Below are positions 1-64,000 of a DNA stretch of 64,000 nucleotides, piece by piece. How positions within the stretch are numbered: the stretch's first letter is position 1; each line of letters opens with the position of its first letter. The notes below the pieces were generated by a model. The model saw only the letters and a program-made list of their open reading frames with translations, had not been told where the DNA came from and did no database searches. The stretch comes from Cephalotus follicularis (taxonomy: Eukaryota > Streptophyta > Magnoliopsida > Oxalidales > Cephalotaceae): positions 429,426 through 493,425 of the forward strand of contig BDDD01000917.1 of the NCBI GenBank assembly GCA_001972305.1. Reading direction: 5' to 3'. Both the position numbers and the translations under genes were made by a program.

Positions 1-619
1 GTGATTTTGAAGTAGCCCTGGCCGGGTTACTACTGTACTGCTACTGTACGCATACATTCTTACACATGTAACACTGATATTTTAATGTACTGATATACGT
101 ATTTTCGTATATGTGTAAACTGGGTCTCCACTGCACTGCATCATCTATGCATTCATATCATGACATGCATGATGGTAATCCCGAATTACTGTTATGACTT
201 AGCCAAGTGAGGACAAAGGCTAACCCCCTACTTTACAGATTGATGCAGTGGACTTTTGGATCGGCATGGACGAAGATCAAGTTGTTATATTCTTGATCTT
301 GTTATTTTCCTGTTTGTTCGAACCTTTATGGATTTATGGTTTTGAATATACCATTGTGATGGTATTGTTTATGAAGGAATATTATTTTGTATTGTAATTT
401 CACGCTCCGTTTTACGGGCGATTAAAACTGTGATAACTTGTATTTGTGTAGCGTGTGGTATGGGACGCACGTTACGTGTTACAGCTTATGGATTTCTTAT
501 GCTTCCGCGACTGTTATTCTTGGAAAAGTTTTAATTTTATTGTTTTTGGCATGAGCTGTATTTTATGTTAATTGCCTTTACCGCTTTTATATCGCGTTTT
601 CTATAAACGGGGTGTGACA
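1..619 (+). mobile_element. 3' part of a Ty3-type LTR (element L)
   Basis: The stretch ends in the terminal motif GGGGTGTGACA shared by the other Ty3 LTRs here. Around 195-250 it carries the block AGTGAGGACAAAGGCTAACC followed by TTTACAGATTGATGCAGTGG, and around 450-475 the GTATGGGACGCACG block. Both blocks also occur in LTRs of C, D, F and I. No primer-binding site follows; the sequence passes directly into the Copia-like S region, so L is a solo LTR or the 3' LTR of an element inserted into S. Its start lies outside the window, so no target repeat can be tested. The bases just after it (GCTTT) are the candidate right-hand repeat. Confidence 0.75.
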
Positions 620-1360
620 GCTTTTGACTAGGATTTTCGAATCTCTAAACCTAAACATTCCTGATGATGACCAGAGTGTCAAACCATCTCATAAGCAGTT
701 AGTTAATAAGGCTGGGCTTAGACTTTGTAATATTCGATTTGAGGATGGAGTGTGGGTTAAGTTACAAGGTGGGGGTAGAGAGCAAATGAGAGAGCAAGCT
801 AATGTTAGAGCAGGAGATGATGTGGATGACGATGAGGACGATGCTCAGCAGTTTGAGATGCGTGCAAGTGTTGGCACGAGCAGCAGCAGCAGCAGGCCTA
901 CCCTGGAGTCACTTCAGGCTAGGATGGATCTTGCTCAAGTCGATATTGAGTACCTCCAGGGAAGAATGGACCATTTTAGTGAGGGACAAGCCAATATCAT
1001 TCAGGGTCAAGCCACTATCATTCAGGGCCAAGCCAATCTCCTTCAGATGTTTCAAAATGCATTCCCTCAACACCCTCCTCCCGACTTCTCTTGAGCTACA
1101 TGTGATGCATACTCATGTGTTTCTTTGTATTTTCAAACTTTGGTTATGTAAAAGACAATGTGTGTTTTATGAAATTAATGTTTTATGTGTTGAATGACAA
1201 TGTGTTTCAATATTTATTGTTTTGTGCTGTATGAATGTGGTTCCTCTTATTGCGTTGATCTTATTGTTAAAATTGAATATGAATGCATATGTTGAGGGGG
1301 ACCTCTTCAATCCGTGCTTTGATTGAGGGGGGGCTTCCGTTTCTCTTTTTGTTGTTTGAC
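620..1360 (+). pseudogene. 3' terminal ORF region of a Sirevirus-like Copia element (S)
   Basis: An open stretch at 624-1094 encodes about 156 residues: an N-terminal part around VNKAGLRLCNIRFEDG, an acidic run (DDVDDDEDD), a serine run, then a heptad-like Leu/Gln-rich tail with a repeated QANIIQGQATIIQGQ pattern that probably forms a coiled coil. It resembles the C-terminal end of the 'putative plant transposon protein' ORFs that lie downstream of pol in some Copia elements of the SIRE group. Coiled coils are also known in Sirevirus env-like ORFs. The element is broken and only its 3' end is in view. From 1095 to 1360 I see non-coding AT-rich sequence. The link to the SIRE group rests on position, the repeated purine tracts and the following LTR. 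Confidence 0.5.
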
Positions 1361-1727
1361 AAAAAGGGGGAGAGATATATTTTGCATTGCATTTAAGGGA
1401 AAGCACAAAAAGGGGGAAGTTGGTTATATTGCATAAAAAAAATTGCATTGCATTTAAGGGAAAGCACAAAAAGGGGGAAGTTAGTTATATTGCATAAATG
1501 AAGTTGCATTTGGGGGAATATGTTTGGGACTATATTGTTAAAGTTGCATATTTTGTTCAAAATGGATATTCATTGAAAATCTTGAGTTAAGTAAGTGTAT
1601 TTTGATATGCCTTATGCAATGGGTGTGATACAATTGATAATATTGGACTTTGGAACTAAAAATGGTTAAGTTTGTCAAGATTTATGCAAAATACGCATGT
1701 TTTGTCAATCATCAAAAGGGGGGAGAT
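1361..1727 (+). repeat. Repeated polypurine tracts before the S 3' LTR
   Basis: Purine tracts of the form ACAAAAAGGGGGA recur at about 1360, 1407 and 1465. The segment around GCATTTAAGGGAAAGCACAA is present twice in tandem (about 1385-1430 and 1445-1490). A last tract, AAAAGGGGGGAGAT, lies at 1714-1727 directly before the LTR start. Multiple polypurine tracts ahead of the 3' LTR are a known Sirevirus trait. Confidence 0.7.
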
Positions 1728-1891
1728 TGTTGGCCTTTGCCACCCCGTTAATTACATTAACATATGTTATTTTGATGATTAACAAACATAGATTACTTGT
1801 ATGCATAATTCTATGAGTTACAACTTCATATACTCACTTGATTTTATGTCCAAAGTTATGCCAAGATCATTTCTGCATGTACAGGGCAATC

Positions 1892-2410
1892 CAGCCGACT
1901 GACAAGCAATCCAGTCGACTGCCCAAGGTTGAGTAGTCGACTGCCATAGGTTGTGTAGCCGACTGGTTCTTCAACCAAGTCCAGAAATTGCAGGAACACA
2001 TGATCCAGCCGACTACCATAGGGGTCCAGTCGACTGCCAGGCCAAGACAGCCGACTGCCACAGCGGTCCAGTCGACTGCCATGGCTGCACATTTCAGGCA
2101 GTAGCTTCTGTACCATTTTAACACCTCATCCAGCCGACTGAAGCAGGACACCAGTCGACTACCACGGGGTCCAGTCGACTGCCAGTGAATCCAGCCGACT
2201 GTCCACATTTGTGTAAATTCAGGCAGTAGCTTCTGTAACTCAATTTCCAGCTCCACAGCCGACTGGAACAGAGCAACCAGTCGACTACCATGTCCACCAG
2301 CCGACTGCCCAGAGGATGCAGCCGACTGTCCATCACCAACGGCTATATTCAAATATACGCACCATCAAATCCAGCTGACTGCCGTATAAATCCAGCCGAC
2401 TGGATTTGTA
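1892..2410 (+). repeat. Array of about 18 CAGYCGACTG palindromes in the S LTR
   Basis: Two groups (about 1892-2080 and 2125-2405) contain near-copies of CAGTCGACTG and CAGCCGACTG, starting for example at 1892, 1912, 1934 and 1956, so spaced 20-22 bp. CAGTCGACTG is a perfect palindrome and several copies extend to GGCAGTCGACTGCC. The spacer sequences differ, so this is not a simple tandem satellite. Two longer spacers are related to each other (GGCAGTAGCTTCTGTA). The core RYCGAC matches the DRE/CRT element bound by DREB/CBF factors. The array lies just upstream of the TATA box. Confidence 0.9.
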
Positions 2411-2444
2411 ACAGACTTCAAAAATAGATCCGTTGGAGCACAAG

Positions 2445-2451
2445 TATAAAT
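2445..2451 (+). promoter_or_regulatory. Probable TATA box of the S LTR
   Basis: TATAAAT occurs in the context CACAAGTATAAATGCC, about 715 bp into the LTR and about 40 bp after the last palindrome unit. A C-rich transcript start candidate follows within 50 bp. Position and sequence fit a pol II LTR promoter; no transcript data are available. Confidence 0.6.
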
Positions 2452-3359
2452 GCCAAAGTCGAGCATTCTTGAGGAGATCTCTTGCAATCAAAGTAAACAT
2501 TCTTTCTAGTTAACTCAAGCACAATTCCAAGCTTCCCAAAACATCAAAAGAGATCAATTCGAAGCAATCCTATACACTACAAAGCTCTCATTTTTACATT
2601 TCTTGTACACTAGAAGCTTTGCCCAAATTGAGCGATATTGTAAACAAATTCATTACGAATTTGTAATCTTTAAACACTTATTTCACACATAAACAAGAGA
2701 GGTTGTCTCTTGTTTTGCTTGGTTGGAGCAAACTTGTAATTCGCTTGGTTGGAGCGAAGTTCGTTGAAGCTCGGTTGGAGTTTCAAGCCTGGATTGGGGC
2801 ATAGATAGTGAAATACTCAAGGGAAGGCCTTGGGGAGTGGACGTAGGCGGTTTGCCGAACCACTATATATCCGTTTGCAATTCTCTCAACCCTACACTCT
2901 TTACATTTCCGCAATTGTGTGTTTGAGTTATTTGAATTGATTGTGGTAGTTTTGCTAGTAAATTTTTATAAGTCTATTCACCCCCCCTCTAGACTTCCTA
3001 TAGTTATAAAATACTTGAACAATTCATTTTCAAAAGGTATAACAATAAGTTTCAATCCTTTGATAATACACTGAGTTTTCATTGAAGAAAACAATAAAAC
3101 ACTTCATTTGTTCACCCTTAGAGAAAACAGTAAACATTTCAGACATTCTCACTTGGGAGAAATCTTTTCAATAACACTAAATCAAACAATAGATGTAATC
3201 AAACAGTGACAATGCACAATCGATTCAATGCATAGGAGGTATTGATCCTTAGAAGTATGAATCCAGTAATCCAATATGAATTCATGTTTATCAAGCATAA
3301 ACAGTTAGATACCATCCAATTTTAGTACTGTTTTCCTCTTAGAAGCTGAAAATTTCCTT

Positions 3360-3616
3360 AACCGTTGACAGTTTTTGCCTAAACATTGACAATTTGTAAC
3401 AAGCATCAACAGTTTGTCCTAACCGTTGACAGTTTGTATTAAGCGTCAACAATTTGTCCTAATTTTTGACAGTTTGTATTAAGCGTCAACAGTTTGTTTT
3501 GTATTAAGCGTCAACAATTTGTCCTAACCTTTGACAGTTTGTATTAAGCATCAACAGTTTGTATTAAGCGTCAACAGTTTGTCCCAGCCGTCAACCGTTT
3601 ATTCAAAGCGTCGATG
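3360..3616 (-). repeat. Downstream array of decayed GTCGAC units in the A 3' LTR
   Basis: Roughly a dozen units alternate CCGTTGACAGTTTGTCCTAA-like and AGCGTCAACAGTTTG-like copies at close to 20 bp spacing. Almost all show GTTGAC or GTCAAC in place of GTCGAC, as expected if methylated CpG had decayed. One copy reads GCGTCGATGG. The same array lies at 15840-16115 in the other LTR. Confidence 0.85.
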
Positions 3617-4366
3617 GTTTCTAGCTTCCAAGCAATTCAACAGAAACACAACATGTTCAATTCACACTTCAATCCATTCAATAACAACATGCATGCATGT
3701 ATAACTCAACACAACATGAAGTACATACTATATGTTCAAAATCATGTCATAAACCCCTACCTCAAATAGCTTTTCCCAGAATCAATTGCTTGATTCTTCA
3801 CTTAATAGCTCAAAGCATTCCAGTCCAACTCAATCTTCAATTTCCAGAGATCAATCCATGGTTTGCATGAATTCAGTAGATATACATAGACGAAATTAGT
3901 ATGCATATATCAATTGATTAATTGTACAACAATTAACCATAAACACAGAAGCTTACCAGGTAAATTCAAGCTTCAATTTTTCCAATTTGAACACTCTAGC
4001 TTCAACATGAAAAGTCCCAGCAATTTTCCAGAATATATTCTATCCTTTCAACGTATTCTAAAACTCAATTCACTCCCTCTATCACTGATATAAAGGGTTC
4101 AATTTCCAGGAATTCGTTTGATTCCCTTAACTCTAATTTCTAGCATTTTCTTTCTTTTCTTTCTCCACTATTTTTCTTTTTTACTTTGTTCTTTCTCCTT
4201 CTGTGTTGCAGGTAATAGGTGGAATGATTAACCTTGCATGTAGGTAGCAGCTACACACGTTTTTGGGCATCTTGGACACGTCCTAGAACACCTATCCATG
4301 TTATAAAGTTGTTACATGCCACCACTCTACATTAATCGCCTGCCATAGACACCTGTCATTGAGCAA

Positions 4367-4445
4367 AGCGTCAGCGGTTTAGTCTTGGCGTCGACGGTTT
4401 AACTCCAAAGCATCGATTCTTGGCCTTTGGCATCGACAGTTGGTG
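4367..4445 (-). repeat. Upstream array of GTCGAC units in the A 3' LTR
   Basis: Four to five units lie about 195-270 bp after the LTR start (minus strand): GCGTCAGCGG, GCGTCGACGG, GCATCGATTC and GCATCGACAG, spaced 20-25 bp. The counterpart in the 5' LTR is at 27238-27320. The position matches the upstream array of C, F, I, K and D. Confidence 0.8.
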
Positions 4446-4829
4446 CCTTAAATCCATTTTTAAAGTTTCCTTAACTCAACTTTCAAATTCTTTCAATTGG
4501 GTTCCTAACTCATTCAATTAAATCCCATAACAACAATTAACTTAAATAAAAGAATAATTAAGAATTAAATTTTCGAATCAATGTATATTTTATTCGTTAA
4601 TTGTACAATAAACATTGAATTAAAATTGCGTGTATTACATCCCCCCCTCCTTCAAGGAAATTCGTCCTCGAATTTAACACCTCTAGAACAAGTGAGGGTA
4701 ATGTTCCGAAACATCACTTTCCCATTCTCATGCCGGTGTCAGTCGGCTATGAAGGTCCAGCTGCAGCATTGCAATCACTCGCAAACCCAGTAAGTACTGT
4801 CGTATGAATGTTTAGACGATCTCTCAAAA

Positions 4830-5922
4830 AATGGTCGGATGCTCCGCAATTCTTGCATAAACCATTTTTGAACAAACAATCCTCTAGCCGATGGATTTTA
4901 CGGCCACAATTAGAGCAAGCTTCAGATCTAACATTACTCCCTTGACTAGGAGTACCCTGAGCAGCAGCCTTAGATGATCTAGTAGGGTTATTACTTCCCT
5001 ACCGGTGTGAAGAAGTAGTGCTTGATTGAGTAGCACAATATCTCTCCATCCTCCGTTGACTAATATCGGCTTCAAGAATTCTAGCCTTCTCAATTACATC
5101 CACAAAAGAACTCAGCTGTAAAACTTCCAGTTTAGATCTGATGTCAGGCCTCATACCATTTAAAAACCTTCGGATCTTCCTTGATTCACCATCCACTAGA
5201 TAGGTAGTGTGTCTCGTCAGTTCAATGAATCTGGTCAGGTATTGAGCTACCGTCATGTCATCCTGATGTAACTCCAACAGTTCAATCTCCCTCGAGTCAC
5301 GCTCCATCGGTGGACCATAAGTTTCATTAGGCTAGGACTAAAATCTGTCCAAAATTTGGTCAAGATCCAATGATATCCACTTCGCTTCAATAATTTCCCA
5401 CCAATGGGTAGCTTCTCTCCTTAAGCGGTACGCAGCAAAATTCAACTTTTTCTCATCAGTAAACTCGAGAGCAGCAAATATTTTCTCCATATCTTTCATC
5501 CATCGGTCTGCTGCGGTGGCGTCAAGTTCACCCTTGAACATTGGAGGATTCTGCCTCATGAATCTCTCCGAGTCTCTCCCAAATCCACCAGCATGATAAA
5601 CTTCAAGAGCGTGCTGATAGGCTTGGTTAGCCTCATAAATTTTCCTCATCTATTCCATATTCGCCGCATTGCCTTGGATCTCCTGTTGAAAAAGATCCAC
5701 CATGCGGTCCAATGCACTTCTCTCCGGATTCACTGGCGGGGCATTTGCTCCTTCATTAACTTGCGGAACATTTTCCCCTCCATTCACTTCGGAACATTTT
5801 CCCCTTCATTCATTTGGGGACCATTTTCCCCTTTATTCATTTGCGGAACACTGACTCCTTCATCGGTTCTACGGCTTCACCGTTTACCTCTTCGGAGATC
5901 CATAATGTTTCCTGTAAGGAAT
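4830..5922 (-). pseudogene. gag of element A
   Basis: On the minus strand, successive segments match Ty3 gag of the Tekay/Del type: FGRDSERFMRQNPPMFKGEL, the capsid core with WMKDMEKIFAALE and REATHWWEIIEAKW, then MTVAQYLTRFIELTRHTTYL and KIRRFLNGMRPDIRSKLEVL. A CCHC zinc-knuckle region (CGRKIHRLEDC) follows near 4880-4910. The same order and wording recur in C gag (11150-12301) and I gag (62388-63470). The N-terminal end lies against the insertion point of C. The copy is broken. In an intact relative this protein would form the virus-like particle shell and bind element RNA. Confidence 0.85.
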
Positions 5923-7121
5923 TGTCACACCCCGCTTGCATTAACAACATACAACATGGCAATTTAACAGATATCCAGCTTATACAGAGAACGATAAAAT
6001 TTAAACCTTTTAAACAGACATCATCTAGCGGAAGCATTTATATATAAGCTGAAAGCAAACGGAACCATGCGTCCCATACCGCATGATTCCCACAACATCC
6101 ACGGTAAAACATAGTTAAAAAGCCCACAAGCGGAGCATGATCCAAAGTTGATACAACAACAATAGCAAAACATTAGTACATAAACCAAAGTACAACATGT
6201 TCGCTACACTGCTTTTACAAAACACATAAAGCAGAAAACTCCAATCACTTCACAGCCCAAAACAGCCATGCTCGGCAAGGTCCAAAATGCAGCATCAATC
6301 TGCAACAGTAGAGGGTTAGCCTTTGTCCTCACTCGGCCAAAGTCATAAAAACAACACAACATTAATAAAACCAAAGTATGAAAGCAGCATGATGCAGTAC
6401 ATACTATATCTCGATGCATATATATAAATATAGATATGCATATGCAAAAACACGATGTCACGTTATCACCGAAACCACGGTGTCACAATATCACAATGCA
6501 CGGTCTCAAACAAGTCCAAAGGACTACACAATACTCGGTTCACGGTACACGGTGGGTACGAAGAGCGTCGCCAACTCCTAGCCCCAACGTCGTACATCCC
6601 GACATCGGCCCCGAGTCCGGACGACACGAAGCTGGTCACAATACAGTAAGTCACCCAGCCAACTCCTGGCCCCTGAGTCGACCAGACCACTAGTCATCGC
6701 TGGCATCTCCGCCATGCGACTAGTACGACCACAATCGAAATCACAATCAGCAATCACAGTCAAGCTCAATCACAATCACAATCATCTCGATGCTCAAAAC
6801 AGTTTTCCAAGTAGTTTATAAAACAAAATACCTGAAAAAAAACTCATTTTCTCGATGTCATGATTCACGGTTCTCAATATCACAAAACTCAGTTCACGTT
6901 GTTTTTGGAAGTCATTTTCACGGTTCGAAACTATATATTTCTCAAAACATATAATTTCGTGTAAAATAATGATTTTTCATTCACTACAATGCACTTCCAG
7001 AAATATGTTATAACAGTTTAAACTCAATAATCACAATGCTCAAACAGTTTATAAAGCTTCATGAAGCAAAACATCACAATACACGATGCATACATATGTT
7101 CACGGGCGAAACAGGCCCCCA

Positions 7122-7412
7122 ACAGTCGGCTGCCCACCCTTGGCAGTCGGCTGTCCCCCTCAAAGTAGTCGGCTGCCAGACCCAGGCAGTCGGCTATACA
7201 ACCAGACAGTCGGCTACCCACACTCGACAGTCGGCTGTCATCCCTGACAGTCGGCAGTCCACACCCCCACAGTCGGCTGTTGACCTACAACAGTCGACTA
7301 AACAACCTCTGCAGACATTTTTTTGGAAACGAACGTGGCCAGTCGACTGGCCTCCCTAGAACAGTCGGGTGGACCCGTTTGCAGTCGACTGCCCAAGGTG
7401 GGCAGTCGGCTG
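7122..7412 (-). repeat. Downstream palindrome array of the C 3' LTR (about 13 units)
   Basis: The plus strand reads CAGTCGGCTG repeatedly, with CAGTCGACTG and CAGTCGACTA near one end; in C's sense this is CAGCCGACTG. Successive spacings are close to 20, 21 and 24 bp. The array lies 0.80-1.09 kb after the LTR start. Apparent open frames across it only translate the repeat and are not genes. Confidence 0.9.
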
Positions 7413-7937
7413 GATTCTGCAGCAGGTGTAAAAACCAGCTGCTAAAACAGCCACAATCACACACCCAACACAACCCAAAATGACATATTTATGCACATAC
7501 ACGTTCCAAACTCACAATATAACATAAACATGCATTTTATTTCATCAAAAAATTGTCAATTCAAATTATGTTGAAAAAACGACTTCCCCCTACCTTAGAA
7601 CTCCAAGTTAGGAGTTGCAATTAACCTCTTTATGTCTAAATCCGAAGCTCTTGCAACCCCAACACGTCCAGCAACCCTCACAGGTCTGGATTGTCACTAC
7701 CAAGCCTCCAAGCTTTCACGGTTCCAACACACGAGCTCCGTAGCCTCAACACACACACACTTCCACTCTCAATCTCACAAGCACTCTTGGAAAACACAAA
7801 GAATGATGGAGAAAGAAGAGAGAAATGCTGAGTTTTAAGGAGAAACCCCCGGCCCCTCCTCTGCCATTTCCAATAAATCCAAAACACTCCTCCTTTTTCC
7901 ACTGAAGGTAGACAGCACGTGGGTTGTCTGGCACATG

Positions 7938-8070
7938 GCAGTCGACTGCCTTGGCTTGGCAGTCGGCAGTTACTTCCGACACTCCCACCAGCCGGCTGCC
8001 TCCTCTTAGCTGCTGGCTGCCACGCCTCAGCAAGGGTCTAGTCGGCTGCCTCCCTGTGGCAGTCGGCTGC
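7938..8070 (-). repeat. Upstream palindrome array of the C 3' LTR
   Basis: About six units (CAGTCGACTG, CAGTCGGCAG, CAGCCGGCTG, AGTCGGCTG and variants) lie 145-275 bp after the LTR start, in a GC-rich setting and upstream of the leader. CAGCCGGCTG and CAGTCGACTG are both perfect 10 bp palindromes. Confidence 0.88.
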
Positions 8071-8213
8071 CCCTGCACAAAAACACACAACAACACACTT
8101 TCTTGCAGCATTTCAACATGGGAAAGAGGGAAAACACGATTCTCATTAACACAAGGTGTAAAATTACATTGGAAAAGCAATATTACACATAAATGAAAAT
8201 CATGGGCGTCACA

Positions 8214-8228
8214 TCCACCCCTCCTTCA
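8214..8228 (-). other. Polypurine tract of C
   Basis: The plus strand TCCACCCCTCCTTCAAGG is a purine run on the minus strand. It lies between the end of the pol region and the LTR start, the standard place for plus-strand priming. Element A (4640-4656), B (23480-23498) and F (33770-33784) have matching tracts. Confidence 0.85.
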
Positions 8229-8258
8229 AGGAATTTCGTCCTTGAAATAAAGGCGGTA

Positions 8259-11150
8259 CTAGAACAAGTGAGAGTAACGCTCCCTCATCTCCTCTTCACG
8301 TTCCCAAGTTTCCTCTCCGGGACGGTGAAACTGCCACTGAACCTTTACCATAGGAATGGTTCGGTTCCTCAGCACCTGCGTCTTCCAATCCAGGATCCGC
8401 ACGGGTAACTCCTCGCAAGAAAGGTCATCTCGCACCGGAACTGAAGCAAAATCCAGAACATGCGAAGGATCTTGGACATAACCCCTCAACATGGATACAT
8501 GAAAGACATCATGCACACTTGACAGTGCAGGAGGTAAAGCAAGCTGGTAAGCCACCTCCCCAACCCTCTCCAGAATCTCAAAGGGACCAATGTAGCGTGG
8601 AGCTAACTTCCCCTTTTTACCAAACCTCTGAACGCCTTTCCACGGTGAAACCTTCAGGAACACATGATCACCAACGTCGAAGGTTAAAGGTCTTCTCTTT
8701 ACACTGTCAACATAGCTCTTTTGTCGGCTCTGAGCAGCAAGCAACTTCTCCTTTATAAACCTGACTTTCTCAGAAGTCTCCTCCACCAAGTTTGAGCCCA
8801 TCAAAGGTCACTCGCCAACCTCGTCCCAACACACAGGGGACCTACACTTCCTCCCATACAAGGCCTCAAACGGTTCCATGCCGATACTGGAATGATAGCT
8901 GTTATTATAAGAAAACTCTATCAAGGGAATATGATCCTCCCAAGTACCAGCAAAATCAACAATACAAGCTCGGAGCATATCCTCCAGGGTCTGGATAGTA
9001 CGCTCTGACTGGCCATCCGTCTGTGGGTGGAAAGCTATGCTCAAGTTCAGCTTCATCCCAAACGCTGTTTGAAACCTCCTCCAAAAGTTGGAAGTGAAGA
9101 TCGAGTATATGTCGCAGACTATACTCACAGGAACGCTGTGCAGCCTTACGATCTCCTTCACATACAACCGAGCCAACTTGCTTGCAGAGTCAGAAACTTG
9201 AGTAGGCAAAAAGTGAGCTGACTTCGTGAGTCGATCAACAATTACCCACACTGCATTATGGCGGTTCCGAGTCAAAGGAAAACCCGAAACAAAAGCCATC
9301 GTAACATGCTCCCACTTCCACTCTGGAATCAGTAAGGGTTGCAGCAAACCTGCCGGTCTCTGGTGCTTGGCCTTAACTGTCTGGCAAGTATAACACTTTG
9401 CGACATACTCGGCGATCTCTAATTTCATGCCAGGCCACCAGTAACACTTCTTCATGTCTTGGTAAATTTTTGTGCTACCAGGATGAATACTGTACAGAGA
9501 TTTATGAGCCCCTCGGAGCAGTTTATCCTTCACCCTAGGTTCATTTGGAAGACATACACGCCCCTGATATCTCATAATACCATCATCATGTACTCTAAAA
9601 TCAGGCTCCGAATCCAGATTCTCTCGAATCCGCTGCAATTCAGGATCATGTGGTTGTGCATCCTTGATGTGATGTAGTAACTCAGGCTGTACTCGCATGT
9701 CCGCTAAAATGATCCCCGGTGAATGATTAAACGGACACCATTCTTGGAAGTCCTCGAACAACTTCCACTGAGACACCATCGTACTAGCAATCATAGCCTT
9801 GCGGCTCAAGGCATCCGCAACCACATTTGCCTTCCCTTGATGGTACTGAATACCGCAGTCGTAATCATTGAAGAACTCTACCCACCTGCGCTGCCTCATA
9901 TTCAGCGTATCCTGACAAAATAGATACCTCAAGCTTTTATGATCGGTGTAGATCTCAAACTGCGCCCCGTAAAGGTAGTGTCTCCATTTCTGAAGAGCAA
10001 AAACAATAGCTGCTAGCTCGAGATCATGAGTCGGATAGTTCTCCTCATATGGCTTCAGCTTCCGCGAAGCATAAGCGATCACCCTGCCTCGTTGCATCAA
10101 CACGCAACCCAGGCCCTTGCCCGAAGCATCACTGTACACTATAAAGCCTTCATTGCCCTCAGGTAATGCCAAAACAGGAGCAGAAACCAGCTGATCCTTC
10201 AGATCACAGAAACTGGTTTCACAGTCATCATCCCAAACAAACAAGGTTTTCTTCTGAGTCAGCCTTGTCAAAGGTACTGCTATCCTCGAGAAGTTCTGGA
10301 TGAACCACCGATAGTATCCCGCCAAACCAAGGAAACTACGTACCTCTGTCACATTTCTCGAACGTGGCCAGTCTCGCACCCCCTCTGTCTTCGACGGATC
10401 CACCGCCAAACCTTCTCCAGACACAATGTGACCCAAGAAGATCACATGGTCGAGCCAGAACTCGCACTTTCCAAACTTAGCATACAACTTATGCTCTCGG
10501 AGAGTCTGCAAAACTAGCCTCAGATGATAGACGTGCTCTTCCTCACCCCTTGAGAACACCAGTATGTCATCTATAAACACCACCACAAACTGATCCAGAT
10601 ACGGTCGGAACACGTCGTTCATCAGGGACATGAACGCTGCTGGTGCGTTGGTGACACCAAAAGGCATAACCAAGAACTCATAGTGACCGCAGTCTTGTCT
10701 ACATCTCCCTCCTTCACTCTCAGCTGGTGATAACCCGACTTCAGATCGAGTTTAGAAAACATACTCGACCCTTGCAACTGGTCAAACAGATCCTCGATGT
10801 GTGGAAGAGGACATTTGTTCTTGATTGTCACCTTGTTCAACATCCTGTAGTCGATGCAAAGCCTCATCGACCCATCCTTCTTCTTCACAAAAAGCACGGG
10901 TGCACCCCAAGGACAAATGCTGGGTCGCACAAAGCCCTTATCGATCAAGTCTTGCAACTGCAACTTCAACTCTCGCAACTCCGCAGGAGCCATGTGGTAA
11001 GGCGCCTTAGAAACAGGAGCCGTACCCGGTACAAGATCGATTACAAACTCCATACTCCTCCTTGGTGGTAAGGACACTAGATCTGGAGGAAACACATCCG
11101 GAAACTCACTCACAATAGGAACCTCCTCCAGACTTTTCTTGCCAGTATCT
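8259..11150 (-). pseudogene. pol region of C: RT, RNase H, integrase, chromodomain-like tail
   Basis: In minus-strand order: the RT start with [15 protein letters not shown] and [22 protein letters not shown] core with [20 protein letters not shown] and [12 protein letters not shown]; the YxDD-type box [35 protein letters not shown]; RNase H with [17 protein letters not shown] and [18 protein letters not shown]; integrase zinc finger ([27 protein letters not shown]); integrase core with [14 protein letters not shown] and [56 protein letters not shown] and VHDVFHVSMLRGYV; and a chromodomain-like end EETWEREEEMRERYSHLF. The order RT-RH-IN places it in Ty3 (Metaviridae), and the tail places it in the Tekay/Del chromoviruses. 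The region is nearly open but counts as a fossil copy with few breaks. Confidence 0.92.
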
Positions 11151-12301
11151 CTGCGCTGTGACGGTCCTGCTGCAGAAGCACCACCACTAGCTGGCCCAGT
11201 AGGTGCCGTCGCTGCTCCTCTCAGGCAATCCCTCACGGAATGCCCCGCTGTGCCACACCTCATACATAACCCTTTCTTCAGCCAACAATCCTTCTGCTGA
11301 TGACCTGCACGACCACAGTGGTAACAAACCCCAGTCCTAGCATCACTCCCCTGACTAGGAGCACCCTGTGAAGCTGTCTGCTGGTTCCTGTTCCTCGGGG
11401 ATTTCATCGGGGAACCACTGCCTTGCCTCTTGGACGATGCTGGTCTAGACTGACTCTGTGTCTGCCTGCTCTGCTGGGCTCGGGCCCTCTCTGCCCTCTC
11501 TTCTTTCAACACACTTTCCAACAACCTTGCTTTCTGGGTAACCTCCACAAAGGTACCAAGCTCCATCACCCTGATCCGTGACTGAAGATCCGGTCGCAAG
11601 CCCCTTAAGAACCTCCGGACCTTCTTCTCCTCATCTGCTACCAAGTAGGCTGAATGTCTGGCAAGCTCAACAAACCTGGCCTGGTAGGCGGCCACAGTCA
11701 TCTCTCCCTGACGTAGCTCCAGGAACTCCGTCTCTCTCTGCTCACGCTCAATGCGTGGCACATACGCTGCCAGAAACTCCTCCCGGAACCCCTCCTAGGT
11801 GCCTACAACTCCAGTATCCTCCCATTTAGCACAGACCATCTCCCACCAGTGGGTGGCCTCTCCCCATAACCGGTACACAGCAAACCTCAATTTCTGGCTG
11901 TCAAAACACTCCATTACCTCGAAAATCTTCTCAAGGTCCTGAAGCCATCTCTCAGTGGTGGTAGCATCCAACTCTCCCCTAAAACTGGGTGGGTTCTGCC
12001 TCATAAACTTCTCTAGGTTTCTGCCAAACCGGCTACCATCATCATGTCCACCCTGAGCTGGAGCCATCGGCTGAGCCTGAGCATACATCCTCCGCATCTC
12101 CTCCATATTGGCTGCATTAGCGGCCATGTGTTGCTGATTGGCAGCTATCTGCTGCTGGATATAATCGGTGATGCGGTCCATGGGGTCTCTCACATTCGGC
12201 ACTGCCTCCGGGGGAGCATTATGATCTCCGCCAACATTTAAGTCCTCTGGGACATCCTCATTCACAGGTCTACGCCTTCCGCGCCTCCTTCGACCGTCCA
12301 T
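11151..12301 (-). pseudogene. gag region of C
   Basis: It starts MDGRRRRGRRRPVNEDVPED (minus strand, 12301). Next comes a Gln/Ala-rich helix (DYIQQQIAANQQHMAANAAN), then the capsid core GRNLEKFMRQNPPSFRGELD, WLQDLEKIFEVME and GEATHWWEMVCAKW. It continues with [20 protein letters not shown] and [20 protein letters not shown], a basic Gln/Ser-rich linker, and two CCHC zinc knuckles ([14 protein letters not shown] and [14 protein letters not shown]) near 11225-11330. An intact relative would use it for particle assembly and RNA packaging. The zinc knuckles bind RNA. Confidence 0.92.
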
Positions 12302-12393
12302 AGGTTCCTATAAGAAAGATGTCATTAGTCCTCTTGAGGAAACATGTTAATTGCCGAGGATAGTATCCAAGCTAAGCATATAAATGGATATAT

Positions 12394-12405
12394 GCTCTGA
12401 TACCA
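12394..12405 (-). other. Primer-binding site of C
   Basis: The minus strand reads TGGTATCAGAGC, complementary to the 3' end of initiator Met tRNA. It lies four bases inside the 5' LTR end at 12410. A short leader of about 90 bp separates it from the gag start at 12301. Confidence 0.9.
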
Positions 12406-13615
12406 CTGCTGCCACACCCCGCTTGCATTAACAACATACAACATGGCAATTTAACAGATATCCAGCTTATACAGAGAACGATAAAATTTAAAACTTTTAA
12501 ACAAACATCATTTAACGAAAGCATTTATATATAAGCTGAAAGCAAACGGAACCATGTGTCCCATACCGCATCATTCCCACAACACCCACGGTAAAACATA
12601 GTTGAAAAGCCCACAAGCGGAGCATGATCCAAAGTTGATACAACAACAATAGCAAAACATTAGTACATAAACCAAAGTACAACATGTTCGCTACACTGCT
12701 TTTACAAAACACATAAAGCAGAAAACTCCAATCACTTCATAGCCCAAAACAGCCATGCTCGGCAAGGTCCAAAACGCAGCATCAATCTGCAACAGTAGGG
12801 GGTTAGCCTTTGTCCTCACTCGGCCAAAGTCATAAAAACAACAGAACATCAATAAAACCAAAGTATGAAAGCAGCATGATACAGTACATACTATATCTCG
12901 ATGCATATATATAAATATAGATATGCATATGCCAAAACACGATGTCACGATATCACCGAAACCACGGTGTCACAATATCACAATGCACGGTCTCAAACAA
13001 GTCCAAAGGACTACACAATACTCGGTTCACGGTTCACAGCACACGGTGGGTATGAAGAGCGTCGCCAACTCCTGGCCCCAACGTCGTACATCCCGACATC
13101 GGCCCCGACTCCGGACGGCACGAAGCAGGTCACAATACAGTAAGTCACCCAGCCAACTCCTGGCCCCTTAGTCGACCAGACCACTAGTCATCGCTGGCAT
13201 CTCCGCCACGCGACTAGTACGGCCACAATCAAAATCACAATCAGCAATCACAGTCAAGCTCAATCACAATCACAATCATCTCGATGCTCAAAACAGTTTT
13301 CCAAGTAGTTTATAAAACAAAATACCTGAAAACAAACTCATTTTCTCGATGTCACGGTTCACGGTTCTCAATATCACAAAACTCAGTTCACGTTGTTTTT
13401 GGAAGTCATTTTCACGGTTCGAAAGTATATATTTCTCAAAACATATAGTTTTGTGTGAAATAATGATTTTTCATTAACTACAATGCACTTCCAGAAATAT
13501 GTTATAACAGTTTAAACTCAATAATCACAATGCTCAAACAGTTTATAAAGCTTCACGAAGCAAAACATCACAATACACGATGCATACATATGTTCACGGG
13601 CGAAACAGGCCCCCA

Positions 13616-13904
13616 ACAGTCGGCTGCCCACCCTTGGCAGTCGGTTGTCCCCCTCAAAGTAGTCGGCTGCCAAACCCAGGAAGTCGGCTATACAACCAGA
13701 CAGTCGACTGTCTACCAAGACAGTCGGCTGCCCACACTCGACAGTCGGCTGTCATCCCTGACAGTCGGCTGTTGACCTACAACAGTCGACTACACAACCT
13801 CTGCAGACATTTTTTTGGAAACGAACGTGGGCAGTCGACTGGCCTCCCTAGAACAGTCGGCTGGACCCGTTTGCAGTCGACTGCCCAAGGTGGGCAGTCG
13901 GCTG
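13616..13904 (-). repeat. Downstream palindrome array of the C 5' LTR
   Basis: Copies of CAGTCGGCTG and CAGTCGACTG (plus strand) lie at 20-24 bp spacing, matching 7122-7412. One stretch near 13700-13745 differs in unit make-up from the 3' LTR, so unit content has changed between the two LTRs of one element. Confidence 0.9.
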
Positions 13905-14397
13905 GATTCTGCAGCAGGTGTAAAAACCAGCTGCTAAAACAGCCACAATCACACACCCAACACAACCCAAAATGACATATTTATGCACATACATGTTCCA
14001 AACTCACAATATAACATAAACATGCATTTTATTTCATCAAAAACATTGTCAATTGAAATTATATTGCAAAAACGACTTCCCTCCACCTCTTTATGCCTAA
14101 ATCCGAAGCTCTTGCAACCCCAACACGTCCAGCAACCCTCACAGGTCCGGATTCCCACTGCCAAGCCTCCAAGCTTCACGGTTCCAACACACGAGCTCCG
14201 TAGCCTCAACACACATACACTTCCACTCTCAATCTCACAAGCACTCTTGGAAAACACAAAGAATGATGGAGAAAGAAGAGAGAAATGCTGTGTTTTAAGG
14301 AGAAACCCCCGGCCCCTCCTCTGCCATTTCCAATAAATCCAAAAGACTCCTCCTTTTTCCACTTAAGGCAGATAGCACGTGGGCTGTCTGGCACATG

Positions 14398-14530
14398 GCA
14401 GTCGACTGCCTTGGCTTGGCAGTCGGCTGTTTCTGCTGACACTCCCACCAGCCGGCTGCCTCCTCTTGGCAGCTGGCTGCCACGCCTCAGCAAGGGTCCA
14501 GTCGGCTGCCTCCCTGTGGCAGTCGGCTGC
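14398..14530 (-). repeat. Upstream palindrome array of the C 5' LTR
   Basis: About six units (CAGTCGACTG, CAGTCGGCTG, CAGCCGGCTG, CAGTCGGCTG) lie 143-275 bp after the LTR start, equivalent to 7938-8070. Confidence 0.88.
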
Positions 14531-14673
14531 CCCTGCACAAAAACACACAACAACACACTTTCTTGCAACATTTCAACACGGGAAAGAGGGAAAACACGAT
14601 TCTCATTAACAGAAGGTGTAAAATTACATTGGAAAAGCAATATTACACATAAATGAAAATCCCGGGCGTTACA

Positions 14674-14768
14674 GGAATGATATTAATCATCAGGAAACTA
14701 TTCACTTATCTGTCGAGGATAGTATCCCAGCGATTGCTTATAAATAAATATAAGATCTGATACCATGT
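14674..14768 (-). other. Leader and primer-binding site of A
   Basis: The minus strand carries TGGTATCAGATC (14754-14765) next to the 5' LTR end at 14769. This is a Met-initiator type primer site with one change from the canonical form. The leader continues to the C insertion point and resumes at 5922. Its sequence matches the leader of element I (62291-62388). Confidence 0.85.
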
Positions 14769-15289
14769 TGTCACACCCCGTTTTCCATTAACAACATATA
14801 TATGGTTATCAGTTAATAATGCAGTATTTAACAATACTCCAAAACTCTTTAACACTCGCAGAAGCATTTATCATACTGGATAATTTAAAATATTAGCATG
14901 TAGTCCATACTACAAGCTTACTCATTACAATAACAAGGTTATATTTTACATGTTGAAAATGTAAAAATAACATAACGAGGTGTGATTATTACATTACACT
15001 TAACATTTCAATTAAAAACCTTATTAAAAAATGAATCTCTCAAAAGTAAAGCTTTAGCAGCTCGTGCACCCCTTCACTTCAATTTGAAATTATAGGGGTT
15101 AGACTTTGTCCTCACTTGGCTAAGTAGGCATCATGCATGATAATGAATATAAAGATACAATTCATGCATGATAGTTTATAATTTGAAAAGTGGATATATA
15201 TAAGCCCATATATAGAAACAATCATGCCAAGTGGCTACAATCAATCATGTCACAAAGGACAATTCAATACAATCCAAGGATGTGTACAC

Positions 15290-15480
15290 TTTATGATTAG
15301 CATCCGGTTACATTACACTCTATAATTAGCATCCGGTTACATTACACTCTATGATTTGTAACCTGGTTACATTACACTCCATGATTTGTAACCAACAATC
15401 AATTCAATTCAGGAATGCGTACACTCTATGATTAGCATCCGGTTACATTACACTCCATGATTTGTAACCATCAGTCAATT
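15290..15480 (-). repeat. Short tandem array (CACTCTATGATTAGCATCC units) in the A LTR
   Basis: About five copies of a unit such as GGTTACATTACACTCTATGA plus TTAGCATCC or TTTGTAACC are spaced about 34 bp, with one longer gap. The unit is clearly related to the D-family arrays (GGTTACTTCCACTCTGTGTT at 38100-38540 and 43560-43990), so the array type is shared between LTR families. Confidence 0.75.
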
Positions 15481-15839
15481 CAATTCAATATTTTCAAGTA
15501 GTTTATACTTATAAAATACTTGAACAATACATTTTCAAAAGGTTTAACAATAACTTTCAATCCTTTGATAGTACACTGAGTTTTCATTTAAGAAAACAAT
15601 AAAACACTTCATTTGTTCTCACTTATAGAAAACAGTAAACATTTCAGTCTTTCTCACTTGGGAGAAATCAGTTCAATAACACTAAATCAAATAGTGATAA
15701 TGCACAATCGGTTCAATACATAGGAGGTATTGATCCTTAGAAGTATGAATCCAATAATCCAATATGAATCCATGTTTGTCAAGCATAAACATTTAGATGC
15801 CATCCAATTTTAATACTATTTTCCTATTAGAAGCTGACA

Positions 15840-16115
15840 ATTTCCTTGACCATTGACAGTTTTTCCCTAATCGTTGACAGTTTGTATCAAGCGTCAACAG
15901 TTTGTCCTAACCGTTGACAGTTTGTATTAAGCGTCAATAGTTTGTTTTGTATTAAGCGTCAACAGTTTGTCCTAATAGTTCATAGTTTATATTAAGCGTC
16001 AAAAGTTTGTTTTGCATTAAGCGTTAATAGTTTGTCCTAACCATTGAAAGTTTGTATTAAGAGTCAACAGTTTGTCCTAACCGTCAAGAGTTTATTAAAA
16101 GCGTGGATGGTTTCT
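15840..16115 (-). repeat. Downstream array of decayed GTCGAC units in the A 5' LTR
   Basis: Units such as GCGTCAACAGTTTGTCCTAA and CCGTTGACAGTTTGTATTAA alternate at about 20 bp, as in 3360-3616. Most cores read GTCAAC or GTTGAC. Confidence 0.82.
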
Positions 16116-18026
16116 AGCGTCCCGGCAATTCAACAAAAACAGGGCATGTTCAATTCACACTTCAATCCATTCAATAACAACATACAGGCATGTATAACTC
16201 ATCACAACATGAAGTACATACTATATGTTCAAAATCGTGCCATAAACCCCTACCTCAAATAGCTTTTCCCAAAATCAATTACTTGATTCTTCACTCAATA
16301 GCTCAAAGCTCTCCACTCCAACTCAATCTTCAATTTCCATAAATAAATCCTTTGTTTGCATGAATTCAGTAGATATACATAGACAAAATTAGTATGTATA
16401 TATCAATTGATTAACCCTAACACAATTAACCATAAAACCAGAAGCTTACCAGGTATATTCAAGCTTTAATTTTTCCACTTTGAACACTCTAGCTTCAACA
16501 TGGAAAGTCCCAGCAATTGGCCAAAATATATTCTCCCCTTTCAATGTATTCTAACTCTCAATTCACTCCTTCTATCACTGATATAAAGGGTTCAATGCCA
16601 AGGAATTCGTCTTTGTAACGCCCGAAATTTTATAAATAATTATTTTAATATTGGCAGAGTGTATGGCCGTATTGAGTCAATGGAGTCCGAATCGATAAAA
16701 CGCAACGCGTATTGGAGCCGCAAATCATAAGGCCCAAAATGACTAATAAAGCCCATTTTTACTGCGCGACAATAAGGCCTTATGTTCGCATTTTTATTGC
16801 GATTATTTTGGTGGCTGTTTGGATAATTAATATCGCAAAATTTGGATTAAACGGGACCCAGACCTTAGTATTTGGGGTGGTAAATACTAAATAAGTGGCA
16901 AAAATTAAAGAAAAGAAATAAGAGAGACACTGGCACATAAGGAGCCCGTGCAGAATTAAGGAGAGATACGTGAGAGAGAGAGACATCGGGAGAGAAAGGG
17001 AGAGAGGGCCGTTGGTGCGCCGGGGAAGACGCCGGAGCTAGCCGCCGAACCAGGAAGAGATGGCGAACGGTCCAGACCCCCCAACCCGCCGGTAAGCTCT
17101 CCTCTTTTCTTCTCTTTCTTCTCTTTTTCTTCTCCCTAACGCCAAGCAACTGTGGGCATTAAGGAGCATTCCACCACCGGTTAGCATCGCAGGAAGGTCC
17201 GGTCTTCACCTAGGAGGCTGGCTACACCTATTTCAGTGGCTGATTTGGCGTCATTCGGCCGAAAATGGCCGGATTCGAATTGATGAGTCGACTGAGTGAG
17301 TTGACCCGCTCTCGCCTTTGACCGTGCGTTTAGCGCCGAGTCTTGGCGAGTTAAGTTCAAGGATGTGTTGACTTGATGATTGTGAGGCGTTTTAAGGTGT
17401 TAACCGGAGTTGTGGTTGACCAGTGAGTCAACTTAGTGAGTTGAACTCACCGGCCGGCCGTGACAACATGTTTTATGGTGAGTCACGGTGAGCCTCTGAT
17501 GGTTTTGAACATGTCATCTAATGTGGAACCTGTTTTTGGGTTTCGCCGGAGCTGAATGAGTTGGCCAGAAACTGGCAAAGGCTCCGATGGCTGCTGTGCT
17601 TGGTTTCCATGCGTGGAGTGTAACGGAAATGTGTTGTACATGCAGGGTAAAGGAAACGATCAAGGATAAATGAAACGATCGAGGATAGAGGATTTCCGAG
17701 CTTTACGAGCTCAGTTGCTAAGTGGTAGGTTATACTATTGCTTGCATTACATTCATGCATTCTAAATGATTATTTGGATTGATATGTGTACGAATTGTAA
17801 TTGTATGGAAGCATGATTGTGTATATATATATACGAGTATACAGATGGATATGTATATTGCATATGGCATATGATATAAGGGTTCGATATTGAATTAAAA
17901 GGAGATGAGTTCTTGCCTTCTCTTAATTCACGGGCTATGGGATGAATATTAAAAGGTTTTGAACTATTTTGGACATAGTTCCATTGATTTACGAACTCTT
18001 TCACAAACTGCATTTTCTATCAAAAC

Positions 18027-18241
18027 CGTCGACGCTTTATGCTTTCAAAACCAAACCCGTCGACGCTTTCATGTCTTAAACTGAGTAGTCGATGTTTTAT
18101 ACTTATGCTTTCTAAAACTGTCGACGCTTTTATGTGTTAAACCAAATAGTCGATGCCTTATGCTTTAAAACAAACCGTTGACGCTTTATACTTGTGCTTT
18201 TTCAAACTGTTGATGCCCGGGGCTAAGCATCGACGCTTAGT
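18027..18241 (+). repeat. Palindrome array of the B 5' LTR
   Basis: About eight units (CCGTCGACGCTTTATGC, TAGTCGATGTTTTATAC, TGTCGACGCTTTTATG, CGTTGACGCTTTATAC, ATCGACGCTTAG) are spaced near 29-32 bp, about three helical turns, rather than the 20-22 bp of other families. The array lies 1.4-1.6 kb after the LTR start. The matching array in the 3' LTR is at 24910-25125. Confidence 0.88.
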
Positions 18242-18923
18242 GCCCTGTTCAGCCCAAACACACCGTTTTACATGGTTTTCCATCCAAAATGGTTTTTATC
18301 TTCAAATGAATTCCATAGAAAGCCTCACTAAGGCGTTGTAACATATGGAATCCTTCTGTATCACATTTGTTTTCTAAATCGATGTTCAAGTGAAGTTTAA
18401 AGGAAAGTTCTCAATTAAAGAGTTTTACGCAAATGGTTTCTAAATGGTTTTCAAAATGGTCAGGATAGTTCCATTGGGATATCGAGACACGAATATCTTA
18501 TTTGGACTTCATCTTCATTGTTTTAGGGATTTCAAAATGGTCAGGTACTTCCATTGGGACATTTCGGCGCGGATACTCCCATTTGGACTTCGTTTCCATT
18601 CATTATAACTTCGATAGGGACCAACCAAATGATATGTGAAAAATTGATTACAAAACGGATTATGAACACGAAATGGCCATTGGATATGAAAAATGACTTA
18701 TGATTATGAAATGATCTTTATATGATTTGACGGATGTGGATCCTATGAGATCCTTTATGAAATGGTCCCTATCCTTTAAATGAATATATGTTATGGGTTA
18801 CGAGTATTACAAGGTACGACTATGATATATATTATTGTTTGAGACCTATGAGATAACCCATCCATAACCTACGTTTTCGTCGCGAGGATTATGGGTGTTC
18901 GATCACGTCATCCCTGGAGGTTA

Positions 18924-19042
18924 CTGGCGCCTACGGGTTCTGACTGTTTTTACGGCTTTACCACATACTACGAGTTCAGACCGTTTTTATGGCTTTGCCA
19001 CTATACTTACGGGCTCTGACCGTTTTTACGGCTTAGCCATGA
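18924..19042 (+). repeat. Tandem array (GTTCTGACCGTTTTTACGGC units) in the B LTR
   Basis: Three units, each pairing TACGGGTTCTGACCGTTTTT with ACGGCTTTACCAC, are spaced about 36-39 bp. A matching array lies at 25815-25925 in the 3' LTR. The unit contains a local inverted pair (ACGG and CCGT). Confidence 0.8.
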
Positions 19043-20117
19043 TGTGATCAGGATTATGTCTTCCCCACTTGGCTACGACCTCAAAAGGGTAGGTAGTCAG
19101 TGGTAGTACTATCTCAGGCTGGAGTGGCAGAGTAGTACACAGACCTATGGATTGTTTGGCACTACGCATGATGAATGATTGTTTATGGAGTGCCTGCAGG
19201 CCTATGGCCTTTTACGTGATTAGGACTAGCCCAGTATACCACTGCTCAGGGACATTTGGAATACTGACGCTATGCCCAATTGTCATTTATGCACACGACA
19301 TGCCACTTATATATTATACTATTGCACGCATATCACCATTATGCTGATGCACTACATGCAATACATTGATATATTGTTACACGCGTATCACTATTATACT
19401 GTTGCATGCATAGCATAGTATACCTACTCGACATCATGTCGCTGGCCCATTTCCCATGTATGCGGAATGGGTCAGGCCCAGGTACAGGTGATGGACTACA
19501 GTGAGGTAAGCTGAGAAGGACGGCTTTTCTATAACATATTTTGTTAGCCAAATGTATATGGAGTTGTATGTATTTGGATTTGCTTATATGAGTTGTATAT
19601 GAGAGTTGTATAAAAGGGGCCTCACGTTTATGATTAAAATGTATTGAAATATAAGGCTTGTTATGTATAAGGATTGTGAAAAGGAACCCTATGTATTTGA
19701 GACAAATATAAAGATGTTATAGTTATCTTTTATTCAGCTATCGACCTGTCGTGTTATGGCAGTGCTTGTTTAATATATGTGTTGATGCAAAGGACATGGA
19801 AGGGTCCACATATTGTGATAAATTGCTGATTCCTCCTTCGGGAGTGTGGTTGTTAAGGGCTGAGCCCAAGATATAAAATGTGTTTTCCTTTACAGGGGGT
19901 TTAGTCCTATAAACGAATACTTCATGCCGAAAATTTGGGAGATTTTAAGAGTTAGTTTTTATTTGGATTGATTAATTCCGTTGTTGTAATACGATTGTTT
20001 AAAGTTTAAAATTTGTAGCACTTTCTGGATAATGAATTACATGACTAAATGGACTGAAAGGAACGTATCTCATGCGTCGGATCGTGGGGGCTTACTCTCA
20101 CGGTTCGGGGCATGACA

Positions 20118-23100
20118 GCTTGGTATCAGAGCTGGTCCTATGTTGGATACGCCAGGATAGGGTCCTTGGCTATGGGAATTGAGAATGATTGATGGCAATT
20201 AAGCGCTATTCTGAGTTACTTGGAGTAGCGGAATGATAAGTGTTACATGGAGTTTCTTGGATTTATGGGTATGAGAAGTTGATAGCTGAATCTTTGTCTC
20301 TTAAACAAGTAGATATGGAACCCAAAAGGAAAGGAACTACCATCCCACATTTAGACTAGTACCACGGTCGGGAATTACCGAGGACATACTATTTGACCTA
20401 GTCTCATAGTTTTATGGTATGGGCTGGTTATACAGTTATGGATCATACGGGGAGTGGACCGCACAACCATGAACCGTACGGCTAGGGATCGTGCGGTTAT
20501 GGCTAAGGGATAAGGTATGGATACGGATATGATATGTTTGCAGATCGTATCGTTACGGATCGTAATGGTCCGGATTGTGATTGTATAGTTGGAAGGCAGT
20601 CCGTGTGTTTAGTTAGCCCTCCTAAGGATATAGGATTGATTGGTTAGCAGCACATTGTACCCATGTGAGGGGTTACGGGAAGGTTAAGACCTTCAATCTA
20701 TCAAGATAGTCTCATTTCCAGTTTATTAGGACTTTGGATCATCAGTTAGTTTAGATGATATCAGTCGTTCATGCTGATAGACTTATGGGACAAGGTTACA
20801 GTGGATATCTGGCATATGTGACCGATAACAGGAGACTGGTACCGAGGTTTGAGGATGTTTTAGTTGTTTGTGAATACCTGGATATGGTTCTGGGTGAGTT
20901 AACATCCTTACCTCTAGAGAAGCATTCAGAGTATCTGATTTATTGTTTCTAGGGGTTTGGCAGGATTTCTCCTTTGTTTGTCAGCCCCTCTGTCGATCAA
21001 CACATCGACGCATTGGTATATAGCACCGACGCCTACGAGGGAAGAGTTGACGCGATGACCATTCTTTTGCATTTCTGTGCATTAACCACTGTTACACATT
21101 GATGCCTACAGTGATGACGTCGATGCCTAGAGGATGGTGTTGACGCCCAAAAGTCCTGTTTCATACGAAGTTTTTGGTTTTGCTTGGGTTCTATCCTTAA
21201 AAGATTCCCTTGTCAGGCTAGCACCTAAGGCTACCGAGTAGGCCGTTTCTGAGGCCACCAAGTAGTCTAGACTTGCTAGGGAGGCCGACTTAGAAAAGGC
21301 AACCCCTCCGAAACCCCATGAGATATACCAATGGTGTGACAGTGAGGGCCATGACATGTGAAGGGAACAGGTCACCGACTGAGATGACCGTGGTAGATCT
21401 ATGTGGCACCGAGAGGAAGGGTCGACGAACCCTGACTACAGGACGTATATTGTACAGTTTATGGTTTAGGGTTATGGCATGGTAAAGATACGGTTATGGA
21501 CCCAGATTCGCTCAGTTCATGTATTGCCTTGTGACTCATATGTCATGCTAATGTGAAACCAGAACCCTTATGGAATGTTATGTAAGTTAACACCCCAATG
21601 GGAGAATCTTTTCATCCTGAAGGAGTGTGTGAGTCGTGCGCTATAAAGATAGCCGACCCCATATGACGGCAGCCCTCCTATTGTTACCGATGGATGAGTT
21701 AGAAAGTGGTTACAGAGATGGATCCATTTGGATATGTGTTATCATCGACAATCTCCAGGTCACGATATGGACCTTGTGGGTGGATCGTAGTGTTGTTAAA
21801 GGGGATGATCAATTCCTTACAATATTCAAAAACTGTATGGAAGGGGTGTGTAATCCATATCTTGACCCTATCATCGTAGTCTTCTTCAATGATGTGTTAG
21901 TGCATTCCAAGCATGAGGAATGCCATGGGAAGTGGTTGTACTAAAAACGGCAGGTCTTGCGAGATCGCCAGTGGTATGCCAATTCAGCAAGTATGTAGTT
22001 TTGTTATTGGAGGTAGTTTCCTTGTTCACATTGACCACAGTGCTGGTTCGTTTGTGGACCTAACAAGTATAGAAGTAGTGAAGGATTGGGAATGGCCGAT
22101 AAACGTGACAATAGTCCGTGGTTTCTTAGGCTTAGCGAGTTACTATCGCCGCTTTGTTGAGTAATTTTTTTTACGGATTACCACACCTTTCACTCGATTG
22201 ACGTAGAAAAATGGGATGTAAAATATGACAGTGGTAAAGGGAGCTTCCAGGAGTTAAAACATCGTCTAATATCTGCGCCGATCATGGTTTTACCTGAGAG
22301 CAAGGGTGGTTTCGTGGTATATAGTGATGCCTCAGGGAACGGTGCGAATTGTATTTTGAGATTGTTTGGGGAATGAGCCCCTCTGTCTTGAGGAAAGTTG
22401 GAGCCTCATGAGTAAGTTATTCCACTCATGACCTAGAATTTACAGCGTTAGCCGTGCGCTACGCCAATGGAGACCCTGTCTATACGGCACAAAGTTAGAG
22501 GTTTTCATAGATCACAAGGGTCCGAAACCTCCTTTCTCTTAGAAGGGTCTAAATATGAAACAAAGAAAGTGCATGGAGCTTCTCAATGGTTACATTTGTG
22601 AGATCCAATGTCAACCATGCGATGCTAATATGCTTGCAGAAGCCTTAGGTTGCTAATTAGCTTGCTTGACGGTCTCCTAAGTTCAAGCACGACCATGGTT
22701 GATGGATCGAATTGAGAGGCTCAAGGAATGGGTGGTGAATTGCTTAAGGCTACATTACAAGACCAAGACGGATTCAAACCAGAATTCTTGATTGGTGGTG
22801 ATGAGTTCATAAAATCCCAAGATAGAGTTTGTGCCCTTTACAGCGAAAAGCCGACGAAGGAGCTATAGTTACAAGCTTATCACACCAGTTTCTCAGTACA
22901 ACCGGGGATTAGCAAGATGTATCGAGATCTGTAAGTCAATTTGGTGGAATGACATGAAGAGAGAGTAGGTGCAGTTGCCCATAGACTTGACTTACCACTC
23001 AGCCTACGGGATTGGAACCCACCATGTAAGGTAGAGTATATGCCAGGATCAGGGTGGCATCACAGAAGCATGATGGATAGAGATAACAGTTGGAATGGAC

Positions 23101-23498
23101 TTCTGCCGTTAGCAAAACTCACACGGGAAGATCATATATTTCATAAGGTGTTCATATCTCAATACTTAGAGTATATTATCCAGATCCTTCTCACGTGCAG
23201 CCATATGAGCCTTTAGAGCTAAGGACGGATACAAGCTTGAGGAGAACTCATATATATGTATATAAATATATGTTCAGAGATGGTTTTCGAGTGATATGGA
23301 TGCCGAAGGATGATGAAGCGGGTTATACGATCGTGGAAAAATGGTTAAAGGATGAGGACGCTTCATGGTTGATGTGTGATGGCAATGCTATGAGCTTGAG
23401 AAAGTTGTATGAGCCGCGAGAAAGAAACGAAGACATTCTACCCTCACATGTTTTAACCTAGGAAATCTCGGGACGAGATTTTTCTAAGGAGGGGAGGA
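20118..23498 (+). pseudogene. Decayed interior of B (gag-pol traces)
   Basis: The primer site TGGTATCAGAGC lies at 20121-20132, three bases after the LTR. Recognisable traces in order are a CxxxGH zinc-knuckle remnant near 21335-21360; RT palm wording NPYLDPIIVVFFNDVLVHSK near 21860-21915; RT thumb wording VVKDWEWPINVTIVRGFLGL with ASYYRRFVE near 22075-22160; RNase H start GGFVVYSDASGNGA near 22300-22345; and the pol end with RDF before the purine tract AAGGAGGGGAGGA at about 23486-23498. The rest (about 20140-20980 and 22400-23180) holds no motif I can name. The copy is badly broken. Confidence 0.8.
20991..21155 (+). repeat. GTCGAC-type array inside the body of B
   Basis: About seven units (TGTCGATCAA, CATCGACGCA, CACCGACGCC, GTTGACGCGA, ATTGATGCC, CGTCGATGCC, GTTGACGCCC) lie at roughly 20-25 bp spacing. 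They sit within the interior between the primer site and the RT traces, not in an LTR. This is the only such array I see outside an LTR. Confidence 0.75.
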
Positions 23499-26400
23499 TG
23501 TAACGCCCGAAATTTTATAAATAATTAATTTAATATTGGCACAGTGTATGGCCGTATTGAGTCGATGGAGCCCGAATCGATAAAAAGCATCGCGTATTGG
23601 AGCCGCAAATCATAAGGCCCAAAATGACTAATAAAGCCCATTTTTAATGCGCGACAATAAGGCCCTATGTTCGCATTTTTATTGCGATTATTTTGGTGGC
23701 TGTTTGGATAATTAATATCGCAAATTTCGGATTAAACGGGACCCAGACCTTAGTATTTTGGCTGGTAAATACTAAATAAGTGGCAAAAATTAAAGAAAAG
23801 AAAGAAGAGAGACACTGGCACATAAGGCCCCCGTGCAGAATTAAGGAGAGATGCGTGAGAGAGAGAGACATCGGGAGAGAAAAGGAGAGAGGGCTGTCGG
23901 TTCGCCGGGGAAGACGCCGGAGCTAGCCGTCGGACCAGGAAGAGACGGAGAACGGTCCAGACGCCCCCAACTCGCCGGTAAGCTCTCCTATTTTCTTCTC
24001 TTTCTTCACTTTTTCTTCGCCCTAACGCCAAGCAACTGTGGGCGTTACAAAGCGTTCCACCGCCGGTTAGCATCGCAGGAAGGTCCGGTATTCACCTACG
24101 AGGCCGGCTACACCTATTTCAGTGGCTGATTTGCCGCCATTCTGCCGAAAATGGCCAGATTCGAACTGATGAGTCAACTCAGTGAGTTGATCCGCTGCCG
24201 CCTTTGAACGTTCCTTTAGCTTCGAGTCTCGGCGAGTTAAGGGCAAGGATGTGTTGAGTTGATGATTGTGAGGCGTTTTATGGTGTTGACTGGAGTTGTG
24301 GTTGACCGGCAAGTCAACTCAGTGAGTTGAACTCACTGGCCGGCCATGACAGCGCGTTTTATGGCGAGTCATGGTGAGCCTCCGATATTTGAACATGTCG
24401 TCCAATGTGGAACCTGTTTTTGGGTTTCGCCGGAGCTGAATGAGTTGGCCGGAAACTGGCCGAAGCTCCGATGGCGACTGTGCTTGGTTTCAGTGCGTGG
24501 AGTTTAATGGAAATGTGTTGTACATGCAGGGTAAAGGAAACGATCAAGGATAAATGAAACGATCAAGGATAGAGGATTTCCGAGCTTTACGAGCTCAGTT
24601 GCCAATAGGTAGGTTATACTATTGGTTGCATTACATTCATGCATTCTAAATGATTATTTGGATTGATATGTATACGAATTGTACTTGTATGGAAGCATGA
24701 TTGTGTATATATATATACGAGTATACAAATGGATATGTATATTGCATATGGCATATGATATAAGGGTTCGATATTGAATTGAGAGGAGATGAGTTCTTGC
24801 CTTCTCTTAATTCACGGGCTATGGGATGAATCTTAAAGGGTTTTGAACTGTTTTGGACATAGTTCCATTGATTTACGAACTCTTTCACAAACTGCATTTT
24901 CTATCAAAACCGTCGACGCTTTATGCTTTCAAAACCAAACCCGTCAATGCTTTCATGTCTTAAACTGAGAAGTCGATGTTTTATACTTATGCTTTCTAAA
25001 ACTGTCGACGCTTTTCTGTGTTAAACCAAACACTCAACGCCTTATGCTTTAAAATAAACCGCTGACGCTTTATACTTGTGCCTTTTAAAACTGTTGACGT
25101 CCGGGGCTAAGCATCGACGTTTAGTGCCCTGTTCAGCCCAAACACACCGTTTTATATGGTTTTCCATCCAAAATGGTTTTATGTTCAAATGAATTCCACA
25201 GAAAGCCTCCCTAAGGCGTTGTAACCTATGGAATCCTTTTGTATCACATTTGATTTCTAAATAGATGTTCAAGTGAAGTTTAAAGGAAAGATCTCAATAA
25301 AAGAGTTTTACGCAAATGGTTTCTAAATGGTTTTCAAAATGGTCAGGATAGTTCCATTGGGATATCAAGATGCGGATATCTTATTTGGATTTCCTCTCCA
25401 TTATTTTTTTGATTTCAAAATGGTCAGGTACTTCCATTGGGAAATCTGGGCATGGATACTCCCATTTGGTCTTCCTTTCCATTCATTATAACTTCGATAG
25501 GGAACAACCAAATGATAAATGAAAACTTGATTATAAAACGGATTATGAACATAAAATGGCCATTGGATATGAAAAATGACGTATGATTATGAAATGATCT
25601 TTACATGATTTGATGGATGTGGATCCTATGAGATCCTTTATGAAATGGTCCCTGTCCTTTAAATGAATATATGTTATGGGTTACGAGTATTACAAGGTAC
25701 GACTATGATATATATTATTCTTTGAGACCTATGAGATAACCCATCCATAACCTACGTTTCCGTCGCGAGGATTATGGGTGTTCGATCACATCATGACTGG
25801 AGATTACTGGCACCTACGGGTTCTGACCGTTTTAACGGCTTTACCACATACTACGGGTTCTGACCGTTTTTACGGCTTTACAACTATACTTACGGGCTCT
25901 GACCGTGTTTATGGCTTAGACAATATGTGATCAGCGTTATCTCTTCCCCACTCGGCTATGACCTCAAAAGGGTAGGTAGTCAGTGGTAGTACTATCTCGG
26001 GCCGGAGGGGCAGAGTAGTACTCAGACCTATGGATTGTTTGGCACTACGCATGATGACTGATTGTTTATGGAGTGTTTGCAGGCCTATGGCCTTATATAT
26101 TATTAGGACCAGCCCAGTATACCACTGCTTAGGGACAGTTGGTATACTGACACTGTCCGCAATTGTATTTTATGCACACGACATGCCATACATATATATT
26201 ATATTCTTGCACGCATATCACCATTATGCTGATATACACGACATACATTGATATACTGTTACACGCATATCACTATTATTCTATTGCATGCATAGCATAG
26301 TATACCTACACGACATCATGTCGCTGGCCCATTTCCCCTGTATGTGGAATGGGTCAAGCCCAGGTACAGGTGATGGACTGCACTGAGGTAAGCTGAGAAG

Positions 26401-26986
26401 GACGGGTTTTCTATAACAGATTTTGTTAGCCAATTGTATATGGAGTTTCTTGTATTTTTATTTGCTTATATGAGTTGTATAAAAGGGGCCTCACGTTTAT
26501 GATTAAAATATATTAAAATATAAGGCTTGTTATGTATAAGGATTGTGAAAAGGAACCCTATGTATTTGAGACAAATATGAAGATGTTATAGTTAGGTTTT
26601 ATTCAGCTATCGACCTGCCAACTTGTGGCACTGCTTGTTTGATATGTGTGTTGATGTAAAGGACATGGAAGGGTACACATATTGTGATAAATTGTTGATT
26701 ACTCCTTCGGGAGTGTGGTTGTTGAGGGCTAAGCCCAAGATATAAAATGTGTTTTCCTTTACAGGGGGTTTAGTCCAATAAACGAATACTTCATGCCGAA
26801 ATTTCGGGAGATTTTAAGAGTTAGTTTTTATTTGGATTGATTAATTCCACTGGTGTAATACGATTGTTTAAAGTTTTAAATTTGTAGCACTTTATGGATT
26901 ATGAATTATATGGCTAAATGGACTGAAAGGAAGGTATCTCACGCGTCAGATCGTGGGGGTTTACTCTCGCGGTTCGGGGCGCGACA
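23499..26986 (+). mobile_element. 3' LTR of B
   Basis: The LTR is 3488 bp and aligns along its length with 16614-20117. It follows the polypurine tract, starts TGTAACGCCCG and ends GGGGCGCGACA. The palindrome array is at 24910-25125. Confidence 0.92.
24910..25125 (+). repeat. Palindrome array of the B 3' LTR
   Basis: The units correspond one for one to 18027-18241. Several differ by CpG-type changes, for example CGTCGACGC against CGTCAATGC and GTCGATGCC against CTCAACGCC. Confidence 0.87.
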
Positions 26987-27511
26987 GTCTCATTCCTTTA
27001 ACTCTAATTTCCAGCAATTTCTCTCTTCTCTCTCTCCACAATTTTTCTCTTTTGCTTTGTTCTTTCTCATTCTGTTGTTGCAGGTAACAGGTGGAATGAT
27101 CAACCTTGCATGTAGGTAGAAGTTAGACCCGTTTTTGGGCATCCTGGACACATCCTAGAACACCTATCCATGTTTTAACGTTATTACATGCCACCACTCT
27201 ACGTTAATCGCCTACCATAGATAATTGTCATTGCGCAAAGCGTTGACAGTTTAGTCTTGGCGTCAACGGTTTAACTCCAAAGCGTCGATGCTTGGCGTTT
27301 GGTGTCAACAGTTGGTTCCTCAAATCCATTTTTAAAGTTTCCTTAACTCAGCTTTCAATTTCTTTAAATTGGTTTCCTAACTTATTCAATTAAGTCCCAT
27401 AACGACAATTAACTTAAATAAAAGGATAATTAAGCATTAAATTTCCGAATCAATGTATATTTTATTCATTAATTGTACAACATACATTGAATTAAAATTG
27501 CGGGTATTACA
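26987..27511 (-). mobile_element. 5' LTR of A, second piece
   Basis: It resumes with GTCTC (right target repeat of B) and aligns with 4112-4639 of the 3' LTR. It contains the upstream array at 27238-27320 (GCGTTGACAG, GCGTCAACGG, GCGTCGATGC) and ends GCGGGTATTACA at 27511, which is the LTR start on the minus strand. Confidence 0.87.
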
Positions 27512-27747
27512 TTTACCGTGGTGGTGAGGACCTGCGTCGCATACTTTCCCGGTCGCTCGCTCGCCGACGTCCTTTCCCCCTGCGCCTTTCTCGCGTTGCA
27601 CCTGCCTCCCTCTATATACGGGCGCTTCATGCGCCCGATTTTCTTTTCTTTTTTATTCTTTTTCGTTTAATTTGGGGCATTTCATCTTATAAAAACTTGA
27701 ATATATGCTAATTCTTGCTTTTGTTTCTTTATCTTAGCTTGCTAGAT
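27512..27747 (+). promoter_or_regulatory. GC-rich leader with TATA-like site and a small hairpin, ahead of Copia G
   Basis: The first 130 bp are GC-rich, unlike the surrounding LTRs. CTATATACGG near 27613 looks like a TATA box. Right after it GGGCGC-TTCAT-GCGCCC (about 27620-27636) forms a 6 bp stem with a 5 base loop. A pyrimidine run and an AT-rich stretch follow, up to the gag start near 27748. It may be the end of G's 5' LTR plus its leader. I see no clear primer site, so the border is uncertain. Confidence 0.4.
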
Positions 27748-28600
27748 ATGACTCTTAATTCTTCAATGGCATGTATTCCCGAAACTAACAAACTCGAAGG
27801 CCCAAACTTCATAGATTGGAAATGCAATTTAAAGATCATACTTACGGAAAACAAAAAGGCATATGTTATGACCGGAGTGCCTTCTTCACTGGGTGAAGAT
27901 CCTACTGCCGAGGAGTCAGGCAGGCTAGCCAAATCGCTATCTAGGGCATAAAACCAGAGCTACAACGCTAGCATGATACGATGGAGACCCTTTACACTAT
28001 ACTTCTCCATTTACAGGAGATGTATGGGGCTGAGTCTAGGACTCAGAGGTTAAACATTTCACGTATGCTCTTCAAGCTGTAGATGGTTGAGGGAGCTTTA
28101 ATTCATCATCATGGACTGAAGATGATTGATTTTATTGAGCAGCTTGCTCAATTAGGTTTTGTTATGGACGATGATATTTGCATGGACCTAATCCTGGCGT
28201 CCCTCCCTCATATGTTCGCACAGTTTGTTGTGAATTTTCATATGAACAAAATAGAAGCTACTTTTCCTGAGTTAGTCTCTATGCTTAGAATGGATGATGC
28301 AAACTTTGGCACTGATAAGTCAAAGGCCTTTATCCTCCTTTTTCCTTCTTGTAGGGCTGCCCAAGGAAAGGGTAGTTCATTGTCCTCCCACACAAAAGTG
28401 AAAGGCAGACCTGTGCTAGCCCAAACAAGGGGCAATGGTAAAAAGAAGCAGAAGAAGAAGAATAAGGGAAAGCTTGGAGAACCAGGGGGTGATGCCAAAG
28501 ATCATATGAAGCAGCTGGCTACTAAGGATGCTTCCTTATAGTGTGGCGAGAAGGACCACTGGAAGAAGGATTGTCGGATTATGCTTCCTTATAGTGTGAT
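27748..28600 (+). pseudogene. gag of Copia G
   Basis: The N-terminal part has the Copia gag wording NKLEGPNFIDWKCNLKIILT and KKAYVMTGVP. A later segment carries LAQLGFVMDDDICMDLILAS, LPHMFAQFVVNFHMNK and a lysine-rich linker (KKKQKKKNKGK). A CCHC zinc knuckle follows, CGEKDHWKKDC, at about 28541-28573. Gag of this type (UBN2 family) forms the particle shell. The copy is broken. Confidence 0.8.
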
Positions 28601-28999
28601 GCTTCCTTATAGTGGTACTAATCTTTGCAATTCTTTGCAGGGACTAAGAAAAAGATGGGAAGCTTGCAGCAGGGGACATAGATCTACGGCTTAACGATGG
28701 ATCAAGGATCATTGTTGAAGCTGTTAGGATTTTTCATATTACTTTAGGTGATAATTTTGTATTAAAACTTGATCCATGTTATCTTGTACCAAAAATTATT
28801 AGGAATATTCTAAGTGTTTCATACTTAAGTAAAATTGGCTTAGAGCTCAAACATGGAAACATCGGATGTTCTATATATTCTGATGGTGTTTGTGTTAATG
28901 ATAGTTTCATTGACAACGGATTATTTAGTTTAATACTAATTGAAATAAAATCCTATCCATTGAGAAAGATAATAATAAAAAATGAAGAGAGAATGAATT
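28601..28999 (+). pseudogene. Protease-region remnant of Copia G
   Basis: Weak traces of the region after gag are visible, for example ILSVSYLSKIGLELKHGN, a wording typical of the stretch between protease and integrase in Copia. A short sequence (GGATTATGCTTCCTTATAGTG) is partly repeated near 28530-28610. The copy is too decayed to place an active-site block with confidence. Confidence 0.5.
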
Positions 29000-29860
29000 A
29001 ACTAAAACTTATACTTAACATTGCAAGCTTGGCCATACTGGTGATGATAGGCTAACACAGTTGGTTAAGGATGATCTTTTAGACACCAAGGACTTGGAGT
29101 CCTATCCAAGTTGTGAATACTGCTTACTGGGAAAGATGACCAAATCTCCTTTCTCGGATCAAGGAAAAAGGGCAGTGGACTTAGAGGTATTAGTCTGAAC
29201 TGACGTATGTGGTCCTATGTCGGTTGGTGCGCCAGGAGGTTATCTATACTTCATAACCTTTACTGATGATTTATCAAGGTATTGTTATGTGTATCTGATG
29301 AAACACAAGTCAGATTCCTTTGGGAAATTGAAGGAATTCAGACTTGAAGTAGAGAAGCATAAATGGTATGTAAGTTAAAACACTTCGGTCGAACCGAGGC
29401 GGCGAGTACCTGTCAGTTGAATTTTGAGGTTATCTTAGAGATAACGGAATTCTCTCTCAATGGACTCCTATAGGAACACCGTAAAACAATGTTGTGCCTG
29501 AACAGAGGAACCGAACCTTGTTGGACACGGTTCGATCCATAATGTCTTTTACTGACCATCCCACCTATTTCTGGGGGCATGCCTTTGAAATAGCCACCTA
29601 CATCTTGAATTGGATTCCTTCAAAATCCGTGCCCTCCACCCCATTCCAGGTATGGACAGCGATGAAGGCTAGCCTAAACCACCTCAAGGTTTGTGGCTGT
29701 CGGGCTTACGTTAAGAAGCTTGATGCGGGCAAGCTAGAAAAGCGGTTGGACCGCTGCAAGTTTGTGGGGTATCCGAAGGAAACTAAAGGATACTACTTCT
29801 ACCATCCCAGTGAAGAAAAAATTTTATTTTACGAAATAATATGTTCTTAGAGTGGGAGTT
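29000..29860 (+). pseudogene. Integrase region of Copia G
   Basis: Visible wording includes LGHTGDDRL-like GAG-pre-integrase sequence, CEYCLLGKMTKSPFSDQGKR (zinc finger), TDVCGPMSVGAPGGYLYFIT and FTDDLSRYCYVYLMKHKSDS (core), then RNRTLLDTVRSIMSFTDHPT and YFWGHAFEIATYILNWIPSK, and the C-terminal LKVCGCRAYVKKLDAGKLEK and RCKFVGYPKETKGYYFYHPS. This is Copia-type integrase, lying before RT. The copy is broken. Confidence 0.85.
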
Positions 29861-29999
29861 CCTTCTCAAAGGAAGCAGTGGGAGTCCAGTAGAACTCCAA
29901 GAGTTTCCATATGTAGAGACCACGTAGGGTACTAAAGAATTTGAGGTTGGACCTGTAACAGACACAGTTGAGGTTGGATCTCAACCTGAGATTGGATCT

Positions 30000-30898
30000 C
30001 ATCTAGGCAGACCTCCTTTAAGGAGATTGGGTAGGACTCCATTAGCACTTGAGAGATATGGTTTTCTTTTTGATAGAACTAATGAAGTCAACGTCATTGA
30101 TGATGACGAGCCTGCGAGCTATCAGGTAGCAGTGAAGGGCACTGAATTTGACGCATGGCTAGGCGCCATGCAATCCGAGATGGATTCCATGTACTCCAAC
30201 TAGGTTTTGAATTTGGTTGAAGCACCTGAAGGCATAGTGCCTATTGTCTACAAATAGAACGCCAAGAAGAAGATAAATGCAAATGCAAAGATTGAGACAT
30301 ATAAGGCTCGATTGGTGGAGAAAGGGTATAGACAGCGACATGATGTCGACTATACTCAAACTTTCTCACCGGTCTCCGTGCTCAAATCCATTGGATTTTG
30401 CTTTTTATTGCCACTCATTATGATTATGAGATATGACAAGTGAATGTAAAGACGACATTTCTTAATGGGTGTCTTGACAAGGACATCTATATGTCCCAAC
30501 CCGAGGGTTCCTCCAAGCCTCCATGCATGGTGTGTAAGCTCGATCGATCCATCTATGGACTAAAGCAAGCATCTAATAGCTGGAACCTATGTTTTGATGA
30601 GGCTGTCAAATCTTTTGAATTCATCAAAAATGTAGATGAGCCATGTGTCTATCGTAAATAGGATGGGCCAAATATCACTTTCTTAGTGTTATATGTGGAT
30701 GCCATCCTACTGATTGGAAATGATGTAAGGATGTTGCAGTTCGTTAATGTATGGCTTGCTAATAACTTTTCCATGAAGGATTTGGGAGAAGTCACCCATA
30801 TACTAGGTATAAGGATCTACAGGGATAGATCCAATAGGTTGTTTGGGTTTTCCCAAAGCTAGTAAATCAGCAAAGTGCTAACAGACTTTAGGATGGAG
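30000..30898 (+). pseudogene. Reverse transcriptase region of Copia G
   Basis: Wording in order: RPPLRRLGRTPLALERYGF; YKARLVEKGYRQRHDVDYTQ with TFSPV; QVNVKTTFLNGCLDKDIYMS; QPEGSSKPPCMVCKLDRSIY with GLKQA; LYVDAILLIGNDVRMLQ (Copia YVDD-type box); and FSMKDLGEVTHILGIRIYRD. The F insertion follows directly. The copy is broken. Confidence 0.85.
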
Positions 30899-30903
30899 AA
30901 TTC

Positions 30904-31330
30904 TGTAACGCCCGGAATTTCCATTTAGTATAATATTGTAATTCCCATTGTAATTGAATCATGAATTAATGAAAAGCATGAATTTCCAACTTATAATGTT
31001 GATTTTGGAGTAAAGAATGTTAAGAGTGTTGGGTTGGATTGACAACATTGAGAATGGCCTAAAGCACCGAGGCCATAAAGCAAACCGTCGACGCCATAAA
31101 GCAAACCGTCGACGTAGGGGACTAAACATGACGTTAAGGATTGCCTTAAGAGTCGACGCTGTGAAATAGCTTCGACACCAGGAAAGTAAAACACGTGCGT
31201 GAGGTACCTTGCCTCAAAGCGTCGACACCTATAGGAAAGCATCAGCGGTTAAAGATGACAACAGACGGATTTTGACCGTTGTCAGAAAACGTGTTGGAGG
31301 GCAGGTAAAGACAACTATTCGGGCGTATTG
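30904..31330 (+). mobile_element. Start of the F 5' LTR
   Basis: It aligns with 33785-34190. It carries the upstream palindrome array at 31085-31260 (CCGTCGACGCCATAAAGC repeated, AGTCGACGCT, AGCGTCGACACC, GCATCAGCGG). The E-family LTR begins directly at 31331. Confidence 0.85.
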
Positions 31331-32755
31331 TGATAAGCATAAAAATGTGTGATTTTAATAATTTATTTATTATATTTTTATGCTTGGAATAGTCTACTGT
31401 GGTGGTGCTTATTTAATTTTCAGGTATTATCTTATTATTGGGGAATAAGAGAAAATGGAGCTAAAACGCAACTTCTTGAGTTAAAGTGGTTTGAAGACAA
31501 CGATCGGTTAAAGAGTGCACCCACTTACGCAAGAGAAATAAAAATTTAAGGTTCACAAAATATTGAATATTGGACTCATGTTGTTCAGAAAATTATTTAG
31601 AGCACTTTTAGTTCTTGGACCGTTTCATTTTGAAGCTCATATGAAGAGATATTGCAAGAAAACAAATGTTGAAGCATTTGCAACTTATGCACCACGTGTC
31701 GCCATGAAACACGCCACAACAATCCAACACATGCAATTGATACATCATGCGCATCGTCAGCCATCATTCAATCAACAAACGCCACAGCCGCAATTCATCA
31801 TCCCATGCATACATCAATTCATGCAGGAGCTTCACGAAAACAGCAAAGCAGTCCATACAACATCATTCAGCAACCATACATCAAGCCCACATGCACAACA
31901 TCCATCAATTTAATGCCATCTGCCGAGCCCGCATCAAGTATTCAGCACCAGCAACCCATGCAATCATACATCAAGCCCATGTAGCAATAACACGCCAGCG
32001 CCACATTTTAATTTAGGTTTAGGCAGATATATATACATTACATAAAGGGGGAGTACGAGAGTAGACGGCAGAGAAGGGCACTAAGTAGAGAAACGCAGCA
32101 CGACATAGAGAGGAAGAATTCATTAAAGAAAAATATTGTTGCTTCCATCGTCATGTCCGGTTAAGTATTTTTAATCCCTAGATGTAGATGAACCCATGTT
32201 ATATATATATTTCAGTTTTGGGTTCAAGTTTAATTGCATGTTTGTGAGACACTTTTTCTTGTTAATGTAGTGACAACATTGATTAGAAGAATTTTTAATA
32301 TATAAAATCTGTTTTGATGATTTATTGTTAGTAGCTTTATTTCATCTATATCATGCAATATATTTTTATGTGATTGAACCAATGACAGCCTTTAACCAAT
32401 CAACCTTTTGAGAGTATCAAGGTGTGACAGGATAGGTTGTACCTAGGCTAAATCACTAGTTTTCTGTGTTAACCAAAGACACCCTTTAACCAATCAACCT
32501 TTAGAGAGTATCAAGGTTTGATAAGATAGGTTGTACCTAGGTTAATTCGGTAAATTTATGCGCTAAACTGAAACTTGTGCCATGAATTTTAATATATACT
32601 GAAAATCATAACGCGCCCCAAAGACGGCCCTTAAGTGAACACTTTACCCCACGTGCATATACCACTGCTTCATGTATTAGGGTGCCTGCTGTCCAAGCTG
32701 CTCAATATGAGATTAAGTCCAGTATCATTCAGATGTTACCATCCTTTGCCTACAC
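31331..32755 (+). mobile_element. E-family LTR and gag start inside F
   Basis: It begins TGATAAGCATAAAAATGTGTG like the E LTRs and runs through the same landmarks. These include the 12 bp inverted repeat at its start, a TATATATA box near 32025, two copies of the 94 bp unit (from about 32384 and 32478), and the start of E-type gag (RAYTTASCIRVPAVQAAQYE at about 32650-32720). It then passes without a gap into F integrase sequence. It proves a second, older E-family copy in the window. Confidence 0.88.
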
Positions 32756-33784
32756 ATGTAGGTCGCCAATCGTTGATAGACTCACGAAGTCCGTTCACTT
32801 TTTGCATACACATGTTACTAATTCAGCGAACAAGTTTGCCCAGGTGTACATAAAGGAAATTGTGAGACTGCATGAGTATTGTGTGTGACCGAGATTCATT
32901 TTTTACTTCCAATTTTTGGAAGACATTCCAGACAGCCTTCGGAACGAAGTTGAATTTCAGCACAGCTTTTCATCCGCAGACTGACAGACAGTCCGAGTGT
33001 ACTATCCAGACTTTGGAAGATATGCTCCAAGCTTGTGTGATCGAATTTACTAGCACTTGGGAGGATCATATTCTCTTGATAGAGTTTTTGTACAATACTA
33101 GTTATCATTCGAGAATTGGTATGGCTCCGTACGAAGCTCTTTATGGACGAAAATGCAGATCACCTATCTGTTGGGATGAAGTTGGTAAACGACCAATACT
33201 TGGATAGGATCTTCTTGGGGAGACTACAGAAAAATTCAAAGTGATTAAGGAGAGATTGCTTGCAGCTCATAGTCGACAAAAGAGTTATATCGATAGTGTA
33301 AAGAGGAGACCTTTGACTTTTGATGTCGGAGATCACATTTTTCTGAAAGTTTCTCCGTGGAAAGGTGTTCAGAGATTTGGGGAAAAGGGCAAACTAGCTC
33401 CATGCTAGATTGGTCGTTTTCAGATTTTCGAGAGTGTTAGGGAGGTGGCATACCAACTCGACTTGCCTCTTGCATTGACGATTGTACATGATGTTTTTCA
33501 TGTATCCATGTTACGAGGTTATGTCCATGATCCATCACACATCTTGGATTATGACTCGATTTCGGTACAAGATGATCTTTCTTGCGATGAATTACCTGTG
33601 AGGATTTTGGATTAGAAGACTCAAGTGTTGAGGAATCAAACCATTCCTATGGTGAAGGTTCAATGGCAGTTCCATCATCCTGATGAAGGGACGTGGGAAC
33701 ATAAAGATGAGCTTTGGCTACATTACCCTCATTTGTTCTAGAAATGTTAAAATTCATGGACGAATTCTTTGAAGGAGGGGGTAT
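32756..33784 (+). pseudogene. Integrase and pol C-terminal region of F
   Basis: Wording: [136 protein letters not shown]; and a chromodomain-like end GTWEHKDELWLHYPHLF. A purine tract GAAGGAGGGGGTA precedes the LTR. It is close to C pol, so F is also Tekay/Del-like. The copy is broken. Confidence 0.88.
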
Positions 33785-33964
33785 TGTAATTCCTGGAATT
33801 TCTATTCAGTATAATATTGTAATTTACATTATAATTGAATCATGAATTAATGAAAAGCATGAATTTCCAACTTATAATGTTGATTTTGGAGTAAAGAATG
33901 TTAAGAGTGTTATGTTGGATTGAAAACATTGAGAATAGACTAAAGCACAGACGACATAAAGCAA

Positions 33965-34115
33965 AGAGTCGACGCCAAGGAGTAAACATGGCTTTATGTA
34001 TTTCCTTAAGCGTCGACTCCGTGGAATAGCATCGACGCTGGAAAAGCAAAACACGAGTGTAAGGCACATTGCCTTAAAGTGTCGACGCCTATAGGAAAGT
34101 GTCAACGCTTAAAGA
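33965..34115 (+). repeat. Upstream palindrome array of the F 3' LTR
   Basis: Units AGAGTCGACGCC, AGCGTCGACTCC, GCATCGACGCTGG, GTGTCGACGCC and GTGTCAACGCTT lie 180-330 bp after the LTR start. They correspond to 31085-31260. Confidence 0.82.
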
Positions 34116-34329
34116 TGATAACATAAAGATTTGAAACATTGTCAGAAAAAGTGATGGAGGGCCGGTAAAGGCCACTATTCAGGCACCTTGTCAGACCGGG
34201 GATGGCATGTCAGATATGCCACCAGTTCCCAAGGCCTGGAGTGACAAAAAGAGTGAAAGGAAGGTAGGCATGTGACATGCGGTAGGTGGGAAAAGAGAGA
34301 CGAAGACACGTGGGGCGCCATGCATGTGG

Positions 34330-34367
<38 letters not shown>

Positions 34368-34372
34368 CGCCA
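34330..34372 (+). repeat. (AG)n microsatellite in the F leader
   Basis: An almost uninterrupted AG run of about 40 bp lies at the start of a longer purine-rich leader (to about 34500). Similar GA or CT leaders occur in B (16970 and 23860), H (40350-40500), D2 (53700-53760, minus strand) and J (57240-57290, minus strand). Confidence 0.9.
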
Positions 34373-34874
34373 TAAAAATGTACCTTCTTATCTCCTTCTC
34401 TAAACCGGACTTGGAAAGAAAGAAAGAGAGGAGAAAAACCGAGAGAAATAGAGGGAAAGAAATAGAAGGAGAAACTAGAAATAGAAAGGGATAGGACGAG
34501 AGAACCATACTCTACATTTGTGGATCAAAGCTCGAAGGCCTGGAGTCAGATTGGATTGGAGCTACTGGACCGGACCTGGGAAGCTCAGAGCTACTTGTCA
34601 GTGAACCTTAAGGAGGTGGACTACGATTCCTAACTTGGAATCTAAGGTAGGGATTTTACATTTGTAATTTTGAGTTCAACTATAATAAAGGATCATTGAT
34701 GAATTGCATGACTGTTATGGATTGTGGATTGTATGACTGATGATATGATTACTACGAATGGTTACCTGCCATGCATGTTGTTTTGAGATGATATTAGATT
34801 TAATTGCATATGTGAATTATTTTGGATTCCACTGGTATTGAGACGCGCTGAAGAAGACAATGTTCTGGTCTTCT

Positions 34875-35290
34875 TTAACCGTCGATGCTTAAAGGAAAAG
34901 AGTCGACGCTTAAAGGAAAAGCGTCGACATCTTGACCTGTTATGCGGGAAATGAGTAATTGGCTTCGCTAAACCATCGATGCCATGGGGATAAACGTTAA
35001 TGCCCTGGTTGGTTATGCATGGAAATGGATGCATGAAGCATCAATGCCTAAGGTTCCTACCTTAAAGCATCGACGCCAGAGGTAAAGCGCTGACGCTTAA
35101 GGATCCATACCATAACGCGCCAATGCCGAAAGAGATAAATGCTGACGCTAAGAATTCTCGTTTAAGCGCTAACGCTAAGAGTTAAAGCGCCGACGCTTAA
35201 AGGACATAAGCGTCGATGCCAAGAGTTAAACGACGATGCTTAAGTAACTGATATGAACGTTGACGCCTAGATGGTACACGTTGACACGAA
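34875..35290 (+). repeat. Downstream palindrome array of the F 3' LTR
   Basis: Some fifteen units (ACCGTCGATGCTTAAAGG, GAGTCGACGCTTAAAGG, GCGTCGACATC, CATCGATGCC, GCATCGACGCC, GCGCTGACGCTT, GCGCCGACGCTTAAAGG, GCGTCGATGCC, CGTTGACGCC) are spaced mostly 20-30 bp. This is the longest array in the window after S. Some cores have drifted to GCTGAC or GCCAAT. Confidence 0.87.
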
Positions 35291-36342
35291 TAGGGCCTGT
35301 TTGCATTTTGAGCATATGATTGCTTGCATATTGTTATGGATTGAATTATTGACTGGATTGTTAATGGTTTCTAAAATGTTTTATCATTTTGAAAAAGTGC
35401 ATACATTATTTTTTATAAATCATTCTCTACATGAAATATTGTATTTCAAAGGATTGAATATTGTTTTCTAGGATTGGCTTTACATTTTGAACAAATGTAA
35501 TTATTCAAGTATTTTATAAATCATAAACTACTTGCGAAAGGATTGATTTTGGATTTATTGCTGGATTGTGATTGAGATTGTGGTCGTATTAGTCGAGTGG
35601 CAGAGTTGTGATTGACGGTTAATGGCGGTTTTGGCCTCTAGGTGGCAGGAGATGGCTAGGGACACCCACACTGGTTACTTAGCCGTAGTGCAAGTAACAT
35701 TGGATTGTTGACCTGCTTCAAGTTTGCCGGATACGGGGTTGAAGTAGGAGTATGACATCGGTGCCAAGAGCTGGAGATGTGCTTCGTACGGGTTGATTGG
35801 ATTGATTGGTCCTTTGTGACATGATTGATGGATTGTGTTGATGTAGCCACTTGGCACGGTTGCTCATGTATTGGTACATATATATACATTTATCTATAGT
35901 GTTATATATATTGTATTGTATCAGGATGCATTAATCACTTGACATTTATTATCGTTGACCCCAAATTGCTTTTATATTTTTCCTACTTAGCCAGTGGATT
36001 CGGCTAACCCTATCAATTTCATATTGATGCAGTGGATCAACATCGTTGAGCATGGGGAAAACGAAGAGTAGTTTAAGTTGTGTTTTGTTTTAAGAAATGT
36101 TAAATGGAATTATGTATTGACTGTTTAGTTCATGCTCCGTTTTGAGGGCAATTAAAGATGGTTATTGTTTATGATTAAATGTTTTGGTAACATGTAGTAT
36201 GGGATGCATGTTACGTACTTTATTCAGCTTATGATTATATGATCTAGAAAGTTTTAAATTTTCTGTATTTTTCTTATAAGTTGAATATGTGTTGATTGTC
36301 ACGACCTCCGGGTTGATTGTGGAAACGGGGTGTGAAAAATTC

Positions 36343-37130
36343 CAAGACAGGCCTATCACCCATAGGTGACAGAATTCAACTCTCTGCGAAGATGTCTCCT
36401 CAGACATATGAAGAGAACGCGCACATGTGTTAGATTCCTTATGCTTTAGCAGTATGATTGATCATGTATGCCATGCTATGTACCATGCATGATGTTGCAC
36501 ATGCCCTAGGAATGGAAAGACAATTTCAGTCCGATCCCAGTGAAAAACACTCGTAAGCGGTCAAGGGAATCCTAAAGTACCTTAGACTGACTTAGGATGT
36601 CTTCTTGCTATATGGGAAAGATAGTGAGTTAAAATTGAAGGGATACATAGACTCCAGTTTTGACAGTGATCCAGATGATGACAAATTGGTTTATGGATAT
36701 GTGTATGTGTTGAACGAAGGTGCAGTGAGATGGCGCAGCTCAAAGTACGAGACCATCGTGGACTCCACCACTGAAGCCAAATACATAGCAGCCTCAAATT
36801 CTGCCAAGGAAGGTGTTTGGATGAGGAAGTTCACCACTGAACTAAGAGTTATTCCTACCATTGGTAGTCCAGTTGTTCTATACTGTGACAATGATAGGAC
36901 CGCAGCATAGGACAAGGAACCAAAGTCTCCCCAACGATCTAAACACATTGAGTGGTGCTATAATTTTACCCGAGAGATCATCAGTAGAGGACACATACAG
37001 AATAAGAGGGTCACCTCAGAGGCGAACACTACAGATCCACTGATCGAGGCTTTGAGCACAAATGCTTTGGAGCGTTATCATACCACTATGCACTTAGGCT
37101 TTAGGAGTCCATGGCTTGAGGGAAAACTGG
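36343..37130 (+). pseudogene. RNase H region and pol end of Copia G
   Basis: Wording: KGYIDSSFDSDPDDDKLVYG; VYVLNEGAVRWRSSKYETIV; DSTTEAKYIAASNSAKEGVW; FTTELRVIPTIGSPVVLYCD; KHIEWCYNFTREIISRGHIQ; and TTDPLIEALSTNALERYHTT. This is Copia RNase H followed by the short conserved tail. It resumes after the AATTC repeat of F. The copy is broken. Confidence 0.86.
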
Positions 37131-37135
37131 GAGAT

Positions 37136-37304
37136 TGTTAGATAGGGTGACTCGACAAGCCATTAGATGGCTCTTGTATTCAGACTTATCTATGTATAAA
37201 ATAGTTTTATTCCATTTATATGATGTGTGATTTTATTTATATTGTTTATGGCATAATATCACATATGTTTTATCTTATAATTGCTGTAGATGAATTTCCT
37301 ATTA
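37136..37304 (+). mobile_element. Start of the 3' LTR of Copia G
   Basis: TGTTAGATAGGG follows the purine tract GGGAAAACTGGGAGAT. The LTR is cut at TATTA (37300-37304) by D, and the same TATTA stands at 54374-54378. The LTR therefore should continue from 54379. Confidence 0.75.
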
Positions 37305-38099
37305 TGTCACACGCCGTTTCCATCAAACAACATTTAGGTCATGGCAATCAACATATATTCAGCTTATTGCAAAATACGAATAAATTAAAACCTTTCAAAA
37401 CATAATATCTTTGCGGAAGCATATTAATCATAAGCTAAAACCACACGTAACATGCATCCCATACTACATGATACTAGCATTCATCACCTTATAACCATTG
37501 TCAACTACCCTCAAACGAAGCGTGATCTGCTATTCGAACAATTACATTAAAACACCAATACAGTAATCCCAAAAGTAAACATTTCTCAAAGTAAATACAA
37601 TATAAGGACAATTCATTATTACAACGACTAATTTAAACATTCCTTGAAGGAAAACACAATTTAAACTCCACTTCACTACCCAAAGCCCAACGGTGACAGA
37701 CCGCTGCATCAACCTGAAATGTAGGGGGTTAGCCTTTGTCCTCACTTGGCTGAGTAAAGAAAATAGAATGCACTTCGGTACTCAATGATAATGAATGCCA
37801 TGAAATGAATGCACCATGATGCAATACGCGATATGTATATACGTATATATATGTACATATATATGTAGACATGCCAAAAGGTACGACTACGCCAAGTGGC
37901 TATAACTATACATATTATCAATCAGGTCACTACGGACCCATAAATCGAGTCAAACATGTCACAAGGGACAAATCAATCCAATCCAATACAGTCATGTCAC
38001 GGCGGACAGAACAATCCAATACAGTCAAACATGTCACAACGAACAAACAATCACTCAGTCAATTGATCATCAGGTGATCAGTCATGCCATAAAGGGCAA

Positions 38100-38540
38100 C
38101 ACTCTAAATGGGGATGCTTCCACTCTATGTTTAGCACCAAGTTACTTCCGCTCTGCGTTTAGTAACTGCCACAACAATCAATCAGTCACATCGGACAAAC
38201 AATCTATCAATCATGTCACATCGGACAAATAGTCCATTATCATGTCACATCGGACAAACAATCCATTCAGGGATGCTTCCACTCTGTGTTTACCACCCGG
38301 TCACTTCCACTCTGTGTTTAGTAACCTGCTTACTTCCGCTCTGCGTTCAGTAACCGCCTAATGTGGGAGTCCCTAGCTACTTCCACTCTGCGTTTAGTAG
38401 CCCGGTTACTTCCGCTCTGCGCTTCGTAACCATTGTACGGGAAACCCCAGCTACTTCCACTCCATGTTAAGTAGCCAACACATATGAAATTCCTACTTAC
38501 TTCCACTTTGTGTTTAGTAACTAATGCGGAATTCCCATCA
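38100..38540 (-). repeat. TTACTTCCACTCTGTGTTTA array in D1
   Basis: About ten copies of a unit ACTTCCACTCTGTGTTTAGT with an AACC or AGCC end are arranged irregularly (30-60 bp apart). They are preceded by copies of CATGTCACATCGGACAAACA (about 37925-38270). The array is matched at 43440-43990 in D2 and related to the A-LTR array at 15290-15480. Confidence 0.8.
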
Positions 38541-38967
38541 CAATCCATCAATCAATGATGCTAACCGGCCCCGAGCTAGGAAAGCACACGGCTAACCGTC
38601 CCGTGGGGCTAGGGAAGCTCAACAATCAATCAATCCAGTCAATTATGTTTCAAGTAGTCTATATTTTCATAAACACTGGAAATCTTATCTATACATCTAG
38701 ATGTATACCAAACAGTCCTTTCAAAAACAGTCATCCAGTAATTTATGTAAAATAAAGTACTTGCCAAAACATATTTATTCAAAATATGTAACAATCCTTT
38801 GAAACCTCATTTCAATCTTTGAAATATAACATTACATACAATATATTGGTTATAACAAAACCATAATCCCATTGTCTAAAATGTAAACACTTTAGCAATT
38901 ATATACATTTCAATCCATAACAATATGCAATGCAAACATGTGCTCAAAATGCAAACGGGCTCTATTC

Positions 38968-39235
38968 GCGTCAACGTCTCATTCCTTCGGCGTCAACACT
39001 CAAGGCATGGGCCATTAAGCGTCGGCACTTATCCCCTTGGCGTCGACGCTTTGAGGTAGGAACCTCATGCATCAATGCTATAGGTGTCCATTCACACACA
39101 ACGAATCATGGCATCAACGTTTTCTCAAATTGTCGACGTTTATCGCGAAAACATAGCTCATTCTTCGCATAACAGTCCATAGCGTCGACGCTTCTTTCCT
39201 AAGCGTCAACGGTTAAGCGAACCAAAACACGGTTC
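38968..39235 (-). repeat. Palindrome array in D1
   Basis: Units CGTCAACGTC, GCGTCAACACT, AGCGTCGGCAC, GGCGTCGACGCTTTG, GCATCAATGC, GCATCAACG, TGTCGACGTT, GCGTCGACGCTTC and AGCGTCAACGG lie at about 21-29 bp spacing. The counterpart in D2 at 44430-44690 keeps more intact GTCGAC cores in places. Confidence 0.85.
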
Positions 39236-39976
39236 CTTCAACACGTCTCAAAACAAATAGAATTCAAAGCATACAACACATGCTATTCAATCCGCAATCA
39301 TTGTAAAACGCAATATGCATAACAAGTTAACCATTCATAGCAACCATAACACCAATCACACGATCCATAACCCATGCATTTCATCAAATGAACACTCATT
39401 ACATTTGAACTCAAATATGCATGTGTAAATCCCCTACAGTTACCCCAACCTCTGATTCCTAGTTAGGAATCGTAGTCCACCTCTTCAAGGTCCATAGCCC
39501 TGAAGACGCTCTTTATTCACACTGCATATACAACACGATCTCATTACGATCAACACACACAAAACATTGCCGCAACCGAAACGCCAGCTGGATTTCGTCC
39601 AACTCATCCAGCTTGTGTAACACCCATAAACGGGTTCCACATTGAACGGTCTACTCAGAACAGCTCAAGACTAACCATTATAATGACCAAAAATTTTCGT
39701 TAGAGATATTATTTATGGAAATATTATTTTTGTTGTTGAGATTAGCAAATGTTACAAGGGACCCGTAATAAGACCCTAACGCTCGGGGGGATTCGGGGGT
39801 TCCGCTACCCGGTGAGTGGACGGGGGGTCCCATGGCCCCGACAGAGGGCAGGGGCTGGGGAGCAGTGCCCCTGGAAGGAAATTGAATTTGGATATTTGTT
39901 TTGGACTGGAAATGGATCTGTGCTTCCTCCAAGGTGGTGTTGCGTGCGCACTGTCGTTGTGCGCTTTGTTCCACAA

Positions 39977-40220
39977 AGCGTCGACTGTTATTTTAAGGTG
40001 TCGATAGTTTGCCTTGGTTATGTGGTGAAAGTCCTTAAGTATCGACTAATTTCAAGACAAAAGTTTTAACCTAAAAGCGCCAATGGTTTTAACACATTTT
40101 GTCGACGCTTAAAGCATGTTTCTTTGTTATTTTGTTAACCGGCAACGCTTAGAGGGAAAAGCGACAGTGCTTTGAGGCTAAAGCGGCGAAAGTTAGCGCT
40201 TAACCTCTGACGCTTTAAGA
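39977..40220 (+). repeat. GTCGAC array of H, upstream of its TATA box
   Basis: Units AAGCGTCGACTGTT, GTGTCGATAG, GTATCGACTAA, AGCGCCAATGG, TGTCGACGCTTAAAGC and CTCTGACGCTTTAAG lie at irregular 25-60 bp spacing, ending about 90 bp before the TATA box. Confidence 0.75.
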
Positions 40221-40311
40221 AAAAGGACGCGTGTCAAGCAACGGACAAAAGAAGAGGACACGTGTCGAGTTGATGGAGAAAATGACAAACCGAAGGAAGC
40301 TGAAGACTCCC

Positions 40312-40320
40312 CTATAAATA
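40312..40320 (+). promoter_or_regulatory. TATA box of LTR H
   Basis: CTATAAATA lies in the context CCCCTATAAATACTACTCC. About 30 bp downstream TTCTCAGTGCATTCGG is a plausible transcript start, followed by a purine-rich leader. This is the clearest promoter in the window and helps place the GTCGAC arrays as upstream elements. Confidence 0.7.
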
Positions 40321-40751
40321 CTACTCCATTCTCAGTGCATTCGGCATAAAAAAGAGAGAGAGTTATCCGAGAAAGAGAAAAATAGGGAGAGTCTGAGAGA
40401 GAAAGAAAGAGTCTGGAGAGAAAGAAGGAGAGGAAGAAAGAGAGATAAGAGAAAGAAGGAGAGGAAGAAAAAGAGATAGGAGAAAAGAGAAAAGTAGGGG
40501 AATTTTAGTGCAGAAATTATTTTAGTATAGAGAAGGAAAGTTCTGCTGAGATTGGTATAAAGGAAGAACGAAGGAGAATAAAGCAAGGTAAGGATTCCTA
40601 ATCACCTTTATAAAGTATTTTATGGTGGTAAGGAAAAATGCTATTTTTATATATACCAAAGTATTTTAACGAAAATTTTATATTTTTGCCAAAGTATGCT
40701 ACTTATTTTAAAGTATTTTCTGGAAAATTATGCTTTTTACAAAATTTTGTT

Positions 40752-40858
40752 CTGTTTTACAAATGTTTTACAAAAATGTTTTAAATTCAGTTTTACAAAT
40801 GTTTTACAAAAATGTTTTGAATTCAGTTTTACAAATGTTTTACAAAAATTGTTTTATT
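40752..40858 (+). repeat. 36 bp tandem repeat, three copies
   Basis: The unit CAGTTTTACAAATGTTTTAC followed by AAAAATGTTTTGAATT starts at about 40752, 40788 and 40824. AT-rich, in the downstream half of LTR H. Confidence 0.85.
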
Positions 40859-42004
40859 AATGCTTTGAGCTAATCGCTCAAAGTATTAAGAAATGTTTTA
40901 TGAAATGGTTTTACAAAATGAAAAATTGCAACGAACTGAGATAAACAACTACTGGATTGCGATCCAGGGAGGATTAATCTAGACAAAGATTAATGTTATG
41001 AGCGGAGGTGCTCACGGACATGCATGTGATGTAAGTTGGTAATCAGGGAAGTGCACAATGCCCTGGTGACTGGTTCATTTGGGTCTGTTTTTATGACCCC
41101 TCAGTTATTTATGAAAAGTTCTGATTCATGAGATATGGTCATAAAAAGAAATGAAATGTTCTGTTTCATAAGATATGAACAGAAAAGAATGTGATTTTAA
41201 AAAGGAAATGATTTTTGAAATGTTTTCAAAAGGATTTTAACGATGTTTTCAAAAGTGTGGCTATATTATATGCCAATGATTTAAAAAAAATGAAATTTCA
41301 AAAATGTTTTTATAACTATGATTCTTACTGGGCTATTTGAGCTCACTCCTTTCAATGTTTTGTTTTCAAATAAAATTTTCCAGGAAATGATTGAAGGTGG
41401 AATTGCGAGCTTTAGAGGAAGTTCGTAAAAGTAGTGTTGAAAAGGAGATATGTTATGCTATGACGTAATAAGTTTATGTTTTTCCGCTGTGTAAGGTTAT
41501 ATGTTAAATGATGTACAAATGCAAAGGTATTAGTAACGATCATGACAATGAGAATATGATATTTTGAAATTTGGTGTTCAAAGATATAAGCATATGTGAT
41601 CCTGTGGAGCTATTGAATATGATGTGATGTTTCCATTGAGTAAATGATATGATAATTCCGCTGTGATATGATATGATAGATCATAAATGATTAAACGATT
41701 TGATGATGTTATCTATGAATGTTAAAGTTTATGATGATTTAAATGAGAGTATGATGTTACAAAGTTTAGTATATGATAAGTTTCAAGTTATTTACGTGAG
41801 AAATTGGATAAATATTAGCAATTAGTAAGTCTGCTAAAAGATTAAAGGTTTTGTAATGCCCGAAAATTTCATGTATTGTAATTTCACAATGTAAATGTAC
41901 TTTATTTGTGGAATTAATAAAAGATGGATTTTCCGAATTTGATGATGTTGATTTTAAATCAATTAAGTACTTAGAAGTGTGATTGCTTAGTATGTACACT
42001 AAGA

Positions 42005-42160
42005 GCAGTCGACTGGTGTAGTAGACCAGCCTACTGGTTGACTGCGTATGGGAGCAGTCGATAGGTGGGATGAACCAGTCGACTGGCCAACTGTTGAGCC
42101 ATGAGATAACGATCTGCCAGGCCAGCAGCCGGCTGTTGGGTATGGACAGCCGACTGGATC
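42005..42160 (+). repeat. Upstream palindrome array of K
   Basis: Units AGCAGTCGACTGG, AGCAGTCGATAGG, CCAGTCGACTGG, GCAGCCGGCTGTT and ACAGCCGACTGG lie 150-305 bp after the LTR start, at roughly 20-40 bp spacing. Confidence 0.83.
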
Positions 42161-42982
42161 GTGCTCTGTTTTGTTGCATGTGACGAAAATCACATGCCAC
42201 AGCTGACAGATGGAAGTGGGTGCCATATGTGTTTCATGCAGCTAAAGGGAAGGATGAAGAGGACACCTGTGTTTCATGCAAACCTCATGGGGGGGAGGAG
42301 TTTAGACCTGTGAGTGTGTGCATGCATGTGGAGAAGGAAAGTGGCATTTAGTGCCATGTGAGAGGAGCTAAGGAAGAGAGGGAGAGAAACTCCCTGCATA
42401 AAACGTCTTCCCTCATCTCCTTCGTCCTGGCACTGAAAAGTCTAAGAACCAAAGAGGACAGTAGAGAAAAACACAGAGAAAAGAGGGAAGGGAGTGTTTC
42501 TCCATTGTTGAAGCTTGGAACGGGTTAGAGCTTTTGGACTGTTCTTGGAGCTACTGGGCTCAAAGTTGGAACTTTTGGGGAGACCAAAACGTCACTGTTG
42601 GAACACAAAGAGGTGGACTTACAGATTCCTAACTTGGAATCAAAAGGTAGGGGAAGTTATGATTGTAAATTTGAGTTCAATATTACTGCATGTTGTGTGA
42701 TTGGTTGTCTGTTAGTATAAGCCATAATGCTCAGTTGATATGACCATGATTACTACTAGTTTTACGCATGCCATGTTACTGTTGAGAATCTTTGAACTTA
42801 TGTGCATGCATGTTGAGTTTTATCTTAGTATTGGATTACTGGATATGATGCATGCTACTGTTGTGTTCTATGAGACTGTGAAGGGATAAATGATGATTTT
42901 CTGCCTTGAGAACATATATTGGATGCTAGTAATGATCTGTTTAAGTGGTATATATCGGATTGCATGCAACTGTTTCCCAGTA

Positions 42983-43095
42983 CAGTCGACTGTCGAAGGA
43001 AGACAGCCGACTACTCAATCGAAACAGTCGACTGTTGAAGGGTGACAGTCGACTGCCTGATGAACCAGTAGGCTGGTGGAAGGAACCAGACGGCT
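42983..43095 (+). repeat. Downstream palindrome array of K with a 21 bp step
   Basis: Six units in a row start about 21, 21, 21, 20 and 21 bp apart: CAGTCGACTGTCGAAGG, CAGCCGACTACTCAATC, CAGTCGACTGTTGAAGG, CAGTCGACTGCC, CAGTAGGCTGG and CAGACGGCTACTC. This is the most regular array here. Its wording GACTACTCAAT recurs in the downstream array of I (60874). Confidence 0.88.
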
Positions 43096-43100
43096 ACTCA

Positions 43101-44956
43101 TGACTAATTTAAACATTCCACAAAGGAAAACACAATTTAAACTCCACTTCGCTACCCAAAGCCCAACGATGACAATCCGCTGCATCAACCTGAAATGTAG
43201 GGGGTTAGCCTTTGTCCTCACTCGGCTAAGTAGAGAAAATACAATGCACTTCGGTACTCAATGATAATGAATGCACCATGAGGCAATACACGATAGGTAT
43301 ATACATATATATATGTACGTATATATGTATACAGGCCAAAAGGTACGACTATGCCAAGTGGCTATAACCATACAAATTATCAATCAGGTTACTAAGGACC
43401 CATCAATCCAGTCAAACATGTCACAGAGGACAAATCAATCCAATCCAATACAGTCATGCCACGACGGACAGAACAATCCAATACAGTCAAACATGTCACA
43501 ACGGACAAACAATCACTAAGTCAATTGATCATCAGTCGATCAGTCATGCCACAAATGACAACACTCTAAACGGGGATGCTTCCACTCTATGTTTAGCACC
43601 CGGTCACTTCCACTATATGTTTAGCAACCAGGTTACTTCGGCTCTCCGTTTAGTAACTGCACAACAATCAATCAGTCACATCGGACAAACAATCTATCAA
43701 TCATGTCACATTGGACAAACAGTCCATTCATCATGTCACATCGGACAAACACTCCATTCAGGGATGCTTCCACTCTGTGTTTAGTAATTCGGTTACTTCC
43801 ACTCTACGTTTAGTAACCACTGAATGTGGGAGTCCCTAGCTACTTCCACTTTGTGTTTAGTAGCCTGGTTACTTCCACTTTGCGTTTAGTAACCATTGTA
43901 CGGGAAACCCCAGCTGTTTCCACTCTGTGTTTAGCAGCCAACACATGTGAAATTCCTAGTTACTTCCACTCTGTGTTTAGTAACTAATGCGAAATTCCCA
44001 TCACAATCCATCAATCAATGATGCTAACCAGCCCCGAGCTAGGAAAGCCCATGGCTAACCATCCCGTGGTGCTAGGAAAGCTCAGCAATCAATCAATCCA
44101 GTCAATTATGTTTCAACTAGTCTATATTTCCGTAAACGCTTGAAATCATATTTATACATATAGATGTATACAAAACAGTCCTTTCAAAAATAGTCATCAA
44201 GTAATTTATGTAAAATAATGTACTTGCCAAAACATATTTATTCAAAATATATAACAATCCTTTGAAACCCCATTTTAGTCTTTTCAATATAACATTTCAT
44301 ACAAAATATTTGTTATAACAAAACCATAATCCCATTGACTAAAATGATAAACACTTTAGCAATTATATATATTTCAATCCATAACAATATCCAATGCAAA
44401 CATGTGCTCAAAATGTAAACGTGCTCTAGTCGCGTCAACGTCTCATCCCTTCGGCGTTGACCCTCAAGGCATGGACCACTAAGCGTCGGCGCTTATCCCC
44501 TTGGCGTCAATGCTTTGAGGTAGGAACCTCAGGCATCCACGCTACACGTGTCCATTCACACACAACGAATCATGGCGTCGACGTTTTTCCAAAGCGTCGA
44601 CGTTTATCATGAAAATAGAGATCATTCTCCGTATAACAGTCCATAACGTCGACGCTTCTTTCCTAAGCGTCGAAGGTTAGGTGAACCAAAACACGGTTTC
44701 TTCAACACGTCTCAAAACCAATAGAATTCAAAGCGTACAACACATGCCATTCAATCCGCAATCATTGTAAAACGTAATATGCATAACATATTAACAATTC
44801 ATAGCAACCCTAACACCAATCACATGATCCATAACCCATGCATTTCATCAAATGAACACTCATTACAATTGAACTAAAAGATGCATGTAAAAATCCCCTA
44901 CAATTACCCCTACCTCTGATTCCAAGTTAGGAATCGCAGTCCACCTCTTCAAGGTC
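43101..44956 (-). mobile_element. D2: right LTR of D, inner piece
   Basis: It aligns with D1 from 37623 onward and carries the same arrays: TTCCACTCTGTGTTTAGTAA units at 43560-43990 and GTCGAC units at 44430-44690 (GGCGTCGACGTTT, AGCGTCGACGTTT, CGTCGACGCTTC). It is interrupted by E after AGGTC. Confidence 0.85.
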
Positions 44957-44960
44957 TGAT

Positions 44961-45012
44961 AAGCATAAAAATGTGTGATTTTAATGATTTATTTATTATA
45001 TTTTTATGCTTG
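44961..45012 (+). repeat. 12 bp inverted repeat at the E LTR start
   Basis: AAGCATAAAAAT near the LTR tip is followed about 30 bases later by its exact reverse complement ATTTTTATGCTT, giving a possible hairpin. It is conserved in all three family copies (31334, 44961 and 51362). Confidence 0.85.
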
Positions 45013-45999
45013 GAATAGACTACTGTGGTGGTGTTTATTTGATTTTCAGATATTATTTAATTATTGCGGAATAAAAGAAAATAAAGCTAAAACGTTACTT
45101 TTCGAGTTAAAGTGGTTTGAAGTCAACGATAGGTAAAAGAATGCACCCACTTAAGCGAGAGAAGTCAAAATTTAAGGCTCGGAAGATATTGAATATTGAG
45201 CTCATTTTTTTCATAAAATTAATTCGAGCACTTTTAGTTCTTGGGCCAACTAATTTTGAAAATCCGGAGAAGAGATATTGCAAGAAAACAAATGTTGAAA
45301 CATTAAAGCCTATTGCTGACATCAAGATGACATCAACTCTCCATATTTACAATTCTCTTTCACGCCACAACAATTCAAGGCCATGCAATTGATACATCAT
45401 GCATCCATCAGCAGCCCATGAAGCCATGAAAACATGCAATCCATTTTCATATCTTCAGCCCATGCGCACATCTTCAGTCCATGCGCATTATGCATAAGAA
45501 GGCCATGCATCAAATCTCCTACATCCAGCAAATCAACCCATCAGCGCCTCATGCAATAAGCAACGTGCATGCAGAATCCATGCGCATCAAAGCCCATGCA
45601 CGCAACCAGCATCCAACACGATAGGGATCCACGTTTTAATAAATTGTCTTAGGCCTTTTGTCGGTTGTGGGCATATATATATATACTGCATAAAGACAAT
45701 TTGAGATAGAAGAATTAAAGCAACGCAATTACAGAAGGCGCACGGCAGCCGACAGTGGAAGGATGGGGAATTTATTGAAGATTATTGTTGCCTCCATTGT
45801 CATGTCCGGCTAAGTATTTTAATCCCTAGATGTAGATGAACCTATGTTATATATATTTTTCAGTTTTTGGTTTCAAGTTTAATTGCATGTTTGTGAGACA
45901 CTTTTTCTTGTTAATGTAGTGACAACATTGATGAGAATAATTTTTAATATATAAAATCTGTGTTAATGACATGTAATATTTTTCTGTGTGATTGAACCA

Positions 46000-46190
46000 A
46001 TGTCAGTCTTTAACCAATCAACCTTTTGACAGTATCAAGGTGTAAGGATAGGTTGTACCTAGGCTAAATCACTAGTTTGCTGTATTAATCAAAGACAGTC
46101 TTTAACCAATCAACCTTTTGAGAGTATCAAGGTTTGACATGATAGGTTGTACCTAGGTTAATTCGGTAATTTTCTGCGCTAAACTGAAAC
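46000..46190 (+). repeat. 94 bp unit, two copies (E 5' LTR)
   Basis: The unit begins GACAGCCTTTAACCAATCAA and includes GATAGGTTGTACCTAGGCTA. Starts are near 46002 and 46094. The 3' LTR has three copies. Confidence 0.87.
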
Positions 46191-46571
46191 TTGTGCCATG
46201 AATTTGAATATATATATACATGCGGGGATTCTCACATCTACGGGATTGATGTTTCATATTATTTTTCTTATTTTTCATATTATTTTTCATATTTATTTAT
46301 TTTGTTAGTTTACGTTAGATATTTAATTTGAATTGTTTCGTTTTTCATTAAATTAGTTTAATTCAAAACCAATCATCTTTTCAATTTAATTATTTGCATT
46401 GCTAGCTTAGATTAAATTAATTTAGTATTTTTTATTTCTATTTAGTGACATCCTAGGTTTATTTTTATAGCATCTCCTTTCAGCTCTTCGTGGGAACGAT
46501 CCCTACTTCCACTTACTATATTGTTAGATTAGGGTCATTTTGATTCGGCCTAACGACACCCATCAAAATTT

Positions 46572-46589
46572 TGGCGCCGTTGCCAGGGA
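46572..46589 (+). other. Primer-binding site of E (Asp-tRNA type)
   Basis: TGGCGCCGTTGCCAGGGA starts six bases after the LTR end. Athila and related Ty3 elements are known to use this primer type, whereas all the other primer sites in this window are Met-initiator type. Confidence 0.85.
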
Positions 46590-46731
46590 GCATAGTGAGT
46601 GTCATAAAAATAACTTAGGGAGTGAAGTGAGTGTCATAAAAATAGTTTAGGAAGTTTAGTAAGTCAAAAAAAAAAAAAACAAAACCTTAGGATTTTTTTT
46701 CCTTTCTTTTTTTTTTATTGTAGTTAAATGC

Positions 46732-48268
46732 ATGCTAGGTCACCGATCGTTGGATTCCGAAATACTTAATTGCGACCTAGAAATTGAAAGAACCCTTGCT
46801 GCCATTAGAGCAAACACCATAATGGGTGAAAATCATGGCGCACCCCAAAGTCGGCCCTTAATCGAACATTTTACCCCACGTGCATATACCACCGCTTCAT
46901 GTATTAGGGTGCCTGCTGTCCAAGCTGCTCAATATGAGATTAAGTCCAGTATTATTCAGATGTTACCATCCTTTTATGGACTGGCCAATGAGGAATCATA
47001 CAAGCACTTAGATGAATTCATTGAGATTTGCTCCACGTTTAAAATTCAGAATTTGCCGGAGGATGCCCTTAAACTGATCTTATTTCCATTCTCATTGAAA
47101 GATAGAGCTAAACAATGGTTACATTCCTTAGACTCCGTAATCATCACCACGTGGGCACAATTACAACAAGAGTTCCTCAAGAAATATTTTCCCATAGACC
47201 GAACTAACCAGATAAGACGAGCGCTCACTAGCTTTTCGCAACAAGATGGTGAGCGGTTCCATGAGTCATGGGAAAGATTAAAGGATCTCATCCGAAAATG
47301 TCCCCATCATGCCGTTCCTAAATGGCAGTTAGTCCAATGCTTCTATGATGGACTGACTACACAAAATAGACAGATGGTGGATGCTTCTTGTGGAGGTACA
47401 TTCATGCTTAAAAATGAGGACGAGGCTTGGCAATTATTTGAGTCCCTCAGCGAGAACGCTTTGCATCATTTATCATCAAGAGTAGAGTCCTCCACAACGG
47501 GTACTCAAAAGAAAGGAGGTATTTATGAGGTGAGCCAATTTGAGACCATAAAGGCTAAGGTGGACATCCTATCACAAAAGTTAGATAAAGTGCTAACCAT
47601 AGGAACGCTTCCTACGCAATCTACTCAGACTTCTACTGCACAAGATGCTGGCGCTTTGTACGCTAGCCCCACACATTACATGAGTGATTGTCTGCTTGCT
47701 GTGCAATACCCTGAATTTATTCAAGACCAAGCACAAGCAATTCAAGGATTCTTTAGACCGGTTAACGATCTATTTTCCAACACGTATAACCCGAGATGGA
47801 GGAATCACCCCAATTTTTCATGGAAGCAGCCCAATACTAGCCAAAATCCCCCTGTATAAGCAAGATAATTCCTTTCCTTATCAGAAGGCCTAAAGGGATG
47901 TGCAATAACCCAATCTGCCACCACCTCAAATGCCTACGACAAATGAAGATAAATTGGATAAGGTACTATTTGCGTTAGATGGGATCAACAAGAACAGCCA
48001 GAAATATGATCAGATCATTCACTCCCATACCCAATCCATCTCCAAATTGGAAACGCAAATAGGACAGCTAGCTGATATAATGAGAAAGAGAGAAGAAAGC
48101 CACCTACCGAGTCAAGTGGTAAGAAATCCGAGAAATCAAGCTGGACAGTGTTCCTACGTAGAACAAGCCCAAGCAATTACTACCTTGAGAAGTGGTTGAG
48201 TAATAGAAGGAACGCAAGAAACTTTCTCAAATCCTGATCCGATTCATGAAAAGAATCCTGAAGAGAGT
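46732..48268 (+). CDS. Athila-type gag region of E
   Basis: The long open part (46732-47859, 375 residues) begins MLGHRSLDSEILNCDLEIER. The gag core follows: FYGLANEESYKHLDEFIEIC at about residue 80, LFPFSLKDRAKQWLHSLDSV, WAQLQQEFLKKYFPIDRTNQ, FHESWERLKDLIRKCPHHAV, and FYDGLTTQNRQMVDASCGGT. The PHHA and YDGL wordings are typical of Athila gag (retrotransposon gag, PF03732-like). The C-terminal part contains a Thr/Gln-rich linker. A second stretch (47930-48199) has a helical coiled-coil-like segment, ISKLETQIGQLADIMRKREE, also standard in Athila. It would form the particle. I treat it as a fossil copy that still looks mostly open. Confidence 0.85.
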
Positions 48269-49234
48269 GTGTCCTCCAAGAGTAATGAGAAAGAGACCAT
48301 TGGCCAATATGAAACGGAAGTCACTAAAGCATCCACGTCTAAAGAAAGTGAACAAAAGGGGAAGGAAAAAGACATTACCTTTGCCACACCTAAAGCACCT
48401 TTCCCCGAGTGTCTGCGAACTCCGTCTTTAGTTCCTCTATTTGGTAAAAAGTTAGCAAGAATGGATGAGATGATGGAACTATTCAAACAAGTCCAAATCA
48501 ACCTTCCTCTCTTAGATACGATACAACAAGTTCCAGCTTATGCGAAATTGTTAAAAGACTTATGCACCAGAAAGCGTAAGCTGAAAACGTACATTCCATA
48601 ATCGGTGCACCTCACAGAGCAGGTGAGCGCAGTGCTTTCTAACAAGTTTCCACCTAAACTAAAAGATCCTGGAGCTCCTTTGATATCATGTAAGATTGGA
48701 AATTTACAAATAGAGAGAGCACTTTTATATTTAGGGGCTAGCGTTAACATCCTCCCTAGCTCAGTTTATGACCATTTCGGATTTGGAAAATTGAAACCCG
48801 CTGAGGTAACCCTTCAACTTGCTGATAGATGTTTAAAACTTCTGAAGGGATTTATTGAGGACGTTTTGGTGAAAGTAGATGAGCTTTATTTTCCAGTGGA
48901 TTTTCTTGTGCTTGATATGGAAACACCTGCGATTAGGAAAGCACATTCGATTATCTTAGGTCGTCCTTTCTTAGCAACAGCAAATGCATGCATAAATTGT
49001 CGATCTGGAGCTATGGACATATCCTTTGGTAATAAGAAGTTGAGAATAAACATCTTGAATGCACCCCTAGGATCTCAAGGTGAGGAGGCTTGTTTTGCCA
49101 TAGGTAGTATAGATAGGACATATCCTCGGAGTTTTGTTGACGATGATTGTGAGGTAGATTCAGACACTGTTGAGATTAAGGCCCTATTGGATTCTCCTTT
49201 GATACACCCGACTCCTGATTGGATTGACACATAG
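48269..49234 (+). CDS. Gag-protease linker and retropepsin region of E
   Basis: The segment before 48600 carries FGKKLARMDEMMELFKQVQI and PAYAKLLKDLCTRKRKLKTY, the conserved pre-protease block of Athila elements. From 48605 (about 209 residues) the text is LTEQVSAVLSNKFPPKLKDP, then SCKIGNLQIERALLYLGASV (the active-site strand region), VTLQLADRCLKLLKGFIEDV, LVKVDELYFPVDFLVLDMET and ILGRPFLATANACINCRSGA. This is retropepsin, which in an intact element cuts gag and pol. It is followed at once by the unfamiliar ORF instead of RT. Confidence 0.85.
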
Positions 49235-49237
49235 TGG

Positions 49238-50032
49238 TTGGAAAATGAAGCTGAGTTAGCATGGCTAGAAAATAAGCTTAATGAGCCAACATCTGATAGC
49301 AAATGGGATCATCTATCCCATTACACTCACAAAATTACCACGCCTGACCAAACGTCCTTTGACATAGAGTTTGATAGCAACTTCATTGAATGCTTGAAGG
49401 AAATAGAGGATGAGGAAGCAATTCAACAGGAATTTTTGAAGTGGCTAGATAATGGGGTTATTGAATCCATATCGGATAGGGAACGTGAATTTAATGAAAT
49501 CATCAGTGAGTGTATGAGGGAATTTGAGAAGATTGAAAAAGGAGATTTCTTTGAGGTGTTAGGTCCACAACCATTAGAATTAGAGGGTCCATTGTCCACA
49601 TCTTGGCATAAACCATTCATAGAAAAGTCTCCGAAATTTAAATTAAAAGAATTTCCTTGTAATTCATTCATGGGTCATTGTTCCACCTCATTTCAAATTG
49701 TGAATGTTCTTTGGGATTGGGAGACTAGTAATTTGGTAGATTGCATTCTTGATAGTTTTTACTGGTGGAATTCTTGTTGCGATGGTTCTTATATTGTAAA
49801 AATTGTTTTCTCCCATTTTGTTGATGCACTTAAATGTTATGGTTCTCTTCATGGTTTTTATTGGTGGATGTCTCATTGGGATAGTGCTTATATTTTTAAA
49901 ATTAAGCTTTCACCTGGTATTTTTGAATTTGTTGAGACAGATATTGGAGACAAACCTTACGTGGATGGAGTTACTGATGGACAGATCATTAAGTCTGTTG
50001 ACTTGATTGATCCTGTCTACACTCGTTTGTGA
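49238..50032 (+). CDS. Unfamiliar 264-residue ORF of E with an FYWW repeat
   Basis: The ORF starts within a few bases of the protease end and occupies the place where RT would begin in an autonomous relative. Residues 1-125 are acidic and charged (ENEAELAWLENKLNEPTSDS, ECMREFEKIEKGDFFEV). Residues about 140-245 are aromatic. They contain two related segments, DSFYWWNSCCDGSYIVKIVF and HGFYWWMSHWDSAYIFKIKL, about 38 residues apart, with shared FYWW, S, D, YI and KI positions. A weaker first copy may be NVLWDWETSNLVDCI. I do not recognise a family and see no RT, RNase H or integrase motif, no signal peptide and no convincing membrane helix. Being open for 264 codons in a young element suggests it was kept until recently. 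It could be a remnant of pol-linker sequence that stays open by chance. Confidence 0.55.
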   Translation: MENEAELAWLENKLNEPTSDSKWDHLSHYTHKITTPDQTSFDIEFDSNFIECLKEIEDEEAIQQEFLKWLDNGVIESISDREREFNEIISECMREFEKIEKGDFFEVLGPQPLELEGPLSTSWHKPFIEKSPKFKLKEFPCNSFMGHCSTSFQIVNVLWDWETSNLVDCILDSFYWWNSCCDGSYIVKIVFSHFVDALKCYGSLHGFYWWMSHWDSAYIFKIKLSPGIFEFVETDIGDKPYVDGVTDGQIIKSVDLIDPVYTRL

Positions 50033-51357
50033 CGTCCACATTTGTTGCGTCTAGCCAAAGATGTTAAAGCAAAGCGATTAGTGGGAGGCAACCCGCTGTT
50101 TTTTGTTTTATTTATGTATCTTGTTTCTTTTACGTTTTTTTGTTTTTGTTTTTCATTGTTTTTGTAGGTAATTTAAGTGTGGATTGATAATCTTCAAAAA
50201 AATTTGCTGCACTGATAGATTATTTCAAGCTTCACGATAATATCCAGTAAATCCTACCCCATTGTTCTTTTATTTATTTGCATTGTTTGATTATTTTTGC
50301 TCATTTATTGTTATTTTTATATTTGTGTTTCATTGCATTGAGGACAATGCAACGTTTAAGTATGGGGGAGTTTAGTACCGTTGTTCATTTTAATTTTGAA
50401 AATAGGAATAAATGTTGATATACTTAGAAATAATAGAAAACCCCATAGGAGAAATAATAAAATTTTCGTTTTCGAGGAAAAGAAAAGGAATATATCTCAA
50501 GGTAGGAGTTTGGGCGAATAAATGTATAAATGAAAATATAAAAGATCAGTCTTGTGTGTTTTCATGGTTTCATAAATTTTAGTAAAGAAAAAAGACATAG
50601 AATGGATGTTCTTACATATATATGTTAAAGAAAAAAAAAAGAAAAGAAAAAGAAAAAGAATAAAGTATATTTTACCTCTTTGAATTCAGTCTTGGTCTGT
50701 AGCCTATTTGATTCGAGTAATTAAATCCGAGGGGTGTTTTACACCTAGTTCCTTAAAGCCAATCGGTTTGAGACTAACTGGTCAAAAGCTCGCTACATGG
50801 GTCTTATAGAAAGATTAAGAGATCAAGACATTGCACGAATTTAAGTTGGTAAAGAAAAAAAAAGAAAAAGAAAAAGGAAAAGAAAGAACATGTGTATAAG
50901 TACTAAAGTTCTTTGTTTGACTCCGAACTAGGATTTTATGTTGCTAAGAATGAATACATTGATTGGTATATATGGTGAACAATAAAAAAAATTGTTTGCT
51001 AAAGCTCCTTAATTGAGATGTGTTTTGATTCTAGAACTTGGAACGAGATAATAAAATTCAAGTATGGGGGTGTTCTATGAATTTTTGAGTAGAGATACAT
51101 TTAACCTATTGTCAAATTTTGATGAACTGAATTTTGTGTGTTTATTCACTTGGAAAACACTCACGAGACTAAAACTCGTCCGCTAGGGATACCTAGGGGT
51201 TTAAAGGCTTGTTGCATGTGCTAAATGCAATCGTGATTCCTACGAAAGTGAGTGAGGTTTTTATGTTTGCTGTTTTAGTTTTAGTTTTTATGTTCTTGTT
51301 TTTAGCTTTCCATTTGGTTTGCTTGAGGACAAGCAAAGTGCAAGTATGGGGGTATTT
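50033..51357 (+). other. 3' non-coding part of E with repeated purine signatures
   Basis: AAAGCGATTAGTGGGAGGCA plus ACCC (about 50074-50094) is the block that follows the coding part in Athila elements. The wording GAGGACAATGCAACGTTTAA plus GTATGGGGGAG (about 50338-50371) is echoed by AAGTATGGGGGTG (51061) and by GAGGACAAGCAAAGTGCAAG plus TATGGGGGTA (51325-51355); the last is the functional polypurine tract position. Poly(A)-rich runs lie at 50624-50662 and 50855-50890. No further coding is seen. Confidence 0.75.
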
Positions 51358-53065
51358 GGTAAGCATAAAAATGTGTGATTTTAATGATTTATTTATTATA
51401 TTTTTATGCTTGGAATAGACTACTGTGGTGGTGTTTATTTGATTTTCAGGTATTATTTAATTATTGCGGAATAAAAGAAAATAAAGCTAAAATGTTACTT
51501 TTCGAGTTAAAGTGGTTTGAAGTCAACGATCGGTTGAAGAATGCACCCACTTAAGCGAGAGAAGTCAAAATTTAAGGCTCGGAAGATATTGAATATTGGG
51601 CTCATTTTTTTCATAAAATTAATTGGAGCACTTTTAGTTCTTGGGCCAACTAATTTTGAAGCTCCGGAGAAGAGATATTGCAAGAAAATAAATGTTGAAA
51701 CATTAAAGCCTATTGCTGACATCATGATGACATCAACTCTCCATATTTGCAATTCTCTTTCACGCTACAACAATTCAAGGCCATGCAATTGATACATCAT
51801 GCATCCATCAGCAGCCCATGAAGCCATGAAAACATGCAATCCAGTTTCATATCTTCAACCCATGCGCACATCTTCAGTCCATGCGCATTATGCATAAGAA
51901 GGCCATGCATCAAATCTCCTACATCCAGCAAATCAACCCATCAGCGCCTCATGCAATAAGCAACGTGCATGCAGAGTCCATGCGCATCAAAGCCCATACA
52001 CGCAACCAGCATCCAACACGCTAGGGATCCACGTTTTAATAAATTGTCTTAGGTCTTTTGTCGGCTGTGGGCATATATATATATATATACTGCATAAAGA
52101 CAATTGGAGACAGAAGAATTAAAGCAACGCAATTACAGAAGGCGCACGACAGCCGGCAGTGGAAGGATGGGGAATTTATTGAAGATTATTGTTGCCTCCA
52201 GCGTCATGTCTGGCTAAGTATTTTAATCCCTAGATGTAGATAAACCTATGTTATATATATTTTTCAGTTTTTGGTTTCAAGTTTAATTGCATGTTTGTGA
52301 GACACTTTTTCTTGTTAATGTAGTGACAACATTGATGAGAATAATTTTTAATATATAAAATCTGTGTTAATGACATGTAATATTTTTCTGTTTGATTGAA
52401 CCAATGACAGCCTTTAACCAATCAACCTTTTGAGAGTATCAAGGTGTGACAGGATAGGTTGTACCTAGGCTAAATCACTAGTTTGCTGTGTTAATCAAAG
52501 ACAGCCTTTAACCAATCAACCTTTTGAGAGTATCAAGGTGTGACAGGATAGGTTGTACCTAGGCTAAATCACTAGTTTGCTGTATTAATCAAAGACAGTC
52601 TTTAACCAATCAACCTTTTGACAGTATCAAGGTTTGACAGGATAGGTTGTACCTAGGTTAATTCGGTAATTTTTTGCGCTAAACTGAAACCTGTGCCATG
52701 AATTTGAATATATATATACATGCGGGGATTCCCACATCTACGGGATTGCTATTTCATATTATTTTTCTTATTTTTCATATTATTTTTCTTATTTATTTAT
52801 TTTGTTAGTTTACGTTAGATTTTTAATTTGAATTGTTTAGTTTTTCATTAAATTAGTTTAATTCAAAACCAATCATCTTTGCAATTTATTTATTTGCATT
52901 GCTAGCTTAGATTAAATTAATTTAGTATTTTTTATTTCTGTTTAGCGGTATCCTAGGTTTATTTTTATACCATCTCCTTTCAGCTCTTCGTGGGAACGAT
53001 CCCTACTTCCACTTACTATATTGTTAGATTAGGGTAATTTTGATTCAGCCTAACGACACCCATCA
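51358..53065 (+). mobile_element. 3' LTR of E
   Basis: The LTR is 1708 bp, starting TGGTAAGC and ending CACCCATCA. It is about 99 bp longer than the 5' LTR, chiefly because it has three rather than two copies of the 94 bp unit. The TATA-type run at 52073-52090 is also a few repeats longer. Confidence 0.93.
52406..52685 (+). repeat. 94 bp unit, three copies (E 3' LTR)
   Basis: Starts are near 52406, 52500 and 52594, each GACAGCCTTTAACCAATCAA or with one change. All include GGATAGGTTGTACCTAGG. Compare two copies in the 5' LTR and two in the copy inside F. Confidence 0.9.
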
Positions 53066-54373
53066 TGGTCCACAGCCCCGAAGACGCTCTTTATTCACAC
53101 TGCATATACAACACGTTGTCATTACGATCAACATACACAAAACATTGCCGTCACTGAAACGCCGGCCGGATTCCGGCCAACTCATCCAACGTGTGCAACA
53201 CCCATAAACGGGTTCCACACTGAACGGTCTACTCAGAACCGCTCAAGACTCATCGTGAATTGGCGCCGAACGCCGTGTCACTGGCGGTAGCGAGTTGCGA
53301 CTCACTGAGTCAACTCGTTCGACTTCCACCACTTCGGCCACCACCCCAAAATGCCACAAAATAAACAATCCTACGCGTCACTGCCCAAGACTCACTGAGA
53401 CTTGGCTTCAAACGCCGTGTCTCAGGCAGTAGTGAGTCTACTCGTTGAGTCGACTCTACCGAGTTATTCCGGACGATTCCGGCCAAAATACGCCTCAATG
53501 GTGTCAAAATTGCCAGAGCTGGCCTTTTACACCAAAACCCACTCCATCCGCGACACTAACGGCGTTGAAAAACAGACTGTAGAGGCGCATAGTGACAGGA
53601 AGAGGAGAAGAAAAATAAGAGAAAATAGGTGGATAGGGAAGAGGTTACCGTCAGTCAGAGCGCCTGGGTTGCTCGCCGTCCTCTCTTATCTCCAGCGACG
53701 TCTCCAACGCTCTCTCTCTCTCTTTCTCTCTCCCACTCTCTCACCTCTGTCTCTCTCTTGGGTCTCTTTTCCTTACATGGACGAGCTATGCGCCCATGTC
53801 TTTTTTTTTCCTTTATTAATTTGATTCCCTTATTTCTTTATTAATATTTACCACAAAATATTAAGCCCTGGGTCCGGATTATTCCGCGAATTGCGATATT
53901 AATTAATCCAGCCGCCACTGAAATAACCGTAATAATAATGCGAACATTTGGCCTTACTGTCGCGCATTAAAAATAGGCTTTATTAGCCATTTTTGGAAAC
54001 ATAATTACGGCTTCAATTCGAAATGCCTTGAACATTTCCTTATCATTCCTTATTGCAGCGACAGGTCTGGCATGCACGCTATGCTAAAAGACCACGTGGC
54101 AGTCGACTGCCTTCCCACAATAGTCGACTGCTTCTACCAATAGTCCAGTCTGTCATTTCTCTTAACAGTTGTCTGGTTCTATTAAGGCTCCAGTTGACTG
54201 TTTCTCCCTCCAGTTGGTTGCTTCCCTATTTCTTCACACCACAACTTTCCTTAAAACAATTCATTCAAGCCTTAACATTACACAGTGAACAAATCCATAA
54301 TTCTCATTAATTTAATGCATAATTTACATCGGGAATTACAATATTACATTTGACAAAACTCCCAGGCGTTACA
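53066..54373 (-). mobile_element. D2: right LTR of D, outer piece
   Basis: It resumes with TGGTC after E. The first 190 bp match D1 (39485-39672); the rest is the LTR start half, which D1 lacks. On the minus strand it starts TGTAACGCCTGGGAG. It has an upstream CAGTCGAC pair (54093-54130, AGGCAGTCGACTGCC and ATAGTCGACTGC), a stretch aligned with the B LTR (53830-54000), and a CT/GA leader (53700-53760). It is flanked by TATTA. Confidence 0.85.
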
Positions 54374-54378
54374 TATTA

Positions 54379-55081
54379 CCTACTTACAAATGTGATTCCT
54401 TATCATATAAGGTTGAATGCCAAGCATGCGGAAGTGAGATTCGCTACCTTATTCCTTGTGAAGAAATAGTTCCAAGTCGCAGCTTCACTTACTGGATATT
54501 ACTGAACCTGATAGACTTGCATGCACTGTGCCTACTTTCGTGGGTGGGAAGATGGAGAATCTCACTGCCATCTGTGGGGAACACTAAGGCAAGTACAGGG
54601 TGTGCGCTTGGAGTGTGCACACTAAACAGGACCCAATTAGGAAACTCTATTTGGATAGTCGCTATTCTTGTGTCAATAGTGAATTCTATATGTCACGGTC
54701 GTGTATAGCTATTGGACATTGAGCGAGTTCCTGGAAAAGTAGTCTGATCCTTAGACCTGAGCGACTGTATTCTATTATATAGAAACAAGCAGGCTTCGAT
54801 TACCACCTTAATCAGTTCTTTTGAGGGGCTGATAATCGGGTGGTCATTGGGCTTGACGGAATTTATATGAATATATGCGAGTGTGCAATACAGGATCGTC
54901 ACACCTGACCGAAGGTGATAGGCCTTATAGGTCTATCTATACTATGGACTGATAAAATCCTTGGCCAAGGTTTAAGGTAGATTGGACGATAGGCTTTCGA
55001 GAAAGTCTACCGAAAAGTCATAGTTATAGTCGGATGTATAGTTTCTAGGATTAACTAGGGTTGACACGTATCCATACCCCA
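54379..55081 (+). mobile_element. Probable continuation of the Copia G LTR
   Basis: Placed here by the TATTA target repeat of D: the text joins the LTR start at 37136-37304. The wording (GATAGACTTGCATGCACTGT, AGACCTGAGCGACTGTATTC, GTCACACCTGACCGAAGGTG) looks like plant Copia LTR sequence. No gene is seen. J interrupts it at CCCCA. Confidence 0.55.
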
Positions 55082-57513
55082 TGTCATGCCCCGAATCGCG
55101 GGGAAGCCCCCAAGGTCCGACACGTGATATTCAATCCATTCAATCAATCTGTACATATCATACTTCAAAAGTACGCTACAATTTAAAACTTTAAATACCA
55201 TATGAATGCGGAAGATAAACATCAATATTTGAAGATAATCCCGACCATGTCCATAACATCAACATACATATATTAAGCGTAGCCACAAGCCGGCAGGTCA
55301 AAAGCTGAAGTACAAATGTCTCTTATAAATCCAAACTTATACATAAGGTAGATAAAAAAAAAATCTAAACCGCTATCCAAAATCTATTAGGGATATCAAA
55401 TCCATCTCGAGGTGCTTCACTACGGTGCACCATCGGTACCTGTACCTGAACCTGACCCATTACGAGAATGGGTCAGCAACCAATGACTGTGTAGGCTATA
55501 CTGTCTGCTATGCATGCAACAGATATAACATATATATATATGCATGACATGTTATATGCATGAAAGCCAACTGCGGACAACCTCAGTATATCAATCGTCC
55601 CTAAGCGGTGGTATACTTGGCTACTCCTAAACCCATCAAGGGTCATAGTACTACAGACACTCCATAAGGGCAATCCATAACCATCCATAGGGGGCAATCA
55701 ATCCATAGGGTCAAGTACTTCTCTGCCACTTCGTCCTGAGAAAGTACCTACATCGTTTGTACACTCTCCGTGCCATTGCTGTATGGAGCATAGGCTAACA
55801 CCAGCCACATAATCCATACCATACCGTAATGCTACTCCCGAGCGTACCAGCCCACACAATAATAGAGATCTCTGTGAGCTAAGGCATGTCTGTAAGTATA
55901 CCATACCATATCCATCCACAATACGGTGATTGCTCAAGTCACCCAAAAAGGAAGGATTCCATAACCATAATATGTGACGCCTACATCCATAATTCTGTAT
56001 GACGGGGATGAAGATTATGAATGGTTTATCCCGTAAGGTCTCAGCCATAACAATCCATCAATCATGGCCATACCATGCCCGTAACCCATAACCATATTTC
56101 CATTTAAAAGATAGGACCTACCACAAAGGATCACATAGGATCCATCCATCAAAACCATTTTAAAAGCCATTTTTCCATAATCATTTTCCATAACCATTTC
56201 TTGGTCCCTATTGGAGTTTTAAAACAATGGAGTGAAAGTCCAACTAGGATATTCTCGTCCATATGTCCCAATTGAGCTATTCTAACCATTCTTGAAAACC
56301 ATTTGTATAAAACCCTTTTGTTTGATTTTCTTTAAAGTTTCATTTGAAAGTTGATTTGGAAATCAAAAGTGTTAGAGGAGGATTTCCATAGCCTAATAGG
56401 CCTTAGGGAGGCTTCTTATGGAATCCAGTTGAAGATAAAACCATTTGGGATTGAAAACAGTTTAGTTTGGCTAAAACAGAGGCTTTAGGCATCAACGCCT
56501 TAATGCTTAGGCGTCGACACTTAACGTCTAAGTATCGACGCTTTGCTCTAGGCGTCGATGGTTAAAGCAGTATGCCTTAAGCATCAACGTGTGCACATAG
56601 CGTCAATCGCTTACACCACATAAGGCCTCGACGCTTTAGCCAAAAATGTCGACGCTTATGCCCATCTTCCTTTACGCGTTAACACGTTGTGCATAAAAAT
56701 GCGAAGAAACAGAGAAGGTGTTGATGCTCAAACCTAGGCATCAACACTTTGCTCACTGAAGAACACCTCGACGCGTACAAAGAACACGTTGATGCTCTGG
56801 GCAGCTGTCAACACTGTAAAATCGATCAGAACTCATTTAAATGTTTAAAATTCGATTCAAAGGAGGATGCAACCTCCAAACATTGAATAAAACTCAAAAA
56901 CAGCTTTGAAACCATTTTAATCCATTCCCATAACCCATAGATTGAGAGAAAATGGAAATTAGGTAAAAATTCCCAATTCTCAAATTTCCCTCAAATCCCC
57001 ATTTCAATCAATTATAACCCATACCTACTACCGTAAACCATCCATCTAACGTATATACAACTATCCATAACCATACCATCATGTAAAAAGCATCACAATA
57101 TGGAGATCAAAGCATATGTAGAACCTACCTCAAATTTTGCTAAGAACAGAGAATATGTTGTTTAAAACTTCGTTCTGCTTCTCCCTTCAGGTTCTATACG
57201 CTGCCACGATCCCAAAGACACCATGTTTGCTTGATTTTGCCTACGCTCTCTCTCTAGCTCACTCACTATCTCTCTAGAATGGAATGAGAATGAAATGAGC
57301 TGAGCCGCCTACATATAGAAATAGGCTCCCTTTAGGCAAAAAACATATAAGTTACGATCAGGTTCTACTGAGCCTCCACTACCCATAAACAGACATAGAA
57401 TTGGAAAATAGTCTATATGATATATAATACATACCAACCATCAATACAATATGTGTACGATACCATATATAAACACATACAATTTCGCACATATAAAAGA
57501 TATGGGGCTTACA
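55082..57513 (-). mobile_element. J: solo Ty3 LTR with intact target repeat
   Basis: The LTR is 2432 bp. On the minus strand it starts TGTAAGCCCC and ends CGATTCGGGGCATGACA. A perfect 5 bp target repeat CCCCA lies on both sides (55077-55081 and 57514-57518). The end half resembles the B LTR, for example CCCATTACGAGAATGGGTCA at about 55457-55476. It has a palindrome array at 56484-56815 and a TATA-type run with a GA leader (minus strand) near 57315-57240. No internal sequence is present, so it arose by recombination between two LTRs. Confidence 0.9.
56484..56815 (-). repeat. Palindrome array of solo LTR J
   Basis: Units GCATCAACGCC, GGCGTCGACACTT, GTATCGACGCTTTG, GGCGTCGATGG, GCATCAACGTG, GCGTCAATCGC, CCTCGACGCTTTAG, TGTCGACGCTTATG, GTTGATGCTC, GCATCAACACTTTG and CCTCGACGCG lie mostly 21-27 bp apart. 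They lie 0.70-1.03 kb after the LTR start. Confidence 0.85.
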
Positions 57514-57518
57514 CCCCA

Positions 57519-57726
57519 GGTCTCATTCGGGACTTGGATTGACGAGGGATTATAGTACACGTCAACTAGCGACGGTAACCGGTACCGGGTTACACCCGCA
57601 TCGGATAAATTAATGAGGGAAATTAATTATATTGATTTTTTCTCACCCGGAGAAAATTGGATATTTATCCGGGGTCATAGAAATAGATTTGGGACTATTT
57701 AGTTTGACTATACTGGGTCGTAGGTG
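57519..57726 (+). other. Copia-LTR-like sequence right of J
   Basis: This stretch continues 54379-55081 once J and one CCCCA are set aside. It includes GGTAACCGGTACCGGGTTAC, which contains a 14 bp palindrome GTAACCGGTACCGG-type core. No coding is seen. Confidence 0.4.
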
Positions 57727-59120
57727 TTAGGAATAAGTCATGCAATCAGCTGCTTGTACTGTATTCATGTCTGTATAACAATCATTTAATCAATAAATAT
57801 GTTTTTATTTTTGCTATGTGGCTATGAGTTCATTTATATCGCATTAATGCATGTTTTATTTATAAAGAATGTCCTGAGATTAAAGTTTGAGTACCAACTT
57901 TATGATGAGATCATGATGTGAGAATTGGAATCTCGGTAAACTTTATTCTGAAATCCTCCTAGTCGTAGGATTAGTAATCAAGGCATTAATTGGGTGTGGC
58001 GGTCTTATGCATTGAGACAGGTGAGTTAGCGACAATGGATCCACCTCTCCCAGTAAAGCGATAATATGCTTAGACCGATTGTTGTTGTTGGCCAAATTAG
58101 TCCTTAGCCAAGGTAGCAATGATATCGCGAAGAGTATCAGATATCACTGATACATATTAGAGGGGCACCTCCAATATGGTTTTAGTTAGCAACAAAAAAT
58201 CAAGTATTCTGCAAATTAAATTATTAGGGTTTGACACTTTCCATACCCTAGATTTAATTATAGCATTGATGGTAGAAGTATTGAACATACACGTAATTGC
58301 AATTCAAGGTTCAAAGCAAATTCATATTACCTGGGGATTAGTATGCATTGCTAGATGTCGATGCTGATCAGTAGAAGTCTTGAGACAGTTTGATAACCTA
58401 TCTCGGAGGAAAAAGAATTAAAAGAGTTATTTAATTTGAAATTCCAATTAGAATAATTTTCATGTGATGGAAAATACTTAATTAGATAATTGCAGGATTC
58501 GCGATTTAATTCTACGGCCAGCGTAATAGTGAATCTATAGGGTCACACACAATACGAGTGTTGAACTCCAATACTGGTTGTGAAGAAAATAAATTAGTGT
58601 AACACACTAATTAATTAAATCATAAGATGATTGAATTATTACTGACTTTTATCAAATAATAGTTGACTAGGTCAAATTTAAAGGCTAGATTATTTTTTCA
58701 AGCTTATCTTTCTCATCATTCCTTACTAGCATGAGAGAGGAAAAGAAAACACCTATACCTTACACCTAGTTAATGGCCAAAATTTTGAGGGATAGAGAGA
58801 AAGAGTTTTATCTTGATCTTTTGGCTTGAAATTCCTAAGAAGAGAGGTGGAGAAAATCTTGGAGATCACTTGGTGTGGACATCCTTGGAGGCTTTTCTAT
58901 TCTTGAAGGCTATCCTGGATCTTGATCTCAAGTGAAGGAGAGAGTATATTGAGTATGTTTGTTGATATTTTCTTTAAGCTTATATATTGTTATAGTTTGT
59001 AAACAACTTAGTACACACTAATTGATCCTTAGGAAATGAAATAATTTAAACTTCGCTGATCTTCTTCAAAACCAATTCTAAAAGAAGAAAAATTGAGATT
59101 TTTCCTTGAAATATAACCTA
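57727..59120 (+). mobile_element. Copia-type LTR piece
   Basis: It starts TGTTAGGAATAAGTCATGCA, with the TGTTAG start and an AT-rich early part (TCAATAAATATG) like Copia LTRs. The GGGTCACACACAATACGAGT block (58540) and the AAATAATTTAAACTTCGCTG block (59041) are wordings common near the end of plant Copia LTRs. The true end and any target repeat are not clear. It may be the end of G's LTR or a separate insertion. Confidence 0.5.
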
Positions 59121-59766
59121 GTTAATTCATTTCATTCAAATTGTATCCAAGCCTAATTAGTGCATCTAAGTTGTTTGAATATTGATTTGCTTGAATTGAT
59201 TGAGAAAATGAGTTAGTTTTTGATGATTTTGGTACTTGGTTTTGTAAGGATACCATGCCAAATTTTTACAAGGTTTGCTTATATATAAGATATATGAGTA
59301 TGGTTGGAAATAGAACGAGGGAAGTATATTTATCTTTAGTGACGATCATTTCGCAAGGTGTATAGTTAAACATTTAATGTTCTTTGACTTTTCATTTATT
59401 GGTGACAATTTTGTAAGAATTTGATTTTTACAAGATAAGATTTACTTTAACAATGTAATTTTTTGCCAAATGGGAGACTTAATCCTAACCATCGAGTAAC
59501 ATGAGATAGATGGTGGAGATTTAGCCTTGGTTTAAATTATTATACTAAAGAGAATTTAATCTTAGCCATTCATTTTGATAATTGAAATGAAAGGTTAGAA
59601 TTTTTTCTTGTTTTTCCATAAAATCATGAGATGATTAATTTGATAAAGTTTAGGATTTAGGGTTTCAAACCCTAAACCCTAACTTTAGGGTTCCAAACCC
59701 TAATTACCGAAATTGATATTTATTTTGCGCCTTGCTTTGTGGTGGACCAAATATGAATAGTATAAC
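59121..59766. other. AT-rich stretch with a telomere-type motif; no gene seen
   Basis: It has no LTR ends, ORF of note or repeat array. It carries two related segments around AATTTAATCTTAGCCATTCA and GACTTAATCCTAACCATCGA (59465-59490 and 59553-59575), and the TTTAGGG-type motif at 59655-59703. It could be unique flanking DNA or a decayed element. Confidence 0.5.
59655..59703. repeat. Interstitial telomere-type motif (TTTAGGG/CCCTAAA)
   Basis: TTTAGGGTTTCAAACCCTAA and ACCCTAACTTTAGGGTTCC-type copies stand in both orientations within 50 bp, four copies in all. The motif is the plant telomere unit, and AAACCCTAA is also the telo-box of plant promoters. Confidence 0.8.
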
Positions 59767-59980
59767 TGTAATGACCGTAATTTTTAAATTCTATGTATAT
59801 TATATAATTAATGAATAAAATATACTTTGAATTAAAATGTAATGCTTAATTGTCCTTTTGATTGAGCTAATTGCTGTTATTGAATTGAATTGAGGGTTTA
59901 ATTGAATGGAAATTGTACTAAATTAAGTTAAATTTAAAGTTGGTGGAATAAAGTTTAAGAAATCAAAGTTTTGGCGCTTG

Positions 59981-60080
59981 ATAGTCGACTGTCGCAGAGG
60001 AACAGTCGACTGTAGTAGAGAAACAATCGCCTGGTCTCGTAAAGGGACAGTTGACTGTTAGAGGAAACAGTCTACTAGGA
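59981..60080 (+). repeat. Upstream palindrome array of I
   Basis: Units ATAGTCGACTGTC, ACAGTCGACTGTAG, ACAATCGCCTGG, ACAGTTGACTGTT and ACAGTCTACTAGG are spaced about 20-24 bp, 215-310 bp after the LTR start. Confidence 0.85.
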
Positions 60081-60803
60081 GAGCTCAGACATGTGTCTGT
60101 GCATGGCAATTGAAAATAGAGCAAGGCGTGAATCATAGGACAGGTGTTAGGCGACAAATGAACGTGGCACAAACGTGTCACCAGCTGCTCACAATGGATG
60201 ACTTAGTGTCTTCTGTGTGTCCTGAGCTATGTAAACTGTAAAGAAGAAACAAAACAATGAGTTAGGGAGAAGGAAGAAAATGTTGGAACTTTGAGTTAGA
60301 GGTATTTCTGAAGCACTGATACAAAATTCCTTATATCAGCTATTGCATGAGTGAATTGAGAGTTAGAAATATCACTGAAAAGAGAGAGATCATCTACTGC
60401 ATTGAGTGTGCATGCTAAATTAGAGTTTCAAGGTGGAGTTGGAAGCTGAAGGTTTGAATGGTAAGCTACTGGTTTAAATTCAGTTGCTGATTAAGGTTAA
60501 AAAGTTATGTATAGCTACTGATTTCGTATGTATACCTACTGTTAACATGCACATATAGTTAAATTCTGGAGACTATTGAAGTTGATTGGAATTGGTGGAG
60601 TATTGAAACTCAAAAAGAAGAATCACTCAATTGATTCTGGGATGGCGAATTGAGGTAGGATTTATGATATTATTCTAAAAATATAGGATTCATATCGTGT
60701 TGATATGGTTTGCGTTTGATTGCATGTTGAATTGGAGTGAATTGAAATGTGATAAGCATGCTCTGTTTTACTGTTTTCTTCTGGAAACTGATATTCTGGG
60801 GAA

Positions 60804-60945
60804 ACAGTCGACTGTTCATGTTAACAGTCGACTACTGAATGTATACAGTCGACTGTTCAGGATTAACAGTCGACTACTCAATAAGGACAGTCGACTGTGC
60901 AAGGAAATAGCCGACTTATAATAGAAATAGTCGACTGTTAGGGGA
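60804..60945 (+). repeat. Downstream palindrome array of I with a 20-21 bp step
   Basis: Seven consecutive units lie 20-21 bp apart: CAGTCGACTGTTCATG, CAGTCGACTACTGAATG, CAGTCGACTGTTCAGG, CAGTCGACTACTCAATA, CAGTCGACTGTGCAAGG, TAGCCGACTTATAATAG and TAGTCGACTGTTAGG. CTG and CTA endings alternate, hinting at a 42 bp pair unit. Confidence 0.9.
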
Positions 60946-62278
60946 TATTTTCTACACTGAAGTGCACTGTTTAGGCTAATTCGCATGTAATTTCATGAGC
61001 TTTCTTAAGAGATGATTCCAACAATCAACCCCTGCTATTTGTAATAAAAATACAAGACTTGAACGACTTATGCATCCATTGTTTGATTGCATATAATGCT
61101 ATTGATTGTACGGTTATTGTTCACTGTTGCAATCCTTGAACTGTTATATTGTTATGCAATTACATATTGCTACTGCTTGTTTTTAATAGTTTATATCTAT
61201 CAAAGTGTTTGTAAATACTACTATTTCAAGGATCTAATTTTTGAATGCTATATGCATAATTAAATGTTTTCAACTACTGTTTTTAAAGAAAACATAGTGT
61301 TATTGTATTGATTTCTCCAAGTGAAAACTACTGTAGTGTTTTACTGTTTTCTTAAATGAAAACTCGGTGTATTGTTACCGTTCCCTCAAAATGGGAACTT
61401 ACTGAAGTGTTTTACTATTTTCTCAAAATGAGATTTTATCGAACTGTTTTACTGTTCTCAAAATGAGATTGCGGATATATTACATTATATATGTAATAAT
61501 CTATATTGTACTGTACTATTTGTGATTGATAGTTTCTGTTGGTCCTGTAATCAGAGTGCATCACGGACTATAGAGGTTGTCCTATGTGTCAGGAGTTGGC
61601 AAGAGCTTATACACCAAATTTATCTGTAACGCAAATCGTGCGTGTTAATTGCCCGCCAAGTGCCAGCAATAGTGTTTACCTTTTCTATCATCATCGGAGT
61701 GCATGGTGGTAGTTAGGTGGTGCATCATTTGACCTAGGAGGTAGCGATAGATGACACCCACTAGTGCTCTTCGGACAACTAGATTGTTTGTACCCTTGTG
61801 TGGTATTCTTGATAAGTGATTGTTTGTAGCCACTTGGCATGGTAGCTTATATATATTGATATACATGTATGTACTGTTTTCAAAATATAAACTGTCATGC
61901 ATGATTGCGTCTTTATATTCATTCTCATGCATATTTCCTACTTAGTCGAGTGAGGACAAAGGCTAATACCTACAATTTCATATTGACATGGAGATTGGAG
62001 TTATGCTGCTGAAGCTATACTTGGACTATTCTATTTTAAGGTAGTTAAAGTTGTACTGTAATAATGTCATACTCTGGTCGTTATATTTGCGTTGATAATA
62101 TGTAATATATAACTTGTGTTGTATTAAGCTTAAGCATGTAGTATGGGCTACATGTGTATGCGTTTTAAATAACCCAGTATGAATAAATTCTTCCGCAAAA
62201 GTTTTAAAATTTTGATTATTGAAAAATACTGGATTAATTGATAACCATGTGTTAAATGGAAACGGGGCATGACAAGCA

Positions 62279-62290
62279 TGGTATCAAAGC
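62279..62290 (+). other. Primer-binding site of I
   Basis: TGGTATCAAAGC stands four bases after the LTR end, a Met-initiator type site with one change from the usual TGGTATCAGAGC. Confidence 0.87.
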
Positions 62291-62385
62291 TTATATTAAA
62301 TTATAAGCTATCGCTGTGATACTATCATCGGCAACTAAGTGAATTGTTTCTTGATGATTAAGATAATTTCCTTATAGGAAACATA

Positions 62386-63470
62386 ATGGATCATCGAAGG
62401 GGAAGGCGTGCAAGGCCTAGAGCCGAAGAAGAAGCAAAGCCCTGCAAGTGAATACGGAGAGAAGTGCACTGGATTGCATGGCGGATATTTTCCAACAGCT
62501 GATGCAAGACAATGCAGCGAATAAGGAACAGTTGCAGCAAATCCATATCCTTTATCATTCTAGTGGATTTGGGAGAGATTTGGAGAGATTCATGAGGCAG
62601 AATCCTCAAATGTTCAAGGGCGAACTGGATGCCACTGTAGCGAAACAGTGGATAAAGGATATGGAGAAGATATTTGCTGCACTTGAGTGTACGGATGAGA
62701 AAAAGTTGAACTTTGCCGTTTACCGCTTATGGGGAGAAGCTACCTATTGGTGGTAAATGATTGAAGCAAAGTGGGAATCCCTGGATCTTGACAGGACTTG
62801 GGACAGATTCCAGTTCGAGTTCTTGGAGGCCTATGTTCCACAGATGGAGCGTGACCGAAGGGAGACTGAACTGCTGGCGTTACGTCAAGGAGAGATGACA
62901 GTAGCTCGATACCATACCAGATTCATCTAGTTGGCAAGCCAAAATCCCTATCTAGTGGAGGGTGAATCCAGAAAAATTAGACTATTCTTGAAAGGTTTGA
63001 GGCCTGATATTAGATCTAAACAGGTTGTACTGCAGCTAGAGTCTTTTGTTGATGTTACTGAGAAAGCAAGAATTCTGGAGGTTGATGCTAATGAACGAAG
63101 GATGGAGAGGTCTCGTGGTTCTCAATCGAGACCTGCTTATTCACAAGGGCAGGGAAGTAATAATCCTACTGGATCTTTGAAGTCTGGTAATAAGGGACAA
63201 GGAGATTCTCGATGAAATACTTCTCATTCAAGGACTCCTAATCGAAGCAGCCAACAGAGTTCTGGAGGGTGTAGTTTGTGTGGTCTTTCGAACCACAATG
63301 AAAATGCGTGCTGGAAGAAAATGGGAAAGTGGTTAACGTGTGGCTCGCAAGAACATCAGTTGAAGGATTGTCCGATAGTGAGAGCCCAATAAGGAAGTGC
63401 TGGAGTTAGTGGAAGTGGCGAGACTGCTCAACCGTGGAAGGATACTGGCAAGGGGATAATGAAAGGTTGA
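62386..63470 (+). pseudogene. gag of element I
   Basis: It begins MDHRRGRRARPRAEEE, as in C gag (MDGRRRRGRRRP). Then FGRDLERFMRQNPQMFKGEL, WIKDMEKIFAALECTDEKKL and FAVYRLWGEATYWW; EFLEAYVPQMERDRRETELL; KIRLFLKGLRPDIRSKQVVL; a Ser/Gln/Gly-rich basic linker; and zinc-knuckle wording (CSLCGLSNHNENACWKKMGK) near 63275-63365. It is closest to A gag. Broken, with few breaks. Confidence 0.88.
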
Positions 63471-64000
63471 GTATACACTTTATCTAGAGAAGACTTGCCA
63501 GAGTCTACTTCTGTTGTGGGAGGTACAATTTTCATATATGGTATAGTAGCTCGCGTATTGATTGATCCGGGAGCTACACACTCATTCATTGCATCATATT
63601 TTTTGTGTAACTTGCATTGTGTGACTGCTTACTTACAGTATGTGCTGGAGGTGAATACTCAACCTGGTGGCTGCTTGCTGACCGATACTGTAGTGAATAA
63701 CTGTGAGATCACGATAGCTGGGGTTCAGCTATTTGCTGATCTGATTGTACTACCGATCCAAGATTTTGATATTATCTTAGGGATGGATTGGATCTATATT
63801 CATCGAGCTTGTGTTGATTGTTACAATAAGGTAGTGACTTTTCATCTTTCAGATGGAACTGTATTTCAATTCATGGGTGAAAAGAATTCTTCTGCTCTGA
63901 TTATTTCTTATACCCGAGCAAAGAAATATCTCGAGAAAGGATGCGAAGGTTACTTGGCTTGTGTGGTGGACAACACAAAAGGTATGCCTAGTATGGAACA
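63471..64000 (+). pseudogene. Protease region of element I, cut by the window end
   Basis: Wording typical of Ty3 retropepsin (RVP_2 type): LPESTSVVGGTIFIYGIVAR, then VLIDPGATHSFIASYF with the DxGAT-like active-site loop, VTAYLQYVLEVNTQPGGCLL, DLIVLPIQDFDIILGMDWIY and VDCYNKVVTFHLSDGTVFQF. It ends near YLACVVDNTKGMPSME, where the linker toward RT should follow. The RT part lies outside the window. Confidence 0.88.

What the first reader, a model, noticed from the sequence alone, without database searches (positions are those of the whole stretch)
1892..60945. Shared arrays of GTCGAC-core palindromes in LTRs of many unrelated retroelements
Arrays of CAGTCGACTG/CAGCCGACTG or AGCGTCGACGCT units occur in S (Copia) and in A, B, C, D, F, H, I, J and K (Ty3). 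They are seen at 1892-2410, 3360-3616, 7122-7412, 13616-13904, 18027-18241, 24910-25125, 34875-35290, 38968-39235, 42983-43095, 44430-44690, 56484-56815 and 60804-60945, among others. Both flavours are palindromes on the same GTCGAC core, while the spacers between units are unrelated across families. E, of Athila type, lacks them. Conservation of a 6-10 bp core against diverged spacers in elements of different superfamilies points to a bound factor rather than simple repeat expansion. I do not know a description of this.
Basis: seen in the sequence. Interest (0 to 1): 0.9.

Follow-up and report, generated by a model that had tools for sequence, protein, structure and literature searches.

The report
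Phased GTCGAC arrays in retrotransposon LTRs
In what appears to be the genome of a carnivorous pitcher plant, two very different kinds of jumping gene carry the same short DNA word in evenly spaced rows in their control regions, which suggests that both are switched by the same DNA-binding protein.

Summary
The genome (Cephalotus follicularis by its proteins) holds 197,377 CAGTCGACTG (reversed control 939). 25,896 pairs lie exactly 21 bp apart, 5 at 16 bp. Of 25 sampled 10-kb stretches, 14 hold a core pair 19-23 bp apart; shuffles average 0.1. Units are alike across families (88%), spacers nearly random (32%; shuffled 25%).

Corrections. The array-bearing Ty3 LTRs are mostly relatives, and seven have array sites in corresponding places, so within Ty3 the arrays look largely inherited. 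S is a copia Sirevirus; palindromic repeated motifs in Sirevirus LTRs are published (PMC2829016). What I found undescribed is the same core and spacing in chromovirus-like Ty3 LTRs, and two flank types that both occur in both superfamilies.

Also, the "palindrome" is directional: one-sided variants keep RYCGAC on the LTR's sense strand 50 times against 4.

Best reading: phased enhancer arrays for a host DNA-binding protein, possibly of CBF/DREB type (RYCGAC). No binding was tested. After insertion the units decay at least as fast as other LTR sequence.

The parts
1728..2999 (+). S 3' LTR (copia, Sirevirus), ends approximate. Its 5' LTR is L030:3967-5241, 96% identical
1892..2402 (+). S array: 17 cores, 10 GCCGAC and 7 GTCGAC, mostly 20-22 bp apart; last core starts 50 bp before the TATA-like box at 2445
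2445..2451 (+). TATA-like box of the S LTR (another, at 2385, lies inside the array)
3368..3612 (-). C LTR ~20-bp repeat (reads TTGACGCTT on the LTR sense strand); not a GTCGAC array
5923..8213 (-). B LTR (Ty3, chromovirus-like), arrays at 7941-8067 and 7125-7410
12410..14673 (-). B LTR, arrays at 14401-14527 and 13619-13902; initiator-Met PBS at 12405
16614..20117 (+). X LTR (Ty3, pol about 32% identical to B), type 2 array 18028-18234
23499..26986 (+). X second LTR, type 2 array 24912-25118
31087..31226 (+). H LTR (starts 30904), type 2 cores
33968..34086 (+). second H-type copy, type 2 cores
34881..35217 (+). G-like LTR, type 2 cores
37305..39672 (-). part of a G LTR, type 2 array 39021-39189
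41852..43102 (+). J LTR piece (start motif only, end not found), type 1 arrays 42008-42154 and 42985-43053
43102..44956 (-). part of the other G LTR, type 2 array 44485-44653
53066..54373 (-). first part of the same G LTR (split by element E), type 1 pair 54102-54128: both types in one LTR
56513..56653 (-). X-like LTR, type 2 cores
59767..62274 (+). K LTR, type 1 arrays 59984-60010 and 60807-60935; other LTR L011:2867-5337, 90% identical
44957..46565 (.).

Best explanation
The arrays are cis-regulatory binding-site clusters in the upstream part of the LTRs. Shown: a 10-bp unit, sense strand CAG[T/C]CGACTG (type 1) or a looser (A)AGCGTCGACGCT(T) (type 2), recurs mostly every 20-22 bp, about two helical turns, with near-random spacers. 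In three Sirevirus LTRs (S, L024, L034) the array ends 50-92 bp before a TATA-like box; in S a small array also sits just before the env-like frame, and L024 has one after its pol. Seven related Ty3 LTRs have two array sites in corresponding places. Inferred: a host DNA-binding protein occupies neighbouring units on one face of the helix and drives (or keeps open) LTR transcription. Copia Sireviruses and Ty3 chromovirus-like elements both use it, so sites were gained independently at least once between superfamilies and then inherited. The sense-strand RYCGAC rule makes a CBF/DREB-type AP2 protein the leading named candidate (about 0.3); it does not explain the conserved CAG/CTG flanks.
For: Genome counts: 197,377 CAGTCGACTG, reversed 939; GTCGAC 849,481, reversed (CAGCTG) 231,366; 25,896 pairs at 21 bp (reversed 89) against 5 at 16 bp (reversed 0), the one other spacing that was answered; about 25 expected per spacing if sites lay at random. 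14 of 25 sampled stretches hold a 19-23 bp pair. Unit vs spacer identity. 88 of 143 gaps are 20-22 bp. Directionality 50:4 units; GCCGAC over GTCGGC in 12 labels, the reverse in none, 2 without either. Both types in copia (S; L024, and L034 by LTR similarity only) and in Ty3 (B, K, J, L012 and others; X, H, G). TATA-like box just downstream in S, L024, L034. PMC9138379 tables list the PLACE entries GTCGAC = CRTDREHVCBF2 (core CRT/DRE), RYCGAC = CBFHV, RCCGAC = DRECRTCOREAT. DREB1D sites mark plant LTRs in PMC11656987 passages.
Against: No binding, expression or chromatin data. In the Ty3 LTRs looked at, no TATA close behind the arrays was found; candidates lie hundreds of bases downstream, and two (L012, A) have none of the pattern. 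Gaps above 23 bp follow 10.5 bp only weakly (R 0.34, n 44), and 27-29 bp gaps are not rare. 4 of 16 LTRs examined are not enriched (C, E, L028, L016). Units in aligned LTR pairs differ slightly more than the rest (66/850 vs 1063/19766), so nothing keeps them after insertion. Spacers are a little more alike than shuffled ones, so some array duplication and shared descent exists. Labels in the direction test are not fully independent (S and its linker are one element; B and L014 are one family; several Ty3 LTRs are related). Type 2 shows no significant direction.
Confidence: 0.55

Rival explanations
1. The arrays are recognised by an element-encoded or host anti-silencing protein, as VANC proteins recognise short motifs arrayed in one orientation in VANDAL non-coding DNA; binding removes DNA methylation rather than activating directly.
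For: Same logic: dense short motifs, same orientation, a T/C variant position (passages of PMC5735166). CG changes between aligned LTR copies are rarer in units (30/136) than outside (219/572), p 0.0003, as if units were less methylated.
Against: I found no candidate protein. The Sirevirus env-like PF20167 protein gave no usable fold (mean pLDDT 36), and a genome search for that family did not complete. The Ty3 elements' extra coding capacity was not searched systematically. The two superfamilies would have to share one such factor. The CG comparison depends on how units were defined and is led by B (0 of 18).
Confidence: 0.15
2. The arrays act through RNA: self-complementary units fold into hairpins in LTR transcripts and feed small RNAs, as argued for maize Sirevirus palindromes; elements trim pairing by sense-strand T-to-C variants.
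For: Arrays fold better than shuffles (z -3.8 to -8.1 in 10 of 11; X -1.4) and sense RNA is weaker than antisense in 11 of 11; in all 10 arrays with GCCGAC the opposite orientation would pair better. The maize model is described in PMC5311732 and PMC10760457 passages.
Against: Hairpins do not require 20-22 bp spacing. The sense/antisense difference follows largely from the direction of the variant. In K the difference is under 1 kcal/mol. This may be a cost added to a DNA-binding role, not an alternative.
Confidence: 0.12
3. Neutral tandem-repeat turnover in related LTRs plus recombination between elements; no function.
For: Ty3 LTRs are related. Spacer identity within a family (0.39) exceeds shuffled (0.27).
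Against: Duplication copies spacer and unit alike, yet units stay 88% and spacers fall near random, also between copia and Ty3; spacing is held mostly to 20-22 bp; one-sided variants are strand-biased 50:4.
Confidence: 0.13
4. The shared word reflects a mutation bias, such as loss of methylated C at CCG and CG sites, that drives many sequences to GTCGAC.
For: CAGCCGGCTG, the possible ancestor, is also present (7,846 copies, reversed 133).
Against: CG decay would destroy GTCGAC, and decayed forms are rare (CAGTTGACTG 2, CAGTCAACTG 4, against 55 CAGTCGACTG in the window and L010-L037). Bias cannot set 21-bp spacing or one-strand variants.
Confidence: 0.03

Closest known systems
Sirevirus repeated motifs (RM boxes), Bousios et al. 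2010, PMC2829016 (section 9 and passages read)
   Same: Palindromic units, eight or more copies per element, clustered in the LTR upstream of the TATA, and again before the env gene. S shows this layout; L024 has the LTR cluster and one after pol (its env was not looked for). The Vitis RM, CGGTCGACCG, contains the same GTCGAC core.
   Different: Described as Sirevirus-specific after comparison with other copia elements. Here the same core and spacing are also in Ty3 LTRs. The CGG-CCG signature is absent. Directionality and 20-22 bp phasing were not in the parts I read.
Palindromes in maize Sirevirus LTRs and small RNAs (Bousios et al. 2016, Genome Res; not held, known from citing passages in PMC5311732 and PMC10760457)
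   Same: Palindrome clusters in the LTR regulatory region, linked to secondary structure and small RNAs.
   Different: Other motif (CACCGGACNNNGTCCGGTG); the passages seen report it for copia and also Helitrons, not for Ty3.
Heat-responsive elements in Brassicaceae COPIA LTRs, PMC5059998 (abstract and discussion read)
   Same: LTR families gain sites for one host factor repeatedly, partly by duplication.
   Different: Heat-shock factor sites in copia families; short clusters of nGAAn motifs, not arrays with 21-bp spacing.
VANC target motifs in VANDAL transposons, PMC5735166 (passages read)
   Same: Dense short motifs in one orientation, changing by tandem repeats.
   Different: DNA transposons with their own binding proteins, each for its own targets.
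CBF/DREB sites (DRE/CRT; RYCGAC)
   Same: Type 1 core on the sense strand is RYCGAC in 120 of 129 units.
   Different: Palindromic CAG/CTG flanks and 21-bp phasing are not part of that motif (recalled).

Membership tests
Sirevirus (element S) | Copia-type reverse transcriptase between the LTRs | tested here: met
   L010:1463-2419 matches PF07727 RVT_2 at 2e-17
Sirevirus (element S) | Palindromic RM cluster in the LTR upstream of the TATA | tested here: met
   17 cores at LTR positions 166-667, TATA-like box at 717
Sirevirus (element S) | Further RM copies upstream of the env-like gene | tested here: met
   3 cores at L010:2690-2735, PF20167 frame from 2844
Sirevirus (element S) | C-rich signal near the LTR 3' end and GGGGGAGATTG-type PPT junction | tested here: met
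Sirevirus (element S) | Several PPT copies in the linker | tested here: inconclusive
   AAAAAGGGGGAAG-like runs lie in the 61-bp repeat at 1382-1510 and a PPT at 1714; not compared with the published octamer
Sirevirus RM boxes | CGG-CCG signature | tested here: not met
   Core is GTCGAC/GCCGAC; Tnd-1 also lacks it in PMC2829016
Sirevirus RM boxes (Ty3 arrays) | Located in a copia Sirevirus | tested here: not met
   B, K, A, L012, L014 lie in elements with Ty3 pol; so they work like it, but are not members
CBF/DREB binding sites | RYCGAC core | tested here: met
   120 of 129 type 1 units on the sense strand; PLACE names seen in PMC9138379
CBF/DREB binding sites | Binding by a CBF/DREB protein | not testable with these tools
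   needs DAP-seq or EMSA
VANC-type anti-silencing targets | Element-encoded binding protein | tested here: inconclusive
   No systematic search; one candidate, PF20167, gave an unusable model

The most novel reading that the evidence does not exclude
One host DNA-binding protein family has been captured by two retrotransposon superfamilies in the same genome, through hundreds of thousands of phased, directional sites. Two site types that recur in both superfamilies mark two specificities (or a switch between paralogues), so the LTRs record an evolving contest with host regulation. The sense-strand T-to-C bias is a second trace, of selection against hairpins in the elements' RNA.
Probability: 0.3. 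Interest if true: 0.85.

Novelty: new variant of a known kind. Interest (0 to 1): 0.68.

Why it matters
It extends the Sirevirus repeated motif, described as specific to one copia lineage, to Ty3 elements in the same genome, with shared core and spacing. That makes an open question testable: whether such LTR arrays are binding sites for a shared host factor. The motif, its spacing and the strand rule of type 1 are exact enough to design a one-hybrid or DAP-seq experiment directly. With about 200,000 copies of one decamer, the host factor, if it exists, would meet very many transposon sites.

Tried and rejected
Tried without result: protein search with the frame across the S array (163 candidates, none with E up to 1). 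Viral-contig scan for a unit pair (1 hit, a single pair) and prokaryote scan for three units (4 bacterial tandem repeats): no relation seen. Chromovirus pol in viral contigs: none. Fold of the PF20167 protein: unusable. Fixed helical phase for longer gaps: weak. Post-insertion conservation of units: rejected. L020:4933-5042 as a third copia array was dropped from the copia claims: it lies 59 bp before a short S-like segment, unlike the others; it stays, labelled copia, in the type 2 logo. Genome counts of AGCGTCGACGCT, GCGTCGACGC, AAGCGTCGACGCTT and of pairs at 25 bp, and the PF20167 family search, did not complete, so type 2 has no whole-genome count.

Considered and rejected: mutation bias, simple repeat expansion, and 'unrelated' Ty3 families.
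Full report
What the window is. The window is G000:C917:429426-493425 of a 1.577-Gb assembly. A pol protein of the window is 89% identical over 91% of its length to a database protein (P0001), and a PF20167 frame is 90% identical to a Cephalotus follicularis protein. I therefore take the source to be Cephalotus follicularis (Oxalidales), the Australian pitcher plant (recalled). Naming the assembly is inference.

The observation. GTCGAC has the highest observed/expected ratio of all hexamers in the window (63, expected 5.5). The range 3360-3616 is a different ~20-bp repeat. Exact AGCGTCGACGCT occurs once.

Genome scale. CAGTCGACTG occurs 197,377 times, the reversed control 939; a first-order expectation from window composition is about 606. 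GTCGAC 849,481, reversed 231,366. CAGCCGGCTG 7,846, reversed 133. Exact CAGTCGACTG pairs 21 bp apart: 25,896, reversed 89; 16 bp apart: 5, reversed 0; about 25 expected at any one spacing if sites were placed at random. No other spacing was answered. In 18 sampled 10-kb stretches GTCGAC is the second most enriched hexamer (93 vs 13.9; first is CGACGC), and the commonest palindromic 10-mers after TA repeats are CAGTCGACTG (19) and GCGTCGACGC (7). In 25 sampled stretches (those 18 plus seven; 227,953 bases without N), 14 hold a core pair at 19-23 bp and 11 do not; 40 shuffles average 0.10, maximum 1. The sample was drawn among contigs 1-2500.

Which elements. S is a copia Sirevirus: LTR pair 96% identical (window about 1726-3000, L030:3967-5241), RVT_2 reverse transcriptase, an env-like PF20167 frame that seems interrupted by element A, GGGGGAGATTG-type PPT junction and a C-run near the LTR end. 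L024 holds a second Sirevirus (pol 70% identical to S over 309 residues). L034 resembles S only in a 179-bp LTR stretch. B, K, A, L012 and L014 are Ty3 elements with related pol. X is a more distant Ty3 element (pol about 32% identical to B). 'Chromovirus' rests on the SH3_Tf2-1 integrase end of B (PF24626), on matches of the others to that end, and on recall; I had no lineage reference set.

Ty3 relatedness. Ty3 LTRs with arrays mostly begin TGTAAYRCCCG-like and several end GGGGYRTGACA with an initiator-Met PBS. Their ends and other stretches align at about 60-75%. Core positions from the LTR start: B 147-268 and 772-1050, K 218-239 and 1041-1164, L012 143-219 and 1286-1390, A 176-411 and 1066-1309 (one-base variants included); J 157-298 and 1134-1197; L036 167-270 and 1330-1433, L025 194-242 and 1253-1355 (from, LTR starts by alignment to L012). 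G and X place the second site further in; for H and C only the first site was seen as GTCGAC-type cores. So in Ty3 the arrays look mostly inherited, while units and spacers changed.

Units and spacers. Across 105 type 1 units and 61 spacers from one LTR copy per element, unit identity between families is 0.877, spacer identity 0.316 (shuffled 0.252, maximum 0.268); S against Ty3 units 0.884, spacers 0.304; spacers within a family 0.391 (shuffled 0.270). Among 50 spacers of genome pairs on C1-C2, 36 are distinct; most have a near relative, and the mean pair identity is 4.52 of 11 against 3.55 shuffled. Neighbour gaps in 31 arrays: 88 of 143 are 20-22 bp; in a de-duplicated set over the window and L010-L037, 54 of 129. 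Longer gaps favour 10.5 bp only weakly (R 0.34, n 44). GTCGAC exceeds all 300 shuffles in 12 of 16 LTRs or LTR pieces examined; C, E, L028 and L016 do not. These 16 were chosen, not drawn at random.

Direction. Oriented by LTR or pol direction, 129 type 1 units (14 labels) give CAG[T59/C41]CGACTG. GCCGAC against GTCGGC is 44:1; 12 labels favour GCCGAC, none the reverse, two have neither. From the same table, 70 units carry RYCGAC on both strands, 50 on the sense strand only, 4 on the antisense only, 5 on neither; 50:4 has p 4e-11, but units within an element are not independent; the label test gives p 0.0005, and labels are not fully independent either (S and its linker are one element; B and L014 one family; several Ty3 LTRs are related). 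Type 2 (47 units, 10 labels) shows no significant bias (GCCGAC:GTCGGC 6:1, labels 5:1, p 0.22; GTCGAT:ATCGAC 7:4). For L019 and L020 the LTR alignment used covers the array itself; their direction also rests on a minus-strand PBS and, for L019, minus-strand pol.

Two types, two superfamilies. Type 1: copia S and its linker; Ty3 B, K, J, G, L012, L014, L019, L020, L025, L026b, L033, L036. Type 2: copia L024 and its linker, and L034 (by LTR similarity); Ty3 X, H, C, G. One G LTR has both (54102-54128 type 1; 44485-44653 type 2). Further variants, AGACGTCGACGTCT and GAGTCGACTC, occur in A, L018 and L019.

Promoter position. In S, L024 and L034 a TATA-like box starts 50, 92 and 78 bp after the start of the last core. 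In the Ty3 LTRs looked at no such close TATA was found; X has a good one 508 bp from the LTR end, far from its array; B, K, C and G have TATATA tracts about 425-560 bp from the LTR end; L012 and A have none of the pattern.

After insertion. In 12 aligned pairs of LTR copies (one, C, without units; H may be two separate copies), unit positions differ at 66 of 850 and other positions at 1063 of 19,766 (p 0.004, units slightly worse). CG sites changed at 30 of 136 in units against 219 of 572 outside (p 0.0003). So there is no sign that the host keeps the units; the lower CG loss is only suggestive.

RNA. 10 of 11 arrays fold with z of -3.8 or lower (X -1.4); sense RNA is weaker than antisense in 11 of 11 (K by less than 1 kcal/mol); in the 10 arrays with GCCGAC the opposite variant would fold better in all, and the all-GTCGAC version in 9.

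Literature. PMC2829016 (section 9 and passages) describes palindromic repeated motifs in 13 Sireviruses, in LTRs upstream of the TATA and before env, as absent from classic copia elements; Table 3 lists Vitis CGGTCGACCG. The maize paper of 2016 is not held. PMC5059998 (abstract, discussion) is a precedent for repeated gain of host-factor sites. PMC11656987 passages link DREB1D sites to plant LTRs, and PMC9138379 table passages name GTCGAC and RYCGAC as CRT/DRE and CBF motifs. My searches for such arrays in Ty3 LTRs or for this motif in LTRs, seen as listings, showed no paper on it by title or abstract; subscription journals are mostly not held.

Verdict. Real, very strong, genome-wide. The copia part is a known kind; the sharing with Ty3 elements, the 21-bp phasing, the direction and the two types across superfamilies are, as far as I could search, undescribed. 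A bound factor is the best explanation but untested.

Noticed in passing
L010:2690-2735: Three cores lie between the copia pol and the PF20167 env-like frame of S, as published for env-bearing Sireviruses; L024:6576-6676 has three cores after its pol.
   Followed up: partly
window 4725-8213 and 11134-14673: The B alignment runs past both LTRs into gag, so B looks like LTR-internal-LTR-internal, a recombinant tandem.
   Followed up: no
last 400-500 bp of several Ty3 LTRs, e.g. window 59767-62274: A conserved block GTGAGGACAAAGGCTAAC...TTTCAG, with variation and somewhat like splice signals, recurs in B, K, C, L012 and G; K and C lack the final AG.
   Followed up: no
window 3368-3612 and 15841-16093: C LTRs carry a ~20-bp tandem repeat reading TTGACGCTT on the sense strand, close to the type 2 right half without the CG.
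   Followed up: partly
L002:2950-3003, L003:7426-7481, L004:704-759, L005:4535-4586: Four bacterial genomes hold short tandem repeats with CAGTCGACTG about every 21-23 bp (the pattern allowed 19-23).
   Followed up: no
L026:4459-6796 and 7460-9794: Near-identical 2.3-kb repeats about 660 bp apart with type 2 cores and no match to the other LTRs used.
   Followed up: no
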